64,000 bases of DNA. Source: an uncultured Collinsella sp. (GTDB taxonomy: Bacteria; Actinomycetota; Coriobacteriia; Coriobacteriales; Coriobacteriaceae). Under the pieces are notes generated by a model. It made no database searches. It worked only from the letters and a program-made list of their open reading frames with translations, and was not told the DNA's origin. Of this stretch, positions 1 through 64,000 are shown one piece after another. A program made the position numbers and the translations under genes. The stretch spans positions 1 through 64,000 of the forward strand of contig CAKUGF010000005.1 of assembly GCA_934654585.1 (NCBI GenBank), written 5' to 3'. Within the stretch, counting starts at the first letter, position 1, and every line of letters starts with the position of its first letter.

Positions 1-778
1 CCGAGACGGAGCCCTGCCAGCCGATGCCGGCGACGTGGGCGCGGTATGAGACCGAGGGGGGCTCGGAGGACCTGTCGGCGAAGGGCGTGGAGGTGTCGCC
101 CGGGGCGGGGTCGCCCTTGGGCAGGACCGCGACCTGGACGGCCTGGGCGGCGCGGCCGTAGCCGGCGGATCCGGCCTCGGCGCCGTCGCAGGCCCAGCCC
201 AGCCAGCCGAACTCGGCCGAGTGGACGCGGTACCAGACGGTGTAGCGGGAAGACAGCTCCCCGGACAGCCTGACCCTCAGGGCCTCGACGGCGCGGGACT
301 GGCCGGTGGTGCCGGCGGTGCCGCCGTTGCCGACGGCGGGCTGCCAGCCGATGCCGGCGACGTGGGCCTCGACGGAAAGGGCGTCCTCGCCGAGGGGCTC
401 GCCGGTCGACGCGTCGGACAGGACGAGGCGCAGCGCCTCGAGGGGGAGCCCCCTGCCGGTCGTGCCGGCGGTCTCGCCGCCGGCGACGGCGCCCATCCAG
501 CCGATATTGGAGACGTGGGCCGAGTATGAGAGCGAGACGGGCGCGGCGGCCTCGGGCTGGGCGGGCTCAGCCTGGGAACCGTCGGCCTGGGCGGCGTCGG
601 CCTTCGCGGCGGGCTCGCCGCCGGACCCCGCGTCGGCGGGCTGGGCCTCGCCGGGGAGGGCCTGCGGATCCCCCGCCGCGGCGGGGGCGGCGTAGGCCGC
701 GGGCCCGCACAGGGCCAGGGCGGCCGCGACCGCCAGCGCGGCGGCGGCGCCGGAAATTCGCTTCACGAATCGTCTCAT
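1..778 (-). CDS. Secreted ChW-repeat surface protein, N-terminal part (runs off left edge)
   Basis: The frame read leftwards from the ATG at 778 stays open to the window edge (259 codons). It begins with a signal peptide (MRRFVKR, then an Ala/Leu-rich hydrophobic stretch ending near AYA-A), followed by an Ala/Glu/Pro-rich linker to about residue 80. After that come repeats of about 50 residues with the ChW (clostridial hydrophobic W) pattern: a SYSAHV-type strand, a conserved GW (GWMG, GWQPA, GWLGW, GWQG), G.TAGTTG, then LEALR..L. Parts of four repeats are visible. ChW repeats occur in secreted and surface proteins and are thought to bind wall or host ligands. The enzymatic or anchoring part, if any, lies outside the window. 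A GGGGGA ribosome binding site precedes the ATG. Confident in domain type; function unknown. Confidence 0.85.
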   Translation of the reverse strand, partial: MRRFVKRISGAAAALAVAAALALCGPAAYAAPAAAGDPQALPGEAQPADAGSGGEPAAKADAAQADGSQAEPAQPEAAAPVSLSYSAHVSNIGWMGAVAGGETAGTTGRGLPLEALRLVLSDASTGEPLGEDALSVEAHVAGIGWQPAVGNGGTAGTTGQSRAVEALRVRLSGELSSRYTVWYRVHSAEFGWLGWACDGAEAGSAGYGRAAQAVQVAVLPKGDPAPGDTSTPFADRSSEPPSVSYRAHVAGIGWQGSVS

Positions 779-785
779 AGAAAAA

Positions 786-830
786 TCCCCCTAATCTAGC
801 AACGGTTTAAAGTCTACTAGATTGGGGGGA
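786..830. repeat. Imperfect inverted repeat upstream of the ChW gene
   Basis: TCCCCCTAATCTAG (786-799) pairs with CTAGATTGGGGGGA (817-830), apart from small mismatches at the A/G-rich end. The left arm contains the ribosome binding site of the ChW gene, so folding in the mRNA could hide it; it could equally be an operator. Role is inference. Confidence 0.4.
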
Positions 831-981
831 CGGGAACCAAGCCGGCGCAGGCAGACAAACAATCAAATCAAATTGCTCGTCGGGGAAATCTAGTCCACAT
901 CGTGAGCAACACCGGCTATACCCCTAAAGGTCAATCTGAGCCAAATTTAGAAACCAGCTTTCGAGCCAAGAAAAGCTTGAC

Positions 982-1005
982 TGTTAGCGTCGGAATAATT
1001 TAGCC
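982..1005 (+). repeat. Left terminal inverted repeat of the IS21 element
   Basis: It begins TGTTAGCGTCGG and ends TTTAGCC. It matches the reverse complement of 3334-3357 with five mismatches, all in the middle. A second TTTTAGCCAA motif at about 1046-1055 resembles the multiple transposase-binding repeats at IS21 ends. Confidence 0.75.
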
Positions 1006-1088
1006 AAATATAGTCGGCCGAGATTGACCAATCCCGGCCGACCCATTTTAGCCAACACGCCCGCATCTATGTCTTTCCTATCGCTTTG

Positions 1089-1916
1089 CTACATCCCCTC
1101 GGGCTGGATCCCCCTCATCTTCACCGCCTGGGGGACGGCCTCCACCAAGTAGGTGTCGAGCCCCCTGCCGCGGTAGCTCGGGCCCCGCATCACGAACACC
1201 GACGCCTTGTCGAACAGTCTGTCGAGGGCGCAGAGGAGCGTGTCGTCGCCCGTGAAGAACTCATCCCACCCGCTCGGGGCGATGTTGCTCGTGAGGACCA
1301 TCGCGTTCGGCCCCTCCTTCTCGTAGCGCCTGTCGACGACATCGAAGAACAGGTCGGTGCACGGCCTGTCGTAGACGCATCTTCCCACCTCGTCCACGAT
1401 GAGGCACGACGGCTTGACGAGCGAGGAGACGACCCGCGAGGTGTTTCCCCGCTGGACGGCCTTCTGGAACCTGTCCCTGAGCTCGGTCGCCTTGATGTAG
1501 TAGGTCTTGAGCCCCCGCATGCAGCACTCGCGCCCGTAGGCCTGCGCGAGGTGCGTCTTCCCTATGCCGCCGGGCCCGACGAAGGCGACGTTGCGGTGCG
1601 CGTAGAGGTCGGCCAGCGACGGGAGCTTGCCCAGCGCGGCCGCGTCCCGGCCCTGGATCCTGGAGAAGTCGAAGCCCTCGAAGGTCTTGGGCTCGCGCCT
1701 GGGTAGCCTGCTCAGCCTCAGCAGCGTCTCGATGGAGGCGAGCCTCCTCTTCTCCGCAAGGTAGGAGAAGGTGGCAGCCACGGCGGCCATCTCCCCGTCG
1801 CCGAGGTCGAGGTCCGAGGCGAGGGCCGCGAGCTCCTCCGCCCCGATGGCGATCCCGAGCCTCGACGCGGCGTCGCTCGCGAGCTCGTAGGGGCTCGCCC
1901 CCGCGCCCGCCATCAT
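1089..1916 (-). CDS. istB: IS21 helper ATPase IstB
   Basis: A 275-residue DnaA/DnaC-like AAA+ ATPase that assists the IstA transposase in target selection. The Walker A motif GPGGIGKTHLA lies near residue 105, Walker B CLIVDEVG near 170, followed by sensor-like VLTSN. The length fits the family (about 250 residues). An ATG at 1916 overlaps the istA stop as ATGA, which supports translational coupling. A longer open frame extends back to 2360, but that part is only the shadow of istA. The protein appears intact, so the element could be active. Confidence 0.9.
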   Translation of the reverse strand: MMAGAGASPYELASDAASRLGIAIGAEELAALASDLDLGDGEMAAVAATFSYLAEKRRLASIETLLRLSRLPRREPKTFEGFDFSRIQGRDAAALGKLPSLADLYAHRNVAFVGPGGIGKTHLAQAYGRECCMRGLKTYYIKATELRDRFQKAVQRGNTSRVVSSLVKPSCLIVDEVGRCVYDRPCTDLFFDVVDRRYEKEGPNAMVLTSNIAPSGWDEFFTGDDTLLCALDRLFDKASVFVMRGPSYRGRGLDTYLVEAVPQAVKMRGIQPEGM

Positions 1917-3220
1917 TCGGCCCTCCCGAAGTCGAACCTCTCGAAACCGGGCTTCGCCCGGGGCGGGGCGATCTGCTCGACCACGGTCCCGACCGGCTGG
2001 GTCGGCAGCTCCTCGGGCTGCGCCGGCGATGTTTCCCACTGCCCCTCGCACCAACTGTCGGCGCCGGTGCCGACAGCGTGGGCGACGAGCTCGCGGGAGA
2101 GGTCGTCGCTGTATATGTGTACCACGCGCCCCTCCCGGCTCACCCTGCACTCGCGGCGGCCGTACCAGTAGGGCACGCCGTAGCGGTGCCCCTCGAAGCT
2201 CACGAAGCCGTCGAAGGAGGTCTTCCGGCGCAGACACAGATACCGCTCGACCTCGGCCGTAACCTCGAGCGGCCTGGTGTTCGCCGAGCACGCCGCCTCG
2301 TGCTCGCGCATCGGGGCGCATGCCGCCGGGCGCCGCCAGCGGCCTCCCTGCTCGGCGCACCAGAGGGCGGCCTCCCGGTTGAGGGCGTCAAGGTCGGTGA
2401 AGGACCTTCCCGCGAGGAAGTTCCCCTTCACGAAGCGGACGAGCCTCTCCACCTTGCCCTTCGTATAGGGGTGGCGCGGCCTGCACAGCCTGGTGCGGAA
2501 GCCGACGGCGCCCCTGAACTCGGCGTAGTCGGCCTGCCAGACGGGCCGGCCGTCGGCATCGCGGCGAACGACCACGCTCTTCATGTTGTCGGTGAGCACG
2601 GTCGCGGGCACGCCCAGCGCCGAGAACGCGTGCAGCATCCCGATGAGGAGGTTCTCCTGGCGCGCGTTCGGGAAGAACTCGACGTGGGCGCTCCCGCAAT
2701 GGTGGCAGACCATGGCGAAGCAGGCGATCCGCGCCCGCTCGCCGCCGGGGCGCTCGACCGCGACGAAGCCCCAGTCCATCTGGTAGGCCTCTCCAGGCTC
2801 CGTCCTGAAGCGCCGCCCGCGGCAGCCCTGCGGGGCCGCCTGCCGCCTCTTCGCGGGCACGAGGTCCCGGTGCGCGGCGATGTAGGTCTTCACCGTGGTG
2901 AGGCCGCCGGCGTAGCCCTGGCCGAGCAGCCGTTCGAATATCACCTGCGAATTGGTGACGCCCTTCCGCAGGAGGTCGTCCACCAAGCCGGTGTGGCCGG
3001 CGAGCACGCCCGGCGCGGCCCTCCTCCCGCTGTTCCCGTGGGGCAGGGCCCTGAACCCGTGGGCCCTGACCGTCCTCGCACGGGGGCGGGTGAGCCCCGT
3101 CCTCCTGCAGAACTCCGCGAGGTTGCATGCCTGCGGGTCGAACCCTTCGCCCACCTCCGCGGCCATCTCCCGGAGCGCCGCGTCTATAATCTCCTGTAGG
3201 TCATCGTGTCTCTCGTTCAC
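1913..3220 (-). CDS. istA: IS21 transposase IstA
   Basis: A 435-residue DDE transposase. An N-terminal helix-turn-helix region covers about residues 30-110. The integrase core follows, with catalytic candidates in QMDWG (D), VLTDNM (D) and KGKVERLV (E). The start is a GTG at 3220 preceded by AGGAGG nine bases upstream, a strong ribosome binding site. It ends overlapping istB. There is no frameshift and no missing catalytic residue, so the element looks functional. Confidence 0.92.
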   Translation of the reverse strand: MNERHDDLQEIIDAALREMAAEVGEGFDPQACNLAEFCRRTGLTRPRARTVRAHGFRALPHGNSGRRAAPGVLAGHTGLVDDLLRKGVTNSQVIFERLLGQGYAGGLTTVKTYIAAHRDLVPAKRRQAAPQGCRGRRFRTEPGEAYQMDWGFVAVERPGGERARIACFAMVCHHCGSAHVEFFPNARQENLLIGMLHAFSALGVPATVLTDNMKSVVVRRDADGRPVWQADYAEFRGAVGFRTRLCRPRHPYTKGKVERLVRFVKGNFLAGRSFTDLDALNREAALWCAEQGGRWRRPAACAPMREHEAACSANTRPLEVTAEVERYLCLRRKTSFDGFVSFEGHRYGVPYWYGRRECRVSREGRVVHIYSDDLSRELVAHAVGTGADSWCEGQWETSPAQPEELPTQPVGTVVEQIAPPRAKPGFERFDFGRAE

Positions 3221-3301
3221 CTCAATGGTCCTCCTAACGCCGGCGTGTTGGCACCACCAGCGTAGTGGCGGCGGGGAGGCACGGTGGCCATTATTCGGTG
3301 A

Positions 3302-3335
3302 CCGCTAATGGTCAAAATTATTTGACCATTAGCGG
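3302..3335. repeat. Perfect 15-bp inverted repeat in the right end of the IS21 element
   Basis: CCGCTAATGGTCAAA (3302-3316) and TTTGACCATTAGCGG (3321-3335) are separated by four bases. It lies inside the IS, 22 bp from its tip and upstream of istA. It is probably a pair of divergent transposase-binding repeats, and it could also act on the istA promoter. Confidence 0.6.
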
Positions 3336-3357
3336 CTAAAATCGCCCGGCGCTAACA
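3334..3357 (-). repeat. Right terminal inverted repeat of the IS21 element
   Basis: Read on the minus strand it starts TGTTAGCGCCGG and ends TTTTAGCC, the mate of 982-1005. Confidence 0.75.
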
Positions 3358-3741
3358 CCGGAGCTCATAGAGCGGGCGCGCGCAGAGAGGGGCGATGCCC
3401 CGCTGGCCTAGCCTAAGGGCGAAAACGGAATAGACGGACCGACCGTCCGGCTGAGTCTGGGAAGAGGTGCCGGGCGGCGGGCGAAGCATGGCCACCGGAC
3501 CTATCGAAACACATCTCCACCGTTCCTTCAACTGGGAAAACGGCGCCCCGGGGCCAGATGGGGCCTTGGGGGCGTTCGGCTAGCTGCGGGAACGGCCTAT
3601 CCGCTCAATGTGTTCGGCTGAGATCGGAAATCAACCCATCAGCTTCCTGAGCTTTATGCCGTGATAGAATAATTGGCTCAAGAACCTGCTTATATTAGGA
3701 TTGCGCATGCGTCACAGAGGCCTAATACCAGACTAATTGGT
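3358..3741. other. Intergenic stretch between the IS21 end and the DUF2971 gene
   Basis: 384 bases with no convincing open frame, RNA gene or repeat. Composition falls from GC-rich near the IS to AT-rich near 3660-3741, where the DUF2971 gene begins. Confidence 0.5.
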
Positions 3742-4602
3742 TTATCCAACGATCCTAACTGGATTCAATAGATATGAGGCCTGCGAGGCATTAAGGGAGT
3801 AACATCCAACGTGAGCCTCTCTCGCAACATCACACACGCTCTGCTCATAACTCTTCGTGTGTTTTGGCGATAAATATTTTGGCGATAAATATATATTTAA
3901 AGCCGAAATACCCACTTTGCTACATTCAATGCAACAGCCTTTACCATCGCAAGGAACAATAGCCCTTATTTCCTTTTCAGAGCTCCAAATGTCTCGTTTG
4001 ATATTTAAGACTTGAGCACAGAGGGTGTAATAAACATTCATTTCGCGAATGGCTGTTTCGTCTTTTTCCCTATACGCTGCTTGCGCAGTAGCAGCCATAT
4101 ATCCAATGATTTTTGAAAAGTCTATGCGAGAAGGCTCGTAAAAAACAGGAAACAGGCGTGATGGATCGACGACTTCGTATTCAACACAAATCCCGTCAGA
4201 TCCATAATCAGACCACATCTTTAAATTTGAATAGTCCTCGGAAGAAAAAGAACAAATCGCAACGCGACCCGGAAGGTCCCTAATAAAGCCCTCTATTTTT
4301 TTCGATAATAATTGAGTTGTTTTCGACTGCTCCAGTTTGCTAACATCAGAACAAAACCCCTTGAGTTCAAACGAATCGTTTTGGTCCGATGCAGAATTGC
4401 ACCATACGCGTTGATCACGAATAGTTTGCAGCCTTTCACCGAGATCTTTATCAGAAAGGCCTTTAAAAGATATGAATTTATAAATCTTTTTAGGAACCAT
4501 CAACGCTCTATACTTATCAAAACCTTCAACATCACCTTCCCTTAAAGAGCTTAAACATCTCTGTTTAAGCTCTCCGGCAGATAACTTATAGGAATTACCC
4601 AT
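3742..4602 (-). CDS. DUF2971 family protein, AT-rich
   Basis: A 286-residue protein with the DUF2971 pattern: YKFISFKGL near residue 42, the conserved QNDSFE (family usually NDPFE) near 75, then ICSFS, KMWSDYG and GICVEYE near 115-145, and a C-terminal SEKEIRA. The biochemical role of the family is not established; members often sit in accessory or defence-rich islands. The coding sequence is clearly AT-richer than its neighbours, with codons such as AAA, TTT and ATA that the flanking genes avoid. With the adjacent IS21, this suggests horizontal acquisition (inference). The start ATG at 4602 has an AAGGAGA-type ribosome binding site. Confidence 0.75.
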   Translation of the reverse strand: MGNSYKLSAGELKQRCLSSLREGDVEGFDKYRALMVPKKIYKFISFKGLSDKDLGERLQTIRDQRVWCNSASDQNDSFELKGFCSDVSKLEQSKTTQLLSKKIEGFIRDLPGRVAICSFSSEDYSNLKMWSDYGSDGICVEYEVVDPSRLFPVFYEPSRIDFSKIIGYMAATAQAAYREKDETAIREMNVYYTLCAQVLNIKRDIWSSEKEIRAIVPCDGKGCCIECSKVGISALNIYLSPKYLSPKHTKSYEQSVCDVAREAHVGCYSLNASQASYLLNPVRIVG

Positions 4603-4625
4603 TGAGACAATCTCCTTTTAAACAA

Positions 4626-5654
4626 TTAAACGAATCGCTCAACGCAGGCTTTTAGCCCACGGGTCGCAAGATACAGACGTGCGGCATTAACGATTGAGAT
4701 CTTCGACCCGATCGTCAGTTTGTGTGCAACATGACGAACGCCCCCCTTAGCAGGCAAACTAGTCCAGCCTTGGCCCAAATGCCCCGCGAACTCATCCCTA
4801 ACGCGAGCAGTAATCGCACTGTAATCCCCTGCATCCAAGCGCGCAAGGTCGAACACAACCAAATCCAAAAACCACGTGACAAGATCTCCGGGACACAGAT
4901 TCAACAGCCCTCGCTTGCCCCAGCGCTCCAGCACTTCATGAAGCACCAGCAAATGGGCGTCGACCTTGTCCATGCGCTTGGCGCCGGCGTTAAAAACATG
5001 TGTCAGAGACCTCTCCTGCATCACGTAGTGGTACAACTTGTCGCGCTCGACGACCGTCTTGGCAGACAGCGGATACGATTCAAACTGGAACACAACGTCC
5101 TCGGCAAATCGGACATTTTCGGCAAAACGCAGAGATTCACGCTCAATCAGCTCGCGAGAGTATGCCGCACGCCATACATAGGGTTGTGCATTAGCAGAAA
5201 ACAGTAGCCCCGAATCAAATGGCTCAAACGCACGCGCTTCAGGAGAAAGCAGTTGCTTGATGCGCTTCGAGGCCGACTCGGCAGGCTCGCACTCGGCTCC
5301 AAACACAACAATCTCGGGATGTTCCTTAGCAAACGTATCGACCAAGAACTCGGCAAGATTTGGCTCGACGTAATCGTCCGAATCAACGAAATCGACAATG
5401 TCGCCATGCGCAACATCCATGCCAGCATTACGAGCAGACGAAAGTCCGCCGTTAGGCTTCTCGACAACACGTATGCGAGAATCTTTGCACGCATACTCAC
5501 CAATAATCGCTGCGGAGTCATCCGGCGAACCATCGTTTACAACAATAATCTCGATATCCGAGTATGTCTGACCCAAAAGAGAATCAAAGCAACGGGGCAG
5601 GAAATCCTGAGTGTTATAAACGGGGACGATGAATGAGACCTTCGGACTTGCCAT
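4626..5654 (-). CDS. Family 2 glycosyltransferase
   Basis: A 342-residue GT-A fold glycosyltransferase. It starts MASPKVSFIVPVYNTQ and has VVNDGSPDDS near residue 40, the donor-binding DSDDY (DXD-like) near 90, and a longer C-terminal region for acceptor choice. No membrane segment is evident. The ATG at 5654 is preferred because GGGGAG lies just upstream and the previous gene ends 8 bases away; an upstream in-frame ATG at 5801 would overlap that gene. It follows a second GT2 gene in an apparent operon, so both probably build a surface polysaccharide. Sugar specificity cannot be read from sequence. Confidence 0.88.
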   Translation of the reverse strand: MASPKVSFIVPVYNTQDFLPRCFDSLLGQTYSDIEIIVVNDGSPDDSAAIIGEYACKDSRIRVVEKPNGGLSSARNAGMDVAHGDIVDFVDSDDYVEPNLAEFLVDTFAKEHPEIVVFGAECEPAESASKRIKQLLSPEARAFEPFDSGLLFSANAQPYVWRAAYSRELIERESLRFAENVRFAEDVVFQFESYPLSAKTVVERDKLYHYVMQERSLTHVFNAGAKRMDKVDAHLLVLHEVLERWGKRGLLNLCPGDLVTWFLDLVVFDLARLDAGDYSAITARVRDEFAGHLGQGWTSLPAKGGVRHVAHKLTIGSKISIVNAARLYLATRGLKACVERFV

Positions 5655-5661
5655 AACTCCC

Positions 5662-6765
5662 CTATTTCTTAATTGCATCCAGAACGAATGCGGCAACCAC
5701 GCCCGGGCCGCCGACGCGCGCATAATGCTTCGCGCGGCCCATCGCGCCGGCACCAGCAAAATCCGAAGACTCAGCCAACCACTTTTGTGGATCGTCAACA
5801 ATAGCCTTCAGGTTCGCTCGCTTCCACGGCTTGAGGTCCGTTAGTTCAAACTCACCGGCCTCAAGCGCTCCGCGGAACTCCTGGGCCATACGGTCCAAAA
5901 ACTCGGCGTAAAACTTGGGATTCAGGCGAATGTAACTCCACATATATGAATCGTATTTAATGATATTTGCGAACTTAAGCAGCTTGGCAACATCGTGCGA
6001 AGAGTGCGACTCAGCGTAATCCTCGACAATCCAGCGATGAATCTCGGCGTATTCATCGTTAACGCAATGAACCTTATTGGGCGAATTGACTGAGGACCCT
6101 TCGTTGTCCTGCCGATATGAAAGAACCGAATCGTGCAGGTAAACCGCAGTATCGGCAAGGGCAAACACTTTAAAGGTAAATGAGGCATCCTGAAACGCAG
6201 CTCCAGGCGTCGGCAAGAATCGGATGTCATTGCGGTTCAAGAACTCTCGACGATACACCGCAGACCAAATCGATGGCTTAAGCGAAAAGGCATCAACGGT
6301 GTCGCTCGGACAGACCGGCTTGTTGCACTCCTTAAGCTTAAAGAGCTCCATCAGCTCTCTGCGCTCCTCGGGCTTCGACCAATACAGGTCAAAATTCGCC
6401 TTCGCAAAGTCAGCGCCAAAACGCTCGGCGGCGGACACCAGCTTTTCCAGCGCATCGGGCGCCATAAAGTCATCGGATTCAAGGATGCCCACGTACTTGC
6501 CGCGCGCCATCTCAAGCCCGCGGTTCATCGAGTCTCCGTAGCCGCTGTTGGCCTTGTCAATCATCCTTAAGCGCGAGTCGCGGTCCATGTACTCGCGGAT
6601 AATCGCTGGCGAGTCGTCGGTGGACCCGTCGTTGATACAAATGATCTCGATGTCTTTAAGTGTTTGCGCAATAGCCGAATCGAGGCACTCGCGAAGATAG
6701 CGCTCAACGTTGTAAATGGGGATAAGCAGCGACAGGACAGGGCTGCCAGAGGCGTTAGTAGACAA
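5662..6765 (-). CDS. Family 2 glycosyltransferase
   Basis: A 367-residue protein with the GT2 signature LLIPIYNVERYL at the N-terminus, INDGSTDDSP near 46, and the metal/donor site ESDDF near 97. The C-terminal ~150 residues are of the type seen in cell-surface polysaccharide transferases. It is first of a two-gene minus-strand unit with the downstream GT2 gene (8-base gap). It is divergent from the acyltransferase at 6877. Likely cytoplasmic-face transfer to a lipid-linked glycan (inference). Confidence 0.88.
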   Translation of the reverse strand: MSTNASGSPVLSLLIPIYNVERYLRECLDSAIAQTLKDIEIICINDGSTDDSPAIIREYMDRDSRLRMIDKANSGYGDSMNRGLEMARGKYVGILESDDFMAPDALEKLVSAAERFGADFAKANFDLYWSKPEERRELMELFKLKECNKPVCPSDTVDAFSLKPSIWSAVYRREFLNRNDIRFLPTPGAAFQDASFTFKVFALADTAVYLHDSVLSYRQDNEGSSVNSPNKVHCVNDEYAEIHRWIVEDYAESHSSHDVAKLLKFANIIKYDSYMWSYIRLNPKFYAEFLDRMAQEFRGALEAGEFELTDLKPWKRANLKAIVDDPQKWLAESSDFAGAGAMGRAKHYARVGGPGVVAAFVLDAIKK

Positions 6766-6830
6766 ATGTGCTCCTTAGGTAATACCTGTCGTTAATGGTA
6801 TCAAAGGGTCGTCCCGCCCGCGGGCGTTTA

Positions 6831-6836
6831 TATAAT
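6831..6836 (+). promoter_or_regulatory. Candidate -10 hexamer for the acyltransferase gene
   Basis: TATAAT occurs 41 bases before the ATG at 6877, in the 111-base divergent region between a GT2 gene and the acyltransferase. No good -35 is seen at standard spacing, so this is tentative. Confidence 0.3.
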
Positions 6837-6876
6837 CTATGGAGCTCGTAGAGGCAAACAGGAGCGAAAGGAAGAC

Positions 6877-8022
6877 ATGGCGCCTAAAGCCACACGCAAC
6901 ACCTCCATCGAAGCGCTGCGCTTGGTCGCGGTCGTCGGGATTGCCATATTCCACACGTTTCAATGGACCTTCCAGGCCGTTTGCACCGGCATGCCGGAGT
7001 ATGCGCCGCTCGCCGCCTTCCCCTATTCGGGCGCCTTGGGCTGCATCAATCTGTTGGGCTGCTGGGCCAACGAGGTCTTCTTTATGATCTCCGGGTACTT
7101 CCTTATTCCCTCGGCTGCACGCGCCCTCAAAAACGGGTCGTCCGTGCGTGACCTCACGAGCAAATCGCTTGCCCGCTTAAGGAAGATCGTCTTTCCGACG
7201 CTGTTTTACTGCGCTGTCTGCCTGCTTGTCTCGATGTATATCTATCCCCTGCCAGAAATCTCGCTGCACGAGATTGGCTGGCTCACCCTGGGTATCGAGT
7301 TTATCTGGGTCTACGCAGCATCCGTGCTGCTCGTACCGGCCATCGTGCTGGCACGAAGGCAAATCGGCAGCAAAAGGGCTCCGTTTGTCGTAACACTCCT
7401 CGTGCTGGCAACATTTGGAATCAACTGTTACATTGCAGCCACGGCAAGCGAAGTGGCTAGTGTCGTCCTGTGGCGCAAACTCATGAGCGCCGTTACCTAT
7501 CTGGTAGCGTTTATTGCAGCAGGCGAGATGCGATTTGCCCTCGAGCACTGCGATAAAACCTCCGTGACCCAAAAATCCAAAGTCGTACTGATCGGACTCA
7601 CAGCCGCCACCATCGCGATCGAGCTCCTGTTGTCGGCAAATAGCCAATACGGCGCACTCTGGATGCTCTCCTATAAGTCCACTTCCGCCCTATCGTTCGT
7701 TTTGGCCGCCGCATCCGTTGCCACCGCGGCACTCCATCAACCGCGCCACGAAGCCTCGGCCGCAGACAAGGCGATCGCATCTCTCGCCGCGGGAACGCTG
7801 GGCTTCTACGCCGTACAGTCGTTCACCTGCAATGTTTGGCGACCCATCTTCGACGATGCAATCTACACCATGGCAGTCGGCGTCCAGACGGGAGCGACCA
7901 ATCCGTTCGGCGCCATCCTGCTCGGAATCGTTATGAGCCTCTGTCTGGCGTTCGCTCTGCTCATCATAGATATCGTGCGCCGAGCTGTGGTCGCCGCTGC
8001 CAAAACGCGCATGGGCAACTAG
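6877..8022 (+). CDS. Membrane acyltransferase, acyltransferase-3 (OafA-like) family
   Basis: A 381-residue polytopic protein. Near the N-terminus it has IEALRLVAVVGIAIFHT, with the R and H of the family's active-site region, then about ten hydrophobic helices to residue 375. Family members O-acylate sugars of surface glycans on the membrane. The start ATG is preceded by AAAGGAAG. Its stop TAG overlaps the stop of the convergent membrane-protein gene by three bases, so the two genes share one end. The glycan context (three glycosyltransferases) supports polysaccharide modification. Confidence 0.82.
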   Translation: MAPKATRNTSIEALRLVAVVGIAIFHTFQWTFQAVCTGMPEYAPLAAFPYSGALGCINLLGCWANEVFFMISGYFLIPSAARALKNGSSVRDLTSKSLARLRKIVFPTLFYCAVCLLVSMYIYPLPEISLHEIGWLTLGIEFIWVYAASVLLVPAIVLARRQIGSKRAPFVVTLLVLATFGINCYIAATASEVASVVLWRKLMSAVTYLVAFIAAGEMRFALEHCDKTSVTQKSKVVLIGLTAATIAIELLLSANSQYGALWMLSYKSTSALSFVLAAASVATAALHQPRHEASAADKAIASLAAGTLGFYAVQSFTCNVWRPIFDDAIYTMAVGVQTGATNPFGAILLGIVMSLCLAFALLIIDIVRRAVVAAAKTRMGN

Positions 8023-9359
8023 GCGTCCTTCCTGCCCCGCAAGCCACGAAGCGCGCACGCGCCCGATGCAAATAACATCGCAAAGACAATCGCCCAGTTC
8101 TTGCAGCCAAATACCGGAATGTGAACAATCGCATGGTCATGCATAACAACGAAATAGCCCAGAACGACTACAAGCGGCAGCACCATAAGCAGTGATTGAG
8201 TCAAAACCTCGCGACGACGACCGCCTTGCGCCCCGCCCCGTATCGAGCAAACGAGCACTCCAGTCCAAATCGCCAATACAGCAACAAACGAAATAAGGCA
8301 GACAACGTTCGAGAGCATCGCATAACCGGCAGTTGAGCAGATGGCGAACAGCTGCGGGCTCATGCAATAAAAATCCTTCAATATCTGAGGCCAATCAGCT
8401 TGGGGCAGCAGCGACGAAGACCCATGCGCGGACCAAAGGCCCATCTCGCCCAGAACGTTCGAGAAGACCTCATTCCAGCCCAATACAAATGCAGCGACAA
8501 CCCATTTCGTCGCCCAGGTAAGCACAAACGAAAGCCCAAACCCAAAGAGTGCCCGCAGCATCGTGACGACGCAGCGCTTGGGGCGCTCGTCCTCGGGGAG
8601 CGCGATAAAGGCGAAAAAGCAGTGAAGGGCGACAACAGCAGCCGGAATCGTCAAAAAGTCAAGAAACGAGAACACAGCCCCCGTCGCTATCGACCAAAGA
8701 ACGAGACGGCTTGCAAAGGTCTGCGCGCTCGAGGCCGAGCTTAAACGAAGACTCATACATGACATCATAATGAGCGCCACAAAGAACGAAATGCACAGCA
8801 GCAAATCGCCGATAACGTTGAAAAACAGATTGGTCGAAAACAGCAGGATTACAAGGAAGCCCAGCGTCAATGGCATTGAAAATCGCTTCCGCAATGCAAG
8901 ATAAGCGCAAGCTGAGCCAGCGATCGCCAGGGCAGCAGCAGGCACTACGACAACGTCGATACCGCCAATAAACAGGCAGATATTTGTAAGCAGCTGCCAA
9001 CCATGCCAATAACGATAGTATTGCTGATGTGTAATCCCACCGGCTTTCGCAACATCATCGATCTCGGCAACGGCCATCGTCTTAAACGGAGAACCCTGAT
9101 CCTTTTGCTGGGCAATCTCCAAGATAAAGCGATTGTTGTCAAAGCAAACGGGACCGGCAAATACACGGTGGTCGTAGACATACATATCAGTCAGCAGAGC
9201 AGAGGATGCCGAGTCCTGCGCATGCGGCTCGACAACGCCCCGGGGAAGGCAATTCGCCGCGGTGTTGCTCAGGACAAATACCAGCTGAAGGACCAAAAAC
9301 AGCAAGAGCGACGTAGCGGGAAGGCTGTCGGCAAAGGAGGCTAAACGAGTTTTATTCAC
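8019..9359 (-). CDS. Polytopic membrane protein, possible glycan-assembly protein
   Basis: About 446 residues from a likely GTG at 9359 (the open frame reaches 9536, but that extra part is basic, low in hydrophobicity and has no ATG nearby). Roughly ten hydrophobic helices follow a first helix at SLLLFLVLQLVFVLS, with an extracytoplasmic loop after it containing HRVFAGPVCFDN and a HQQYYRYWHGW motif. The layout resembles GtrII/ArnT-like integral membrane glycosyltransferases, but no catalytic signature was recognised. The neighbours are glycosyltransferases and a sugar acyltransferase, so a role in surface glycan assembly is plausible. Start position is uncertain. Confidence 0.55.
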   Translation of the reverse strand: MNKTRLASFADSLPATSLLLFLVLQLVFVLSNTAANCLPRGVVEPHAQDSASSALLTDMYVYDHRVFAGPVCFDNNRFILEIAQQKDQGSPFKTMAVAEIDDVAKAGGITHQQYYRYWHGWQLLTNICLFIGGIDVVVVPAAALAIAGSACAYLALRKRFSMPLTLGFLVILLFSTNLFFNVIGDLLLCISFFVALIMMSCMSLRLSSASSAQTFASRLVLWSIATGAVFSFLDFLTIPAAVVALHCFFAFIALPEDERPKRCVVTMLRALFGFGLSFVLTWATKWVVAAFVLGWNEVFSNVLGEMGLWSAHGSSSLLPQADWPQILKDFYCMSPQLFAICSTAGYAMLSNVVCLISFVAVLAIWTGVLVCSIRGGAQGGRRREVLTQSLLMVLPLVVVLGYFVVMHDHAIVHIPVFGCKNWAIVFAMLFASGACALRGLRGRKDA

Positions 9360-9597
9360 AGGGCATCCAAACAGAAAAGATCGCGTCCATAGGAATCGGC
9401 ACCTATGTAATACCACAATGCGCGCATGCGATCTCGCTACGTCCACACGTCGACCTGGCTTATAACAGACGTTCTTGGTGATTAGCGGAACATTGCCCGT
9501 GGGCGCCCGCCTACGCTTACAATAGTTGTGTCCCATTGGGCACGTTGTTTATTCCGCAGGGCCAAAACGCGGTCCACGCGAAAGGATATTCTCGTTC

Positions 9598-10617
9598 ATG
9601 ACTTCCACCCTTCCCGCCCCCATCGATAAGCTCGCCATCGTCGTCGTTACGTACAAGCGCCAGGAGCTCTTGGCCAACCTGTTCGACTCCATGACCGAGC
9701 TCACGGCCGCGCCTTGGCGCATCGTGATTGTCGATAACGAGAATTCGCGCGAGACCGAGGCCATGTGCTCCGCGTTTAACGAGCGCCTGGCCAACTTGTG
9801 GGGCACCGACACCGGCCAGCCCGACGCACAGGGTGGCACCGACCGCGTCGTCTACGCGCCCCAGCTCGAAAACGGCGGCGGCGCGGGCGGCTTCTCTGCC
9901 GGCACCAAGTGCGCCTACGACTTAGGCGCCCAGTGGTTCTGGGTCATGGACGACGACGTGCTCGTCGTCCCCGAGGGCATCGAGCGCCTTGCCAAGTGGA
10001 CGGATCGCTACGACGTCATTCAGGGCTCTCGCCTAGACTTCGATGGCGGCGCCTTCTTCTGGCAGTATCAGCTCATCCTTTCGCTCGGCATCCCCAACCC
10101 CATCGCCAAGTGGGACCTGGGCCCCGAGGGCTATCGCGCCATGAACCAGCTGTGCTTTGAGGGCGGCCTGTTCTCGCGCCGCGTAGTCGACAAAATCGGC
10201 TTGCCCGACGCGCGCTTCTTCATCTATGGCGACGACGCCTGCTACGGCTATGTCGCCAGCCAGCACTTCCCTGCCGCCGTGGTCGCCGACGTGGTGCTCA
10301 AGCGCGCCCGCGCCGTCTCTAACTGGGACATCGCCGGCAAGCGCCAGCTCAACTCCACGAGCGACACCAACCGCTACTACATCATGCGCAACCGCGGCTT
10401 CTTGGCGCGCTACATGCAAATCTACGGCGACTACCAACCCGTGCTGTTCCGTCTGGGCAACGCGGCAACCTTCTGCAAGGAGTTCATCCGCCTGGCCGCC
10501 GTCGACAAATGCTTTAAGACCGGTATCCCGGCGCTTCGCCGCGGCATGAAGGACGCCCGTAAGATCATCAAGGATCCCAATTGGAAGCCCATGCCGCCCA
10601 TGAAGGACGCCGAGTAG
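9598..10617 (+). CDS. Family 2 glycosyltransferase, galactofuranosyl/rhamnosyl-type
   Basis: A 339-residue GT-A glycosyltransferase starting MTSTLPAPIDKL. It has VVTYKRQELL at about residue 15, IVDNENS near 43, an ENGGGAGGF segment near 90, the donor site WVMDDDV near 113, and FEGGLFSRR later. The NxGGAGGF plus DDD pattern is typical of galactofuranosyl- and rhamnosyl-type GT2 enzymes of actinobacteria. The start ATG at 9598 has AAAGGA upstream. It is divergent from the membrane-protein gene. Exact sugar unknown. Confidence 0.85.
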   Translation: MTSTLPAPIDKLAIVVVTYKRQELLANLFDSMTELTAAPWRIVIVDNENSRETEAMCSAFNERLANLWGTDTGQPDAQGGTDRVVYAPQLENGGGAGGFSAGTKCAYDLGAQWFWVMDDDVLVVPEGIERLAKWTDRYDVIQGSRLDFDGGAFFWQYQLILSLGIPNPIAKWDLGPEGYRAMNQLCFEGGLFSRRVVDKIGLPDARFFIYGDDACYGYVASQHFPAAVVADVVLKRARAVSNWDIAGKRQLNSTSDTNRYYIMRNRGFLARYMQIYGDYQPVLFRLGNAATFCKEFIRLAAVDKCFKTGIPALRRGMKDARKIIKDPNWKPMPPMKDAE

Positions 10618-10647
10618 CGAAAGCTTTCTTCTAGCCCTTGCCCTAGC

Positions 10648-12441
10648 TTAGAGCCGCTGGCACACCGCGGACACATGTTGACCGTCAAAACCGAAACCCC
10701 AGCGCATACGGCCGACGGCAGGTCGAGGCACGCGGATTTCATCGACGCCGTCGCGCTCTATGTCGAGCAATGCCTGCACGGCGAGCAATTCCAGCCCCAG
10801 CGCATCTACGCCGGCGTCATACATTATATTGATCGTTACAAGCGGGCGCTCGTCGAGCATACCGAGGGTATCGGCCACATCGAACGTCCTTCCCGTAGGA
10901 AGCACCTGGATATCCCAGCGATCCGCCCCGCGCTTTCGGTTGGATGACGGATTGGCATACCCCGGCATACCAAAGCAGAGCCCTTGCAGCAGTAGGTGGT
11001 ACGGCAACGGCGAATCCGTCTCGACCGCGCCAACTCCCGCGTCACCTAGAATTCGACGCAACGCCCGTCTCACCGCATCCTCGTCACCGCGGCACAATCC
11101 ATCGCGAAACTCATCAACGTCCTGCGCGTCCTCGACGGCGCACTCGAACCATTCAATAATCACGAGGCGCAGCGCCTGGCGAAGCTCGCCATTGGGCAGA
11201 CGCAGAGCACGCGAAAGGGCACCGTGCTCCGGCTCCTCAGTCGCATCCGTTGTCAAAAAGCCAGACAGGTAGAGCGCAGTCCAAATATCATCAGGCGACT
11301 CGACCTCTTGCCCTGCAGCACTCAGGTTCAAAGGAACCTCAAGGCAACCATGAGGCTCGAGCAGGTCGAACAACACCGACAGGCGATCCAAATTCCAATC
11401 GCCAATTACCTCACTCAGGCGATCGGCAAACTCATAAAGGTCCGCACGCGCAGGCGACGTGCAGCCGCGATCCATAAAATCAATCATGCGACCAGAGCTT
11501 TGACAGTAAAACCCGCCAAACCGGTACCCCTCGAGCCATTCGCGAGCTTCATCCAGACAATCTTTGCAACCGGCGCGCCCCAATAACGCCTGACATTCGG
11601 CATCCGAGAAGCCAAACCAACGATCGCACCAGGACGAAAGCGGGGTCGCCAAGCGAAACGAACAGCCAGTCCGCGTCAGCACCGTCTCCGCAGGCCCGGG
11701 GTGTTCCCCCATCAGACAAGCCAACCGCAGCGAATCGCCTGCGGAGGCAATGGCATCGAAGAGCACGCGCTCCAGCAACCCTGCCGGAGCGACAACATTG
11801 CCGCGCTTTGTCCCCGCACAGTTCGACCACGCCGCATCGTAGTCATCAACCAGCAGCACAACCTGTTCGTCGCAAGCCATTTCCAACAGCTCAATCAGCA
11901 CACCAAGCACGGCATCGACCTCATCGGGGCTCGCCACCCCGCGCGCAACACGCTCGACATGGCGCACCTTACGGCTCGGTAAATCCGATGCTGTAAGCAG
12001 CGGCAGCAAGCGAGCGCACTCATGGGAGACGGCATCGCGCAAGGCCGCAGCAGCATCGGCACCACACTTTGCGGCAGGGGAAAAGTCCAGCATGATCACC
12101 GGATAACATGCATACTCATCACGATAGAGTCCCTCTTCGGCGTCCCAAATCTGCGTGCCGACAAACATCCCGGGGTCTGCTCTCCCAATCACCGGGCGCT
12201 CCAAAAACGCCTTGAGCATCGACAGGTTCACGCTCTTGCCAAAGCCCTCGGGCCGGCAACACACCACAACGGATGCGTCGCAATCCAAAACATCGGCAAT
12301 AAATAGAGTCTTATCGACTAACATGCACCGATCAACTGCCTTGGCAAAATCGTGAACGCCGACCGGCAAAGCCGTGTCGTCTGCATGATCGATCAGTCGC
12401 GCATCAACACCAGTTTCACCATAATTCACCTGTTCAGACAC
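10648..12441 (-). CDS. Predicted AAA-ATPase-like protein with degenerate C-terminal nuclease-like domain
   Basis: A 597-residue protein of the AAA-ATPase-like / DUF1703 type. The N-terminal part has VGVHDFAKAV..CMLVDKT and a P-loop CRPEGFGKSVNLSML (family RPRRFGKS) near residue 62, with a Walker B-like VVLLVDDYD near 195. The C-terminal part corresponds to the PD-(D/E)XK-like domain: WDIQVLP carries an acidic residue, but the expected E-x-K on the next strand reads TINIMYD, so the nuclease site looks lost. Cellular role of the family is unknown; many gut genomes carry dozens of paralogues. It is monocistronic and convergent with the GT2 gene. Confidence 0.7.
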   Translation of the reverse strand: MSEQVNYGETGVDARLIDHADDTALPVGVHDFAKAVDRCMLVDKTLFIADVLDCDASVVVCCRPEGFGKSVNLSMLKAFLERPVIGRADPGMFVGTQIWDAEEGLYRDEYACYPVIMLDFSPAAKCGADAAAALRDAVSHECARLLPLLTASDLPSRKVRHVERVARGVASPDEVDAVLGVLIELLEMACDEQVVLLVDDYDAAWSNCAGTKRGNVVAPAGLLERVLFDAIASAGDSLRLACLMGEHPGPAETVLTRTGCSFRLATPLSSWCDRWFGFSDAECQALLGRAGCKDCLDEAREWLEGYRFGGFYCQSSGRMIDFMDRGCTSPARADLYEFADRLSEVIGDWNLDRLSVLFDLLEPHGCLEVPLNLSAAGQEVESPDDIWTALYLSGFLTTDATEEPEHGALSRALRLPNGELRQALRLVIIEWFECAVEDAQDVDEFRDGLCRGDEDAVRRALRRILGDAGVGAVETDSPLPYHLLLQGLCFGMPGYANPSSNRKRGADRWDIQVLPTGRTFDVADTLGMLDERPLVTINIMYDAGVDALGLELLAVQALLDIERDGVDEIRVPRPAVGRMRWGFGFDGQHVSAVCQRL

Positions 12442-12573
12442 CGTAACTTCTCCCTATAACGCAGCACGATGTCAATTGTAATGAGCGGCGAATACGCAAC
12501 GGTGTTGCCGAGCAAACGTTTCGGGCAACGGTAGCAACAATAGCTCCGATGGGCGCAATAAATCGTTGCACAA

Positions 12574-12608
12574 CAAAATGGGGCCCGATGCAACTGCACC
12601 AGGCCCAT
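12574..12608 (-). terminator. Rho-independent terminator of the LPXTG-protein gene
   Basis: On the minus strand, an ATGGGCC arm pairs with GGCCCCAT around a central loop and is followed by TTTTG. It lies 37 bases past the stop at 12645. Confidence 0.65.
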
Positions 12609-12644
12609 TACGAATCTTTAAAGTTGTCGAGCAACCGAAAGAGG

Positions 12645-14315
12645 CTACTCCTCGAAGCCGTCCTTCCCAGCAGCCTTGTTCTGCTGATCGAGCTTGTGCT
12701 TGCCGCTCACGATGGACGTGGCACCAAGTGTAGCCAGGCTCGCGCTGGCCAGGCTCGCCATCACGATAAGGTCGCCCGTCTTGGGCATATTGCCGCCCGA
12801 GGACTTGGTCGTCGTGGTCGTGGTGGTTGTAGTGGTCACCGTCTTGGAGTCATTTTGCTCCTGGACCTGGCCTTCGGCACCACTCTTGCCGCTGTCCTCG
12901 GCCTGTTTCTTTTCGCCCTCGGCCTTATCCTCGCCCTTGTCTGCCTTCTCAGATTCAGATTTCTTATCCTCATCTTTCTTCTGCTCGGCCTTGTCGCCCT
13001 TCCCCTCTGAGCCAGAGCCTTTATCGGATTCGCCCTTTTCGGAATCCATATCCTTTGAGTCGCCCTTAGCGGCCTCGGTCTTTTCTGTGGAATCCTGGCC
13101 AGAATTGCCCTCGTTCGAAGTCGAGCCGTTATTGACGTCGGTCTTCAACGACGACCCCGACGTAGAGCCGGACTGCTCGCCGGCAGAGGGCTTCTTGCCC
13201 GTCGAAACAGTGGGCGCATCCGGTGCCCTATTCGAGTCGCCCTTGGAACCGCCATTACCGGTATCGATCGAGGGCGTATCCGCCTTAACGCCATCGTTAC
13301 CGCCGTCATTCGAATCGTCCGAATCGGGTCCAGGCGCACTCTCTACGCCGTTTCCGCCAGCACCACTGTTAGTCCCAGGCGTCGGCGAGGTAGGTGCCAC
13401 AGGAGCCTTGTTCGAGCCAGGCGTCTGCGGGGGCTCGGATTCATTGTTCTTCCCAGCAGCCTCGTCCTCGGCAATATAGACCAGGCAGTCCTTGAGTTCG
13501 TTGCGGTAACGATTCTTCCAACTCTTGTGATACTCGGGCTGGTTCGGATACTTCTTCGCCACGTTCTCGACCACACTATTAGAAAGCGCCGTCACAAACT
13601 CGCGGTCGGTCATGTCGTTGGAAAGATTCGCCCAACGGAAAAAGTCCTGGCATCCATAGGTGCCGCACAAGTTGGTGATGCTCCAGACCATGCCCTTGAC
13701 GCAATCGGCGCGACCGGAAATATCAATGCCCAGGCCGCTCTTGAGCCAAGCCTCGGTAACCGCATAGTAGGAGTTGTACGCATAGGCATCCTGCAGCGCC
13801 GAGAACTCCGCGGGGTCGGTGTTGTAGGCGCCCAGGAAAGCATCCTGCGCAATGCGCCCCAGCTCGGTAAGCTGGCCATTCGCATACATGGGATTATTCG
13901 CGTTGGAAATCTCGCTGCCGCGATCGATCGCGTCTTTGAGCATGCTGTACTTATCGGGATTGTAGTTGTGGGCCTGCTTCATAAATGGAATAAGCGACCA
14001 GCGGCGATCGAACTGATAGCAACCAAGTGCGTTATAACCGTCGCCGTACGAAAAGCCCTGGTTATAGTTGCCACGGCTCTCGTACTTGCTAAAGTACTTC
14101 ATCTCGTCGGTCACGTTAACCAACGAGACGCCCTGGACCGATCGCAGAACGCCCGAGAAGGACTGCTGAGTATAAAGGCCCTTATCGATATTGGTGGCAT
14201 CCGAGGCAACGCCCGGTGTGGGCTCCTCGGCAACAGCGGCCGTGGGCGCGGAAACGGCGCCAAACGAGAGCGCCAGCGTCAGGCCCGCAACGATAGCGGA
14301 ATGCTTGGGCTGCAT
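12645..14315 (-). CDS. Cell-wall-anchored protein with N-terminal hydrolase-like domain (LPXTG-like)
   Basis: A 556-residue secreted protein. A signal peptide covers residues 1-29 (MQPKHSAIVAGLTLALSFG…AVAEE). Residues about 70-280 form a globular domain with FSKYESRGNYNQGFSYGDG and LGCYQFDRRW, resembling the E-S-x-G…G.YQF pattern of lysozyme/transglycosylase-like wall hydrolases. Residues 290-500 are a low-complexity Ser/Gly/Asp/Lys/Glu stalk ending in a ten-Thr run. The C-terminus has NMPKTGD (LPXTG-like sortase motif), a hydrophobic helix and a short charged tail. Probably sortase-anchored. Enzymatic activity is inference. Confidence 0.75.
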   Translation of the reverse strand: MQPKHSAIVAGLTLALSFGAVSAPTAAVAEEPTPGVASDATNIDKGLYTQQSFSGVLRSVQGVSLVNVTDEMKYFSKYESRGNYNQGFSYGDGYNALGCYQFDRRWSLIPFMKQAHNYNPDKYSMLKDAIDRGSEISNANNPMYANGQLTELGRIAQDAFLGAYNTDPAEFSALQDAYAYNSYYAVTEAWLKSGLGIDISGRADCVKGMVWSITNLCGTYGCQDFFRWANLSNDMTDREFVTALSNSVVENVAKKYPNQPEYHKSWKNRYRNELKDCLVYIAEDEAAGKNNESEPPQTPGSNKAPVAPTSPTPGTNSGAGGNGVESAPGPDSDDSNDGGNDGVKADTPSIDTGNGGSKGDSNRAPDAPTVSTGKKPSAGEQSGSTSGSSLKTDVNNGSTSNEGNSGQDSTEKTEAAKGDSKDMDSEKGESDKGSGSEGKGDKAEQKKDEDKKSESEKADKGEDKAEGEKKQAEDSGKSGAEGQVQEQNDSKTVTTTTTTTTTTKSSGGNMPKTGDLIVMASLASASLATLGATSIVSGKHKLDQQNKAAGKDGFEE

Positions 14316-14453
14316 AAGATCCTCCCTGCATTGGTGTAGTTAAAGTGCAGTTTGCAAAGATAGATTCAGTATTACAGCTCCCCGCTTGTTGCACAACAAC
14401 AACTCGGCAAACGGCAACAACCCTCCGCGAAATCTTAAGGAATTGTGCTGGAG

Positions 14454-14885
14454 CTACAGCTTGATATCGAAGTTGATTTCGGGGACGGCGGCTAGGTCTG
14501 CTAGGGTCACGCCGTCGACGTAGTTCTCGATGACCTCGTCCAGGCCGCGCCAAAACTTGACCGTGGAGCACAGATCGCTGCGGGTGCAGCTATTGTCGAT
14601 GCCGTCGCACGCAACGGGCGCCGTACTGCCCTCGACGGCGCGCAGGATATCGCCGGCGCGTACCTCGGCCGGGTCCTTGGCCATCATGTAGCCGCCGCCC
14701 TTGCCGCGCACGCTCTTGAGCAGGCCCGCCTTCATAAGCGGGCGGACCAGCTGTTCCAAATACTTTTGCGAAATATGCTCGCGGTCAGCCACCTCGCGCA
14801 GGGCAATCTTACCCTCGGCGTCACCCAGCGCCGCGATATAGATCATCAGTCGGAGGGCATAGCGGCCCTTGGAAGAAATGAGCAT
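14454..14885 (-). CDS. Rrf2/IscR-type transcriptional regulator of the suf operon
   Basis: A 143-residue Rrf2 regulator from an ATG at 14885 with GGGAGG upstream. The winged helix lies at residues 1-80 (SSKGRYALRLMIYIA, ISQKYLEQLVRPL, VRGKGGGYMMA). Three cysteines in C-x6-C-x5-C (CDGIDNSC…LC) near residues 92-106 match the Fe-S ligand positions of IscR-like proteins, so it probably senses Fe-S status. It is divergent from sufCBDSU across a 224-base region containing inverted repeats. An open frame extends to 14981 but lacks support. Confidence 0.88.
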   Translation of the reverse strand: MLISSKGRYALRLMIYIAALGDAEGKIALREVADREHISQKYLEQLVRPLMKAGLLKSVRGKGGGYMMAKDPAEVRAGDILRAVEGSTAPVACDGIDNSCTRSDLCSTVKFWRGLDEVIENYVDGVTLADLAAVPEINFDIKL

Positions 14886-14948
14886 ACCTACCCTCCCATC
14901 GTTCCTGGGACAACATAACCTGAAGTGTTTGCCCCAAATTGTAAGTAC

Positions 14949-14981
14949 GTGGGACAGGTAATTCTGATGAATTTGTCCCAC
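14949..14981. promoter_or_regulatory. Inverted repeat and shared Fe-S motif upstream of suf / rrf2
   Basis: GTGGGACA (14949-14956) and TGTCCCAC (14974-14981) form an 8-bp inverted repeat with a 17-base spacer. The spacer and right arm include TTCTGATGAATTTGTCCC (14962-14979), which recurs with one change at 21416-21433, before the NifU-like/GGGtGRT genes. This is a candidate binding site for the Rrf2 regulator. Confidence 0.55.
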
Positions 14982-15017
14982 AATCTGAAAAGTCGAGTGG
15001 ATTAGTCGGGTTTTCCC

Positions 15018-15045
15018 TTGACTAACGCCGAACCCATAGTAACTT
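15018..15045 (+). promoter_or_regulatory. Candidate suf operon promoter
   Basis: TTGACT at 15018-15023 and TAACTT at 15040-15045 have a 16-base spacer, 65 bases before the sufC ATG. TTAGTC (15002-15007) and GACTAA (15020-15025) form an inverted repeat overlapping the -35, a possible operator. Confidence 0.35.
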
Positions 15046-15109
15046 TATTCCGAGAAGATTCCTAGGGTTTAGTACACCTATGAGTACACCATATACAGAG
15101 AGGGACAGC

Positions 15110-15910
15110 ATGAGCGCAAATCCGCTGCTTTCCATCGAAGGTCTAACCGCCTCCGTGGACGAGAAGACCATCCTCCACAACGTCAACCTCAACGTCGCCG
15201 CCGGCGAGACCCACGTGCTGATGGGTCCCAACGGCGCCGGCAAGTCCACCCTCGGCCACCTGGTCATGGGCGACCCCGTCTACACCGTCAACGACGGCCG
15301 CATCGTCTTTGACGGCCAGGACATCACCGAGCTCACCACCGACAAGCGCTCGCGCGCCGGCCTGTTCCTGAGCTTCCAGGCCCCGGTCGAGATCCCGGGC
15401 GTGCCGCTGTCGAGCTTTTTGCGCGCCAGCATCGCCGGCCGCCCCGGCCTGGAGATGAAGGGCAAGGAGTTCCGCCGTCGCGTCAAGGAGCTCGCGGCCG
15501 AGCTCAACATGGACACCGCCTACCTCAACCGCGAGCTGGGCGTGGGCTTCTCGGGCGGCGAGAAGAAGAAGGTCGAGATGCTCCAGCTCCTGCTGCTGCA
15601 GCCCAAGCTCGCCATCCTGGACGAGACCGACTCGGGCCTGGACGTCGACGCGCTTTCCACCGTCAGCCACGGCATGGACGCCTACCGCAAGAGCTGCGAC
15701 GGCTCCATGCTCATCATCACGCACAACACGCGCATCCTGGAGCACCTGGATGTCGACCGCGTCCACGTTATGGTCAAGGGCCACATCGTGCGCGAGGACG
15801 ACGCCTCGCTCATCCCCTGGATCGACAAGAACGGTTTTGAGACCTTCGAGCGCGAGGCCGCCGAGCAGCGCGCCCAGGCCGAGGCCGCCGCTGCCGAGCA
15901 GCAGGCGTAA
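15110..15910 (+). CDS. sufC: Fe-S cluster assembly ATPase SufC
   Basis: A 266-residue ABC-type ATPase that drives the SufBCD scaffold in the cytoplasm. Walker A GPNGAGKST lies near residue 44, the ABC signature FSGGEKKK near 150 and Walker B LAILDETDSGLD near 172. The second ATG (15110) is chosen because GAGAGGGA lies 5-12 bases upstream; an in-frame ATG at 15080 lacks a site. First gene of sufC-B-D-S-U, the usual order in Gram-positive bacteria. Length is typical. Confidence 0.97.
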   Translation: MSANPLLSIEGLTASVDEKTILHNVNLNVAAGETHVLMGPNGAGKSTLGHLVMGDPVYTVNDGRIVFDGQDITELTTDKRSRAGLFLSFQAPVEIPGVPLSSFLRASIAGRPGLEMKGKEFRRRVKELAAELNMDTAYLNRELGVGFSGGEKKKVEMLQLLLLQPKLAILDETDSGLDVDALSTVSHGMDAYRKSCDGSMLIITHNTRILEHLDVDRVHVMVKGHIVREDDASLIPWIDKNGFETFEREAAEQRAQAEAAAAEQQA

Positions 15911-15922
15911 AGGGGCGACGTA

Positions 15923-17335
15923 ATGACCAAGAACCGCACCGAGGTCGCGGACATCGACCGCAGCCTCTACGACTTCACCTACGGCGAGGAGGGATTCGAG
16001 CGCCTCGACGCCGGCATCACGCCCGACATCGTGCGCGAGATCAGCGCCAAGAAGGACGAGCCGCAGTGGATGCTCGACCTGCGCCTCAAGTCCCTCGAGA
16101 TCTTTAACCGCTTCCCTGATCCGACGTGGGGTCCCTCCATCGAGGGCCTGGACATGGACAACATCGTCACCTATGTCAAGCCCAACACCGACCAAAAGCA
16201 CGACTGGGAGTCGGTACCCGACGACATCAAGAACACTTTTGAGCGTCTGGGCATCCCCGAGGCCGAGCGCAGCTATCTGGCGGGCGTCGGCGCGCAGTAC
16301 GACTCCGAGCTCGTCTACCACAACATGCAGGACACGGCGTCAAAGATGGGCATCGTCTACTCCGGTATTGAGGAGGCCCTGCACGATCCGCAGTGGGAGC
16401 CGCTCATCCACGAGAAGTTTATGACGCTCATCCCGCCCACCGATCACAAGTTTGCGGCCCTGCACGGCGCCGTGTGGTCGGGCGGCTCGTTTGTCTACGT
16501 GCCCAAGGGCACCAAGCTCGATTTTCCGCTGCAGAGCTACTTCCGCCTCAACGCCAAGGGCGCCGGCCAGTTTGAGCACACGCTCATCATCGTCGAGGAC
16601 GATGCCGACCTGCACTTTATCGAGGGCTGTTCCGCGCCCAAGTACAACGTGGCCAACCTCCACGCCGGTGCCGTCGAGCTCTTTGTGGGCAAGCGCGCGC
16701 ACCTGCGCTACTCGACCATCGAGAACTGGTCAAAGAACATGTACAACCTCAACACCAAGCGTGCGCGCGTGGACGAGGACGGCGACATCGAGTGGATCAG
16801 CGGCTCCTTCGGCAGCCATGTGGGCTATCTCTACCCCATGAGCGTGCTCAACGGCCGCCGCGCCCGCTCGAGCTTTACCGGCATCACCTTTGCAGGCGCC
16901 GGCCAGAACCTCGACACCGGCTGCAAGGTCGTGCTCAACGCGCCCGAGACCTCGGCGACCGTCGAGACCAAGGGCATCTCCAAGAGCGGCGGCATCCAGA
17001 CGTTCCGCAGCTCCATCGTGGCCACGCCCAAGGCCGAGGGCTCCAAGGCAACCGTGAGCTGCCAGTCGCTGATGCTCGACGACCAGAGCCGCTCCGACAC
17101 CATCCCGGCCATGGACATCCGCGCCAAGAACGTCGACATCGGCCACGAGGCCACCATCGGCCGCATCGGCGACGACAAGGTCTTCTACCTGATGAGCCGC
17201 GGTATCTCCGAGGAAGAGGCCCGCACCATGATCGTCAACGGCTTTGCCAACCCGGTCTCCAAGGAACTGCCGCTGGAGTACGCCGTCGAGATGAACAACC
17301 TGATCAAGCTCGAGATGGAAGGAGCGATCGGATAA
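15923..17335 (+). CDS. sufB: Fe-S cluster assembly scaffold SufB
   Basis: A 470-residue SufB. The right-handed beta-helix core carries SYFRLNAKGAGQFEHTLI, IEGCSAPKY (conserved Cys), and the C-terminal QSLMLDDQSRSDTIP and EATIGRIG segments used in contact with SufD. With SufC and SufD it forms the SufBC2D scaffold for nascent clusters. It begins 12 bases after sufC with an AAAGGGGCG site, and its TAA overlaps the sufD ATG by one base (TAATG). Confidence 0.97.
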   Translation: MTKNRTEVADIDRSLYDFTYGEEGFERLDAGITPDIVREISAKKDEPQWMLDLRLKSLEIFNRFPDPTWGPSIEGLDMDNIVTYVKPNTDQKHDWESVPDDIKNTFERLGIPEAERSYLAGVGAQYDSELVYHNMQDTASKMGIVYSGIEEALHDPQWEPLIHEKFMTLIPPTDHKFAALHGAVWSGGSFVYVPKGTKLDFPLQSYFRLNAKGAGQFEHTLIIVEDDADLHFIEGCSAPKYNVANLHAGAVELFVGKRAHLRYSTIENWSKNMYNLNTKRARVDEDGDIEWISGSFGSHVGYLYPMSVLNGRRARSSFTGITFAGAGQNLDTGCKVVLNAPETSATVETKGISKSGGIQTFRSSIVATPKAEGSKATVSCQSLMLDDQSRSDTIPAMDIRAKNVDIGHEATIGRIGDDKVFYLMSRGISEEEARTMIVNGFANPVSKELPLEYAVEMNNLIKLEMEGAIG

Positions 17336-18606
17336 TGAAACAGACCACGAACACCGCTGCTACCACCCTTGAGCAAGTCAATGCGATGCCCGCAGCAACT
17401 TGGGGCTGGCTCAAGATGAACCAGACCAAGCTCGAGCTTTCGGACGAACTTGCCGCCGCTCCCGCCGAGGCCGTAGAGGCCGAGGGCCTGGACGAGCAGT
17501 TCCTCGGCGCGGACGACGCCTTCGATACCGCCATGGAAGCCATGGCCGAGCGCTTCCCCGAGCGCCGCGCCTCCGCCCCCGGCGACGCCGCCGACCGCGC
17601 CCGCATCACGCCCGAGACCGAGCTCGACGTGCCCGCCACCTCCGTCTACCAGGCAGGCGCCATCAAGCTCGAGGAGGAGCTCTCCCCCGCCGAGGCCTTC
17701 GAGACCGGCATGGGCGAGGCCGCCTACGCCTATCTGGCAGACCACGCTACCAAGCGCATCGTCATCGATGTACCCGCATACAAGCACGCAACGGCCACTG
17801 TGCGCGTGAGCGGCGTCGACACAGCGGCTGCGATTGCCGCCATCGACGTCGTCACCCGCCCGCAGGCCACACTCGACCTGAACATTGCCCTGGACTCCCC
17901 CGTTACCGGCGAGGGCGTCGTGGGCTCCGTGCTGCGCGTGTGCGCCCACGAGTACGCCACCGTCAACGTGACCTGCACGCAGACGCTCGACGACAGCTGG
18001 ATCGCACTCGACGACACGGGCCTGTTCCTGGACGAGGGCGCACGCGTCAACGTGCAGCACACCGTCCTGGGTGCCGGTGCCAGCGCCACCGGCCTTGCCG
18101 GCGACCTGTTGGGCGACACCGCCAAGGTCACCATCGACACCGATTACCTGGGTGCTCGCGAGCAGGTGCGCGACTTTAACTACGAGCTGCGCCACCGCGG
18201 CCGCAAGACCGAGTGCGAGATCGACGCCAACGGCGTGCTGACTGGCACGTCCAAGAAAGTTTACCGCGGCACCATCGACCTCGTGCACGGTTGCAAGGGC
18301 GCAACCGGCACCGAGCGCGAGACCGTGCTGCTCGCCAACAAGGGCGTCGACAACAAGACCGTCCCCGTCATCCTGTGCGACGAAGACGACGTCGCCGGCA
18401 ACCACGGCGCCACCATCGGCCACGTCCGCGACGAGCAGCTGTTCTACCTCGCCTGCCGCGGCCTTGATCAAAACGCCGCCGAGGACCTGTTCATCCGCGC
18501 CAAGCTGGAGGACGCCGCGCTTTCCGCCACCGACGAGCGCACCCGCGCCGCCGTCGTCCGCCTAGGCAACAACCTGATCGACAACTTTGAAGAGGAGCTC
18601 GCATGA
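17335..18606 (+). CDS. sufD: Fe-S cluster assembly protein SufD
   Basis: A 423-residue SufD, partner of SufB. The N-terminal ~150 residues are helical and variable; the C-terminal beta-helix contains VQHTVLGAGA, FNYELRHRGRKTECEI and NHGATIGHVRDEQLFYL, corresponding to SufB's closing segment. The start at 17335 overlaps the sufB stop. The same frame is open far upstream, back to 16792, but that is shadow of sufB. The stop overlaps sufS by ATGA. Confidence 0.94.
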   Translation: MKQTTNTAATTLEQVNAMPAATWGWLKMNQTKLELSDELAAAPAEAVEAEGLDEQFLGADDAFDTAMEAMAERFPERRASAPGDAADRARITPETELDVPATSVYQAGAIKLEEELSPAEAFETGMGEAAYAYLADHATKRIVIDVPAYKHATATVRVSGVDTAAAIAAIDVVTRPQATLDLNIALDSPVTGEGVVGSVLRVCAHEYATVNVTCTQTLDDSWIALDDTGLFLDEGARVNVQHTVLGAGASATGLAGDLLGDTAKVTIDTDYLGAREQVRDFNYELRHRGRKTECEIDANGVLTGTSKKVYRGTIDLVHGCKGATGTERETVLLANKGVDNKTVPVILCDEDDVAGNHGATIGHVRDEQLFYLACRGLDQNAAEDLFIRAKLEDAALSATDERTRAAVVRLGNNLIDNFEEELA

Positions 18607-19928
18607 TCGACACCGAGCACGTTAAATGCGATACCTGCACCGCCCCCGAGCCCATGGAGCTCGACGCCAGCGACGAGGCTTCGCGCGGCTGGCCTACCGT
18701 GGACATCGAGACCAACCCCTACAAGGGCCAGTTCCCGCTGTTCCAGCAGCACCCCGAGATCGCCTTCCTCGATAGCGCCGCCACCGCGCAGCGTCCCGCT
18801 TGCGTGCTCGACGCCGAGCGCGACTTCTACCAGCGCATGAACGCCAACCCGCTGCGCGGCCTGTACTCGCTGTCCGTCGAGGCCACCGACGCCATCGCCA
18901 AGGTCCGCCAGCAGATCGCCGATCTCATCGGCGCTGCCCAGGCTAACGAGGTTGTCTTCACCCGCAACACGAGCGAGTCGCTCAACCTGGTCGCCAAGAG
19001 CTTTGCGCCTACGGTGCTCGAGCCCGGCGACGAGGTCGTCATCACCATCATGGAGCATCACTCCAACCTGATCCCGTGGCAGCAGGTCTGCCGCGAGACC
19101 GGCGCCAAGCTCGTCTACCTCTACCCCACCAAGACCGGCCAGCTCACCACCGAGGAAGTTCTTGCCAAGGTGGGCCCCAAGACCAAGATCCTGGCCGTGG
19201 GCCAGGTCTCCAACGTGCTGGGCGTCGAGAACCCGGTCAAGAACCTCGGCAAGCTCGTGCACAAGTACGGCGGCTACCTGGTCGTCGACGGCGCACAGTC
19301 GCTGCCGCACATGCCGGTTAACGTGGCCGATCTGGGCGCCGACTTCTTTGCCTTTAGCGCGCACAAGGCCATGGGTCCTATGGGCATCGGCGTGCTGTGG
19401 GGCAAGATGGACCTGCTCAACGCCATGCCGCCCATGCTCACCGGCGGCGAAATGATCGATTCGGTCACCGAGCAGGACGCCGTCTGGGCGCCCGTCCCCG
19501 AGAAGTTCGAGGCCGGTACACAGGACGCCGCCGGCATCTTCGCCACGGGCGCGGCCCTCGACTACCTGATCAACACCGTGGGTTACGACAACATCCAGGC
19601 CCGCGAGCAGGCACTCGTCCACTACCTGATGGGCGAGCTCATGCAGCTCGACTTTGTCCAGATCATCGGCTCCATCTACTGGGACAACCACCACGGCGTC
19701 GTGAGCTTCAACGTCAAGGGCATCCACCCGCACGACGTTGCGAGCATCATGGACATGGACAGTGTGTGCATCCGCGCCGGCCACCATTGCGCACAGCCGC
19801 TGCTCACCTGGCTGGGCGTCGAGAACCTCGCCTGCTGCCGCGCCAGCGTCGCCTTCTACAACGACAAGGCCGATATCGACAAGTTCATCGCCGGTCTGCA
19901 TCACGTTTGGAGCACGTTCAATGGGTAA
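18603..19928 (+). CDS. sufS: Cysteine desulfurase SufS
   Basis: A 441-residue type II PLP-dependent cysteine desulfurase that takes sulfur from L-cysteine and passes it to SufU. It has TRNTSESLNLVA, MEHHSNLIPW, VVDGAQSLPH, the PLP lysine in FSAHKAMGPMG near residue 262, and the persulfide cysteine in RAGHHCAQPL near 398. The ~30-residue N-terminal extension (CDTCTAPEP) is unusual; its CxxC might bind metal (inference). Start overlaps sufD; end overlaps sufU by eight bases. Confidence 0.96.
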   Translation: MIDTEHVKCDTCTAPEPMELDASDEASRGWPTVDIETNPYKGQFPLFQQHPEIAFLDSAATAQRPACVLDAERDFYQRMNANPLRGLYSLSVEATDAIAKVRQQIADLIGAAQANEVVFTRNTSESLNLVAKSFAPTVLEPGDEVVITIMEHHSNLIPWQQVCRETGAKLVYLYPTKTGQLTTEEVLAKVGPKTKILAVGQVSNVLGVENPVKNLGKLVHKYGGYLVVDGAQSLPHMPVNVADLGADFFAFSAHKAMGPMGIGVLWGKMDLLNAMPPMLTGGEMIDSVTEQDAVWAPVPEKFEAGTQDAAGIFATGAALDYLINTVGYDNIQAREQALVHYLMGELMQLDFVQIIGSIYWDNHHGVVSFNVKGIHPHDVASIMDMDSVCIRAGHHCAQPLLTWLGVENLACCRASVAFYNDKADIDKFIAGLHHVWSTFNG

Positions 19929-20355
19929 TCTGTACACCTCCACCACGTTTATGGAGCACAACTCGCACCCGGACTACAAGTACGAGATGGATGCTCCCAC
20001 GCACGAGCACGACGGCATCAACCCCAGCTGCGGCGACGAGCTCACCTTGCAGCTGCGCGTCGAGAACGGCGTGATCGAGGAGACCTCCTTTACCGGCCAC
20101 GGCTGCGCCATCAGCCAGGCAAGCGCCGACATCATGGCCGACCTCATCACCGGCGAGACGGTCGAGGAGGCGCGTCGCCTGGCCGGGCTGTTCCTGGCTA
20201 TGATCCGCGGCGAGCAGCTCTCCGAGGAGGACCTGGAAGACCTGGACGAGGCCGCCCAGCTCCAGGACATCTCGCACATGCCCGCCCGCGTCAAATGCGC
20301 CGAGCTCGCCTGGCGCACCCTCGACGGCATGCTCACGGGACAAAATAATCAGTAG
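19921..20355 (+). CDS. sufU: SufU-type sulfur transfer protein
   Basis: A 144-residue zinc-dependent SufU. The ligands PSCGDEL (C and D), GHGCAISQAS (C) and RVKCAELAW (C) are all present; the second cysteine accepts sulfur from SufS. An 18-27 residue insertion near GLFLAMIRG is typical of SufU as opposed to IscU. The ATG at 19921 lies inside the sufS end; longer in-frame extensions are sufS shadow. Last gene of the operon, followed by a hairpin. Confidence 0.95.
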   Translation: MGNLYTSTTFMEHNSHPDYKYEMDAPTHEHDGINPSCGDELTLQLRVENGVIEETSFTGHGCAISQASADIMADLITGETVEEARRLAGLFLAMIRGEQLSEEDLEDLDEAAQLQDISHMPARVKCAELAWRTLDGMLTGQNNQ

Positions 20356-20384
20356 TGTATGTCCCAAATCTTAAGAATTTTGTT

Positions 20385-20415
20385 GGCCGAATCGCTTGAC
20401 ATGAGCGGTTCGGCC
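20385..20415 (+). terminator. Hairpin after sufU, probable terminator
   Basis: GGCCGAATCGCT pairs with AGCGGTTCGGCC around a seven-base loop, followed by ATTCTCTATT. The T content is modest. It lies between the convergent sufU and RAYT genes and could serve both. Confidence 0.5.
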
Positions 20416-20420
20416 ATTCT

Positions 20421-21221
20421 CTATTCCGAGCCCTCGGCCTGTGCCTTCACCCGCGCATAAGCGCGCACGATACGCGAGACGGTGCTTTTGCTGATCCCTG
20501 TATACCGCTCAATCTCGCGCACCGTATAGCCGCCATCGTGCAAGGCAAAAATGATCCCGTCTCGCCGCGCAGGCGCAACGGTCTTGAGTTCGTTGAGCGG
20601 CACGCCTAGGTGCTTCGCCATCTTATCGGCAAAGGCATGTCGTTCCCATTCCGTCTCGTCCATATCGTGAATCACGGGGTCGAACCCGTCGGGCATCTCC
20701 AACGAGTAGGCGATGAAGCCCTCAATAGAACCAAAGAGCTCGAGCACCGTGGACGGATCCGAAAAGCCCATCCTCGCATCGTCATCAAACGCCTGCAGAT
20801 ACTCGGCAAAACTGCTCCACGGATAGCGCTCGATAAGGGCGATACTGGCCTCTTGTGGATTAGCGTGCACGTAGCGGATCGCAGCCATCAGGTGCCGGTC
20901 GGTATCGAGTGCCCGCCGGTCAAAACGGTTTTGGAACAAACGACCCGTGCGCTCGGTACGCTTGTTGAACCGACGAGCGTACGTCAAAAGCAGCCGCTGC
21001 ATCGCCGCGCTCATCCCGTCCTCGTAGTCCGCGAGCACCAGATGTACGCGGTCGCTCATTAGGCACCATGCCACGACCGTCACGCGCTTATCGCGGCAGC
21101 AATCGCGCATCAGTTCCAAAAACTCCCGGCGGTCAGCGTCGTTTTCAAAGATGGCCTGCCTACCGACGCCTCGGGCCGAAACGTGATAATAACCGGTAAC
21201 CGTTCTCCAAACGCGCTGCAC
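20421..21221 (-). CDS. RAYT (REP-associated Y1/HUH transposase) with altered HUH motif
   Basis: About 266 residues from a GTG at 21221 with AAGGGG upstream (an ATG at 21266 would add 15). Family signature TGYYHVSARG at the N-terminus, VVAWCLMSDRVHLV near 60, RLFQNRF, AIRYVHANPQEA (putative catalytic Tyr) and PWSSFAEYL. A C-terminal helix-turn-helix (YTVREIERYTGISKSTVSRIV) follows. The expected HUH (His-x-His) reads R-V-H: the codon CGC replaces CAC/CAT, one transition away. Metal binding, and so nicking, should be impaired. The second RAYT at 38077 keeps H-I-H. Members of this family move or maintain REP-type palindromes. Confidence 0.85.
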   Translation of the reverse strand: MQRVWRTVTGYYHVSARGVGRQAIFENDADRREFLELMRDCCRDKRVTVVAWCLMSDRVHLVLADYEDGMSAAMQRLLLTYARRFNKRTERTGRLFQNRFDRRALDTDRHLMAAIRYVHANPQEASIALIERYPWSSFAEYLQAFDDDARMGFSDPSTVLELFGSIEGFIAYSLEMPDGFDPVIHDMDETEWERHAFADKMAKHLGVPLNELKTVAPARRDGIIFALHDGGYTVREIERYTGISKSTVSRIVRAYARVKAQAEGSE

Positions 21222-21614
21222 GGCAACCCCTTCCGCGGGACCTACTTGCGCCTTCCAATACACCACGATTGAAGCGTGCTATCAAAACATACATGTAAAA
21301 TGGCACCATCGCGCGGCAGAAGGCGGCAAACGGCCGGCGAACGGCGCCGCGGCACAGGTCAGACGATGTAACGTTTCCGAAAGCTGACCAAAATCGTCAA
21401 ATAAAGAACAACCACTTCTGATGAATTTGCCCCGCTTAAATCGCTTCAATTGAAAGTTCCGCGCATCTCGCTACGAAAACTGAGCCGTTCGCCGAATATT
21501 CCGTGCATTTCGCGGTATTATAGGGGCTGCATGTCATGTCCCTTTCGAAGGGTCGCCCGGCAATCGCCAGCCACGACCCCCAGACGGGACGCCAACACGA
21601 TAGAGAGGAGAGGC
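21222..21614. other. Regulatory region before the NifU-like / GGGtGRT genes
   Basis: A 393-base region with no open frame of note. It contains the shared Fe-S motif (21416-21433) and a TATTAT hexamer at 21516-21521 that could be a -10. No terminator was recognised. Confidence 0.4.
21416..21433 (+). promoter_or_regulatory. Copy of the suf upstream motif
   Basis: TTCTGATGAATTTGCCCC matches 14962-14979 at 17 of 18 positions. Outside it the two flanks share only a distal ACA. It lies 181 bases before the ATG at 21615. Candidate site for the Rrf2 regulator encoded at 14454. Confidence 0.5.
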
Positions 21615-22349
21615 ATGCAGTACTCACAGGAAGTGGAGAACATGTGCCCCGTTGCCAAGGGTGCATACCACGGCCCCGCACCCATCCCCGAGGAGGGCAA
21701 GTGGGTCCAGGCTAAGGAGATTTCCGACATCTCCGGTCTTACGCACGGTGTGGGTTGGTGCGCACCTCAGCAGGGCGCCTGCAAGCTCACGCTGAACGTC
21801 AAGGACGGCATCATCGAGGAGGCCCTCGTTGAGACCATCGGCTGCTCGGGCATGACCCACTCTGCCGCCATGGCTTCCGAGATCCTTCCCGGTAAGACCA
21901 TCCTCGAGGCCCTCAACACCGACCTTGTCTGCGACGCCATCAACGTCGCTATGCGCGAGATCTTCCTGCAGATCGTTTACGGCCGCAGCCAGACCGCGTT
22001 CTCCGAGGGCGGCCTGCCCGTGGGCGCCTCCCTCGACGACCTCGGCAAGGGCCTTCGCTCTCAGGTCGGCACCATGTTCGGCACCAAGGCCAAGGGCGCT
22101 CGTTACCTCGAGCTCGCTCAGGGCTACGTCACCCGCATGGCTCTCAACGACAAGAACGAGATCATCGCGTTCGAGTTCCTGAACCTCGGCAAGTTCACCG
22201 ACGCCGTCAAGGCCGGCAAGACCCCCGAGGAGGCCATCGCTGGCGCTATGGGCCACTATGGTCAGTGGGAGAACGCTGCCAAGTACATCGACCCGCGCAC
22301 CGACGAGGAGACTCACTCCGTCGCCAGCGTGTTCCCGGTTCACGAGTAG
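21615..22349 (+). CDS. NifU-like Fe-S assembly scaffold homologue (partner of GGGtGRT protein)
   Basis: A 244-residue protein with an IscU/NifU-N-like half: HGVGWCAPQQGACKLTL, an ETIGCSGMTHSAAM motif with a conserved Cys, then VCDAINVAMREIFLQIVYGRSQ. It ends with GHYGQWENAAKYIDPRT. Proteins of this kind are annotated as Fe-S scaffold homologues in anaerobes; experimental function is not known to me. ATG at 21615 with GAGAGGAG upstream. The next gene starts 18 bases later, so they are co-transcribed. Confidence 0.85.
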   Translation: MQYSQEVENMCPVAKGAYHGPAPIPEEGKWVQAKEISDISGLTHGVGWCAPQQGACKLTLNVKDGIIEEALVETIGCSGMTHSAAMASEILPGKTILEALNTDLVCDAINVAMREIFLQIVYGRSQTAFSEGGLPVGASLDDLGKGLRSQVGTMFGTKAKGARYLELAQGYVTRMALNDKNEIIAFEFLNLGKFTDAVKAGKTPEEAIAGAMGHYGQWENAAKYIDPRTDEETHSVASVFPVHE

Positions 22350-22367
22350 AAAGGGAGGGAAATAACT

Positions 22368-23372
22368 ATGACTGTTACGTTCGAAGGTTACGAGCGCCGC
22401 GCTGACAAGATCAACAAGTGCCTCGCCGACAACGGCATCGCCTCCCTCGAGGAAGCTCTGCAGATCTGCACCGACAAGGGCTTCAACCCGCGTGAGATCG
22501 TCAACAACACCCAGTCCATCGCCTTCCAGAACGCTGAGTGGGCCTACACCCTCGGCTGCGCTCTCGCTGTCAAGCGTGGCGCCAAGTCCGCTTCTGAGGC
22601 TGCCGCCATCATCGGCGAGGGCATCCAGGCCTTCACCGTTCCCGGCTCCGTCGCCGAGGACCGCAAGGTCGGTCTGGGCCACGGCAACCTGGGCGCTATG
22701 CTGCTCTCCGACGACACCGAGTGCTTCGCCTTCCTGGCCGGCCACGAGTCCTTCGCTGCCGCTGAGGGCGCTATCGGCCTGGCTCTGAACGCCAACAAGG
22801 CTCGTAAGAAGCCGCTGCGCGTCATCCTCAACGGTCTGGGCAAGGACGCTGCTCAGATCATCGCCCGCATCAACGGCTTCACCTATGTGAAGACCCAGTT
22901 CGACTACTACACGGGCGAGCTCAAGGTCGTCGAGACCATCCCCTACTCCGATGGTCCCCGTGCTGCCGTTAACTGCTACGGCTCCGACGACGTCCGCGAG
23001 GGCGTTGCCATCATGTGGCACGAGAACGTCGACATCTCGATCACCGGTAACTCCACCAACCCCACGCGCTTCCAGCACCCCGTCGCTGGCACCTACAAGA
23101 AGGAGCGCATCGAGGCTGGCAAGAAGTACTTCTCCGTCGCTTCTGGTGGCGGCACTGGCCGTACCCTGCACCCGGACAACATGGGCGCCGGCCCTGCCTC
23201 TTACGGCATGACCGACACCATGGGCCGTATGCACTCCGACGCCCAGTTCGCCGGCTCTTCCTCCGTGCCTGCGCACGTCGACATGATGGGTCTCATCGGC
23301 ATGGGCAACAACCCCATGGTCGGTGCCACCGTCGCCTGCGCTGTCGCCGTCGAGGAGGCCCTCAAGGCCTAA
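22368..23372 (+). CDS. GGGtGRT family protein
   Basis: A 334-residue protein with the family-defining SVASGGGTGRTLHPD near residue 265 and a glycine-rich C-terminus (MMGLIGMGNNPMVG). An N-terminal helical part includes TFEGYERRADKINKCL. No membrane segments. The family is always reported next to the NifU-like gene, as here, and its reaction is unknown. Preceded by GGGAGGG. Codon usage is very uniform (GCT, GGC, AAG), suggesting high expression (inference). Followed by a strong terminator. Confidence 0.9.
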   Translation: MTVTFEGYERRADKINKCLADNGIASLEEALQICTDKGFNPREIVNNTQSIAFQNAEWAYTLGCALAVKRGAKSASEAAAIIGEGIQAFTVPGSVAEDRKVGLGHGNLGAMLLSDDTECFAFLAGHESFAAAEGAIGLALNANKARKKPLRVILNGLGKDAAQIIARINGFTYVKTQFDYYTGELKVVETIPYSDGPRAAVNCYGSDDVREGVAIMWHENVDISITGNSTNPTRFQHPVAGTYKKERIEAGKKYFSVASGGGTGRTLHPDNMGAGPASYGMTDTMGRMHSDAQFAGSSSVPAHVDMMGLIGMGNNPMVGATVACAVAVEEALKA

Positions 23373-23407
23373 TCGCGCCCGCGCGATGCTCATATAGTTG
23401 AGCTTTG

Positions 23408-23441
23408 GAGCCGCTACCTTTCGAGGTGGCGGCTCTTTTTG
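23408..23441 (+). terminator. Strong rho-independent terminator after the GGGtGRT gene
   Basis: GAGCCGCTACCT and AGGTGGCGGCTC pair around TTCG, followed by TTTTTG. It starts 36 bases after the stop codon. Confidence 0.92.
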
Positions 23442-23454
23442 TTACCCCTCTGGC

Positions 23455-23522
23455 AGTTGCGGTGAAATAGTTCCTAGATAGCCGCCCTATCCTTCCAAAC
23501 AGGAACTATTCCACCGCAACTT
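23455..23522. repeat. Palindrome family B, copy 1
   Basis: AGTTGCGGTGAAATAGTTCCT and AGGAACTATTCCACCGCAACT form a long hairpin with an unpaired centre. Copies at 23547, 34430 and 63415 have the same outer arm AGTTGCGGTG…CACCGCAACT and nearly identical length (67-68 bp). Confidence 0.85.
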
Positions 23523-23546
23523 CCAAGCGGGCCTCCCCGGTATATC

Positions 23547-23613
23547 AGTTGCGGTGATATATGGACTGAATGACGCTTTTTCAGGCCAAAACAGTCCCTA
23601 TTTCACCGCAACT
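23547..23613. repeat. Palindrome family B, copy 2
   Basis: Outer arms AGTTGCGGTGA and TCACCGCAACT as in copy 1, but the inner stem reads GGACTGAA against CAGTCC instead of GTTCCT against AGGAAC. The two arms have changed together. It is followed by TATTGAAGGGATGAGG, similar to the flank of copy 4. Confidence 0.85.
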
Positions 23614-23750
23614 TATTGAAGGGATGAGGTGGATCGATCGGACACCCTTGACGTCCACCTGCCATATTCGCCCTTCACCGAAACGTAAGCCCTTTGCAAG
23701 GCATTTGCCGATTAGCCATGCGACAATGCGCCGGACGAGAAAGGAATCCG

Positions 23751-25277
23751 ATGGAATCGACTGATGTACTGGTAATTGGATCCGGCATTGCAGGCCTTTG
23801 TGCCGGCATCGAGGCGGCACACGCGGGCGCCACCGTCGCCATTGCGAGTGCCGGCAAGATCATGAGCGGATCGAGCTTCTTCCCGGGTACCTGGGGCCTG
23901 GGGCTTATCGGGCCCGTCGACGAAGTCGACGAACAAGACCTCATCGACACCATACAGACCGTCGGTGGCGGCGTTGCCGACCCCGAGCTCGTCCAGACGT
24001 TTGTCCACGGTATTCCTCAGGCTATCCAATGGCTCGAAGACGACTTGGGCGTTGAGCTCCAGCGTCCACAAAGCGCCGAGAGCGCCCAGCAAAAGCAATT
24101 TATCCCCTGCTTTGACCACAAGACGCGTATGTGGCGCGGTCTCACCCGCAAACCCCTTGAGGACGCCCTGACAGCCCAGATCGGGGCACTCGGAATTCGT
24201 CTGCTTCCCCGCCACGAGCTTATCGACCTTGTTGAGGGTTCGAGCGGCAGAGTCGCCGGCGCCGTGCTTTACGACCGCACCGAGGAGCACCTCGTGCCCA
24301 TTGCGGCAAAGGCCACCATTATCGCAGCCGGCGGTACAGGTGGCCTGTTCGGGCGCAGCCTCACTTCGGCCGACGTGCTCAGCTCCTCCCAAGCCATCGC
24401 CCAAGCACATGGCGCGTCGCTTACCAATATAGAGTTTATGCAGATGATGCCCGGCTTCATTGAGCCCAAGCGCAACCTCGTCTTTAACGAGAAGACCTGG
24501 CGCTACGTCAAATTCGACCAGCCGGTTGACATCGACGACGACAAACTGGACAACCTGCTTGAGCAGCGCTCCGGATATGGCCCCTTCACGTCGCGCTTGG
24601 CTTCTCGCGCTATCGATCTCGCTATCGACCAGGCAGGCGCCGAAGGCCTGACGCTCCACTACGACTTCCCGCGCGAGGATGTCCCCGAGTTTGTGCAGAC
24701 CTTTGCCACCTGGCTCCAGGACGAGCACGGCATTGCCCCGACTGATGAGATGCGCGTGGCGATGTATGCCCACGCCGCCAACGGCGGTATCAAGATCGAC
24801 AAGACAGCCTTCACGGGCGTTGAAGGCCTCTACGCCTGCGGTGAGGCGACAGGCGGCATGCACGGCGCCGACCGCATTGGCGGCCTGTCAAGCGCCAACG
24901 GCATCGTCTTTGGGCGCATTGCGGGTGCATCGGCGGCTCGGGCGGCGCTAGACGCCCCTGAGACGCCCTTGAAGACGGATATCGCCCTCCCCCAGCGCGG
25001 CCTCGCCAAGGCAGATGCAGAGCGTCTGACTCGCAGCCTCAAGCACACGATGAGCACCTATTGCATGATCAACAGGACCGAAGCAGGCCTAACCAAGGCG
25101 TTGCAGGAGCTTGAAAGCCAGCAAGACGAGGCAGCTGCGCTGAGCAAGCCACATGCCAACGACAGCGAAATCGCTGCCCTCGCCCGCTTGGAATCGCAGA
25201 TTAAGCTAGCACAGGAAATGGTCAAAGCCATGCGCAACCGAACCGAAAATCTCGGTTCCCATTTTCGAGCGGACTAA
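23751..25277 (+). CDS. FAD-dependent oxidoreductase, fumarate reductase / L-aspartate oxidase type flavoprotein
   Basis: A 508-residue flavoprotein. The dinucleotide fold VLVIGSGIAGLCAGIEAA is at the N-terminus, AGGTGGLFGRS near 205, and the C-terminal FAD-contact GEATGGMHGADRIGGLSSANG near 365. Overall order matches the succinate dehydrogenase/fumarate reductase flavoprotein and NadB group. No heme, Fe-S partner, nadA or nadC lies nearby, so the acceptor and substrate are unclear. ATG at 23751 with AAAGGAA upstream; monocistronic. Confidence 0.75.
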   Translation: MESTDVLVIGSGIAGLCAGIEAAHAGATVAIASAGKIMSGSSFFPGTWGLGLIGPVDEVDEQDLIDTIQTVGGGVADPELVQTFVHGIPQAIQWLEDDLGVELQRPQSAESAQQKQFIPCFDHKTRMWRGLTRKPLEDALTAQIGALGIRLLPRHELIDLVEGSSGRVAGAVLYDRTEEHLVPIAAKATIIAAGGTGGLFGRSLTSADVLSSSQAIAQAHGASLTNIEFMQMMPGFIEPKRNLVFNEKTWRYVKFDQPVDIDDDKLDNLLEQRSGYGPFTSRLASRAIDLAIDQAGAEGLTLHYDFPREDVPEFVQTFATWLQDEHGIAPTDEMRVAMYAHAANGGIKIDKTAFTGVEGLYACGEATGGMHGADRIGGLSSANGIVFGRIAGASAARAALDAPETPLKTDIALPQRGLAKADAERLTRSLKHTMSTYCMINRTEAGLTKALQELESQQDEAAALSKPHANDSEIAALARLESQIKLAQEMVKAMRNRTENLGSHFRAD

Positions 25278-25635
25278 GTCGAACACCCATCTAAAACAGA
25301 ACACAGCTAATCGATATCTATAGGCCCCGTGAGCTCGAAATGACACGGGCTCATTCGTGTCCGCACGGGCGAGTATCTTTTATAGACATATATTTATCCC
25401 TCGACGAAAGCGAGTTGACCAGCCACTAGCGACGGAGCAAAGAATAGAGGCCATTAAAGACCTTAGAGAAGACATGTTGTAAGGCCAGGCCGCTTGGCCC
25501 CTACAAGCAGTCGATCAGCCACCACGTGAGCGGAATAACTCGACCGAAAGCGCGAAGCGGCAAAACGCCAGTTGATTCCCATTTTGCTGACCCCAGCAAA
25601 ATGGATGCAGCAATCCCCGCAGGAAAGGAATAATA
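25278..25635. other. Intergenic region with two hairpins
   Basis: 358 bases without a gene. TGTAAGGCCA…TGGCCCCTACA (about 25478-25506) and CCATTTTGCTG / CAGCAAAATGG (25579-25604, loop ACCC) can fold. The second lies 31 bases before the small gene at 25636. Confidence 0.45.
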
Positions 25636-25908
25636 ATGGAAAAGACTCAAATAAAAGTGACTATCGACAGCGACGTGGAAACCAGAAAAGGCGTTCACGC
25701 GGACAACTTCTCGATCACGACCAGGGGTGATTCTGCCCGCCTCGATTTCTTTCTGTCGGACATTCAGACCGAGGACGGCGAGACGCGCGGCGTGCTGAGC
25801 AGTCGCATATTCATGGACATCAGCGATTTGCCGGAACTGAGAGATACGCTCGACGAGGTTATTAAAAAAGCGATGGCAGCCAAGGACGGTGCTGCAAATG
25901 GCCGCTAG
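25636..25908 (+). CDS. Hypothetical small protein upstream of the DUF3800 gene
   Basis: A 90-residue acidic protein of predicted beta-then-helix make-up (IKVTIDSDVE, RLDFFLSDIQ, then a C-terminal helix PELRDTLDEVIKKAM). It was not assigned to a family. It has GGAAAGGAA before the ATG. Its end overlaps the DUF3800 start by 11 bases, so the two are translationally linked. A functional pairing, for instance a regulator or partner of the DUF3800 protein, is possible but unproven. Confidence 0.65.
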   Translation: MEKTQIKVTIDSDVETRKGVHADNFSITTRGDSARLDFFLSDIQTEDGETRGVLSSRIFMDISDLPELRDTLDEVIKKAMAAKDGAANGR

Positions 25909-26659
25909 CGAAACTTTCGAGTGGAGCACAAGCGCCGACGCAAGCGAGATCTTTACCCAAGCACCACACCCCACCACTGAAGCCTGGAAGGCAAACGCGG
26001 GAAAATGTCTCTATCTATATCTAGATGAATCTGGAAACCTTGATTTCGGAACCTCTGGAAGCAAATATTTTCTGATGACCTGTGCTGTCACCACAAGGCC
26101 CTTTACCGCCGCAGGCAAATTGAGAGACATTAAATTCGATCTGATTGAGACGGGGAAAGACATCGAAAAACTCCATGCCTGCGAAGACAGCGACGCGACA
26201 AGGACGCTCGTTTACAACAGCCTCTCGGAATCCGCCGGATCTTATCGTGTTTACACCGCATATATCGACAAGGCGCTCCTCAATGAAAGAGAGAAGACGC
26301 CGGATTCGGTGTATTCGATGGTCTTCGAGATGCTCATCGACGAGATATATCGCTCAGAACACCTTGCATGGGTCGAAAGGGCAATCGTTACAACCGACAA
26401 ACTCCCCAAAGATGCAACGAGGAGGCAGGTGACCAAGCCGCTCAAGCGCTACATGAAGGAGAAGTTCCAGACGAGGCACATCCCCTATTCGCTTTTCCAT
26501 CGCGACTCATCGAGCGACATGAACCTGCAAGCAGCCGACTATTTTTGCTGGGCCGCTCACCGTGAGATAACATTTGGGAAGGATTGGCCTATCAAAAAAG
26601 TGCGAGGCTCTTTCAATCAGATCGGCGAGATTAAAACAAAGAAGCCGATTGAGCCCTGA
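25898..26659 (+). CDS. DUF3800 domain protein
   Basis: A 253-residue protein with the DUF3800 hallmark YLYLDESGNLDFG near residue 40, then YFLMTCAV, KLHACEDS, a middle helical region, ATRRQVTKPLKRYM and the C-terminal NLQAADYFCWAAHRE (D conserved). The acidic residues fit the RNase H-like fold predicted for the family; activity unknown. ATG at 25898 is chosen over a GTG at 25889. The last codons (KKPIEP) are the left arm of a hairpin that encloses the stop. A second DUF3800 gene, broken, is at 62337. Confidence 0.82.
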   Translation: MAASETFEWSTSADASEIFTQAPHPTTEAWKANAGKCLYLYLDESGNLDFGTSGSKYFLMTCAVTTRPFTAAGKLRDIKFDLIETGKDIEKLHACEDSDATRTLVYNSLSESAGSYRVYTAYIDKALLNEREKTPDSVYSMVFEMLIDEIYRSEHLAWVERAIVTTDKLPKDATRRQVTKPLKRYMKEKFQTRHIPYSLFHRDSSSDMNLQAADYFCWAAHREITFGKDWPIKKVRGSFNQIGEIKTKKPIEP

Positions 26660-26674
26660 GACTCAATCGGCTTC
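26641..26674 (+). terminator. Hairpin enclosing the DUF3800 stop codon
   Basis: GAAGCCGATTGAG (26641-26653, coding) pairs perfectly with CTCAATCGGCTTC (26662-26674); the TGA stop lies in the loop. The downstream sequence is C-rich, not a T-run, so termination may be weak; it may instead stabilise the 3' end. Confidence 0.6.
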
Positions 26675-26810
26675 CGACCCTTCCAACTATCAAAAGAAGA
26701 ACCCCTTGGGTTCGTATCGATGGAAGGGAACCTTTTCATCTACATTATGCCCCAAATCAAAGCGGGCAAAAGCGAGAATCCGGCAATTGCCCAGCAGCAC
26801 TTCAGAGCCA

Positions 26811-26844
26811 ACAAAAAAAGCGACCAGCCGAAGCTAGTCGCTTT
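26811..26844 (-). terminator. Terminator attached to the tRNA-Lys fragment
   Basis: On the minus strand AAAGCGACTAGC and GCTGGTCGCTTT pair around TTCG, then TTTTTT. It sits in the same relation to the 20-base tRNA-Lys fragment as the terminator at 26990 does to the intact tRNA-Lys. Confidence 0.75.
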
Positions 26845-26853
26845 AACATACTT

Positions 26854-26873
26854 TGGTGGGCCGTCAGGGGGTC
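26854..26873 (-). pseudogene. tRNA-Lys 3' fragment (displaced att-like site)
   Basis: These 20 bases equal the last 20 bases (T-arm 3' half, acceptor, CCA) of the intact tRNA-Lys genes at 27032 and 27151. With 11 more bases of 3' flank, a 31-bp perfect direct repeat results (26843-26873 and 27021-27051). Nothing of the 5' half of the tRNA remains. Confidence 0.8.
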
Positions 26874-26989
26874 AGCCCGCTACGCGGGCGGCCGCTGCGG
26901 CGCTAAAGCGCCTTGCGCGCTGCGCTGGTAAATGCTTACGCATTTCCTCAGCTTCGCGCCCTTTCGGGTTCGACCCCATGTGAGGTCAA
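26874..26989. other. Palindrome-rich spacer between tRNA-Lys fragment and intact tRNA-Lys
   Basis: A run of small hairpins: GCCCGCTACGCGGGC, GGCGCTAAAGCGCC, AAATGCTTACGCATTT. There is no gene. It could be the scar of an excised element. Confidence 0.4.
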
Positions 26990-27022
26990 CAAAAAAGACG
27001 GCCAACTTTCGTTGACCGCCTT
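26990..27022 (-). terminator. Terminator of the tRNA His-Lys-Lys cluster
   Basis: On the minus strand GGCGGTCAAC and GTTGGCCGTC pair around GAAA, then TTTTTTG. It lies 10 bases past the tRNA-Lys 3' end. Confidence 0.85.
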
Positions 27023-27031
27023 AACATACTT

Positions 27032-27107
27032 TGGTGGGCCGTCAGGGGGTCGAACCCTGGACCTTGGGATTAAGAGTCCCCTGCTCTACCAACTGAGCTA
27101 ACGACCC
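27032..27107 (-). tRNA. tRNA-Lys (CTT)
   Basis: 76 bases including encoded CCA. Acceptor GGGTCGT/ACGGCCC, D-arm GCTCAGTTGGTAGAGC, anticodon loop ACTCTTAATC with CTT, and T-loop GTTCGAACC. Identical to the copy at 27151. Confidence 0.95.
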
Positions 27108-27150
27108 AAAGCTAAAGTCCGTTGTGGCGGACTTTAGAGGAGATATCGTG

Positions 27151-27226
27151 TGGTGGGCCGTCAGGGGGTCGAACCCTGGACCTTGGGATTAAGAGTCCCC
27201 TGCTCTACCAACTGAGCTAACGACCC
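27151..27226 (-). tRNA. tRNA-Lys (CTT), second copy
   Basis: Identical 76-base sequence to 27032-27107, with CCA encoded and 43 bases between the copies. They form a minus-strand array His-Lys-Lys. Confidence 0.95.
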
Positions 27227-27248
27227 GATATCAACACGAAGCAAGAAC

Positions 27249-27326
27249 TGGGGTGGGTAAAGGGACTCGAACCCTCGACCTACGGGACCACAACCCGTCG
27301 CTCTAGCCAACTGAGCTACACCCACC
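27249..27326 (-). tRNA. tRNA-His (GTG)
   Basis: Cloverleaf with the extra G at position -1 pairing with C73, acceptor GTGGGTG/TACCCAC, D-arm GCTCAGTTGGCTAGAGC, anticodon GTG in TTGTGGT, T-loop GTTCGAGTC, and CCA encoded. First in the His-Lys-Lys array. Confidence 0.95.
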
Positions 27327-27491
27327 GTGTCCTGTGCGCTTCGCGCTCGACTATTATTGCAAGGAACGCCACGCGATGCAAGCCCCAATTTTCAAGAATT
27401 TTGAAAAGAGTTTTTCGAGGCCATTTCGAGCAAATCCCACCGGTTTCACAGGAGTAAACTTGCCCCACTGCAAATGCTCGAAAGGACAGGC

Positions 27492-28673
27492 ATGAAAGAA
27501 CTCTCCAACCGCACGGCAACATTTACCGATTCGGTCATCCGCCGCATGACGCGCATCTCCAATAAGTACGGCGCCGTCAACCTCTCTCAGGGCTTCCCCG
27601 ACTTCGATCCTCCGGCACAGCTGCTCGAGAGCCTCAGCGCCATTGCGACCGACCCCAAGCCGCTCTACCACCAGTACTCCATCACCTGGGGCTCCCAGGC
27701 CATGCGCGAGGCGCTCGCGGCCAAGCAGGAGCACTTTATGGGCATGCCAGTGAACCCCAACGAGAACATCGTGGTCACGTGCGGCTCCACCGAGGCCATG
27801 ATGGCCGCCATGATGACGGTCACGAACCCCGGCGACAAGGTCGTCATCTTCTCGCCGTTCTACGAGAACTACGGCGCCGACACCATCCTCTCGGGCGCAG
27901 AGCCCATCTACGTGCCGCTGAACCCACCCACCTTCGACTTCGATCGCGAGGTCCTGGAGGCTGCCTTCCGCGACAACGACCCCAAAGCCATCGTCCTGTG
28001 CAACCCGTCCAACCCCTGCGGCAAGGTCTTTACGCGCGAGGAGCTCACCTTTATCGCCGACCTGTGCAAAAAGTACGACACCTACTGCATCACCGACGAG
28101 GTCTATGAGCACATCGTCTACGCGCCCCACAAGCACGTCTATATGGCAACGCTGCCCGGCATGTTCGAGCGCACCATCAGCTGCAGCTCGCTGTCCAAGA
28201 CCTACTCCATCACCGGCTGGCGCCTGGGCTACACCATCGCCCCGTCCGAGATCACCGAGCGCATCAAGAAGGTCCACGACTTCCTCACCGTGGGCGCCGC
28301 CGCTCCCCTGCAGGAGGCTGTCGTCACCGCCCTTAACTTCGACGACAGCTATTACCAGGAGGTCCTCGACCTCTACACCGCCAAGCGCGACCTGTTCTGC
28401 CAGGGCCTCGATAGCATCGGCCTTGAGCACAACGTGCCGCAGGGCGCTTACTACGTCATGATGGACATCTCAGAGTTTGGCTACAACAGCGACCTCGACT
28501 TCTGCGAGGACCTGGCCTCCAAGGTGGGCGTGGGTGCCGTGCCTGGCTCGAGCTTCTTCCGCGAGCCCGTCAACCATCTGATCCGCTTCCACTTTGCCAA
28601 GCGCGACGAGACGCTAAGCGCAGCACTCGAGAACCTCAAGTCCCTGCGTGATAAAATCAAACCGCGCGGATAA
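27492..28673 (+). CDS. PLP-dependent aminotransferase, class I/II
   Basis: A 393-residue fold-type I aminotransferase of the aspartate/aromatic group. Residues: NLSQGFPDFDPP near 35, YHQYSITWGS, CGSTEAMMAA, FSPFYENYG, LCNPSNPCGKVF (N-P), ITDEVYEHIVY (D, Y), and the PLP lysine in CSSLSKTYSITGWRLGY near 238; a C-terminal RFHFAKRDE holds the substrate Arg. The pattern resembles MalY/kynurenine-aminotransferase-like enzymes; exact substrate unknown. ATG at 27492 with GAAAGGACAG. Confidence 0.88.
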   Translation: MKELSNRTATFTDSVIRRMTRISNKYGAVNLSQGFPDFDPPAQLLESLSAIATDPKPLYHQYSITWGSQAMREALAAKQEHFMGMPVNPNENIVVTCGSTEAMMAAMMTVTNPGDKVVIFSPFYENYGADTILSGAEPIYVPLNPPTFDFDREVLEAAFRDNDPKAIVLCNPSNPCGKVFTREELTFIADLCKKYDTYCITDEVYEHIVYAPHKHVYMATLPGMFERTISCSSLSKTYSITGWRLGYTIAPSEITERIKKVHDFLTVGAAAPLQEAVVTALNFDDSYYQEVLDLYTAKRDLFCQGLDSIGLEHNVPQGAYYVMMDISEFGYNSDLDFCEDLASKVGVGAVPGSSFFREPVNHLIRFHFAKRDETLSAALENLKSLRDKIKPRG

Positions 28674-28690
28674 GGACGGCCCGGCACTAA

Positions 28691-29131
28691 ATGCATCCTG
28701 AGGCCGGCCACATCCTGGTCTCCCGCGACCCGCGCGACACCATCGGCGAGCACAGCGGCTGCCCCTTCCACGACAACTGCCTGGAGGGCCTCATCGCCGG
28801 TCCTGGCGTCAAAAAGCGCTGGGGCGGTAAGTCCGCCGGCGAGATGGCCGACGACCCGGAGGCCATGGACCTGCTTGCCGGCTATCTGGCACAGGCGCTC
28901 ATGACCTACACGCTGTGCTATGCGCCGCAGAAGATCATCATCGGCGGTGGCGTTGCCGACCACACCCCTATCGTGCCGCTTGCCCGCAAAAAGTGCGCCG
29001 AGATGCTCAACGGCTACATCGTCACGCCCGAGGTCAACGATATCGACACCTATATCGTCAACAACAGCCTCGAGGGCAAGCAGGGCATCATGGGCTGCCT
29101 GGCCCTGGGTGCCGCTGCGCTTCAGCAGTAG
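28691..29131 (+). pseudogene. ROK-family fructokinase, C-terminal half only
   Basis: 146 residues matching the second half of a ROK sugar kinase: HPEAGHI at the start (the usual E-x-G-H-I glucose/fructose site), a Cys/His zinc set (H…CPFHDNC), GLIAGPGVKKRWG, the ATP-side IIIGGGV and a final GIMGCLALGAAAL. The N-terminal half, with the DxGxTK phosphate-binding loop (about 140 residues), is absent; the sequence upstream is the aminotransferase end. No ribosome binding site is clear before the ATG. It is almost certainly inactive, left by a deletion. Confidence 0.78.
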
Positions 29132-29215
29132 GCGCGCTAACGGGGCACCGTGGCGTCCTACAGCCCCGACGTACGAGGTGGCGCCGCCACGCCCCGTATA
29201 AGCCTTCAAACAGGG

Positions 29216-29258
29216 AAAGGCCGCTAGGACCAAGTAACGTGTCCTAGGCGGCCTTTTT
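29216..29258 (+). terminator. Bidirectional terminator between the ROK fragment and the VanZ gene
   Basis: AAAGGCCGCTAGGAC pairs with GTCCTAGGCGGCCTTT, followed by TTTTT on the plus strand. The right arm includes the last codons and stop (29244) of the VanZ-like gene. Confidence 0.85.
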
Positions 29259-29693
29259 GGCGCATATGAGCGATCGCAGAAGGTATCGGAGAACCACGCC
29301 GGTCGCGGCTCCGCAGCAGTCGATCATCACATCGGTGATCATGCCGGCGCGACCGGGCACAAAGAGCTGGATCGTCTCGTCGATCGAGGGAATCAGCAGC
29401 AGAAACACCGCCGTGGGAAGCAGTACGTCAAAGGTGCGCCGACCCTCAATATCAAAGGCGTGCGTCGCCAGGATACCGAGCACCAGGTACTCGGTAAAAT
29501 GCGCGCACTTGCGTACGACGAAGTTGGTCACCCACTCGTACGGCAGCCCCATGCCGTGCAGAAAACCGCGAACGGCCTCCATGATCGACAGGCTCAGCGA
29601 GCCGGACCCCGTACCGGGAACCAACGAGTTGCCCCAGATGAGCAGCACCATAAGGCAGGCAGCTATTGCCCACCTGCGATCGACTTTCACCAT
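29244..29693 (-). CDS. VanZ-like membrane protein
   Basis: A 149-residue protein with the VanZ family layout: an N-terminal helix (AIAACLMVLLIWGNSLV), an amphipathic segment, FVVRKCAHFTEYLVLGILA (the family KxAHxxEY motif), and SIDETIQLFVPGRAGMITDVMID (ETIQ…GR…D). Four predicted helices. VanZ confers low-level teicoplanin resistance in enterococci; in most bacteria the role is unknown. It starts seven bases after the stop of the upstream gene, so they are co-transcribed. Confidence 0.85.
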   Translation of the reverse strand: MVKVDRRWAIAACLMVLLIWGNSLVPGTGSGSLSLSIMEAVRGFLHGMGLPYEWVTNFVVRKCAHFTEYLVLGILATHAFDIEGRRTFDVLLPTAVFLLLIPSIDETIQLFVPGRAGMITDVMIDCCGAATGVVLRYLLRSLICAKKAA

Positions 29694-29700
29694 GCAGACG

Positions 29701-31266
29701 CTATGCCTCCGCGCAGAGCGGCTCGAGGCTGGCGGTACCGCCCTCGATAACGCTCAGGTACGCACGGCCCGTGCGCCTCACCGCGGCAGACTCAACGCGA
29801 TTGATCTCTTCCTCGAGAATCTGGTTGACGCGCTCGTGGCGGCGGTTCTCCATGACGCCGGCGGCAATGGCCTCGGCACGCTCGATACCCTCGCGGGAAA
29901 TGCGGGCGGTGTCCTCGGGAAACACGGCGCTGTGGCGGCCGACATAGGCGGGAGCCGCGGGTGCGGGGGCAGGAGCGGGCACGAAAGTGGCCACGGGAGC
30001 AGGCTCGCTGATCTCGTCCAAGATTGCGGCGGCGGCTGCCCACATGCCCTCATGACCGGAGTAATCGGCCATGGGCACGTCCTGCTCGGCGGCAGCGTCG
30101 GCGGGCTCGTCGACTGCGACGGACTGGTTCGCAGAGACGGGGGCATCTGCCGGAGCAGCTACCGCATACGGCATGTCGTTCGAAATCACCGGCTCGTCCA
30201 GGTCATCGAGGTCGATGGCCGTGGCGGCGGCGTCGGTGATGATGGGCATATTGGCAATGTTGGTGTTGTACGGCACGGCGCCGGCAGCCTGCTGCTGGGC
30301 GGGAGCGCCCCACAGCGAGCTTTCGGCAGCACGGCGGGCCGCGATGGTCTCTTCGTCGTCGGCGGCCAGGGGCTCGTCGGCATACGGGTCGGCCACGGAT
30401 GCCGGAGTCACGGGCACGGCGGTGTCGTACGTAATGGTCTGAGCCGAAGCATACGCAGCACCGGGGGCCGCATAGCCGGTGCCCGACGCGGCGTACTCGG
30501 CGCCGGAAGCAGCATAGCCGGCGTTCGACGCTGCGGTATATACGCCGTTGCCCGACGCAGCGTTGCTGGCGGCAGCGTTGGCCACGAGCGCCACAAAGGC
30601 GGCTGTGCTGCCCGCAGGGGCAGCCTGAGAGCCCGAAACGGCGCGCGCGGCGGCAGCGATGTCATCGCGGTTGTAGGAACCGGTCTGCCCGCCGTAAGTA
30701 AGCTCATCGATGGCGACCTGATAAACATCGCGCGAGCGCGCAGGGTCGCAGCTGACCGGCGAATCGTCGTCGAGCATGCTGTCGATCATGGACCAGGCGT
30801 CGGCCTCGCTCATGGCATCTGCGGCGCGGGCGATGGTGGGGACGCCGTCGTCGACATGGCGGCGCTGGAAGGCACCGGTCAGGCCGGAGAAGACCGAGGA
30901 AGGCTGAGCGGCATTGGGCTGAGCGGCAGACGCGGCGGCCTGAGGGGCGGCATACTGCTGAGCCGGAATCGAGGCAGTCTTGAACTCGTTGTGGGTTCGG
31001 CCAAACTGTGCGGCGCCACCCATGGCGTCGGGCTCGAACAAGCGCTCGGCATGCTGAGCACGATATTCAGAAATGCCCAGCGAGGCGGCATAGATTCCCA
31101 CGCCCGCCACGGCGCCCACGGCAAACGGCACGGCGCCCGCGACGACCGTCTCGTTCACCGACGAAAACGGCAGCGTGGCAGCATACATCACCACGGGAGC
31201 GGCAAGGCCGATTCCGCAGGAAAGTCCAGCAAGGACTGCTCGTTGTGTTGCATCAGAAGAAGCCAT
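29701..31266 (-). CDS. Large Ala-rich hypothetical membrane protein
   Basis: 521 residues from an ATG at 31266 with GGGGAG upstream (27 bases are open before it). Two N-terminal hydrophobic helices (AVLAGLSCGIGLAAPVVMY and VAGAVPFAVGAVAGVGIYA) are followed by a long low-complexity Ala/Pro/Tyr-rich cytoplasmic or surface part with repeated YAASG/YAAPG units around residues 280-330. A conserved-looking C-terminal segment of about 60 residues carries ARISREGIERAEAIA, HERVNQILEEEIN and AYLSVIEGG. No known family was recognised. It lies between rho and vanZ. Confidence 0.6.
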   Translation of the reverse strand: MASSDATQRAVLAGLSCGIGLAAPVVMYAATLPFSSVNETVVAGAVPFAVGAVAGVGIYAASLGISEYRAQHAERLFEPDAMGGAAQFGRTHNEFKTASIPAQQYAAPQAAASAAQPNAAQPSSVFSGLTGAFQRRHVDDGVPTIARAADAMSEADAWSMIDSMLDDDSPVSCDPARSRDVYQVAIDELTYGGQTGSYNRDDIAAAARAVSGSQAAPAGSTAAFVALVANAAASNAASGNGVYTAASNAGYAASGAEYAASGTGYAAPGAAYASAQTITYDTAVPVTPASVADPYADEPLAADDEETIAARRAAESSLWGAPAQQQAAGAVPYNTNIANMPIITDAAATAIDLDDLDEPVISNDMPYAVAAPADAPVSANQSVAVDEPADAAAEQDVPMADYSGHEGMWAAAAAILDEISEPAPVATFVPAPAPAPAAPAYVGRHSAVFPEDTARISREGIERAEAIAAGVMENRRHERVNQILEEEINRVESAAVRRTGRAYLSVIEGGTASLEPLCAEA

Positions 31267-31578
31267 GAGCTCTCCCCATCTTCCAGCACCCAAATCGCAT
31301 CATTCAGTTGGCTGCGCGAGAGAAGATGAAGCGGGGCCTGGACCCCAAAGCAACGGTATATGGTTCGTTTCATCTGCGTTTTCCGTCGCGAAGCTTAAAA
31401 GCTATTATGCGAAACCACACCCTTGATTGCAAGCGGAGATGCCGGATTGAAACGAGAAAGCTGCTGGCTACCGGTCCCAAACTAAAAAATGTTTCCGAAG
31501 GTGTCATGCAAAAGGGCCGGGGCGCAAGCCCCGACCCTTCAAAAGAGCGTATATCGGCTTTCGCAAGCGGCAAACGGC
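31267..31578. other. Intergenic region between rho and the membrane-protein gene
   Basis: 312 bases holding the rho terminator (31510-31540) and presumably the promoter of the gene starting at 31266. No other feature was recognised. Confidence 0.4.
31510..31540 (-). terminator. Terminator of rho
   Basis: On the minus strand GGGTCGGGGC and GCCCCGGCCC pair around TTGC, followed by TTTTGC. It is symmetrical enough to act in both directions. Confidence 0.85.
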
Positions 31579-34173
31579 CTAGAACGTCTGCTCGTAATCG
31601 CTGTGCTTTTTGGCCGAACGCACCAGGAACTCCTGGTTGGTGTTGGTGCCCTTGAGGCCCTTGATAAACGACGCGGCCGCGCGCTCGGTGTTGTTCATGC
31701 CGGCGAGGATGCGGCGCAGGCCAAAGACAAACGGGCGCATCTGCTCGTCGACCAGCAGGTCCTCGTTGCGAGTGCCCGAGGCGACGGGGTCGATGGCCGG
31801 GAAGATGCGGCGGTCTGCCAGATCACGGTCGAGCTTGAGCTCCATGTTGCCGGTACCCTTGAACTCCTCAAAGATGACCTCGTCCATCTTGGAGCCGGTG
31901 TCGATAAGGGCGGATGCCAGAATGGTGAGCGAGCCGCCGTTCTCGATGTTGCGGGCAGCGCCCAGGAAGCGCTTGGGCGGATACAGGGCCGCCGAATCGA
32001 CGCCGCCCGAAAGGATGCGGCCCGAGGCGGGAGCGGCCAAGTTATAAGCGCGGGCAAGGCGCGTGATGGAGTCGAGCACCACCACGACGTCGCCACCCAG
32101 CTCCACGATGCGCTTGGCACGCTCGATCACAAGCTCGGCCACACGGGTGTGGTTGTCGGCAGGCATATCGAAGGTCGAAGCCACGACCTCGCCCTTGATG
32201 GAGCGCTGCATGTCGGTAACCTCTTCGGGGCGCTCGTCGACGAGCAGGCAGATGAGGTGCACCTCGGGGTTGTTGATCGAGATGGACTGGCAAATCTTCT
32301 TGAGGATCGTGGTCTTGCCGGCTTTGGGCGGCGACACGATCAGACCGCGCTGGCCCTTGCCGATCGGCGAAACGATGTCGATGGCGCGGCCGGTGATGGA
32401 ATCCTTGCCGTGCTCCATGCGCAGCGGCTCGTTGGGATAGACCGGCGTGAGGTCGCCAAACTTGGGGCGGTTGCGGATCTGCTCGGGATCCATGCCGTTG
32501 ACGGTCGTGATCTTGGCGAGGCCGGCGCGCTTGTCGCCGCCACGCGAAGGACGCAGCGAGCCCTCGATGACGTCACCCGTGCGCAGGCGCGCGGAGCGGA
32601 TGAGGTAGGCGGGCACAAAGGCGTCGTCGTTGGACTTCATATAGCCGTGGGCATGGATGATGCCGGAGCTATCCGGGCGAATCTGCAGGATGCCCTTGAT
32701 GTCGCGGAAGCCCTCGGCCTTCGCGGCAGTGGTGTAGATCTCCTCGACGAGCTCAGCCTTCTTTTTGCCGGTCGTCTCGATCTCGAACTCCTTGGCCTTT
32801 TCGCGCAGCTCGGCGACCTTCATGGCCGCGAGCTCCTCGCGCGAAAGCGTGGGCTCGGTCGGGGCGGCGTTGCGCTCCTTGTTGCGCTGCTTGCGATCGC
32901 GCTGGCGGTTGCGACGGTCGTTGTTGCGCTCGTCCTTGCGGTCGTTGCGCTCGTCGTTGCGCTTGTGCTGGCGACGGTTGGGGCGGACGTTCTCTTCGGT
33001 CTCGGCGGGCGCCGCGCCATCGGCTGCGGGGACGTCGGTATTGGCCGGGGCCTCGCCGCCGGACTTGGTGTCGGTGTCGGAGCCGGGCTCAGCGTCGGCC
33101 TGCTGCTCGGCGGCTTTGGCCTTTGCGGACTTCTTACGGGTGCGCTTGGGCTTCTCGCTTGCCGGCTGATCGGCGTTCTCGGCTTCGGAGGCGGCATCGG
33201 CGATTGCCTCGGCGGCGTCGTTGACAGCATCCTCGGACGCGTCCTTTTTCACACCCTTAGCTTTAGACGAGCGCTTAGCGGCCGTGCGACGGCTGCGGCC
33301 GGGACGAACATCGGCCGACTCGCCCTCGGCAGGTGCGGCGGTCTCGGTGGCTGCGGCTTCCTGAACAGGAGCGTCGGCTGCAGGCGCGGACTCGGCAGTT
33401 GCTACTGCTGCCTGAGCTGCTGCTGCGGCAGCGGCGGCCTTCTCGGCTTCCACGAAAGCCTTGGGCTTGCGGCCGCGACGGTGCGGACGCAGGGCGGGAT
33501 CGACCACAGGAGCCTCGCTGGTCTCGGAGTGCGCTGCAGACTCAGAGGCCTGCGCGCTCTCCCCCGCTGCGGAACGAGCCAGAGCCTCGACGGCCTCAGG
33601 GGCCGCCTGCTCAGCATCCTGCTGGGACTTGGGGGTGGCACGGCGACGCGTGCGGGGAGCCGGCTTCTCCGCCGGCTGATCGGCAACGCGAACCTCGGGA
33701 GTCGAGGGCGCCTCGGAAGCGACCGGCGCTGCCAACTCGGTCAGCGCCGCAGCCTCACGCTCAGCGGCACGACGGCGGGCGCGCACCACCTGAGCCTCGC
33801 TGATTTGCGCGAGTGCGCGAGCCTGCGCGACCTCGTCGGAAATCGGCGCCGAGGAATCAGCCGCAACGGTGCGCTTGGCTCGCGTCGTACGCGTGGTTCG
33901 ACGCTTGGGCTTTGCGGCCTCTTCGCCGTCCGCTGCCGGCTTGGCCACACGGCGTGTACGCTTGGGCTTTATGGGCGCGGCGTCCTCTCCGGTGGCCGAA
34001 GCCACGGGCGCGGCCTTCTCAGCCGCAGCAGATGCAGGCGTCGAAGCGGCCTTGGGGGCCTCAGCGACCGAGGCCTGCACCGGCGCAGGCATCACGGCCT
34101 GGTCCGACGCAACCGGTGCAGCGGGAGCGGTTGGCGCCGTCGTTATTTCGTTTTCTTGCTGTTGATCAGACAC
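31579..34173 (-). CDS. rho: Transcription termination factor Rho, with long N-terminal extension
   Basis: An 864-residue Rho; the enzyme proper is about 420 residues. The extension (1-440) is Ala/Glu/Pro-rich with Lys/Arg patches (KPKRTRRVAKP, KPKRRTTRTTRAKR) and a basic RNA-binding stretch (RNRRQRDRKQRNKERN). The core has LRTGDVIEG, the P-loop SPPKAGKTTILKK near 620, LLVDERPEEV, DSITRLARAYN and the Q/R loops SGGVDSAALYPPKRF. Such insertions are characteristic of high-GC actinobacterial Rho and may bind RNA or phase-separate (known for some gut bacteria). It is monocistronic with its own terminator. Confidence 0.96.
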   Translation of the reverse strand: MSDQQQENEITTAPTAPAAPVASDQAVMPAPVQASVAEAPKAASTPASAAAEKAAPVASATGEDAAPIKPKRTRRVAKPAADGEEAAKPKRRTTRTTRAKRTVAADSSAPISDEVAQARALAQISEAQVVRARRRAAEREAAALTELAAPVASEAPSTPEVRVADQPAEKPAPRTRRRATPKSQQDAEQAAPEAVEALARSAAGESAQASESAAHSETSEAPVVDPALRPHRRGRKPKAFVEAEKAAAAAAAAQAAVATAESAPAADAPVQEAAATETAAPAEGESADVRPGRSRRTAAKRSSKAKGVKKDASEDAVNDAAEAIADAASEAENADQPASEKPKRTRKKSAKAKAAEQQADAEPGSDTDTKSGGEAPANTDVPAADGAAPAETEENVRPNRRQHKRNDERNDRKDERNNDRRNRQRDRKQRNKERNAAPTEPTLSREELAAMKVAELREKAKEFEIETTGKKKAELVEEIYTTAAKAEGFRDIKGILQIRPDSSGIIHAHGYMKSNDDAFVPAYLIRSARLRTGDVIEGSLRPSRGGDKRAGLAKITTVNGMDPEQIRNRPKFGDLTPVYPNEPLRMEHGKDSITGRAIDIVSPIGKGQRGLIVSPPKAGKTTILKKICQSISINNPEVHLICLLVDERPEEVTDMQRSIKGEVVASTFDMPADNHTRVAELVIERAKRIVELGGDVVVVLDSITRLARAYNLAAPASGRILSGGVDSAALYPPKRFLGAARNIENGGSLTILASALIDTGSKMDEVIFEEFKGTGNMELKLDRDLADRRIFPAIDPVASGTRNEDLLVDEQMRPFVFGLRRILAGMNNTERAAASFIKGLKGTNTNQEFLVRSAKKHSDYEQTF

Positions 34174-34348
34174 AGTGTTTGCTCAACTTTCTTTTCAAGC
34201 CCTGTGATCACATGCTCCCTGCATATACCTTCAGGGCGGCTAAACAGTCTAGCTCCGTCAAATGCCGACGTGCATCATTGATCTGTATCGAGATGATTGC
34301 GTCAAATACGCAGCGTTAGTGTAACACAACCGCCACCACCTGCAACTT

Positions 34349-34395
34349 AGTCATTGGGGACGTTCTTAAACGACGAGTCAAAAGGGACACTCTTT
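34349..34395 (+). repeat. Family D hairpin (GGGGAC core), copy 1
   Basis: TAGTCATT-GGGGACGTTCTTA-AACGACGAGTC, then a second half AAAAGGGACACTCTTT. It is related to 46201, 55342 and 55804. Each has two GGGAC…TCTT units. This copy lies in the rho upstream region with no plus-strand gene before it. Confidence 0.75.
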
Positions 34396-34429
34396 ACAAA
34401 GCCCCGACGAACGCCATCCACCCCTCGCA

Positions 34430-34496
34430 AGTTGCGGTGAAATAGTTCCTGAAAAGCCCGGCAACAGCCCCAAACAGGAACTATTCCACCGCAACT
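34430..34496. repeat. Palindrome family B, copy 3
   Basis: AGTTGCGGTGAAATAGTTCCTG pairs with CAGGAACTATTCCACCGCAACT in the same version as copy 1 (23455); the 23-base centre differs. Confidence 0.85.
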
Positions 34497-34596
34497 CATA
34501 AGGAGAAGACAGGTTTATCCTCAAGCATCGCGGATGCTAAACGACCGAAGAGCAAAAACCATCGGTCTCGGGATCGCCGCGCCACGAAACGCGCTT

Positions 34597-34727
34597 ATCT
34601 ACTACGTTTGCCCCCGGACCCCTGACCATACCCTTGTTTTTTTTTCAAAAACAGCGAGTCCGCTACCTGCGGTTTTAATATCGAACTTTTCGGCATGGTT
34701 CGGGGTATGCGAGTAAACGTAGGAGAT
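34597..34727. repeat. Family K element, copy 1 (131 bp)
   Basis: Terminal inverted repeat ATCTACTACGTTT / AAACGTAGGAGAT. Inside are ACCATACCCT, a T/A run, TACCTGCGGTTTTAAT and GCATGGT. It shares its interior, but not its ends, with 34820-34963. Confidence 0.65.
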
Positions 34728-34773
34728 GGGCACAATTCGTGGCGGACGGGTCCGTGCCAGCCCTCCACGAGAC

Positions 34774-34814
34774 AAAAATGATCCGTTTTCCTCCGTCCCC
34801 AAGGGATCATTTTT
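34774..34814 (-). repeat. Family G hairpin (AAAAATGATCC stem), copy 1
   Basis: The stem AAAAATGATCC / GGATCATTTTT is perfect. The loop on the minus strand reads CTTGGGGACGGAGGAAAAC. A second copy at 43880 contains the pncB stop codon. Confidence 0.8.
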
Positions 34815-34819
34815 CAAAA

Positions 34820-34963
34820 CTATGTCGGTTTACGGGACCAGAATGGCGCACGCCAACCATACCCTGCATTTTCGAAATACGTCAAGCCGTCTACCTGCGG
34901 TTTTAATTTCGCTCTTGGCGCTATGGTCGCCAGTCGGCGATTCAGCTCCGTAAACCGGTATAG
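34820..34963. repeat. Family K element, copy 2 (144 bp)
   Basis: Terminal inverted repeat CGGTTTACGG (34826-34835) / CCGTAAACCG (34948-34957), extended by CTAT/ATAG. The interior shares ACCATACCCT and CTACCTGCGGTTTTAATNTCG with copy 1. An inner pair ACCATA / TATGGT is also present. Confidence 0.65.
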
Positions 34964-35012
34964 TTGTAATTTAGTAGCATTTCCCAACACACCAAAAAGC
35001 ACCGCCAAACGC

Positions 35013-35046
35013 AAAAAGCCCGACCTCCACGCGGGAGATCGGGCTC
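35013..35046 (-). terminator. Terminator of argS
   Basis: On the minus strand AGCCCGATCTCC and GGAGGTCGGGCT pair around CGCGT, followed by TTTTTGC. It lies 47 bases past the argS stop. Confidence 0.9.
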
Positions 35047-35092
35047 ATAAGGCTCAACTAAGCCGATCCTACTCGGTCAAACGACCCGTAGA

Positions 35093-36946
35093 TTACATCT
35101 GCTCGGGTGCGGAAACGCCAACGAGGGTGAGCACCAGGGCGAGCGTCACGCGGACAGCGTCGCAAGCGGCCAGACGGGCGCGCGAGAGCTCGGGGTCGAC
35201 GGGACGGCCCTCGCTCGGCAGAACCTGGCAGGCAGCGTAGAAGCTGTGGAAGTCGCCGGCGAGCTCCTCGGCGAAGTGCGTCAGACGGAACGGAGCACGG
35301 TCGCGGGCGCAGCTGCCGATGAGGTCGGTGAGCTCGTTGAGCTTACGCGAAAGGGCAAGCTCGGTCGGATCGGTCAGCAGCGAGTAATCGACGTTCTCGC
35401 CGATGGCCTTCTCGGCGACGGCCTTCATGCCCATCTCGGCGGCCTGCTCGGCGGTGACGTCGGCGGCACGACGCAGGATGGAGCACACACGGGCGTGAGC
35501 GTACTGCACGTAGTACACCGGGTTGGAGTTATCGCGCTTCTTAACGGCCTCGATGTCGAAGTCGACCATCTGGTTGGAGCTCTTGGAGATGAGCGTGTAA
35601 CGAGCGGCGTCGGAGCCAACCTCGTCGACGAGCTCCTGCAGGGTCACCATGGTGCCCTTGCGCTTGGACATGCGGACGGGCTTGCCGTTGCGCAGCAGGT
35701 TGACGAGCTGACCCAGCAGAACCTCGAACTTGCCGGGGTAGCCAAGAGCGTCGCAGACGCAGCGGACGCGCTCGATGTAGCCGTGGTGGTCGGCGCCCCA
35801 GATGTCGATGACGTGGTCGACGCGCTGGAACTTGTCCCAGTGATAGGCGACGTCGGAAGCGAAGTAGGTGTACTCGCCGTCGGACTTGACCAGGACGCGG
35901 TCCTTGTCGTCGCCCAGGTCGGTGGAACGGAACCACAGGGCGCCGTCCTTGGTGTAGAGGTAGCCCATCTTGTCGAGCTTCTCAAAAGCGCGGTCGACGG
36001 CGGAGGTGCCGGCGGTCTCGCCCTCGGTGTCCTTCACGTACAGCGAGCGCTCGGAGTACCAACGATCAAAGTCGCAGTTGACAGCGTGGCAGAGGTCGCG
36101 CATGTTGTCGACCATCTTCACGTAGCCGCGCTCACGGAAGCTCTCCATGCGCTCCTGCGGATCGGCGTCGACCCACTTGTCGCCGTCGGTGCGCCAGAAC
36201 TCGGCAGCCTCGTCGATGATGTAGTCGCCGCCGTAGGAGTCCTTGCCCAGGGTCTCGGCAAAGTTATCCTGGTAGGGATGGGTCTCGGGATGCTCGTCGT
36301 TCTCGTCGGCAACAAAGGCGTCGCGGTCGGCGATCAGAATCTTGTGAGCCTCGTCGATATCCACGCCCTGCTTGGCGATGATGTCGGCAAGCTGCATATA
36401 GCGCGTGCTGATGGAGTTGCCGAAGGTGTTCATCTGCGAGCCGTGGTCGTTGATGTAGAACTCACGCTGGATGTCGAAGCCGGCGTGCTCCATGACGCGG
36501 CAGAGCGAATCGCCCAGAGCGGCCCAGCGGCCGTGGCCGATGTGCATGGGGCCGACGGGGTTCGCGGAGACGAACTCGACCTGGGTCTTCAGGCCGCCAC
36601 CGACGTTGGACTTAGCGAAGTCCATGCCCTTCTCGCGGGCCTCGCCAAAGATGGCGTTCTTGACGGCGACGGAGAGGTAGAAGTTGATGAAGCCGGGGCC
36701 GGCGATCTCGACCTTCTCGATTGCGGGGTCCTCAGGCATATGGGCAACGACGGCCTCGGCGATCTTGCGCGGGGCGCAGTGAGCCAGCTTGGCAGACTTC
36801 AGGGCCATGGTGGAGGTCCACTCGCCATGAGAAGTGTCAGCCGGTCGCTCGATGGCGCAATCGTCAAGTTCAAATGCGGAAAGGTCGCCGGCCTCCTGGG
36901 CCGCAGCAAGCGCAGCGCGTACCAGCTCTTCAATCTTCTCGGGCAT
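35093..36946 (-). CDS. argS: Arginine--tRNA ligase
   Basis: A 617-residue class I aminoacyl-tRNA synthetase that charges tRNA-Arg. The N-terminal additional domain includes EKVEIAGPGFINFYL, followed by the HIGH box GPMHIGHGRWAALG near residue 120, YYVQYAHAR, and a KMSKS-type RMSKRKG near 400. The DALR anticodon-binding domain at the end holds the conserved ACQVLPSE segment. The start ATG at 36946 has AAGGAGG; the open frame back to 37075 is not supported. Confidence 0.96.
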   Translation of the reverse strand: MPEKIEELVRAALAAAQEAGDLSAFELDDCAIERPADTSHGEWTSTMALKSAKLAHCAPRKIAEAVVAHMPEDPAIEKVEIAGPGFINFYLSVAVKNAIFGEAREKGMDFAKSNVGGGLKTQVEFVSANPVGPMHIGHGRWAALGDSLCRVMEHAGFDIQREFYINDHGSQMNTFGNSISTRYMQLADIIAKQGVDIDEAHKILIADRDAFVADENDEHPETHPYQDNFAETLGKDSYGGDYIIDEAAEFWRTDGDKWVDADPQERMESFRERGYVKMVDNMRDLCHAVNCDFDRWYSERSLYVKDTEGETAGTSAVDRAFEKLDKMGYLYTKDGALWFRSTDLGDDKDRVLVKSDGEYTYFASDVAYHWDKFQRVDHVIDIWGADHHGYIERVRCVCDALGYPGKFEVLLGQLVNLLRNGKPVRMSKRKGTMVTLQELVDEVGSDAARYTLISKSSNQMVDFDIEAVKKRDNSNPVYYVQYAHARVCSILRRAADVTAEQAAEMGMKAVAEKAIGENVDYSLLTDPTELALSRKLNELTDLIGSCARDRAPFRLTHFAEELAGDFHSFYAACQVLPSEGRPVDPELSRARLAACDAVRVTLALVLTLVGVSAPEQM

Positions 36947-37288
36947 AGATCCTCCTTGTGTTAAAGCCCCCGAGTTCTTGGTCACTCGTAGGGCAAAAGC
37001 CAGAGTTTGTAGCACTCTATCACAAGCGGCGCGCACTGTCGCAGGGTAAAGCCAATCGATATTGCATATGCACAAAAATGACTACGGCACACGCGGAGTC
37101 ACTCAAAGATGGCGGTCTGCCTGCAGATTATGCACGCACTGGAAGTGCATAAACATGTGAATGAGCTGTGCGGTTTATCGAATACTCTTACCTATCGGAG
37201 TTGTGTGCTTTTCCTGCATAAAGTGAAGGTTTGCGCACGTCAGCGTGGTATTCTAGACATACGCAAATTCGTATAAGTTGGAGGTAGC
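36947..37288. other. Divergent promoter region of argS and carD
   Basis: 342 bases. Contains the inverted repeat at 37128-37152 and a TTGCATATGCA palindrome near 37061. No T-box features were seen. Confidence 0.45.
37128..37152. promoter_or_regulatory. Inverted repeat between argS and carD
   Basis: TTATGCAC and GTGCATAA are separated by nine bases. It could be an operator for either divergent gene; the A/T-flanked TGCA half-sites recall arginine-repressor sites only loosely. Confidence 0.35.
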
Positions 37289-37774
37289 ATGTTCTCAATC
37301 GGTCAACACGTCATTCATCCGGGTCAGGGAGTCTGCACCGTCGTCGGTTTTAGGGACGACACGCCGCAGCCCATGCTGTTGCTCGAGACCAAGCAGGGAC
37401 ATGCTCAGACGATCCTCATGTACCCCGTGGCGCAGGCCGACCGTTTGCACGCCGCCATCTCCCAGCAAGATGCCGAGCATCTGCTGAGCCACTACGACGA
37501 GCTGGAGTGCGACACCTTTACCGAGCGCAATAGCTCACTCGAAGAGACGCACTTTAAGCAGCAGCTCAAACTGGGTGCGCCCGAGACGGTCCGCGTGGCA
37601 AAGACCATGATGCACCGCATTCGTCAGGCCGAGGAAGCCGGCAAAAAGCCCAGCTCCTACTACATGCGCGTACTCAAAGAGGCAAAGCGCCGCTCCGTTG
37701 AGGAGTTTGCCGTGGCACTGGGCGTTACCGAGGAAGACGCCGAGGCCTGCCTGGCCCAAGCCGCCCTCAACTAA
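37289..37774 (+). CDS. CarD-family transcriptional regulator
   Basis: A 161-residue CarD/CdnL protein. The N-terminal RNA-polymerase interaction domain starts MFSIGQHVIHPGQGVCTVVGF (the family pattern of a conserved HPxxGV). The helical C-terminal DNA-binding half contains TMMHRIRQAEEAGKKP and SYYMRVLKEAKRRSVEEFA. CarD stabilises open complexes at many actinobacterial promoters. GGAGG precedes the ATG. The stop codon is the first base-pairs of a family A hairpin. Confidence 0.9.
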   Translation: MFSIGQHVIHPGQGVCTVVGFRDDTPQPMLLLETKQGHAQTILMYPVAQADRLHAAISQQDAEHLLSHYDELECDTFTERNSSLEETHFKQQLKLGAPETVRVAKTMMHRIRQAEEAGKKPSSYYMRVLKEAKRRSVEEFAVALGVTEEDAEACLAQAALN

Positions 37775-37816
37775 CCTACCAAAAAGGGACAGGTTTATTT
37801 TGGCAGGTTTTATCTG
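37773..37816 (+). repeat. Family A hairpin, copy 1, on the carD stop codon
   Basis: AACCTACC and GGCAGGTT flank AAAAAGGGACAGGTTTATTTT and are followed by TTATCTG. The first AA belongs to the carD TAA. One arm base (A for G) differs from the other copies, giving an A-C mismatch or a shifted pair. Confidence 0.9.
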
Positions 37817-37841
37817 GCCAAACACCGATGAACAACATGCA

Positions 37842-37887
37842 AACGACCGGGTGCTCTGTTTAGTTTGAAGCACCCGGTCGTTTTTTG
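37842..37887 (+). terminator. Terminator of carD
   Basis: AACGACCGGGTGCT pairs perfectly with AGCACCCGGTCGTT around 13 bases, followed by TTTTT. It is a full intrinsic terminator 25 bases beyond the family A hairpin. Confidence 0.93.
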
Positions 37888-38076
37888 AATCATTGTCGGC
37901 ACGTGCGCTATCGGCTTATCTGACCGCACGCGGTCTTTCCAATTACCATTAAAAAGCATCATTTGCAAAATTCAATAGCATTTCGGCAGGTAGCAGGTAT
38001 AGTCGGTGAACTGAATCTCGACAATTGCGCCTCGCGAATGCGGTATCTTCAGCCCATCCAAGCAAAAGGAGGGGCC

Positions 38077-38835
38077 ATGTCGAGACGGCCACGATCAAAG
38101 TCACCCACCGGCTATTATCATGTCACACTGCGTGGCAACGGAGGCCAGTTGCTCTTCGATGACGACTCTGATCGCATCGCGATGCTTCAAATCCTCGATG
38201 CGATTCTCCCCAAGCACAAAATCGAACTTGTCGCGTGGTGCCTTATGGGAAACCACATCCACCTGCTAATAAATGACCCCGACGATCACATGAGCGAGGC
38301 CATACACGCAATTGCCGTCTCATATGCCGGCAGATACAATGCGCACACAGGGCATATTGGACACGTGTTTCAGGAGCGCTTCTGGGATTCGCCGATAAAA
38401 TCCGAAGAGTATTTGCTCGAAGCAATTCGATACGTCCATTTGAATCCTCAAAAGGCCGGGCTGGCAGCATACGATGACTATCCGTGGAGCAGTCACCGAG
38501 AGTACCTAATGGGGGCGAAGTCTCGACCTCATGTCTGCGAAAGCGTTGTCGACGCGCTCTTTCCGACGCCTCTCTCATACCTTCAGTTCATGGAAAGCGT
38601 ACCCGCTCTTCCCTATCGCCCGAGCGCGACGGCCAAAGTAAGCGAGGAAGATCTTAGCGAGTTTGGCAGAGCGATTGTGCAGGCCGTCGCAGGATGTGCG
38701 CCCACGGAGCTCAAATCCGTATCGAAAGCGCTTCGCAACAAGGCGATACTGGCGCTTCGAAAAGAGGGACTGACGATTAAGCAGGTTCAGCTGCTGACCG
38801 GTCTTGGAACGTGGATCATCAAGAATGCCGCATAG
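38077..38835 (+). CDS. RAYT (REP-associated Y1/HUH transposase), intact HUH
   Basis: A 252-residue Y1 transposase from an ATG at 38077 with AAAAGGAGGGG; an earlier in-frame ATG at 37963 is unsupported. It has TGYYHVTLRGNGG, the metal site WCLMGNHIHLLI near residue 60, HVFQERFWDSPI, AIRYVHLNPQKAGL (putative catalytic Tyr) and PWSSHREYL. The C-terminal ~60 residues hold a helix-turn-helix-like LTIKQVQLLTGLGTWIIK. It is single-copy between two family A hairpins (37773, 38925), the arrangement seen for RAYT genes flanked by their cognate palindromes. Confidence 0.9.
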   Translation: MSRRPRSKSPTGYYHVTLRGNGGQLLFDDDSDRIAMLQILDAILPKHKIELVAWCLMGNHIHLLINDPDDHMSEAIHAIAVSYAGRYNAHTGHIGHVFQERFWDSPIKSEEYLLEAIRYVHLNPQKAGLAAYDDYPWSSHREYLMGAKSRPHVCESVVDALFPTPLSYLQFMESVPALPYRPSATAKVSEEDLSEFGRAIVQAVAGCAPTELKSVSKALRNKAILALRKEGLTIKQVQLLTGLGTWIIKNAA

Positions 38836-38884
38836 CATGCTGCATGCGGAGGTCAAATCGTCACACGGAGTCGCGGAAAAATGA

Positions 38885-38921
38885 AAACGCCCCCGCAGCT
38901 AAAACCGCAACGGAGGCGTTT
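38885..38921 (+). terminator. Hairpin after the second RAYT gene
   Basis: AAACGCCCCCG pairs with CGGAGGCGTTT around a 15-base loop, then CCGCAG. There is no T-run after the stem, so it is a weak terminator candidate. Confidence 0.45.
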
Positions 38922-38924
38922 CCG

Positions 38925-38968
38925 CAGATAAAACCTGCCAAAATAAACCTGTCCCTTTTTGGCAGGTT
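38925..38968 (-). repeat. Family A hairpin, copy 2, on the HD-gene stop codon
   Basis: On the minus strand AACCTGCC-AAAAAGGGACAGG…-GGCAGGTT, then TTATCTG. It overlaps the TAA of the HD-domain gene (38967-38969) by two bases. Confidence 0.92.
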
Positions 38969-39554
38969 ATTCGCGGTCGGGGGCGAAGGACTGCATGGCC
39001 GCGATGGTGCGGTCGAAGAGCTCGGGAAGCTCCCAACCCAGCATCTCGGCGCCCTGCGAAATCACATCACGAGAGCATCCGGCGGCAAAGCGCTTGTCCT
39101 TGAACTTTTTCTTGAGCGACTTGGTCGTAAAGTCCATGACGCTTTTGCTGGGACGCATGATGACGGCGGCGCCGATCAGGCCGGTAAGCTCATCACAGGC
39201 AAACAGGATCTTTTCCATCTGCAGCTCGGGCTTGGGCAACGAGGTGTTGAAGTCCGACGTGTGCGTCTGGATGGCACGGATGAGCTCGGGCGATGCACCC
39301 TCGCCCTCGAGGATCTCGGCCGCATAGATCGTGTGGTTCACGGGGTCGTCCTCATGCTCTTCCCAATCCAGGTCGTGCAGCAGGCCGACGATACCCCAGA
39401 ACTCCTCGTTCTCGGGATCGAACTCGCGCGCAAAGTAGCGCATAGTGCCCTCGACGGTTTCGCCGTGCGTGATGTGGAATGGGTCCTTGTTGTGCTCGTT
39501 GAGCAGTTCGAACGCGCGGTCGCGGGTGATTCCGGCGTTAAGCGTCTGAGACAT
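38967..39554 (-). CDS. HD-domain protein
   Basis: A 195-residue HD-superfamily protein. The metal ligands are visible: ITHGETVEGTM (first His), GLLHDLDWEEH (HD) near 58, VNHTIYAAEI, and AIQTHTSDF with the later His/Asp. Members are phosphohydrolases of nucleotides or alarmones; this small stand-alone form has no assigned substrate. Ribosome binding site TTGGAGGTATTGCC precedes the ATG at 39554. Its 3' end merges with a family A hairpin, and the terminator role is probably supplied by that hairpin. Confidence 0.82.
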   Translation of the reverse strand: MSQTLNAGITRDRAFELLNEHNKDPFHITHGETVEGTMRYFAREFDPENEEFWGIVGLLHDLDWEEHEDDPVNHTIYAAEILEGEGASPELIRAIQTHTSDFNTSLPKPELQMEKILFACDELTGLIGAAVIMRPSKSVMDFTTKSLKKKFKDKRFAAGCSRDVISQGAEMLGWELPELFDRTIAAMQSFAPDRE

Positions 39555-39681
39555 GGCAATACCTCCAACTGAGTCGGTGCTAAGTCACGGTGTCACTATC
39601 GTATATCTCTGTGCCGCAAGCCGAAAGACCGAAATGGCATGCGGAGAAAAAGCCGGGTGAACGAGTCGCCCGGCAAAACCG

Positions 39682-39725
39682 CAGATAAAACCTGCCAAAA
39701 TAAACCTGTCCCTTTTTGGCAGGTT
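39682..39725 (-). repeat. Family A hairpin, copy 3, on the proA stop codon
   Basis: Same 44-base sequence as copies 2 and 4. It overlaps the first base of the proA stop complement (39725-39727). It lies between the HD gene's promoter and proA's 3' end. Confidence 0.92.
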
Positions 39726-41011
39726 TAGGGGCGGACCTGGCCGGTGCCGCGGAGCTTGTATTTGTAGGTGGTGAGGGCCTCGGCGGCAAAGGGGCCGCGG
39801 GCGTGGAGCTTTTGGGTCGAGATGCCGATCTCGGCGCCCAGGCCAAACTCGCCGCCGTCGGTGAAGCGCGTGCTGGCGTTGGCGTACACGGCCGAGGCGT
39901 CGACCGCATCCAGGAAGCGCTCGCAAGCGTCCTTGTCCTCGGCAACGATAGCCTCGGAATGCATGGTGCCGTAGCGGTTGATGTGCGCGATGGCCTCGTC
40001 CTCGTCGGCCACGACCTTCACACTCATCTCGAGCGCCAGGTACTCGCGGCCCCAGTCCTCCTCGGTTGCGACAACGTAGTCGTCACCCTCGACAAGCCCG
40101 GCCGTAGCACATGCGGCGCAGGTGGCCTCGTCGCCGTGGATCAACACGCCGTGGTCATGCAGCACGGCCACGACCGCAGGCAGGAACGAATCTGCCACGG
40201 CACGGTCGACCAGCAGTGACTCGGCAGCGTTGCACACGCCCACGCGCTGGGTCTTGGCGTTGACGATAATGTTGAGCGCCTTGTCAAAATCGGCGGATTC
40301 ATGCACGTAGATATGGCAGTTGCCCGTGCCCGTCTCGATCACCGGCACCAACGACTCGCGCACGCAGCGCTGGATCAGGCCCGCGCCGCCGCGAGGAATG
40401 AGCACGTCGACGATACCGCGGAGCTTCATGAGCTCGCCGGTGGCTTCGCGGTCGGTGGACTCGATCATCGAGACGGCCTCGCGCGGGAAGCCCTGAGCCT
40501 CCAGCGCATCGGCCAGCAGCTCGGCAATCATGGCGCACGAGTGATAGGCCAGTGAGCCGCCACGCAGAATGCAGGCGTTGCCGGTGCGGATGCAGATGCC
40601 CGCGGCGTCGGCCGTCACGTTGGGGCGTGCCTCGTAGACCATGGCGACCAGGCCCAGCGGCACGCTCACGCGGGTGAGGTCCACGCCGCTCGCAAGCACG
40701 CGGTGGTCGAGCACAAGTCCGACAGGATCGGGCAGCTCGGCAAGTTTCTCCAGGCCGGCGGCCATGCCCTCGACGCGCTCGGGCGTCAGCAGCAGGCGAT
40801 CGAGCAGACCGGCCGAGGTCCCCGCATCGCGCGCGGCGGACATATCAAGCTCGTTGGCGGCGACGATGGAGTCGACACCGTCGCGCAGCGCTGCAGCCAT
40901 GGCGCGCACGGCCTCCTGGCGCTGCCCATCGCTCACCGTGGCAAGCGCGCCCGAGGCGGCCTTGGCCTCAACAGCAAGATCGTGGACATACGTGGCTATA
41001 TCGACCGACAT
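39725..41011 (-). CDS. proA: Glutamate-5-semialdehyde dehydrogenase (gamma-glutamyl phosphate reductase)
   Basis: A 428-residue ProA, the NADPH-dependent second step of proline synthesis. It has SVPLGLVAMVYEARPNVTAD near 125, GNACILRGGS, and the catalytic Cys in TQRVGVCNAAESLL near 265, followed by FTDGGEFGLGAEIGISTQK. Length is normal. AGAAAGGGCCG before the ATG. proB lies 1.7 kb away on the same strand, separated by a divergent peptidase, so the usual proBA operon is split. Confidence 0.96.
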   Translation of the reverse strand: MSVDIATYVHDLAVEAKAASGALATVSDGQRQEAVRAMAAALRDGVDSIVAANELDMSAARDAGTSAGLLDRLLLTPERVEGMAAGLEKLAELPDPVGLVLDHRVLASGVDLTRVSVPLGLVAMVYEARPNVTADAAGICIRTGNACILRGGSLAYHSCAMIAELLADALEAQGFPREAVSMIESTDREATGELMKLRGIVDVLIPRGGAGLIQRCVRESLVPVIETGTGNCHIYVHESADFDKALNIIVNAKTQRVGVCNAAESLLVDRAVADSFLPAVVAVLHDHGVLIHGDEATCAACATAGLVEGDDYVVATEEDWGREYLALEMSVKVVADEDEAIAHINRYGTMHSEAIVAEDKDACERFLDAVDASAVYANASTRFTDGGEFGLGAEIGISTQKLHARGPFAAEALTTYKYKLRGTGQVRP

Positions 41012-41124
41012 AGGCGGCCCTTTCTCCTAGAAGTTTGCCAACCATGGTAGCCGATTTGCGCATGCCCTCGCGCGCGGCGGTAGAATTGGTCAACACGAAA
41101 CACCGCGACGAACGGAAGTACCGT

Positions 41125-42543
41125 ATGGCCCTCATCACTTCGTACCACGTCCCCGGCCTGTATGTCGAGGATCACAGCATCGATGTCCCGTTGGATTGGC
41201 GCGGCCTGGAGCCGATGCTGCTGGCCGTCGGCAGCACCATGCGCCGCGGCGCCATGCCGGCGCCCATCGCCGGCGCGCCCGAGAGCATCAAGCTCTTCTA
41301 CCGCGTGGTCTGCGCGCCCGACCGCATCAACGACGACCTGCCGCTACTCCTGTTTTTGCAGGGCGGCCCCGGCGGCGAGAGCCCGCGCCCGCTGTCGCCC
41401 ACGAGTGACGGATGGATCGAGGAGGCTGTCAAACATTTCCGCGTGGTCCTGCCCGACCAGCGCGGCACGGGGCGCAGCAGCTGCGTGGACGGGCGCACGA
41501 TCGCGGCTCTGGGCGAGCGCGCGACGGCCGCCGGCTCCGACGCGGCACGCTCGCAGGCGGACTTCCTCAAGCGCCATCTCGCCAGCTCCATTGTGCGCGA
41601 TTTTGAGTATCTGCGCCTGGTGGGCTTTGGCGGCAAGCCGTGGGTCACGCTCGGCCAGAGCTACGGCGGCTTTTTGACGCTGAGTTACCTGTCGCTCTTC
41701 CCCGAGGGCGTGGCGGCGAGCTTTACCTGCGGCGGCATCCCCCACGTCCCGGCGAGCGCCAGCGAGGTCTACGCGCACACCTTCCCGCGCATGGCCGCCA
41801 AGACGCAGCAGTATTACGACCGCTACCCCGCCGACGTCGAGCGCGTGGCGGCCCTTGCCGATGCGCTCGAAGAGCAGAAGCCCGTGCTGCCCGACGGCTC
41901 GCCAATGACGGTGGAACGCCTGCAGCTTATGGGCAGCGACTTTGGCATGAAGCCGAGCTTTGAGCGCATGCATTGGATTATCGATCACGCTTTTGTTGAC
42001 GGCGACGGCACGCTGAGCTGCGGCGCCTCAGTGTCTGATAGCTTTTTGATGCGCGCATTCGAGCGCACCAACACGCGCACAAATCCGCTGTACTGGACGC
42101 TGCAGGAGTTCATCTACGCCGACGGCGATACCATGCCGATTCGTTGGGCCGCAGCCGAGGAGAAGGCCCATCGTGCCGAGTTCGACACGCTCGCGCGCCC
42201 GCTCATGTTTACCGGCGAGGCCATGTTCCCGTGGATGTTTGAGCAGATGCCCGAACTTAAGCCCTTCAAGCCGGCGATGGACCTGCTGATGGAGGACACC
42301 AGCTGGGACAAGATCTACGACCCGCAGCGCCTGTCCTGCAACGAGGTGCCGCTCCAGGCCGCGGTGTACTTCGATGACATGTACGTGGACTCGGGCATGC
42401 AGCTCGACACGCTCAGCCGCGTGGGCAACTCGCACGCCTGGGTAACCAATGAGTTTGAGCACGACGGCCTGCACGGCAGCGTGGTGTTCAAGCACCTCTT
42501 CGACGAAGCCCTCAACCGCGGAGACCTACGCCGCATCTTCTAG
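41125..42543 (+). CDS. Prolyl-aminopeptidase-like alpha/beta hydrolase (peptidase family S33)
   Basis: A 472-residue alpha/beta hydrolase. The oxyanion motif LFLQGGPGGES lies near residue 80, PDQRGTGRSS near 115, the nucleophile GQSYGGFLTLSY near 178, and a C-terminal NSHAWVTNEFEHDGLHG with the likely acid and His. The GGPG + DQRG + G-x-S-Y-G-G set is diagnostic of S33 proline iminopeptidases. It would free N-terminal proline or similar residues from peptides in the cytoplasm. It sits between proA and proB, divergent from proA. ATG at 41125 with CGGAAG. Confidence 0.87.
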   Translation: MALITSYHVPGLYVEDHSIDVPLDWRGLEPMLLAVGSTMRRGAMPAPIAGAPESIKLFYRVVCAPDRINDDLPLLLFLQGGPGGESPRPLSPTSDGWIEEAVKHFRVVLPDQRGTGRSSCVDGRTIAALGERATAAGSDAARSQADFLKRHLASSIVRDFEYLRLVGFGGKPWVTLGQSYGGFLTLSYLSLFPEGVAASFTCGGIPHVPASASEVYAHTFPRMAAKTQQYYDRYPADVERVAALADALEEQKPVLPDGSPMTVERLQLMGSDFGMKPSFERMHWIIDHAFVDGDGTLSCGASVSDSFLMRAFERTNTRTNPLYWTLQEFIYADGDTMPIRWAAAEEKAHRAEFDTLARPLMFTGEAMFPWMFEQMPELKPFKPAMDLLMEDTSWDKIYDPQRLSCNEVPLQAAVYFDDMYVDSGMQLDTLSRVGNSHAWVTNEFEHDGLHGSVVFKHLFDEALNRGDLRRIF

Positions 42544-42560
42544 CGAAGGAAAGCACCCGC

Positions 42561-42595
42561 AAGTAGATTTTTGGGACATGCCTAGAAATCTACTT
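42561..42595 (+). repeat. Family E hairpin, copy 1, after the S33 peptidase gene
   Basis: AAGTAGATTT and AAATCTACTT enclose TTGGGACATGCCTAG. It starts 18 bases after the stop codon, on the coding strand of that gene, and is followed by TTGCC. Confidence 0.88.
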
Positions 42596-42632
42596 TTGCC
42601 GCAGGGAGACGGCGGCACGTCATATACACAAA

Positions 42633-42665
42633 GGTAGATTTCTAGGCATGTCCCAAAAATCTACC
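42633..42665 (-). repeat. Family E hairpin, copy 2, after proB
   Basis: Inverted copy of 42561: on the minus strand GGTAGATTT-TTGGGACATGCCTAG-AAATCTACC. It begins 25 bases past the proB stop, again on the coding strand of the gene it follows. The end pair is GG/CC instead of AA/TT, a compensatory difference. Confidence 0.88.
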
Positions 42666-42690
42666 AACGGTGGCGTGCAGCGTCGACCCG

Positions 42691-43818
42691 CTAGGCGAAG
42701 ACAATCAAATTGTCCCTGTGGATCGCGGGCTTCTCGGCCAGGTCCGCGAGGAGGCGGTTGCTGGCAATCTGGTCCTGGCGGCGGCCGGCCGCAAGCTCCA
42801 GCACGTCCGAATCGGCCTCGGCGATACCACGGGCGACGACCATGCCACTCGGGTCGCACACGTCGAGCACGTCGCCCTCGGCAAACTCGCCATCGACCTG
42901 GCGAATGCCCACCGCAAGCAGGGACGAGCCACGGCTGACCAGCGCCTTCGCGGCGCCTTCGTCAACCGTCACCGAACCGTGGGCCTTGTCGCCCAGCGCA
43001 ATCCACAGCTTGCGGGGTGCGATGTCCAAGCGCTCCGCCGGCGGATCGAACAGGGTACCCACGCTCTCGCCACGGGCCAGGCGCACCAGCGCATCGGGCT
43101 CCTCGCCCGAGCAGATCACGCTCTGGATGCCCGCCGTCATCAAAATGCGGCTCGCGCGGATCTTGGTGATCATGCCGCCCGTACCCACCGACGTGGACGA
43201 ATCGCCCGCCGAGGCAATGATCGCGGCATCAATCTTATGCACGACCGGCACGAACTCCGCCGTCGGGTCCTCGTGCGGATTGGCGGTATAGAGGCCGTCG
43301 ATGTCGGACAGCGTCACGCACAAATCGGCCGAAACCAGGCAGCTCACGAGGGCCGCGAGCGTATCGTTGTCGCCGAACTTGATCTCGTCGACGGTGACGG
43401 TGTCGTTCTCGTTAACGACCGGCACCACGCCGAGCTCCACCAGGCGCAGCAGGGCATCGCGCGCATGCAGGTAGGACGTGCGACGCGCCGTGTCGTGACG
43501 CGTAAGCAGCACGAGCGAGGTGAGCAGGTCGCGCGCATGGAACTCCTCGTCGTAGGCCGACGAGAGAATACACTGGCCGGCCGAAGCGCATGCCTGCAGA
43601 CTCGGCAGGTCGCCGACTGGCTTGCGGTCGAAGCCCAGCACGGGGTATCCGCACGCGATGGCGCCCGAGCTCACCACGACCAGGCGCCAGCCAATCTTGC
43701 GCAGAGCGGCCGCCTGGTCGGCCAGGCCGCCGATAAAGGCGCGATTGACCTTGCCGTCGGCGCCCACCACCGTGGACGAGCCGATCTTTACCACCATCGT
43801 TTTATAAGAAGTCGTCAT
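42691..43818 (-). CDS. proB: Glutamate 5-kinase
   Basis: A 375-residue ProB, the ATP-dependent first step of proline synthesis. The amino-acid kinase domain includes VVKIGSSTVVGADG at the start, VVVSSGAIACG, PVVNENDTVTVDEIKFGDND near 135 and VGTGGMITKIRASRI near 210. A C-terminal PUA domain follows (about 280-360: KAHGSVTVDEGAAKAL…LLAVGIRQVDGEF). Length is normal. Proline feedback is expected from the family. Separate from proA. Confidence 0.96.
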   Translation of the reverse strand: MTTSYKTMVVKIGSSTVVGADGKVNRAFIGGLADQAAALRKIGWRLVVVSSGAIACGYPVLGFDRKPVGDLPSLQACASAGQCILSSAYDEEFHARDLLTSLVLLTRHDTARRTSYLHARDALLRLVELGVVPVVNENDTVTVDEIKFGDNDTLAALVSCLVSADLCVTLSDIDGLYTANPHEDPTAEFVPVVHKIDAAIIASAGDSSTSVGTGGMITKIRASRILMTAGIQSVICSGEEPDALVRLARGESVGTLFDPPAERLDIAPRKLWIALGDKAHGSVTVDEGAAKALVSRGSSLLAVGIRQVDGEFAEGDVLDVCDPSGMVVARGIAEADSDVLELAAGRRQDQIASNRLLADLAEKPAIHRDNLIVFA

Positions 43819-43879
43819 ACGTCAAACCAATCGAATGTCGAGCGTTCGGGCGAGCGGGCCAGCTGGTGCGGGACGAACG

Positions 43880-43918
43880 AAAATGATCTGTTTTCCTCCA
43901 TCCCCTTCGGATCATTTT
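43880..43918 (-). repeat. Family G hairpin, copy 2, containing the pncB stop codon
   Basis: Stem AAAATGATC / GATCATTTT. The minus-strand loop is CGAAGGGGATGGAGGAAAACA, a variant of the GGGGACGGAGG core at 34774. The TGA stop of pncB (43912-43914) lies inside the stem. Confidence 0.8.
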
Positions 43919-45417
43919 GCCCAGGGGAAGGCGGATGCCGCGGCCATGTTCTTGCGCACGAGCTCGTCGCGCACCTGGGCGAGGCCCTGCTCCATACCCA
44001 CCACGTAGGTCTGTGGATACAGGAAACGCTTGTAGGCAGCATCCAGATGGTCGAGCGCCCAGGCGCAGCGGTCGCGCGCGTCCTCGATACTCTCACGAGG
44101 CGCCACAGCACTGCCGTCGCGTACGATCGGTACCAGCAGCTCACGATACTCAAGCTCGGACACATTGGTCACCAAGGCGGCATCGTTCACGGCCACAAGG
44201 GTATTGCCGCGTACGGCGTCCTCCCCTGCCAGATGGTCCTCGTCATAGATCATGTCGCAGACGGGACTGCCAAAGCCGTCGTAATAGCGACGCACGCGCT
44301 GCACGCCGGGAATCGTGCGCTTGTAGGGCTGTTCGGAGAGCTTCACCACCGGCGTCCACGGGTCCGCATCGCTCGCACGGCGGGCGGAAAGCTTGTACAC
44401 GCCGCCCAGCGCCGGCTGATCGTAGCAGGTCGCGAGCTTGGTGCCCACGCCAAAGCTGTCGATGGGTGCGCCCTGGTCGAGCAGCGACTGAATCGTGTAC
44501 TCGTCCAGGTCGTTGGACACCGAGATCCCCACATAAGGCAAGCCCTCGGCATCGAAACGACCGCGGACATACTTGGAGAGCTTGGCCAGGTCGCCCGAGT
44601 CAATGCGAATCGCCGACAGGCGCTCGCCCGCCGCCTCCATCTCCTTGGCAACCGTAATGGCATGCTCGCATCCCTCGCGCACATCGTACGTGTCGATAAG
44701 CAGCGTGCAGTTCTTGGGGCTCGACTTGGCAAACGCACGGAAGGCCTCGAGCTCGGAGTCAAAGCTCATCACCCAGCTATGCGCGTGGGTGCCAAAGACG
44801 GGGATGCCGTAACGGCGCCCGGCAAGCACGTTGGACGTGGACGAGCAGCCGGCAACGTAGCTCGCGCGGGCAACGGCCAGACCGCCATCGGGACCCTGGG
44901 CACGGCGCAGGCCAAACTCGGCGACGGGACGGCCATCCGCCGCCAACACCACGCGTGCCGTTTTGGTGGCGACGAGCGTCTGGAAGCCGACGATGTTGAG
45001 CAGCGCCGTCTCGAGCAGCTGGCACTCCAGAGCCGGACCGGTGACGCGCACCATGGGCTCGCGCGGAAAAACAAGCTCGCCCTCGGGCACGGCGTCAATG
45101 TTCACGTGCGCGCGGAAGTTACGCAGGTAGTCGAGGAATGCGGGCTTAAACATCGCACCGCCGGCGGGAGCCTGAAGCGAGGCGAGGTACTCGATGTCCT
45201 CGGGCGTAAAGCGCAGGTTCTCGACCAGCTCGGGCAGCTCCGCGGTGCCGCACATGACGGCGTACGCGCTGCCAAAGGGGTGGTCGCGGTAAAACGCCGT
45301 AAAACAACCCTGCTCATTGGCCTTGCCGCTCTCCCACAGGCCCTGGGCCATAGTGAGCTCGTACAGATCGGTGAGCATTGCGATGTCGGTTGGATGCGAG
45401 GTGTCGGTCAAAGCCAT
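43912..45417 (-). CDS. pncB: Nicotinate phosphoribosyltransferase
   Basis: A 501-residue NAPRTase of the bacterial ~490-residue type, making nicotinate mononucleotide in NAD salvage. It has MLTDLYELTMAQG near 15, FPREPMVRVTGP, EFGLRRAQGPDGG near 170, HAHSWVMSF (His phosphorylation region), LIDTYDVREGC, IRIDSGDL near 290 and FGVGTKLATCYD. Its last codons and stop are the 5' arm of a family G hairpin. The flavoprotein at 23751 might feed the de novo route, but no nadA/nadC were seen here. Confidence 0.95.
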   Translation of the reverse strand: MALTDTSHPTDIAMLTDLYELTMAQGLWESGKANEQGCFTAFYRDHPFGSAYAVMCGTAELPELVENLRFTPEDIEYLASLQAPAGGAMFKPAFLDYLRNFRAHVNIDAVPEGELVFPREPMVRVTGPALECQLLETALLNIVGFQTLVATKTARVVLAADGRPVAEFGLRRAQGPDGGLAVARASYVAGCSSTSNVLAGRRYGIPVFGTHAHSWVMSFDSELEAFRAFAKSSPKNCTLLIDTYDVREGCEHAITVAKEMEAAGERLSAIRIDSGDLAKLSKYVRGRFDAEGLPYVGISVSNDLDEYTIQSLLDQGAPIDSFGVGTKLATCYDQPALGGVYKLSARRASDADPWTPVVKLSEQPYKRTIPGVQRVRRYYDGFGSPVCDMIYDEDHLAGEDAVRGNTLVAVNDAALVTNVSELEYRELLVPIVRDGSAVAPRESIEDARDRCAWALDHLDAAYKRFLYPQTYVVGMEQGLAQVRDELVRKNMAAASAFPWAK

Positions 45418-45499
45418 AGGGCGACCTTTCGGATGCGTTGTGCAGAGGTTGAGGGTTGGGCGAGGCGGGCGTGCGGGCGTGGCGCCCGGCGTGAATCGG

Positions 45500-45922
45500 C
45501 TAGTGCAGGCCCATGCTGCCCGTGATCGTGTAACCCATAAAGACGATAAACCCGATCAGAGCGAGCGCGATGATGAGCTTTTGAGCCGGCGGCATGTCGG
45601 GGATATCGTCCTCGTCCACAGGCTCTTTAGAGGTGACCATGCGCTGGGCAAACGTCATCTCGTCACGGCTCGGCTTGGAATCGACGGGCTTGGGACGAGC
45701 GGCTTTTTTAAGCTGAGGCTTGGGCGTGGCGGGTGCCGGCTTCGCGGCGGCGGGCTCGGATGCGGCCTTCTCGGCCTTCGCACGCTCGGCGCGCAGGGCG
45801 GCCAGCTCCTCACGCTCGCGACGGGCCTGCTCCTGGGCCTCGCGACGGGCCTTCTCCGCGCGGAGCTCTTCCAACTCGGCGCGCTCCTCAGCAGACAGTG
45901 GTTGGGACTCAAGCTCGGCCAT
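45500..45922 (-). CDS. Small coiled-coil membrane protein, unknown function
   Basis: A 140-residue protein. Residues 8-55 form a strongly charged coiled coil (EERAELEELRAEKARREAQ…), 56-80 are Ala/Pro/Lys-rich, and a single C-terminal membrane helix (KLIIALALIGFIVFMGYTI) ends the protein with eight residues outside. Such tail-anchored proteins are common and uncharacterised in this class. ATG at 45922 with AAAGGGC upstream. Located after tRNA-Ala on the same strand. Confidence 0.65.
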   Translation of the reverse strand: MAELESQPLSAEERAELEELRAEKARREAQEQARREREELAALRAERAKAEKAASEPAAAKPAPATPKPQLKKAARPKPVDSKPSRDEMTFAQRMVTSKEPVDEDDIPDMPPAQKLIIALALIGFIVFMGYTITGSMGLH

Positions 45923-45940
45923 AGTGCAGCCCTTTCTTTT

Positions 45941-45973
45941 AAAAAAAGCCGCCGACACAATGTCAGCGGCTTA
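45941..45973 (-). terminator. Terminator of tRNA-Ala
   Basis: On the minus strand AAGCCGCTGACA and TGTCGGCGGCTT pair around TTG, followed by TTTTT. It lies 13 bases beyond the tRNA. Confidence 0.9.
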
Positions 45974-45986
45974 TCAAATCCAAGGG

Positions 45987-46059
45987 TGGAGACGAAGGGA
46001 GTCGAACCCTCGGCCTCTGCCATGCGACGGCAGCGCTCTCCCAACTGAGCTACGTCCCC
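45987..46059 (-). tRNA. tRNA-Ala (CGC)
   Basis: 73 bases. Acceptor GGGGACG/CGTCTCC, D-arm GCTCAGTTGGGAGAGC, anticodon stem CTGCC/GGCAG with loop GTCGCAT (CGC), T-loop GTTCGACTC. The following bases are CCC, so CCA is not encoded, unlike the His/Lys genes. Confidence 0.93.
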
Positions 46060-46112
46060 AGGACAAGTTGATATTTTACCTACGGCTCGCCAACTGTCAA
46101 CGCCCAATACCC

Positions 46113-46186
46113 AGTCTTTTTGGGACGGGGCTTTTTTGACTACCCATTCGCCCGATGATTTTTCTGGGACGGGGATTAAAAAATCA
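46113..46186 (+). repeat. Two adjacent GGGACGGGG hairpin-like units
   Basis: TGATTTTT-CTGGGACGGGGATTA-AAAAATCA (46156-46186) is a clear hairpin. AGTCTTTTT-GGGACGGGGC-TTTTTTGACT (46113-46141) pairs only at its ends and is followed by ACCC. A partial relative of the second is at 59210. Confidence 0.65.
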
Positions 46187-46200
46187 CATGGAGCACAGTC

Positions 46201-46253
46201 CAAAGACTGTCCCCAGCAACTAGTCGTTTAAGAACGTCCCCAAAGACTAATCT
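46201..46253 (-). repeat. Family D hairpin, copy 2, after the radical SAM gene
   Basis: On the minus strand AGTCTTTGGGGACGTTCTTA-AACGACTAGTT, then GGGGACAGTCTTTG. It starts three bases past the stop at 46256, on the coding strand. Confidence 0.82.
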
Positions 46254-46255
46254 AA

Positions 46256-47215
46256 TTAGCCGCATTGGGCACTGGTGAGGACGCCGGTGGTGTCGAAGGC
46301 TGGAGTGAAGCTCTCGTCTACCGCGCCGCCCTCTTGCCAGAACATCGTCGTAAATCCCAGGTCGTCGGCATGGTCGAGCACCCGCTCGTACTCCTCGCGC
46401 GTCACGGCGCGCGCCAACTTGCCGCCTTGCTCGCGCATGAGTGCATTGGGCGTGTACTGGTTCATGACCGAGATCGGCACGTCGCCAACCGTCTGCCACA
46501 CCAGGTCCAGCACGCGACACGAATCATCCGCATGCCCCGGCAGCACCAGATGGCGCACGATGATGCCGCGCTTCATGAGGCCGTCGTCATCCACCAGCTC
46601 TCCCCCGCGGCGCTCGAGCTCGCGCGCCATCTGCGCCAGGCCCGACACCGCCACGCGCGGATAATCCTTTATGTGGGAGAGCGACTGCGCAAGCTCGGCA
46701 TCGGCATATTTAAAGTCGGTGAGCCACACGTCGACCAGGTCACCCAGGGCAGCCACGGCGCTCGCGCGCTCGTAACCACTCGTGTTGTAGACGATCGGGA
46801 TGGCCAGCCCGCGCTCCCGTGCCGAAGCGATCGCCGCCGGCAGCAGGTGCGCATAGTGCGTCGCCGTCACCAGATTGATGTTGTTGGCACCTTGGTCTTG
46901 CAGCTCCAGCATGATCTCGACCATGCGCTCAGGCGAAATCTCAAGGCCAAAATTCCCCGTCGAGATCTCATGGTTTTGACAATAGACACACTTGAGCGAG
47001 CAGCCGCTAAAGAAGATCGTGCCCGAGCCCGCCTCGCCCGAGATGGGCGGCTCCTCCCACATATGAAGCGCTGCACGCGCCACCTTGAGCGTGTCGTCGG
47101 CGCCGCACACGCCTCGTGCGCCCGCATCGCGCTCCGCACCGCAACGGCGCGGACACAAATGACAGGCGGGCGAAAAAAGTTCGGTCAACGACGAAGGCAT
47201 ATAAACATGCTCCAA
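46256..47215 (-). CDS. Radical SAM protein, PflA-like activase family
   Basis: A 319-residue radical SAM enzyme. The [4Fe-4S]/SAM motif is FFSGCSLKCVYCQN (CxxxCxxC) near residue 71. An N-terminal Cys cluster, CHLCPRRCG…GVCG, resembles the extra ligands of the AmmeMemoRadiSam/PflA-like group. Later, NLVTATHYAHL, YNTSGYE, DVWLTDFKY and RHLVLPGH are typical of this group. The substrate is unknown; it may activate a glycyl-radical enzyme or act alone. The start is uncertain (MEHVYM or the second Met). Confidence 0.82.
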   Translation of the reverse strand: MEHVYMPSSLTELFSPACHLCPRRCGAERDAGARGVCGADDTLKVARAALHMWEEPPISGEAGSGTIFFSGCSLKCVYCQNHEISTGNFGLEISPERMVEIMLELQDQGANNINLVTATHYAHLLPAAIASARERGLAIPIVYNTSGYERASAVAALGDLVDVWLTDFKYADAELAQSLSHIKDYPRVAVSGLAQMARELERRGGELVDDDGLMKRGIIVRHLVLPGHADDSCRVLDLVWQTVGDVPISVMNQYTPNALMREQGGKLARAVTREEYERVLDHADDLGFTTMFWQEGGAVDESFTPAFDTTGVLTSAQCG

Positions 47216-47349
47216 AACAACGATTCAGCAGCTCAAACGCCAAAGGCTAAGCACGCAGATGTCCTCAAGCCCAAGGCGCCGTAATCGTCCGACACGATTT
47301 TTGTAATGTCAAGACTGGAATCGACAAAGTGCCGCTTTATGATGTAGGT

Positions 47350-47494
47350 ATTCCGCCCCCCGCGGAGCAACTGGGTGAACCGTCGCGTTTATTTAGGGAG
47401 CCCACACAGTCGTACCTAGTACAGGTATCCTTCGTTGTTAAGGACGCTGGAACAGTCGATGAGGGCACCCACCTGTTTTAGGTGGGTTCATTTT
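47350..47494 (+). ncRNA. ssrS: Candidate 6S-like RNA
   Basis: In the 510-base gap, a GC-rich structured stretch begins after TATGAT (47338-47343). It contains hairpins CCTAGTACAGG and TCCTT-CGTTGTT-AAGGA and ends with GAGGGCACCCACCT-GTTTT-AGGTGGGT, then TTCATTTTC. The size (about 145 bases), the end hairpin GGCACCCACCT…AGGTGGGTTC and the absence of an open frame fit 6S RNAs of Gram-positive bacteria as I recall them. I could not verify the long rod-like fold, so identity is tentative. Confidence 0.45.
47467..47487 (+). terminator. Terminator-like hairpin of the candidate RNA
   Basis: ACCCACCT and AGGTGGGT pair around five bases; TTCATTTTCG follows. Confidence 0.6.
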
Positions 47495-47725
47495 CGTAAC
47501 GTGGGGGGTGGTTTTCTTTTGCCGAAAATCGCCGCTGCAACCTATTCGGATCCTCGAGTCAGCGCCCCGGCAAGCCATCAACATCATCCCAATATCTGGT
47601 AAGCCCGTGATAATCGCACGGTGCAAACCCCCGCACTCCCTCGGTCGAGTATCATGGGTCAGCTATGCCTTTGCCGCGTAGCACCCTTTGACCTTTTCCT
47701 TCGACGCTTGGCGGTTTTTAAATTC

Positions 47726-48925
47726 ATGGCTTCATCCACGAGCTTCATACCGTACTTATGCGTGGCGGCCGCGGCCTTTATCACGACCTTCCTCACGGTG
47801 CCCCTGGTCAAGCGCCTGGCGATTAAGCTCGACGCCGTCGACTATCCCTCAAAGCGCCGTATCAACACCAAGCCCATCCCGCGCATGGGCGGCACGGCGG
47901 TCTTTTTGGGCCTCGTCGTGGCCTGCATCGTGCAGATTCTGGGTACCTGGTACCTGGGCTGGCCGCCCGTTTTGGTGCCGCATCCGCGCCTGCACATCAG
48001 CTATCCCATGCTGGCGCTCTCCTTTACCGTGATCTATGCGACCGGCGCGATCGATGATGTCTTCCAGCTCAAACCCAAGCAAAAACTGGCCGGCCAAATG
48101 CTTGCCGCGCTCATTGCCTGCATCGGCGGCTTAAAGATCGGCGTCATCGTCAACCCGTTCGCACCCGGCGAGATCATGCTCGGCTGGCTCGCCTACCCCA
48201 TCACCGTGATCTACCTGGTGGCGTTCACCAACATCATCAACCTCATCGACGGCCTCGACGGCCTGGCCACGGGAATCTGCGGCATCGCGTCGTTCACCAT
48301 GTTTTCGATGGCCGTACTCTCGGGCCGCATCGACGCCGCGGCGCTCTCCATTGCGCTCTTTGGCGCCTGCCTGGCCTTTTTGCACTACAACTTTAACCCC
48401 GCGAGCATCTTCTTGGGCGACTCCGGTTCACTGTTGCTGGGCTTTGCACTGGGCTCCATCTCGCTGCTCAACGTAAGCCGCACCGCCGCGCTCACCTCAC
48501 TCATCATCCCGCTCATCGTTGCCGGCGTGCCCATCATCGACACGTTCAGCGCCATCGTGCGCCGCAAGCGCGCCCACATTAGTATCGGACAGGCCGACAA
48601 GGGCCACATCCACCACCGCTTGATCCAAGAGGGCTACAACCAAAAGCAGGCCGTGCTGCTCATCTACGCGTGGTGCATCATGCTTTCAGCCGGCGCCGCT
48701 GCTATCAACCAGGTCGAGGTGCCTATGCGCGTGCTCATCTTTACCGTGCTCGCCATTGGCTCGGCAGCCTTCGCCAAGCATCTGCACCTGTTTGAGCCTG
48801 TGCTGCGCCACCACTACAACAAGCGCACGCACGAGGACGAGCTCGTCACCCCCGACGACCCCGCCTTTAAGCAGGAGGAACGGGCTGCCGAGGAACGCAA
48901 GGAGGAGCGTCACCACAGGCGCTAG
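47726..48925 (+). CDS. Undecaprenyl-phosphate sugar-1-phosphate transferase (WecA/TagO/MraY family)
   Basis: A 399-residue membrane protein with about eleven helices. Family signatures: INTKPIPRMGGTAVF near 50, the metal site YATGAIDDVFQLKPKQKL near 115, NIINLIDGLDGLATG near 175, FLGDSGSLLLG near 225 and the HIHHRL motif near 290. It loads a sugar-1-phosphate, probably GlcNAc-1-P, on undecaprenyl phosphate, the start of wall polymer or teichoic acid synthesis. The C-terminal tail is highly charged (EERAAEERKEER). No clear ribosome binding site precedes ATG 47726; an in-frame ATG at 47654 is the alternative. Confidence 0.88.
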   Translation: MASSTSFIPYLCVAAAAFITTFLTVPLVKRLAIKLDAVDYPSKRRINTKPIPRMGGTAVFLGLVVACIVQILGTWYLGWPPVLVPHPRLHISYPMLALSFTVIYATGAIDDVFQLKPKQKLAGQMLAALIACIGGLKIGVIVNPFAPGEIMLGWLAYPITVIYLVAFTNIINLIDGLDGLATGICGIASFTMFSMAVLSGRIDAAALSIALFGACLAFLHYNFNPASIFLGDSGSLLLGFALGSISLLNVSRTAALTSLIIPLIVAGVPIIDTFSAIVRRKRAHISIGQADKGHIHHRLIQEGYNQKQAVLLIYAWCIMLSAGAAAINQVEVPMRVLIFTVLAIGSAAFAKHLHLFEPVLRHHYNKRTHEDELVTPDDPAFKQEERAAEERKEERHHRR

Positions 48926-49085
48926 GGTTTGTTGCCGAGGATGTGACCCGTTGCCGCTGGCCGCTCGCAACCGCACCACAAACGCCGCATGGGCCTCGCC
49001 TTACCAACCCCTCGCCCACTTACGCCCCACCCCTTTCAATAAACGCGTTATCATCTTGACCAATACGCATACGTTAGGAGCAATC

Positions 49086-50135
49086 ATGCCAAACGAGAAC
49101 AGCTACGAAGTCGCGCTGCAGAAGAGCAACGCCATTCGCGAGGGCCTGGCCAAGACGCCCGAGAAGTTCACCATGCTCACCGGCGACCGCCCCACCGGCC
49201 GCCTGCACCTGGGCCACTACTTTGGCACCCTCAAGGGCCGCGTTGAGCTGCAGAACATGGGCGCCAAGACCAACGTGCTCATCGCCGACTACCAGGTCAT
49301 CACCGACCGCGACACGACCGAGCACATCCAGGACAACGTGTACAACATGGTCATGGACTACCTTGCCTGCGGCATCGACCCCGACAAGACCATGATCTAC
49401 GCGCACTCCGCCGTACCCGCCGCCAACCAGCTCATGCTGCCGTTCCTGTCGCTGGTCTCCGAGGCCGAGCTGGCGCGCAACCCCACCGTCAAGGCCGAGA
49501 TGGAGGCCTCGGGCCACGAGCTCACCGGCCTTCTGCTCACTTACCCGGTGCACCAGGCCTGCGACATTCTGTTCTGCAAGGGCAATGTGGTGCCCGTCGG
49601 CCGCGACCAGCTGCCGCACATCGAGCTCACCCGTACCATCGCACGCCGCTTTAACAACCGCTACGGCAAGGTATTTCCCGAGGTCGAAGCGCTGCTGTCC
49701 GAGACCCCGCTGCTTCCCGGCCTTGACGGTCGCAAGATGAGCAAGAGCTACGGCAACGCCATCAATATTTCGATGACCGCCGAGGAGACGGCCAAGCGCA
49801 TCAAGAAGAGCCAGACCGACTCCGAGCGCATGATCACGTTCGATCCCGAGAACCGCCCCGGCGTGTCCGGCCTGCTTTCGACGGCCGCCATCTGCACTGG
49901 TCGTTCCGAGATCGAGATTGCCGAAGAGATTGGCATGGGCGGCTCTGGCCAGCTCAAGAAGTACGTGACCGAGGCCGTCAACGAGTACTTCGCCCCGATC
50001 CGTGAGCGTCGTCAGCGCTACGAGAACGACCTGGATTACGTGAAGGACGTGCTGCACGAGGGCAATCGCCGCGCCAACGAGATCGCCGAGCAGACCCTGG
50101 CCGAGGTTCAGGACGCCATGGGCATGGTGTACTAG
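49086..50135 (+). CDS. trpS: Tryptophan--tRNA ligase
   Basis: A 349-residue class I synthetase of usual length. The HIGH-type box is GDRPTGRLHLGHYFG near residue 37; VPVGRDQLPHIELTR near 170; and KMSKS reads DGRKMSKSYGN near 220. The start ATG at 49086 has TTAGGAG. Longer open sequence upstream is shadow of the flanking region. No T-box leader was seen in the 160 bases before it. A terminator follows. Confidence 0.96.
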   Translation: MPNENSYEVALQKSNAIREGLAKTPEKFTMLTGDRPTGRLHLGHYFGTLKGRVELQNMGAKTNVLIADYQVITDRDTTEHIQDNVYNMVMDYLACGIDPDKTMIYAHSAVPAANQLMLPFLSLVSEAELARNPTVKAEMEASGHELTGLLLTYPVHQACDILFCKGNVVPVGRDQLPHIELTRTIARRFNNRYGKVFPEVEALLSETPLLPGLDGRKMSKSYGNAINISMTAEETAKRIKKSQTDSERMITFDPENRPGVSGLLSTAAICTGRSEIEIAEEIGMGGSGQLKKYVTEAVNEYFAPIRERRQRYENDLDYVKDVLHEGNRRANEIAEQTLAEVQDAMGMVY

Positions 50136-50165
50136 GCAAAGCTTTCTTGCTGAAGCATGTAATTG

Positions 50166-50199
50166 AAAGGGGCGGATGCGCGTGCATCTGCCCCTTTTT
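50166..50199 (+). terminator. Terminator of trpS
   Basis: AAAGGGGCGGATGC and GCATCTGCCCCTTT pair around GCGT, followed by TT. It lies 31 bases after the stop. Confidence 0.9.
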
Positions 50200-50251
50200 G
50201 ATGGCCTGGCTGGAGGCTCCGCCGCTACACGTCGCACTCCCCCGCCAAACA

Positions 50252-50293
50252 GGAACGGGCCCGCTGGCAGATAGTTGCCAGCGGGCCCGTTCC
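50252..50293. repeat. Perfect 18-bp inverted repeat between trpS and the MGMT-like gene
   Basis: GGAACGGGCCCGCTGGCA and its exact complement are separated by six bases (GATAGT). There is no T-run on either side, so it is not a normal terminator. The remaining gap (50136-50486) holds nothing else recognised. Confidence 0.75.
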
Positions 50294-50486
50294 CGAAGTA
50301 CACCGTTGAATCGCACAGAGGGGAGGAATGCGAATCAAACTCAACAGGGCGGGCTTTTTCATCGCCTATGGCCTGCTCCGTTGCTGAATACAATATAGTT
50401 CACCGTGGTTTACTTTCAGGCGTCAAATTACCCCGCCACATTGTCTCCATAAGTTAACCCAGGTAAACCTTCGCAGACCTAAACCG

Positions 50487-50807
50487 CTAAAGTCCCGCCG
50501 GCCAGCGGCAAGAAGCAAGGTCGACATGCATGGGATCGGTAAACGTCACGCCCTCCCCTAGCAGAAGCTCGCGCTGAGCATCGGGCCCGCCAAAGGCAAA
50601 GCCCTCGCAAATGCGGCCATCGGCAAACACCACGCGGTGACAGGGAATCTGACCTGGACGCGGATTGCTGTGCAGCGCGTAGCCCACATACCGCGCGCTG
50701 CGCGGACGCCCGGCGAGCAGCGCTATCTGACCGTAGGTGGCAACCATCCCCTCGGGAATCTGCTCGACCACCTCATACACCCGCTCAAAAAAGCCCTCAG
50801 ACGCCAT
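50487..50807 (-). CDS. MGMT-like DNA-binding domain protein, with catalytic-type cysteine
   Basis: A 106-residue protein equal to the C-terminal DNA-binding domain of O6-alkylguanine-DNA alkyltransferases: FFERVYEVVEQIPEGMVATYGQIALLAG, RYVGYALHSNP and IPCHRVVFADG. The PCHRV cysteine is kept; alkyltransferase-like proteins that only flag damage have Trp there. The N-terminal MGMT domain is absent, the normal state for the YbaZ-like subfamily. AAGGAGC precedes ATG 50807; the open frame runs back to 50936. Confidence 0.85.
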   Translation of the reverse strand: MASEGFFERVYEVVEQIPEGMVATYGQIALLAGRPRSARYVGYALHSNPRPGQIPCHRVVFADGRICEGFAFGGPDAQRELLLGEGVTFTDPMHVDLASCRWPAGL

Positions 50808-50953
50808 CACTTGCTCCTTCCTGCCAAGGCCAGCATAAAGCAAATGATCCCCCGGAGAGAGCGAGATTGCAAATCGTGCGGCCTCCGTGCAACCGACGAA
50901 ACACAATCCCGCCGTCCCCGAGGGATCAAATGACATGGCAGGCAGCGTTTGCC

Positions 50954-50997
50954 CAGATAAAACCTGCCAAAATAAACCTGTCCCTTTTTGGCAGGTT
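50954..50997 (-). repeat. Family A hairpin, copy 4, after degV
   Basis: Identical 44-base core to copies 2 and 3. It ends two bases before the degV stop complement (51000-51002), on the coding strand of degV. Confidence 0.92.
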
Positions 50998-50999
50998 GG

Positions 51000-51854
51000 T
51001 TAGTTGGCGGGCTGGAAGAAGGCTACGGCTACGGCGCCGGGGCCGACGTGGGTACCGATGGTGGCGCCGATGGTGTGGACGGGAAGCTCGCCCTCGGTGT
51101 GACCGGCCCACAGTGCCGCGCTGTCCTCGATATACTTCTTGAGCACGGCATCCGAAAGGCCCGTGTAGCCGAGCGCCAGCGGCATGGAGAAGTCGACGCC
51201 ACCCGCCTTCTCGACCTTCTGGTTGAGCAAGTTGCGGCCGTTCTTGGAACCGCGCGCCTTACCCAGCTGCACGATCAGACCATCCTCGGCGGCCACGACC
51301 GGCTTCACGTTGAGGAGCATACCCACAGCGCCCGCCGCGGCAGACAGGCGGCCACCGCGCACCAGGTACTCCAGCGTTTCGAGCAGGCCGATGACCACAA
51401 CGCGGTCGCGCACGGCCTCAACAGCAGCCGCAATCTGCGCGGCGCTCTTGCCCTCGTCCACCAGACGCAAGGCATACTCGACCAGCACGCGCTCGCCCAA
51501 GGTCACGTTATTGCTGTCCACGACAAACACGTCGCCGCCCGGGGCCTCGGCAAGCGCGGTGCGCGCGCTCTGGTTGGTGCCCGAAAGCTTGGCGCCCACG
51601 GTAATAATCACGGCCTCATCGCCGGCCTCACGTGCCTCGGTGATGGCCTGCGAAAAGGCGTACGGGTTGACCTGACCGGTCTTGGGCAGCTCGTCGCGCT
51701 CGACCAGCATCTCGTAAAAGCGCTGGTGATCGATATCGACACCATCCATATACACATCGGTGCCAAAGGTAACGGACAGCGGGAGAACGAACAGCGACGG
51801 ATGCTCCACAGGCGACATATCGCTCGCGGAATCGGTAATAATGCGGACGGACAT
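51000..51854 (-). CDS. DegV family protein
   Basis: A 284-residue DegV fatty-acid-binding protein. It has RIITDSASDM at the N-terminus, LPLSVTFG near 25, RDELPKTGQVNPYAF, VIITVGAKLSGTNQSA near 82, the conserved VVDSNNVTLGER and LLNVKPVVAAEDG near 170. Family members present bound fatty acids to FakA for phosphorylation in lipid turnover. No fakA partner is nearby. GAAAGGATTC precedes the ATG. Divergence from neighbours is not seen; the MarR gene upstream is on the same strand. Confidence 0.9.
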   Translation of the reverse strand: MSVRIITDSASDMSPVEHPSLFVLPLSVTFGTDVYMDGVDIDHQRFYEMLVERDELPKTGQVNPYAFSQAITEAREAGDEAVIITVGAKLSGTNQSARTALAEAPGGDVFVVDSNNVTLGERVLVEYALRLVDEGKSAAQIAAAVEAVRDRVVVIGLLETLEYLVRGGRLSAAAGAVGMLLNVKPVVAAEDGLIVQLGKARGSKNGRNLLNQKVEKAGGVDFSMPLALGYTGLSDAVLKKYIEDSAALWAGHTEGELPVHTIGATIGTHVGPGAVAVAFFQPAN

Positions 51855-51985
51855 AGTGAATCCTTTCTTGCGCGTACGGCCTCAGGCCGCTCGGCGCGGG
51901 AATTTCGACAGCAAAGCCCTAACGCGACCTGCGCGCTCAAATGGGACTGTGCAATTGTTGGATGAAAGCAAGGGCCGGCGAGACG

Positions 51986-52435
51986 CTACATCTCGCGCAG
52001 GGTGTTGAGAATCGTGCGCAGCGACGCATACATCTGCTCGCGCTGCTCCACGCCCATGGCCTTACCGGTGGTATCGAGCACCTCGCGGATGATGCGGTCG
52101 GCCTCGTTCATGCTCTCGCCGCCCAGGGCGGTTAGGCGCACCGGGGCACGGTACTTGACGGCGGCATCGCCCGAATCGTCGACCTCGACGTAGCCACCCT
52201 CCTCCAAGTGAGCCAGCGTGCGCGAAACGGCCGCGCGGGTCACGCCGGCCATGCGGGCAAGGTCGGCACCGGTCAGGCCGTCCTTGCTGCGCTCCAGATA
52301 GTACAGGCACATAACGTCGGAGCCTTTGAGGCCAAGCCTTGCGCCCTCGGACGTCTTGATGCGCTGGATCTCCTTGTAGAGCCCGCTAATCAGTCCGACA
52401 AAATCCTCAAAACGTGTCTCGTCGTTCTGCTGCAT
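51986..52435 (-). CDS. MarR-family transcriptional regulator
   Basis: A 149-residue winged-helix regulator. The dimer helix is N-terminal; the DNA-reading part is LTGADLARMAGVTRAAVSRTLAHLEEGGYVEVDD near 53-85, with a wing at YRAPVRLTALG. It lies 131 bases upstream of degV on the same strand and might control it (inference). Effector unknown. Confidence 0.85.
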   Translation of the reverse strand: MQQNDETRFEDFVGLISGLYKEIQRIKTSEGARLGLKGSDVMCLYYLERSKDGLTGADLARMAGVTRAAVSRTLAHLEEGGYVEVDDSGDAAVKYRAPVRLTALGGESMNEADRIIREVLDTTGKAMGVEQREQMYASLRTILNTLREM

Positions 52436-52539
52436 GGGAGACGACCGCCTTTCGCTTGCATGATGCTAACGGGTAAACATCTTAGCCGCACCGGGCGGTC
52501 GCGCTACCCCAATATCCCATTTGTTAACCCCTTAACATA

Positions 52540-52580
52540 AAAACCACCACAAAGGGGACAGGCACCTTTGTGGTGGTTTT
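52540..52580 (+). repeat. Family C hairpin, copy 1
   Basis: AAAACCACCACAAAGG and CCTTTGTGGTGGTTTT form a perfect stem. The loop is GGACAGGCA. It lies in the gap between the MarR gene and the B3/B4 gene, on the strand opposite to both; it is thus an exception to the stop-codon rule. Confidence 0.9.
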
Positions 52581-52608
52581 GACCGGCGAACATGATCCGC
52601 AGGCGTCG

Positions 52609-53328
52609 CTACAGCTCCACACGGGGATTGTCGTGGGTCACAAGCGTCTTGACGACAACCGTTGCACCCAGATAGCGCTCAAGCAACTCAGCGAGACGAT
52701 CGATCGCAGCCTGGCAATCCCCCATCCGCACAGGCTCCACGCACTCAATCGCAAGGAATGCATCCGCAGAGTCATCGGACAGCGCCGTACGAACGCCATC
52801 GCGCCAGTTCCAGCAACGGCACACAGCACCCGCGTCATCAATGTAGGCAAGCTCGCCGGGGAGTGTCGGATCATCAGCCTCCTCGCCAAGCGGCAGGAAC
52901 GCGTCGCCGCCGTCAGTCACCGCCAGGCGCAGATTGCCCTCGATCACATGCAAATCTTCACCGCCCACGGGCAGCGCGTAGGTCAGCGACACTGTGTTGT
53001 AGATATCCACCGCGGGCGTGATGTGGCCCACCGGTTTGCCTTTGAGCACGCGCTTGAGCAGGTTCTCGATTGAGCAACGCGCGCCCTTTTTGGTTTTGAA
53101 CTGACGATACGCCTCGCGCCATGCCTTGACCGGCACATTTTCGCTGATGGTGTCGCTCGTCAGATGACGCTCCGCATCGATATTGGCACGATCGAGCAGC
53201 GCGGCAATGGCGTCCACATCCTCCCGGGGAATCTGAGCCGCGGACTTCATGCCCTTTACGACCACAACGCCGATAGCCGCCTGCGGAAACAGCTCCCAAA
53301 ACGAATCCTCGGCAATAAAACTCTTCAT
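52609..53328 (-). CDS. B3/B4 domain protein (phenylalanyl-tRNA synthetase beta-like)
   Basis: A 239-residue stand-alone B3/B4 domain protein. It shows VKAWREAYRQFKTKKGARCSIENLLKRV near 70-95, a PAVDIYNTVSLTYALPVGGEDL near 110, and the Asp-rich FLPLGEEADDPTLPGELAYIDDAG. These are the parts of PheT that edit mischarged tRNA; free-standing versions may deacylate misacylated tRNA or free amino-acid esters (not proven). ATG at 53328 with GGGAGAGC. The acidic C-terminus is ordinary. Confidence 0.85.
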   Translation of the reverse strand: MKSFIAEDSFWELFPQAAIGVVVVKGMKSAAQIPREDVDAIAALLDRANIDAERHLTSDTISENVPVKAWREAYRQFKTKKGARCSIENLLKRVLKGKPVGHITPAVDIYNTVSLTYALPVGGEDLHVIEGNLRLAVTDGGDAFLPLGEEADDPTLPGELAYIDDAGAVCRCWNWRDGVRTALSDDSADAFLAIECVEPVRMGDCQAAIDRLAELLERYLGATVVVKTLVTHDNPRVEL

Positions 53329-53371
53329 GTGCTCTCCCTTCACAGCGTGCGCCCGAGCCCGGGCACCTAAA

Positions 53372-53431
53372 CAAAAAGCGCCCTTACGACGGCCACCTTC
53401 AAAGTCCTACGGTGCCGCCACAAGAGCGCTT
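53372..53431 (-). terminator. Terminator downstream of pckA
   Basis: On the minus strand AGCGCTCTT and AAGGGCGCT pair across a 36-base structured loop and are followed by TTTTTG. It lies after the family C hairpin, upstream of the B3/B4 gene, and could also act as a leader attenuator of that gene. Confidence 0.6.
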
Positions 53432-53500
53432 ACGCTGCCCCCATCCGGAGAAGGGGGCGATATGTCAGGCGTATTGTAACCCGAGTCATCCCCGCGAGCG

Positions 53501-53539
53501 AAACCACCACAAAGGTGCCTGTCCCCTTTGTGGTGGTTT
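53501..53539 (-). repeat. Family C hairpin, copy 2, on the pckA stop codon
   Basis: On the minus strand AAACCACCACAAAGG-GGACAGGCA-CCTTTGTGGTGGTTT. The first two bases are part of the pckA stop TAA (53538-53540). It is the inverted twin of 52540. Confidence 0.92.
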
Positions 53540-55208
53540 ACAGGCGGATTCCCAGCAGGCCGCGGCCACGATGACGGGCCTCGACGGGCACTTGGGCGTG
53601 CGGGCCGGCAGCCTTTACGGACTCGGGCAGGTGCGAATACTTCTTCTCGAAGTTCTCCTCGAACATCACAGCCAGGTTGTGCGCGGCCTCGTCGTAGCGC
53701 GCGGTGCTCTGCCAGTACTGGCGCGGCACCAAGATGCCGTCGGGCACGCCGTGGCACGTGGTGGGAATGTCGACGTTAAAGATATCGTCGTGCACGAACT
53801 CGCTGTCCTCGATAGTGCCGTCGAGGGCGCGCGCGACCAGGGAGCGCGTGTAGGCCAGCTCGATGCGATGACCCACGCCGTAGCCGCCGCCGATCCAGCC
53901 GGTGTTGACCAGGTACACGCGCGTACGCCCGTCGGCAATGCGCTCGCCGAGCATCTTGGCGTAGACCATGGGGTCGAGCGGCATAAACGGCTCGCCGAAC
54001 AGCGAGGAGAACGTGGGCGTGGGCTCGGTGACGCCGACCTCGGTGCCGGGGATCTTGGCCGTAAAGCCCGTCACAAAGTGATACATGGCGGCGTCGGCCG
54101 TCAGGCGCGAGATGGGCGGCAGCACGCCAAAGGCATCGCAGGTCAGGAACAGCACGACACTCGGGGTGGTGCCCATGCCCTTGGTCCACGCGTTGGGGAT
54201 ATGCTCCACCGGGTAGGCCACGCGCGTGTTGTGCGTGATCGAAATGTCATCGTAATTGGGCTTGCGGTTCTCGTCGAGCACCACGTTTTCGCAGATGGCG
54301 CCAAAGCGGACGGCGTTGAAGATCTCGGGCTCGTGGAACGCGTCCAGGCCCTCGCACTTGGCGTAGCAGCCGCCCTCGATGTTGAAGATGCCCATGTCGG
54401 ACCAACCGTGCTCGTCGTCGCCGATCAGCAGGCGCGTGGGGTTGGCCGAAAGCGTGGTCTTGCCGGTGCCGGACAGGCCAAAGAACACGGCGGTCTCGTG
54501 CGTGACGGGGTCCATACTGGCCGAGCAATGCATGGGCAACACGTCGTCCTCGACGGGCAGCAGGTAGTTCATAACGCTGAAGATGGACTTTTTGATCTCG
54601 CCGGAGTAGCCGGTGCCCGCGACCAGGATCACACGCTCTTGGAAGTTGATGACCACAGCAGCACTGGAGTTAAGACCCTTGATCGCAGGGTCGCACTGAT
54701 AGCCGGGCGCGGCAAGCACACAGAAGTCCGGCTCGCCGGTTCGCGCGATTTCGCGGGCGAGCGGGCGAGCAAGCATCTGCTTAATGAAGAGTGCCTGGCT
54801 GGCACGCTCGCAGGCGACGAGCAGGCGGCGCGTGTGGTTACGGTCGGCACCGGCCATACCGCGGGTAACGAACACATCGCGCTCATTGAGGTAGTCGACG
54901 ATACCGGACTTGATGGCCTCGTAGCTCTCGACAGATAGCGGGCGGTTGACGGCGCCCCAGGCGATCTTGTCGTGCACGTCGGCCGTGTCGACGATAAAGC
55001 GGTCGTTGGGCGAGCGGCCGGTGCGCTCCCCCGTCTCGATCACCAGCGCGCCGTTAGAGGCCATACGGCCCTCTTCGCGGCGGATGGCATACTCAACGAG
55101 CTCGGCCACTGGCAGGTCAACCAGCAGGCGAGGCTGGTTCTCGGCGGGGTCTTCGACGAGCGTTAGGCCAAAGTTGGACAGTACTTCTGCAGGGGTAACA
55201 CCAGGCAT
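53538..55208 (-). CDS. pckA: Phosphoenolpyruvate carboxykinase (ATP)
   Basis: A 556-residue ATP-type PEPCK interconverting oxaloacetate and PEP. It has GERTGRSPNDRFIVD near 58, the kinase-1a P-loop FFGLSGTGKTTLSA near 260, DDEHGW (kinase 2), NTRVAYPVEHIPN near 345 and the adenine loop GWIGGGYGVGHRI near 470. It probably links glycolysis to a C4 fermentation branch in anaerobes. GGAGGCC precedes the ATG. The stop codon is built into a family C hairpin. Confidence 0.96.
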   Translation of the reverse strand: MPGVTPAEVLSNFGLTLVEDPAENQPRLLVDLPVAELVEYAIRREEGRMASNGALVIETGERTGRSPNDRFIVDTADVHDKIAWGAVNRPLSVESYEAIKSGIVDYLNERDVFVTRGMAGADRNHTRRLLVACERASQALFIKQMLARPLAREIARTGEPDFCVLAAPGYQCDPAIKGLNSSAAVVINFQERVILVAGTGYSGEIKKSIFSVMNYLLPVEDDVLPMHCSASMDPVTHETAVFFGLSGTGKTTLSANPTRLLIGDDEHGWSDMGIFNIEGGCYAKCEGLDAFHEPEIFNAVRFGAICENVVLDENRKPNYDDISITHNTRVAYPVEHIPNAWTKGMGTTPSVVLFLTCDAFGVLPPISRLTADAAMYHFVTGFTAKIPGTEVGVTEPTPTFSSLFGEPFMPLDPMVYAKMLGERIADGRTRVYLVNTGWIGGGYGVGHRIELAYTRSLVARALDGTIEDSEFVHDDIFNVDIPTTCHGVPDGILVPRQYWQSTARYDEAAHNLAVMFEENFEKKYSHLPESVKAAGPHAQVPVEARHRGRGLLGIRL

Positions 55209-55341
55209 GGGGCCTCCTTTAAAAGCGCGTCACGAGGGCGCGCGCTTTACTCACGTAAAGCCCGTTGTACCCGATATGCAAAAACGTTTTTGCGGCAACG
55301 GCAGAGCATCCCGCCCAACGGTCAAAATTCGCAGGTAAGCG

Positions 55342-55391
55342 GACTAGTCGTTGGGGACGTTCTTAAATGACTAGTCGTTGGGGACACTCTT
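55342..55391 (+). repeat. Family D hairpin, copy 3
   Basis: GACTAGTCGTT-GGGGACGTTCTTA-AATGACTAGTC, then GTTGGGGACACTCTT. It lies upstream of pckA, opposite in strand. Confidence 0.82.
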
Positions 55392-55480
55392 GGAGCGATC
55401 AGCCGCAAAGGAGTGTCCCAAAGTGCCGGCACCTGGGGACGTTCCTAAAGTGCCGGCACAATAGGAACGTCCCCAGGTGA
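55392..55480. repeat. Compound palindromes with GGGGACGTTCC core (family F)
   Basis: AGTGCCGGCAC-CTGGGGACGTTCCTAA-AGTGCCGGCAC (55422-55459) is a stem of two identical palindromes. It overlaps a second hairpin CCTGGGGACGTTCCTA / TAGGAACGTCCCCAGG (55432-55477). GGAGTGTCCC (55411-55420) pairs with GGGACACTC of the D copy just before. Confidence 0.75.
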
Positions 55481-55522
55481 CGGGTTGGGCTGTTTTTGAT
55501 GACTGCCCGAGGGGGCCGTGGT

Positions 55523-55742
55523 CAAAAAACGGCAAATATGAGTACTGTTGCCATTATGGTTACATTTATTTTGCTTAAAAAAGAGGCTCCTGATGAGATT
55601 CATTCGCATCAGGAGCCTCTGTTACTGAACATTTGGGGAGATACAGCAGTTCTTATGCTCGAACGGAGCGTCAAATGACCTGTAATTAGATCGAAATCGC
55701 TGCTACTAAAATAGTAACAGTACTCATATTTGCCATTTTTTG
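55523..55742. mobile_element. MITE-like element, 220 bp, with 27-bp terminal inverted repeats
   Basis: Ends: 55523-55549 and 55716-55742 are inverted repeats with one mismatch in 27 (CAAAAAAYGGCAAATATGAG, then TACTGTT). Inside lies a 14-bp hairpin, AGAGGCTCCTGATG / CATCAGGAGCCTCT (55580-55620 region). It is AT-richer than its surroundings, with no transposase. No target duplication is clear. It could be mobilised by a transposase elsewhere, or be a long structured RNA. Confidence 0.65.
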
Positions 55743-55803
55743 CCCACGGCCATATACAGACGCCCTGTCGAGCAGCGCAAAACGGCTTCAATGATCAAAA
55801 TCA

Positions 55804-55854
55804 GAAGACTATCCCCGACGACTAGTCGTTTAAGAACGCCCCCAATGACTAGTC
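55804..55854 (-). repeat. Family D hairpin, copy 4, after the lactate permease gene
   Basis: On the minus strand GACTAGTCATTGGGGGCGTT, CTTAAACGACTAGTC, then GTCGGGGATAGTCTTC. It has drifted cores (GGGGGC, GGGGAT). It begins four bases after the stop at 55859, on the coding strand. Confidence 0.8.
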
Positions 55855-55858
55855 ATGG

Positions 55859-57430
55859 CTACAGCGGCAGGTTTTGGCCGAGCATGGCGATGGCGCTCAT
55901 GAGGACCAGCATGCCGGCAGCGTAGGGCAGGACGGCGCCCAGGAGCTCGGCGTCCTTGCCGCGCACGTGCACGGCAGCCAGGCCGATCGCGAGCGTCTGC
56001 GGCGAGATCATCTTGCCGGCAGCAACGCCAAGCGCATTCAACGCGACCATCCAGTAGTCGCTCACGCCCAGCGCCGTGGCGGCCTGGCTCTGAATGGGAC
56101 CAAACAGCATGCCCGAGGACGTGCCCGAACCGGTCACGAACGCACCGACCGCACCAATCCACGGAGCCAGAATCGGATACAGACCGCCAGCCACCGCAAT
56201 ACAAAATGCACTGATTGAGGAGATCATGCCCGCATAGCCCATCACCTTGGCGCAACCCAGCACCGAAAGCATGGTGATCACCGTCGGCATCATCTGCTTG
56301 AAGGTCGCGGCCAGCACCTCGCCCATCAGGCGCGGCGAAGCACCCTGAATCGCGCCGCCGACAAACGCCGCCAGGAAAATCCAGACACCCGGCGTGTTGA
56401 TCCAAGAAAACGTAAGCGTACCGGGGTTCTCGCCGCAATACACCTGCACGTGGCTCGCAAACGGCGCGAGTGCGGCGTGCACGGCGGGCACCAGGTTGGA
56501 GGTACCCAGCAGCAGCACAAAGATCAGGATGAAGCACGACCAGGCCGAAAGCGCCGACTTAACGGTAAGTTGCTCGCCGGCATCGATATTCATGTGAAAG
56601 CGCGCATCCAGGTGGCCGGACTTCTCGGCGCGCATGGCAAGCGCGGCGGTCAGCGCGAGCGACACGATGGAGCCCACGACCACAGCAAGCTCGGGGCCCA
56701 CAAACATGGCGACGACCAAGGCCGCGCCGACAAACGACACGCCAGAGAGCAGCGCGATACCGGCAACGCCGCGCAGGCGCTCGCCCACGCTCGCAACGTT
56801 GCCCTGATCATCGGCAACACGGCCCGCGACCAGCGCAATAAGCAGTGGCATGACCACAAAGAAGGGCGCGAGCTGCACCAGCTGAACGGTCGCCAGATGC
56901 AGAGAATCCAGGCCCACCAGGTCGGCAACGGACACCGTGGGAATGCCGATGGAGCCGTAGGGCGTGGGCACGCCGTTGGCAAGCAGGCAAATAAGCACGG
57001 CAGGCACAGCCTCAAAGCCCAGGCCCGCAAGCATGCCGGCGGGGATGGCAACGGCGGTACCAAAACCGGCCATGCCCTCCATAAAGCCGCCGAAGCACCA
57101 GGCCACGAGCAGCGCCAGCAGACGACGGTCGCTGCTGATGGAGGTAATCATGCTGCCGATCACATCCATGGCACCCGTGCGCACGCACAGGTTATACGTA
57201 AATACCGCGGCGATAATCACCAGCACGATGGGCCACAGCGCCATCAAAAAGCCCTCGAGCGAGGCGGTCGCGATCTGCGCCACCGGCAGATGCCACCACG
57301 CAAAGGCGAGCACGCACGAAAGGGCAAACGAGCCGATGGCGGCTTTCCAGGCCGGCCATTTAAAGCACAGCAGCATCACGACGAGCCAAATGATCGGCAC
57401 AAGGGCCAGCAAAAACGCGGCGACATCCAT
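55859..57430 (-). CDS. L-lactate permease (LctP family)
   Basis: A 523-residue LctP/GlcD-type transporter with about 13 membrane helices. It has PIVLVIIAAVFTYNLC near 70, CFGGFMEGMAGFGTAVAIPAGML near 115 (family EGxAGFG), NGVPTPYGSIGIPT near 155, and VTGSGTSSGMLFGPIQ near 425. It exchanges lactate or glycolate with protons. ATG at 57430 with AAGGAG. Lactate use or export fits a fermenting gut anaerobe. Confidence 0.93.
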   Translation of the reverse strand: MDVAAFLLALVPIIWLVVMLLCFKWPAWKAAIGSFALSCVLAFAWWHLPVAQIATASLEGFLMALWPIVLVIIAAVFTYNLCVRTGAMDVIGSMITSISSDRRLLALLVAWCFGGFMEGMAGFGTAVAIPAGMLAGLGFEAVPAVLICLLANGVPTPYGSIGIPTVSVADLVGLDSLHLATVQLVQLAPFFVVMPLLIALVAGRVADDQGNVASVGERLRGVAGIALLSGVSFVGAALVVAMFVGPELAVVVGSIVSLALTAALAMRAEKSGHLDARFHMNIDAGEQLTVKSALSAWSCFILIFVLLLGTSNLVPAVHAALAPFASHVQVYCGENPGTLTFSWINTPGVWIFLAAFVGGAIQGASPRLMGEVLAATFKQMMPTVITMLSVLGCAKVMGYAGMISSISAFCIAVAGGLYPILAPWIGAVGAFVTGSGTSSGMLFGPIQSQAATALGVSDYWMVALNALGVAAGKMISPQTLAIGLAAVHVRGKDAELLGAVLPYAAGMLVLMSAIAMLGQNLPL

Positions 57431-57608
57431 GGGTAAAAACTCCTTGGTACCGCGCAAGCGGCATCGGGGGGTCACAAAACCTCAACAGAATACCGCACGC
57501 TTACCGACAAATTGATGCCGCCCGCCGAATTTATTGAACAACCCGTTCAAAAACACGAATTGACACCTCCGCGGCTATACTAGAGCGCAGCAATAGAAAG
57601 GAACCGCC

Positions 57609-59189
57609 TTGAGTATCACGCCCCTCGATAGCATCCGCCGCGCCATCGCCCGCCGCAACGGCGTCGCCGACCCCACCGTGCTGAGCGACGGGGCCCACGG
57701 CCAAGGAGGACGCATCGAGAACGGCTTATTCCCCGCCTCACACACGGCCGAGGAGCTCGCCCGCATCCAGGAGCTGAGCCAGCGCAATGCCGGCGGCCCC
57801 GACAGCAGCCAGACCGCGCGTCGCCGCAAGCAAGACAGTGACCGCCAGCCCGGCCCTATCCACCGCATGGTCAACGCCTGGTGGAACCGCCTGCTCGGAG
57901 CCGTCTACGGCGGCGGGTTTTCCACGCAGGAAGCCGAATACGAGGAGCACGCCACCCGCCGCGACTACCTGTGGAACACCCTGGGCACCGCCGTATGGGG
58001 CCTGGCGTTTCCCCTACTCACCATCGTGTCCACGCAGCTCGTGGGCGCCGAGGAAGCCGGCAAGTTCTCGATGGCCTTCGTCACCGGCACGCTCATCATG
58101 ATCGCGTGCAACTACGGCGTGCGCAATTTCCAAGTCTCGGACATCGACGAAAAGACCAGCTTCGCCTCCTACCAGCTCAACCGCTGGCTTTGCGGAGCGC
58201 TCGCGCTGGCGTGCGGCCTGGCGTACAGCAGCGCCCGCGGCTACGATGCGCAGATGGCAACGATCGGCCTGGGCGTCTACCTCTATAAGGTGATCGACGG
58301 CATCGCCGACGTGTACGAGGGCCGCCTGCAACAGGCCGACAAGCTCTACTTGGCCGGCATGAGCCAAACGCTGCGCTCCGCCGGCGTCCTCGCGGTCTTT
58401 ACCGTGGCGCTGTTCCTCACACGCAGCATGCCCATCGCCGCCATGGCCATGGGTATCACGGCCATCGCCTCGCTCGTGCTGGTCACCGCGCCGCTCGCCC
58501 TGCTCGAAACCGAAAAATCGCGCCGCGTGAGCCTGCGCGAGGTCGGCCGCCTGTTTGTCCAGTGCGCCCCGCTCTTTGGCGCGCTGTTCCTGTTCAACCT
58601 GATCGAGAGCATGCCCAAGTTTGTGATGGAAGGCACACTGGCCTACAAATACCAACTGTACTTTAATGCACTGTTCTTTCCGGCGCAGGCTATTTTGCTG
58701 AGCATTGGATTTATCTATAAACCGCAGCTCCTGCGCCTGTCGAGCATCTGGGCAAACCCGCGCAAGCGTCGCCGCTTTGACTTGATTATTGTTGCCGTCA
58801 TGGCGCTCGTCGTCGTCATTACCGGCCTGTGCGCCGCATTTATGGCGGGCCCCGGCATCCCCATTATGAACGCCATGTACGGCCTCAACTTTGAGCGCTA
58901 CCGCATGCTGGCGCTGCTGATGGTCGTCGCCGGCGGCGTCACCGCGGCCATCGACTTTATCTACGCCATCATCACGGTACTGCGCCACGCCGGCGACGTC
59001 ACCAAGATCTACCTGATCTGCTTTGCCGTGAGCGTGGTTCTGCCGGTGATACTAATCAATCTATTCGGCCTGACGGGCGCTGTGGTGAGCTACCTGGCGG
59101 TCATGGCCCTGCTCCTGGTGCTGCTGATTATCGAATACGCCCACATCCGCCAACGCATCGAACGCGACCGCAACCCGTACGGGGCCTAA
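57609..59189 (+). CDS. Polysaccharide flippase-like membrane protein (MOP superfamily)
   Basis: A 526-residue protein from a TTG start at 57609 (AAAGGAA seven bases before; no ATG in frame nearby). A hydrophilic N-terminal ~115 residues precedes about 12 membrane helices starting at YLWNTLGTAVWGLAFPLLTIVSTQLVG. It has AGKFSMAFVTG, QLNRWLCGAL and DGIADVYEGRLQQ near 230. The shape is like Wzx/oligosaccharide flippases. It likely exports lipid-linked glycans. The long N-terminal extension is unusual. Confidence 0.78.
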   Translation: MSITPLDSIRRAIARRNGVADPTVLSDGAHGQGGRIENGLFPASHTAEELARIQELSQRNAGGPDSSQTARRRKQDSDRQPGPIHRMVNAWWNRLLGAVYGGGFSTQEAEYEEHATRRDYLWNTLGTAVWGLAFPLLTIVSTQLVGAEEAGKFSMAFVTGTLIMIACNYGVRNFQVSDIDEKTSFASYQLNRWLCGALALACGLAYSSARGYDAQMATIGLGVYLYKVIDGIADVYEGRLQQADKLYLAGMSQTLRSAGVLAVFTVALFLTRSMPIAAMAMGITAIASLVLVTAPLALLETEKSRRVSLREVGRLFVQCAPLFGALFLFNLIESMPKFVMEGTLAYKYQLYFNALFFPAQAILLSIGFIYKPQLLRLSSIWANPRKRRRFDLIIVAVMALVVVITGLCAAFMAGPGIPIMNAMYGLNFERYRMLALLMVVAGGVTAAIDFIYAIITVLRHAGDVTKIYLICFAVSVVLPVILINLFGLTGAVVSYLAVMALLLVLLIIEYAHIRQRIERDRNPYGA

Positions 59190-59209
59190 CGCCCACCTTG
59201 GTGCATTGA

Positions 59210-59246
59210 GGGCAGCTAATTTGGGACGGGGCTATTTTGACTACCC
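59210..59246 (+). repeat. GGGACGGGG hairpin remnant after the flippase gene
   Basis: GGGCAGCTAATTT-GGGACGGGGC-TATTTTGACTACCC pairs only partly. The right half equals that at 46122-46144. It begins 20 bases after the flippase stop on the same strand. Confidence 0.55.
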
Positions 59247-59459
59247 TTGGTGCCATGGGGTCAGGTTACTTTGCACCAAAGAAAAGAAACGTCGATGTTT
59301 TGGCACCGACAGCGAGCAGTCTCGAAGTGCCCCAGGTTGGCGCGAAAGAGGAGCGACGCGTACTTCTGCACGCGAGCGACGGTTTGAGCGGCAAGATGGG
59401 GTGCTTCGGGGCTGCGAAGCGTCAAGGTGACCGCCGTTCGGCAGAACGGCGGAACTGGA

Positions 59460-60299
59460 TTATTCGCCCGGGTTGATGTTCGCGTAGAACTCTGCACCAT
59501 CATCGAGCCGCAGGATGCCGACGCGGCCGAACTCGGAGCCGGTGGCAGCGGCGCAGTCGATGTCGATGCGGTCGGGCACGCCGGCGGTATCCTCGCCGCC
59601 CAGACGCACGATCTGCCCGCGGCCCGATTCCTCATCGAGCCCCGCCAGGCCGCCGACCTCGCAATAGCGTCCGAGCGACACCGTAGGCGTGTGGCCGCTC
59701 ACCACGACCGGGCCCTTGCCCTCGGCAGAAAGCAGCCCCGTCGGCGCATCCCAATAGCCGTGACGAATCCACAGTAGGTCATCGGACGACTGCACCGCGA
59801 GCATCTGCTGCAGCAGCTCGCGATCGGCGCCCACAGCGCCGGCGCCATCGGCACAATCGACGCCATGCTCAAGTAAAAACGCCCGCGCCGCCTCGGTCTC
59901 GATACCAGCATGCACCAGCAGATACGGGCGCTCCTCGGTCTCGGTCACCGCATAGAGCGGCAACCCCGCCATCCAGCGCACGAGCTCCTCGTATGCCTCA
60001 AATTCCATGTCGTTGAGCTGCTCGCGCGTCGTCCAGCCACCGTTGATATCCCAAGTCTCGGCATCGAGCGGATCCTGGCCAATGATGGCGTCGAGCATAA
60101 TCTGTTCGTGATTGCCCTTGAGCACGTGGGCGTTGGGCAGCGAGCGCACGAGCTTGATAACGCCGACCGGATCGGGCCCGCGATCGATCATATCGCCCAG
60201 CACGTACAGCGTGTCGTCGGACGTCAGCGAAATCTTGGACAGGGCCTCATCAAGCGCACGCACGTGCCCGTGAGCATCAGATGTCACATAGATCGCCAT
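59460..60299 (-). CDS. PPP-family serine/threonine protein phosphatase (or diadenosine tetraphosphatase-like)
   Basis: A 279-residue metallophosphoesterase with all PPP motifs: SDAHGH at residue 7 (GDxHG variant), LGDMIDRGPDPVG near 36, LKGNHEQIM near 60 (GNHE), HAGI near 128 and GHTPT near 200. The gene is single. Substrate could be phosphoproteins or Np4N nucleotides. AGGAGAGG precedes the ATG. Ends 270 bases from the flippase, with a drifted hairpin and nothing else between. Confidence 0.88.
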   Translation of the reverse strand: MAIYVTSDAHGHVRALDEALSKISLTSDDTLYVLGDMIDRGPDPVGVIKLVRSLPNAHVLKGNHEQIMLDAIIGQDPLDAETWDINGGWTTREQLNDMEFEAYEELVRWMAGLPLYAVTETEERPYLLVHAGIETEAARAFLLEHGVDCADGAGAVGADRELLQQMLAVQSSDDLLWIRHGYWDAPTGLLSAEGKGPVVVSGHTPTVSLGRYCEVGGLAGLDEESGRGQIVRLGGEDTAGVPDRIDIDCAAATGSEFGRVGILRLDDGAEFYANINPGE

Positions 60300-60606
60300 G
60301 GTACGCCTCTCCTTGCATTGCAGCCGAAGCCCGGTGCCGCAACTAAAACTTCAAGTTGAACTTAAACGTTACCCATTGTACTCCGTTGCAATAAAGCTGG
60401 AAAGGGTCGCATGCTACAGGCGATAGTCCATGCCGTCCACGCCACGCCGCCAGCCCCAGCACCTCAACCAGCACCGCTCGCGTCGCAGCCACGTGTCGAA
60501 AATGCGAACGCCAGCGCCTCAGCCCCATAAACCCACCATCTTTGGGTACAAATAACCGCAGACAACAAACCGTGCCACGCCAACCACCCAGGAGCGGACA
60601 CCATCC
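60300..60606. other. Divergent promoter region, phosphatase / antiporter
   Basis: 307 bases. A small palindrome TTCAAGTTGAA (60350-60360) lies near a TTGAAC; the rest shows no gene or repeat. Confidence 0.35.
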
Positions 60607-62208
60607 ATGAACCAGATCCTTCTCTTTATCGGCCTCGTCATTATTCTGTGCCTGACCATCAAACCCGTCGGCAAAAAGCTCCCCTTCCCCACCCTGCTCA
60701 TCTTTATCGCGCTCGGCATGCTGCTGGGCGTCAACGGCCCAGCGCACATCGACTTTAGCGACTACGCGCTCACCGAAACCGTCTGTAGTACGGCGCTGCT
60801 CTTCATCATGTTCTACGGCGGCTTTAACACCAACATCGACCGCGCCAAGCCCGTCGCCGCGCCCGCGGTGCTGCTGAGCACGCTCGGCGTCGTCGTCACT
60901 GCCGGTATCACCGGCGCATTTGCGCACTTTATGCTGGGTTTCGACTGGATCGGCGGCCTGCTGCTGGGCTCCGTTGTGGCGTCCACCGACGCAGCGAGCG
61001 TCTTTAGCGTCCTGCGCGAGCACAGCCTATCGCTGAGGGGTGGCACGGACTCGCTACTCGAGGTCGAATCGGGCTCCAACGACCCCGTCGCCTACATGCT
61101 CACCGCCGTGCTCGCCACACTCGCGGCCGGCGGCGATATCAACATTCCCGTGCTGCTCGCCAAGCAAATCATCCTGGGCGTGGGGCTGGGCCTTGTCATC
61201 GGCTGGGCGGCGGGCCGCCTGATCGAGCGCGCGCATGCAACGGCCGAGGGCGCGCAGACCATCTTTTTGTTCGCCGTGGCCATCGTCGCCTACGCACTGC
61301 CGAGCTACCTGGGCGGCAACGGCTTTTTGGCCGTGTACCTGGCCGGCATTGTGCTGGGAGCCAGCGACATCACCGGCAAGGTCGAGCTGGCGCACTTCTT
61401 TGACACCCTCACCGAGATGGCCGAGATGACAATCTTCTTCTTGCTCGGCCTGCTCGTGACGCCCGCGCGCCTGCCGCAAATGCTGCTGCCAGGCCTGGCG
61501 CTCATGGCGTTCATGCTCTTCGTGAGCCGCCCCATCGCCGTCGGTCTGCTGCTGGCGCCCTTTAAGACAAGCCCCCGCCAGGTTGCGCTCGTAAGCTGGG
61601 CGGGCCTGCGCGGCGCAGCTTCGGTCGTGTTTAGCCTCTTTGCCGTGGTGGCCGGCGTTCCCGGCGGGCACGACCTGTTTGACTTGGTGTTTGTAATTGC
61701 CGTGTCGAGCATTGTGGTGCAGGGCTCGCTGCTGCCGGCGGTGGCGAAGAAGCTCGATATGATCGATGCAGAAGGCGACGTGCGCCGCACCTTTAACGAC
61801 TACCGCGACGAGGACGGCATGTCGTTTGTAAAGCTCAAGGTAGGCGCGGGGCATCCGTTTGCTGGCCGCTCGCTTGCCGATATTGGCAGCGCGACGGACA
61901 TGCTTGTGGTCCTGGTGCTGCGCGACGGAGCGCACCCGGTTCTGCCCAATGGCGATACCGTGATTGAAGAAGGCGACCTGTTGGTGATGGCTGCCCCAAC
62001 GTTCGAAGAGCGTGCCGAGGTTACGCTGCGCGAGGTCACCGTGACGCCCCACGGCCGCCTAGCCGGCCAGCGTCTACGCGACGTGCCACAGGGCAAGCAC
62101 CCGTTTATCGTGGTGATGCTCAAGCGCGACGGCCAAACGATCATCCCCGACGGCAACACCCTCATATACGCCGGCGACGAAGCCGTCATCGCCACGCTAG
62201 CGTCATAG
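60607..62208 (+). CDS. K+/H+ (Na+/H+) antiporter, NhaP2/CvrA type
   Basis: A 533-residue CPA1-type exchanger. About 12 membrane helices occupy residues 1-385, with GSVVASTDAASVFSVL near 120 (ion-binding TDAA), ESGSNDPVAYMLT near 153 (the ND site) and SWAGLRGAASVVFSLF near 330. Two tandem RCK_C/TrkA-C domains follow (about 400-465 and 475-533: GHPFAGRSLADIG…EEGDLLVMAAP, then GRLAGQRLRDVP…YAGDEAVIATLAS). It expels K+ or Na+ for H+. CAGGAGCG precedes the ATG. Confidence 0.92.
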   Translation: MNQILLFIGLVIILCLTIKPVGKKLPFPTLLIFIALGMLLGVNGPAHIDFSDYALTETVCSTALLFIMFYGGFNTNIDRAKPVAAPAVLLSTLGVVVTAGITGAFAHFMLGFDWIGGLLLGSVVASTDAASVFSVLREHSLSLRGGTDSLLEVESGSNDPVAYMLTAVLATLAAGGDINIPVLLAKQIILGVGLGLVIGWAAGRLIERAHATAEGAQTIFLFAVAIVAYALPSYLGGNGFLAVYLAGIVLGASDITGKVELAHFFDTLTEMAEMTIFFLLGLLVTPARLPQMLLPGLALMAFMLFVSRPIAVGLLLAPFKTSPRQVALVSWAGLRGAASVVFSLFAVVAGVPGGHDLFDLVFVIAVSSIVVQGSLLPAVAKKLDMIDAEGDVRRTFNDYRDEDGMSFVKLKVGAGHPFAGRSLADIGSATDMLVVLVLRDGAHPVLPNGDTVIEEGDLLVMAAPTFEERAEVTLREVTVTPHGRLAGQRLRDVPQGKHPFIVVMLKRDGQTIIPDGNTLIYAGDEAVIATLAS

Positions 62209-62219
62209 CTGTCCCGCGT

Positions 62220-62248
62220 TTGAAAGCCATCCGATGTCATGCTATAAA
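62220..62248 (+). promoter_or_regulatory. Promoter of a candidate small RNA
   Basis: TTGAAA (62220-62225) and TATAAA (62243-62248) with an exact 17-base spacer. It starts 12 bases after the antiporter stop. The predicted start point is about 62254-62256. Confidence 0.55.
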
Positions 62249-62254
62249 GAACAC

Positions 62255-62310
62255 GGTACCCTCGAATAGAGGGACCTCCAAGAGCCGGGGGATGTCCCCC
62301 GGCGTTTTTT
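62255..62310 (+). ncRNA. Candidate small RNA, about 56 nt
   Basis: Downstream of the promoter at 62220 come two hairpins: GGTACCCTC-GAATA-GAGGGACC (62255-62277, one A-A mismatch in the stem) and the terminator GCCGGGGGA-TG-TCCCCCGGC with TTTTTT. There is no open frame. It could instead be only the terminator region of the antiporter gene; the separate promoter and first hairpin argue for a distinct RNA. Confidence 0.5.
62284..62310 (+). terminator. Strong rho-independent terminator
   Basis: GCCGGGGGA and TCCCCCGGC are separated by two bases, then G and six T. Confidence 0.93.
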
Positions 62311-62336
62311 ATGCAGCTCGATGCCCGCCATTAGGA

Positions 62337-63011
62337 TTAGGCAACGGCCTTCTTTCTAATTTCTTTCAGTAGGCCTTTTTTGAACGCAGTGCTACCGCCA
62401 AAGAACTTTTGGTCAGTATTGGTTTGTTTGCTTGCTTGATATTTCAAACTCGTGAACTCAATGGTACAGATATAATCCGCCGCTTGAGCCAAATAGTAAT
62501 CTGACGAGGTTGTAGGCTTATAGATAACTGCATTTTTGGCCAAAGCGTAATCGATTGCCTTGTGAAGCGCACTCGAAACCGAACCCTGTCCTCCATCGTA
62601 ATAAATCTTTACGGCATCAAACTGCTGAAACCAACTCAAATTGTCGAATATGAAATCGATGATTTCACGCCGCATCGCATCAGCGATCTGTTTAAGCGTT
62701 CGATACCGATGCGTCTTGAATACAAACACCTTGTACGAAATGGGCAAATGTCGAAACATAACTCGAAATAGTGAGAACAGCCTCTTTCTCTCACTGATAT
62801 CCAAATCCTTGAACTGATCTTTTCCATTCATGAGGGGCGAAGCGTGGAATGGAAGAAGAGGCAGCCCGCTTTCGGCCACCGCCCTCTCATACTTCTTTAT
62901 TCCCTCGGCAATGGAAAAGTCTTGCTCATGAAATACAAAGGCCACTAGATACTATCTTTCACGTAGATCATCGCTTCCAGATTCATCAATGAAGATACTC
63001 AACTCCCGCAT
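62337..63011 (-). pseudogene. DUF3800 gene interrupted by one in-frame stop
   Basis: From the ATG at 63011 (AAGGAT upstream) the frame reads MRELSIFIDESGSDDLRER, then TAG at 62952-62954, then YLVAFVFHEQD… to the stop at 62337. The first part holds the DESG motif of DUF3800; the second part (about 205 residues) has KIYYDGGQGSVSSAL and YYLAQAADYICTIEF, the family's C-terminal pattern. One base change (for example TAC or TAT to TAG) explains the break. AT-rich compared with neighbours. Not a shift. The downstream part can restart only at a GTG (62945). Likely inactive unless read through. Confidence 0.85.
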
Positions 63012-63024
63012 GGGCAATCCTTAA

Positions 63025-63052
63025 TAAAAAAGCCGGGGAAAACGTCCCCGGC
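63025..63052 (-). terminator. Terminator upstream of the broken DUF3800 gene
   Basis: On the minus strand GCCGGGGA-CGTTT-TCCCCGGC, then TTTTTT. It stops transcripts arriving from the right, or acts as a leader terminator for the DUF3800 gene. The stem holds a GGGGAC. Confidence 0.88.
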
Positions 63053-63300
63053 ACTTGGAAGCCCTCTCTTAAGAGATGACCACCAACTTTATACCATGAA
63101 GTCGGACATATATTCAAGCATGAGTATAAGATGCAAACATATGTTCGTCAACAACAAACGTGGCTATTGCTCCTGTCGCGCACAGCAGCAGGAAAAACCA
63201 CGCCAGCTACGCTTCCGCGCGATCGAGCAGGCTCAAAGAGTATGGGAGAAGCGAGCATCGCCACTCCCCCATACGACCTCGGCAAGTCGCTCAGCATCAT
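63053..63300. other. Gene-free stretch
   Basis: About 250 bases. Short open frames on the plus strand lack ribosome binding sites. Nothing else recognised. Confidence 0.4.
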
Positions 63301-63393
63301 CTAGCGAGTGCCGTTGCGCTCGACGCCCTGGCCTTTGTCGTAAATGCACTCCCCCGTGGTGAAATCCCACTTGAGATCCCAGGCGTTCAAAAA
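63301..63393 (-). pseudogene. Possible gene remnant, 30 codons
   Basis: Between an in-frame TGA (63394-63396) and a TAG (63301-63303), the minus strand reads a protein-like WDLKWDFTTGECIYDKGQG. It looks like the C-terminus of a lost gene; no family was recognised, and no start exists. Confidence 0.35.
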
Positions 63394-63414
63394 TCAGGCG
63401 GTAAAACTTTTGTA

Positions 63415-63481
63415 AGTTGCGGTGATATAGGGACTGAATAGGCCTCTGAGCAGCCATTTCAGTCCCTATTTCACCGCAACT
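63415..63481. repeat. Palindrome family B, copy 4
   Basis: AGTTGCGGTGATATAGGGACTGAA pairs with TTTCAGTCCCTATTTCACCGCAACT. Same version as copy 2 (GGACTG/CAGTCC), and also followed by TATTGATGGGATGGGG. Confidence 0.85.
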
Positions 63482-63514
63482 TATTGATGGGATGGGGTTG
63501 AGGGGCGGCTGTGG

Positions 63515-63733
63515 TCACCAGTCCTCGCCCGTGTCGTAGCCATTATCGTCGTCGACGGCAAAGTCGCGGAGGTCGAGGCCTTCGCGTTCGGCTCGGGCAA
63601 AAAGTTCTTGAGGAGACTCGTCCTCGATATCCATCACGTCGAGCATGGCAGCCGGAAAACCCACGCCGGCTGCACTCCCCGCACGGTCGAGCAGGCTCTC
63701 GCGCAGCTGGTCAACATCAACATCGATCTTCAT
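63515..63733 (-). CDS. Small acidic hypothetical protein
   Basis: A 72-residue very acidic protein: an N-terminal IDVDVDQLRESLLDRAGS, a hydrophobic VGFPAAMLDVMDIEDESP, and a C-terminal Asp-rich tail. The helical centre (SPQELFARAEREGLDL) is consistent with a small adaptor or partner protein. Not recognised. It follows the next gene by 26 bases, on the same strand, so they probably form an operon. Confidence 0.6.
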   Translation of the reverse strand: MKIDVDVDQLRESLLDRAGSAAGVGFPAAMLDVMDIEDESPQELFARAEREGLDLRDFAVDDDNGYDTGEDW

Positions 63734-63759
63734 GGTGAACCCCTTGCCGGAACAGGCCC

Positions 63760-64000
63760 CTACTCAGCAGCGCCGAGCACATTCACGGCTGCAACAAAAG
63801 CTGCAACCTGCTTGTCATCCATCTGCGTGGCCAAACGCCCCACCGGCTCGTCGTAGGCATACTGCACCTTATCGATAAAGCAGTCCCAAGCGCGCTCGTC
63901 CACGCGCACAGCGGTCTCGCAATACTGGCTGAGCTTTTTGAGTCCATACCAAAACGCATTCACATGGCGCACGGGATCCTCGTCCAGCACGCCATCGTAG
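63760..64000 (-). CDS. Hypothetical protein, C-terminal part (cut by right edge)
   Basis: The frame is open from the window edge to the stop at 63760, about 80 residues. It contains NAFWYGLKKLSQYCE, AWDCFIDKVQYAYDEPVGRL and TQMDDKQVAAFVAAVNVLG: a helical, non-membrane protein. A GTG at 63990 is the first start inside the window, but the coding sequence clearly continues to the right (YDG precedes it). Not recognised. Confidence 0.6.
   Translation of the reverse strand, partial: YDGVLDEDPVRHVNAFWYGLKKLSQYCETAVRVDERAWDCFIDKVQYAYDEPVGRLATQMDDKQVAAFVAAVNVLGAAE

Follow-up and report, generated by a model that had tools for sequence, protein, structure and literature searches.

We analysed a 64,000-nucleotide (64-kb) stretch of a contig from an uncultured Collinsella sp., here termed the window, which contains two Y1 transposase genes and a series of hairpins grouped into sets A and C to H (Table 1). 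Two set A hairpins in inverted orientation bracket the first gene, which is absent from the initial annotation; a complete element lies inside the window. The product of this gene (i) matches the Pfam family Y1_Tnp (E = 1.2e-9), (ii) shares 83% identity over 299 amino acids with the L056 protein, and (iii) has its best PDB match in 4er8, which is TnpA_REP bound to a REP hairpin (E = 1.4e-7), as judged from an AlphaFold model of the residues coded by 38077-38832 (pLDDT 90). In both sequence profile and fold it is nearest to TnpA_REP. Ten relatives matched NCBIfam REP_Tyr_transpos with E values of 9e-11 to 3e-19 and scores of 42-69 bits, all below the 80-bit cut-off; the window protein gave no strong TnpA_IS200 match (38.8 bits, versus 110-144 bits for true IS200 copies). 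Weak profile matches to a C-terminal helix-turn-helix (HTH) domain were found in seven of the ten relatives and, at E 0.05, none in the window protein, the model of which ends in helices. No core hairpin was found flanking the second Y1 gene.

Table 1. Transposase genes and hairpins in the window.
Feature	Position	Strand	Evidence or remark
HUH/Y1 transposase gene (RAYT/TIRYT type)	~37936..38835	+	NHIH and RYVHLNP motifs; ORF listed from 37963
Second Y1 transposase gene	20421..21266	-	HUH motif broken (DRVH)
Set A hairpin, upstream (outer) end of element	37773..37809	+	Fold z -2.3; inward tail to ~37824
Second hairpin upstream of transposase gene, without core	37841..37883	+	Core-agnostic scan
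Set A hairpin, downstream (outer) end of element, inverted	38932..38968	-	Fold z -5.3
Set A solo hairpin overlapping stop codon of Aldedh gene	39688..39726	-	Hairpin scan
Set A solo hairpin behind DegV gene	50961..50997	-	Hairpin scan
Set C hairpin	52540..52580	+	Fold z -7.5
Set C hairpin at stop of PEPCK gene	53501..53539	-	Hairpin scan
Set D hairpin, 27-bp unit array	55342..55376	+	Fold z -3.3
Set D hairpin, drifted core GGGGGC	55820..55854	-	Core-agnostic scan
Set D, apparently decayed	34349..34379	+	Claimed stem absent in fold
Set D, apparently decayed	46218..46252	-	Claimed stem absent in fold
Set E hairpin	42561..42595	+	Fold z -4.0
Set E hairpin	42633..42665	-	Only set hairpin listed by simple terminator scan of 41000-60500
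Set F hairpin	55423..55459	+	Fold z -5.4
Set G hairpin	34774..34814	-	Hairpin scan, DNA fold
Set G hairpin, drifted core GGGGAT	43880..43918	-	Core-agnostic scan, DNA fold
Set H hairpin (second type)	46156..46186	+	Hairpin scan
Set H (first type), apparently decayed	59210..59246	+	DNA fold
Weak hairpin, variant core GGGGTC	59247..59279	+	Fold no better than shuffles

The set A unit consists of the hairpin, with the core motif GGGACAGG, and an inward tail of ~15 nt; its 5' edge is sharp and the tail is conserved. On the GGGAC strand the tail follows the hairpin on its 3' side, so that on the other strand it precedes the hairpin foot on the 5' side, an arrangement that is REP-like. Sets A and C were examined for a GT[AG]G foot: 5' of the set A hairpins the flank is unconserved across 24 sites, and the tail, TTATCTGGGNAAACG, contains neither GTAG nor GTGG on either strand. 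An inverted repeat similar to the coreless hairpin upstream of the transposase gene occupies the equivalent place in L026 and L056.

The initial annotation had listed 17 hairpin sites with a shared GGGAC loop core. Twelve were recovered as hairpins containing GGG[AT]C at a score of at least 7 (A, 4/4; C, 2/2; E, 2/2; F, 1/1; D, 1/4; G, 1/2; H, 1/2), and two more, G 43880 and D 55804 (hairpin 55820-55854), with cores drifted by one base, were found by the core-agnostic scan. At D 34349, D 46201, and H 59210, the claimed stem did not form in the DNA fold (z -0.15, -1.04, and +1.32, respectively), and these sites look like decayed or half-units; the folds of G 43880 (z -0.87), H 46156 (z -1.24), and G 34774 (z -1.90) were weak. 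Dinucleotide shuffling did not reproduce the window counts: at a score of at least 9, the window holds 11 GGG[AT]C hairpins, versus 0-1 in each of 10 shuffles, and at a score of at least 7 it holds 19, versus 3-11. Ten of these 11 are listed sites; the other, at 25579, is unlisted. In the core-agnostic scan, GGGAC/GTCCC was the top loop 5-mer (9 of 43 unique hairpins, an 8.3-fold enrichment), and an Rfam search of the window returned tRNAs only.

Stems are unrelated between sets, and the two set E copies carry AA/TT and GG/CC, respectively, both as originally described. The further statement that pairing is kept where copies differ stood for pairing within sets, as in set C, where 94% of cells are paired, versus 44-66% once slid, but two-sided changes are few. 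Counting near-palindromic copies on both strands, we found six such cells in set C (at 3 of 16 pairs), one in G, two in H, seven in F (all at one outer pair), and none in A. The D and F hairpins result from the recurrence of a self-complementary word (GACTAGTC, TGCCGGCA) within a 27-bp unit, which is gained or lost whole among relatives.

We examined whether GGGAC is the preferred core beside transposase genes in general, and it outranked all of the other 1,023 words as a hairpin core in each of three samples: 64 transposase loci (17 upstream and 11 downstream; mean 2.1), 56 independent loci (20 and 22; mean 1.8), and 69 representatives, mostly from Coriobacteriia and <60% identical (20 and 18; mean 2.15; 99th percentile 13.5). 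Counts in the opposite orientation were 3 + 3, 11 + 13 (many loops at the 56 loci being near-palindromic and matching on both strands), and 7 + 9, respectively. The GGGAC hairpins at transposases are thus oriented as terminal inverted repeats are. A GGGAC hairpin with a score of at least 8 was present at either end in 28 of the 69 representatives, and in 41 of the 69 at score 7 with GGG[AT]C; in the rest, a search for a core-bearing end hairpin found none. Core hairpins at both ends were seen in 31 of 127 distinct transposases. Hairpins related to the first type of set H (59210) flank transposases in L014, L051, L069, and L070, and one with the core of the second type (46156) and a near stem does so in L057 and L078. 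Stems of sets C, D, E, F, and G were absent at all of the 127 distinct transposases examined. Two genes enclosed by hairpins were rejected as transposase candidates: the one that the window's two C hairpins enclose encodes a B3/4 domain protein, and that between two D-type copies (L061, L062) encodes a HAD hydrolase. Around the true IS200 genes L001-L004, no core hairpin with a score of at least 8 was found within ~1.5 kb on either side, and one with score 7 lies beside L001.

Within single elements, the stem proved to be constant, since both ends share it in 25 of 26 testable cases (of 31). The stem is likewise shared in 37 of 37 pairs at ≥75% transposase identity, many of these pairs being orthologues. 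Among the 867 pairs with less than 50% identity, 17 share a 6-nt run (shuffled arms, 0.8%), and the stems accordingly do not collapse into one ancestral sequence. Sequence comparison therefore shows a constant GGG(G)AC core and a stem that persists inside each transposase lineage but differs from one lineage to the next. As for the original proposal of a single mechanism that reads GGGAC and tolerates any stem, the constant core, the changing stems, and the flanking HUH/Y1 transposases do suggest one mechanism; the tolerance of any stem by one enzyme finds no support in the single stem that each element keeps at its two ends.

A stem that follows its transposase could reflect two-part reading, with the catalytic domain recognizing GGGAC and the C-terminal HTH domain recognizing the stem, such that a change of recognition helix would entail a change of stem. 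The HTH scaffold is indeed conserved while the residues after 'TGIG' vary, and the GRNI-helix elements L148, L164, L177, and L183 share GAGACA stems; L041, also GRNI, does not. We compared HTH and recognition-helix windows with stem similarity in 43 transposases of <75% identity, drawn from 60 (71 hairpin-bearing transposases minus eight with hairpins judged doubtful by hand and three with arms <6 nt). With identity controlled for, the partial r was ~-0.11 to 0.07, and the best window anywhere in the protein reached r 0.18 (permutation p 0.074), by a crude stem measure. The recognition helix as stem reader is unsupported by this analysis, and we consider two-part reading unlikely.

Across 43 Collinsella genomes, set A is present at 16-40 copies in each of 22 and at zero copies in the other 21, and set C is present at 18-38 copies in each of 22 genomes; the set G search pattern demanded T where many copies have A, and its single match gives no distribution estimate. 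The set A transposase was seen in 3 of the 22 set-A-rich genomes, a part of the Y1 matches having been examined in the other 19. Among the set A copies listed, most are single, and + then - pairs with a spacing of 69 or 124 bp are seen in several genomes and may be orthologous. No usable clean empty site for a hairpin insertion was found in relatives, where the flanks differ by larger indels. Around one gene in the aerofaciens group, an inversion, a deletion, and insertions are also bordered by hairpins. A plasmid collection yielded one record (a 0.9-Mb contig) in which parts of the element match at 24 places, and a phage collection yielded one distant protein match.

The abundance of core hairpins did not track the enzyme in a dose comparison of sampled stretches from Y1-bearing and Y1-less genomes. 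We counted 16 in 393 kb from six Y1-less Collinsella (3.4x shuffles), 18 in 300 kb from four Y1-bearing Collinsella outside the aerofaciens group (2.2x), five in 100 kb from the aerofaciens group, and 11 in the window. The corresponding shuffle means per 100 kb were 1.2, 2.7, 0.2, and 0.6, and the fold over shuffles runs the wrong way. Many core hairpins in the Y1-less samples and in the Y1-bearing samples outside the aerofaciens group look like chance stems.

By crude gene calls, 54 of the 100 distinct sites fall no more than 60 nt past a stop codon, 28 on the same strand, 16 on the opposite strand, and 10 in convergent settings, the strand bias behind genes being weak (28 versus 16). This placement would suit intrinsic terminators or stabilizers of mRNA 3' ends, spread or arisen for that role, with GGGAC incidental, as would (i) the A-rich to T-rich course of the A, C, and G stems and (ii) the C site at 52540, which is filled in every relative with both flanks identified (19 of 19), a few of them with a damaged core. 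However, terminators do not need a fixed loop word, the GGGAC hairpins stand inverted at both transposase ends, and the D, F, and H hairpins lack T tracts. Moreover, 41000-60500 as a whole is no richer in terminator-like hairpins than shuffles (20 versus 16.6, sd 4.3), with 42633 as the one set hairpin among them, in a scan whose loop limit of 8 misses most sets. We therefore regard an origin as terminators or mRNA 3'-end stabilizers as very improbable.

A different RNA-level reading has the hairpins as landing sites of a CsrA-like protein. The CsrA motif is GGA in a hairpin loop, any stem being tolerated, which agrees with GGA inside the loops and with the many hairpins on the coding strand behind genes. 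However, the sites lie at gene 3' ends and around transposases, and a CsrA match was found in 0 of 43 other Collinsella genomes, the control being positive in E. coli, B. subtilis, and T. maritima. On this result we rejected the CsrA-type reading, leaving it a negligible probability.

We conclude, with a probability of about 80%, that the hairpins are terminal elements, and dispersed solo or paired end copies, of RAYT-like HUH/Y1 single-strand transposases (TIRYT type). In the mechanism we propose, the enzyme would fold one strand of an element end into a hairpin during replication; its catalytic domain may bind the tail as a guide together with GGGAC in the loop, or with GTCCC if the opposite strand is used, and would cut at the hairpin foot. 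Copying of hairpin units in trans could then seed new sites, frequently at the 3' ends of genes, and some copies there may have been kept as gene-end structures after loss of the enzyme. A bolder extension, which we offer tentatively and hold to be somewhat doubtful, is that every enzyme of the class can mobilize any GGGAC hairpin in trans, the fixed loop word acting as the signal and the stem as a replaceable scaffold. If true, this would explain why several unrelated stem families thrive in one genome, as well as the presence of set A in 22 genomes with its own transposase seen in three. To our knowledge, recognition of the loop with the stem ignored occurs in no other HUH enzyme, and an enzyme working in this way would represent a new recognition logic among them. 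The transposase-end reading itself accounts for several unrelated hairpin families with one common word in a single genome.

As in REP/RAYT (TnpA_REP) and REPIN systems, the hairpins are short and dispersed, some stand in inverted pairs, and a Y1 enzyme with a fold match to 4er8 has such hairpins at its gene; unlike in REP, the set A hairpin foot lacks GTAG or GTGG, the constant word sits in the loop, and the conserved tail points inward. An HUH/Y1 catalytic domain, subterminal hairpins, and, by inference here, a single-strand mechanism are shared with IS200/IS605 as described in the available part of PMC6006769, yet the true IS200 genes of the genus score far higher (110-144 bits). The closest likeness is to TIRYT/TIRtron elements, in which, according to the portions of Di Nocera et al. 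2013 (PMC3733652) available, a RAYT-like Y1 gene is flanked by terminal inverted repeats (TIRs), as the window gene is by set A. Some of these TIRs share GGGGWSAS, and the families are moderately repeated, often as dimers or clusters, with some members partly or wholly self-complementary. Of our 71 hairpins, 23 carry the exact GGGGWSAS; GGG(G)AC[AG]G is the commoner form, and many hairpins without the exact motif are one G shorter (GGGACRG) or read GGGGACG. The initial view that no such case was known calls for correction, as GGGGWSAS inverted repeats around RAYT-like genes were reported in 2013 (PMC3733652). Quentin et al. 2018 (PMC6006769), in the sections available, placed TIRYTs in TnpA_Y1 subclass 2.1, comprising long Y1 proteins with a C-terminal HTH, found GGGG[AT][CG]A[CG] in most flanking inverted repeats of subclass 2.1 TIRYTs, and reported that neither an automatic nor a manual search revealed REP-like sequences next to subclass 2.1 members. 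As described there, the automatic search required a GT[AG]G foot and restricted the loops of short hairpins to 2-5 nt, and would therefore have missed loop-core hairpins. The main texts mention neither 'Collinsella' nor 'Eggerthella' (PMC3733652) and neither 'Coriobacter' nor 'Actinobacteria' (PMC6006769). For the TIRYT/subclass 2.1 transposases, which have received little study, the hairpins are a probable and defined DNA partner; a large survey had reported none. Relative to TIRYT/TIRtron elements as described in the available text, the ends seen here are hairpins with the motif in or atop the loop in many transposases, the stem turns over with transposase lineage, and several families, most without their own transposase in sight, share one genome; these features, together with the set A unit of a hairpin plus a ~15-nt tail, are new here.

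Scans for GGG[AT]C-topped hairpins in the 64-kb window (GC 61%) found 19 with a hairpin score of at least 7, against 3-11 in shuffled sequences. At a score of at least 9, the window held 11, whereas ten shuffles gave 0, 0, 0, 0, 0, 0, 1, 1, 0, and 0, an excess far above chance. A core-agnostic scan returned 43 unique hairpins, among which GGGAC (with its complement, GTCCC) was the commonest loop word (9/43). The initial annotation had listed 17 sites as hairpins with unrelated stems and this common loop core; hairpin scans and folding upheld 14 of them, while three lacked the claimed fold. A variant core, GGGGTC or GGGTC, occurs at 59247-59279 and in three loci from relatives (L059, L075, and L077), and adjoins Y1 genes too.

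The hairpins are most likely the ends of single-strand transposons, together with mobilised solo ends. Set A hairpins and the HUH/Y1 transposase gene that they enclose make up an element of ~1.2 kb, and a back-search with relatives' proteins found two long Y1 genes in the window.

Y1 transposase genes of the window
Feature	Position	Strand	Setting
HUH/Y1 transposase gene	about 37936-38835		flanked by set A hairpins 37773 (+) and 38932 (-)
Second Y1 gene	20421-21266	(-)	kept in the aerofaciens group (the Collinsella group to which the window is taken to belong), mostly in one genomic setting

Any Y1_Tnp match was present in 26/39 genomes in one search and in 37/43 in another, with true IS200 copies counted; the matches include long, low-scoring Y1 proteins from Collinsella and its kin. 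Many of the relatives' Y1 genes are flanked by hairpins with an identical core and different stems. A profile built from 14 such proteins had a single PDB match, TnpA_REP bound to a REP hairpin (4er8, E 1.8e-5), which was likewise the best fold match of the window protein model (pLDDT 90; E 1.4e-7).

For each of the 1024 five-letter words, we counted hairpins scoring at least 8 upstream of the transposase genes (on the gene strand) and downstream (inverted). GGGAC ranked first among 64 loci from the order (28 vs. a mean of 2.1), among 56 loci of an independent genome scan (80 minus 20 redundant and 4 with short flanks; 42 vs. 1.8), and among 69 representatives below 60% identity (38 vs. 2.15), where the runner-up words, GACAG and GGACA, both overlap GGGAC. 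In the opposite orientation, the counts were 6, 24, and 16, respectively, the 24 being largely due to near-palindromic loops. A GGGAC hairpin stood at either end in 28/69 representatives, and in 41/69 under looser limits; even then, no core hairpin was found at the ends of the remainder. The 56-locus set takes in a few Bacillota, for example a Mesobacillus locus (L210) with yet another stem at both ends and an Alkaliphilus locus (L207) with no core hairpin found beside the transposase.

Across 127 distinct transposases, 71 had a core hairpin scoring at least 7, and 31 had one at both ends; in 26 of these 31, the arms were long enough to compare, and the stem was common to both ends in 25. Stems were shared by 37/37 transposase pairs with at least 75% protein identity (many of them orthologues), by 6/36 pairs at 50-75%, and by 17/867 pairs below 50%, compared with 0.8% for shuffled arms. 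This bears out the earlier view that the stems do not go back to one ancestral sequence. The stem is thus passed down together with the enzyme and gives way to another as the enzyme diverges, with GGG(G)AC held constant. A C-terminal HTH, tested as the stem reader, received no support.

In the interval bounded by the gene that ends at 37774 and by the Aldedh gene, the order A-transposase-A-HD gene-A is found in the window and in two relative genomes (G018 and G054), and a third (G012) is without the transposase. Of 19 relatives in which both anchors are present, 15 have the HD gene in reverse orientation, with a C-type hairpin on each side where the window has A and with hairpin orientation relative to the HD gene unchanged from the window; some cores at the C-flanked loci have drifted, and one locus has a further insertion. 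Thus, hairpins with different stems occupy identical gene borders in different species. G011 (L121) has lost the HD gene from between its two C hairpins, and the resulting hybrid hairpin combines the left arm of one copy with the right arm of the other; its loop holds a ~1.4-kb insertion, with a possible CAG duplication. Separately, L108 and L110 carry a set G-like hairpin at the site of the window's set A hairpin 50954.

Comparison of 24 set A sites whose flanks differ (some of them orthologues) puts a sharp 5' edge at the hairpin foot; the 3' arm is followed by a 15-nt tail, TTATCTGGGNAAACG, conserved at 0.71-1.00 per base, with one base at 0.50. Both tails point inward in the set A element, and its ends are therefore terminal inverted repeats composed of hairpin and tail. 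Read on the other strand, this tail precedes the hairpin on its 5' side, in the position of REP and IS200 guides, so that either strand may be the one the enzyme reads. No conserved tail like that of set A was found at 24 set C sites. Sets D and F consist of 27-bp units, each built around a self-complementary word; exact units have been gained and lost whole at orthologous sites (55342-55860 and relatives). Among the copies listed, set A hairpins occur as inverted pairs with a REPIN-like separation of 69 or 124 bp in G014, G040, G010, G041, G018, and G001.

Sets A, C, D, E, and F are present in nearly identical groups of 21-23/43 genomes. Set A has 16-40 copies in each of 22/43 genomes, and set C has 18-38 in each of these 22 plus a single copy in one further genome; sets D, F, and E have 2-15, 0-13, and 0-5 copies per genome, respectively. 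The Y1 matches examined, which cover part of those in the remaining set A genomes, showed the set A transposase in the window and in 3/22 set A genomes (G004, G054, and, as a shortened frame, G018). None of the 127 transposases examined had ends of set C, D, E, F, or G type; the hairpin families for which no enzyme was seen could be relics or could rely on a different enzyme of this class. Sampled stretches held 16 core hairpins in 393 kb of Y1-less genomes (3.4x shuffles) and 18 in 300 kb of Y1-bearing genomes outside the aerofaciens group (2.2x shuffles); the sampled Y1-less genomes are not clearly poorer in core hairpins, which speaks against a simple Y1 dose effect. One genome, G006 (L214-L216), has GGGAC hairpins, e.g., AACCTCGATTTGGGGACAGT, though no Y1 gene was found in it. 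NZ_OY725717.1 (899,693 bases), listed as a plasmid, is as long as G008:C6, which holds PEPCK and proB homologues, and is probably a chromosomal contig. By crude gene calls, 54/100 solo copies lie within 60 nt behind a stop codon, and some hairpin sites are kept across species (52540 in 19/19), which makes a later role of solo hairpins at gene ends plausible.

The second Y1 gene has relatives at L018, L019, L021, L022, L024, L025, L033, L034, L054, L055, L056, L064, L071, and L080. The catalytic tyrosine is lost in 10/15 copies, and the HUH motif is altered in 8/15 (DRVH in the window copy). Its median pairwise dN/dS is about 0.30 (0.36 for tyrosine-less copies), compared with 0.12 for another Y1 family of the aerofaciens group. 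It may be a former transposase that has been retained for DNA binding.

Given the element, constant core, lineage-bound stem, and inward tail observed here, the HUH/Y1 models described in PMC6006769 (IS608, ISDra2, and TnpA_REP) suggest that the enzyme would form the hairpin, read the GGGAC core, cut at the hairpin foot, and spread solo ends. Among the matches listed in a search whose scope excluded most subscription journals and all preprints, no title concerned Collinsella hairpins. Quentin 2018 (PMC6006769) placed 20/26 TIRYTs (RAYT-like Y1 genes with terminal inverted repeats) in subclass 2.1, for which it reported no REP-like sequences found. Di Nocera 2013 (PMC3733652) named TIRtrons and their GGGGWSAS motif, and described some TIRs as self-complementary. 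As TIRtrons and GGGGWSAS had already been described, the present hairpins do not constitute a new kind of system.
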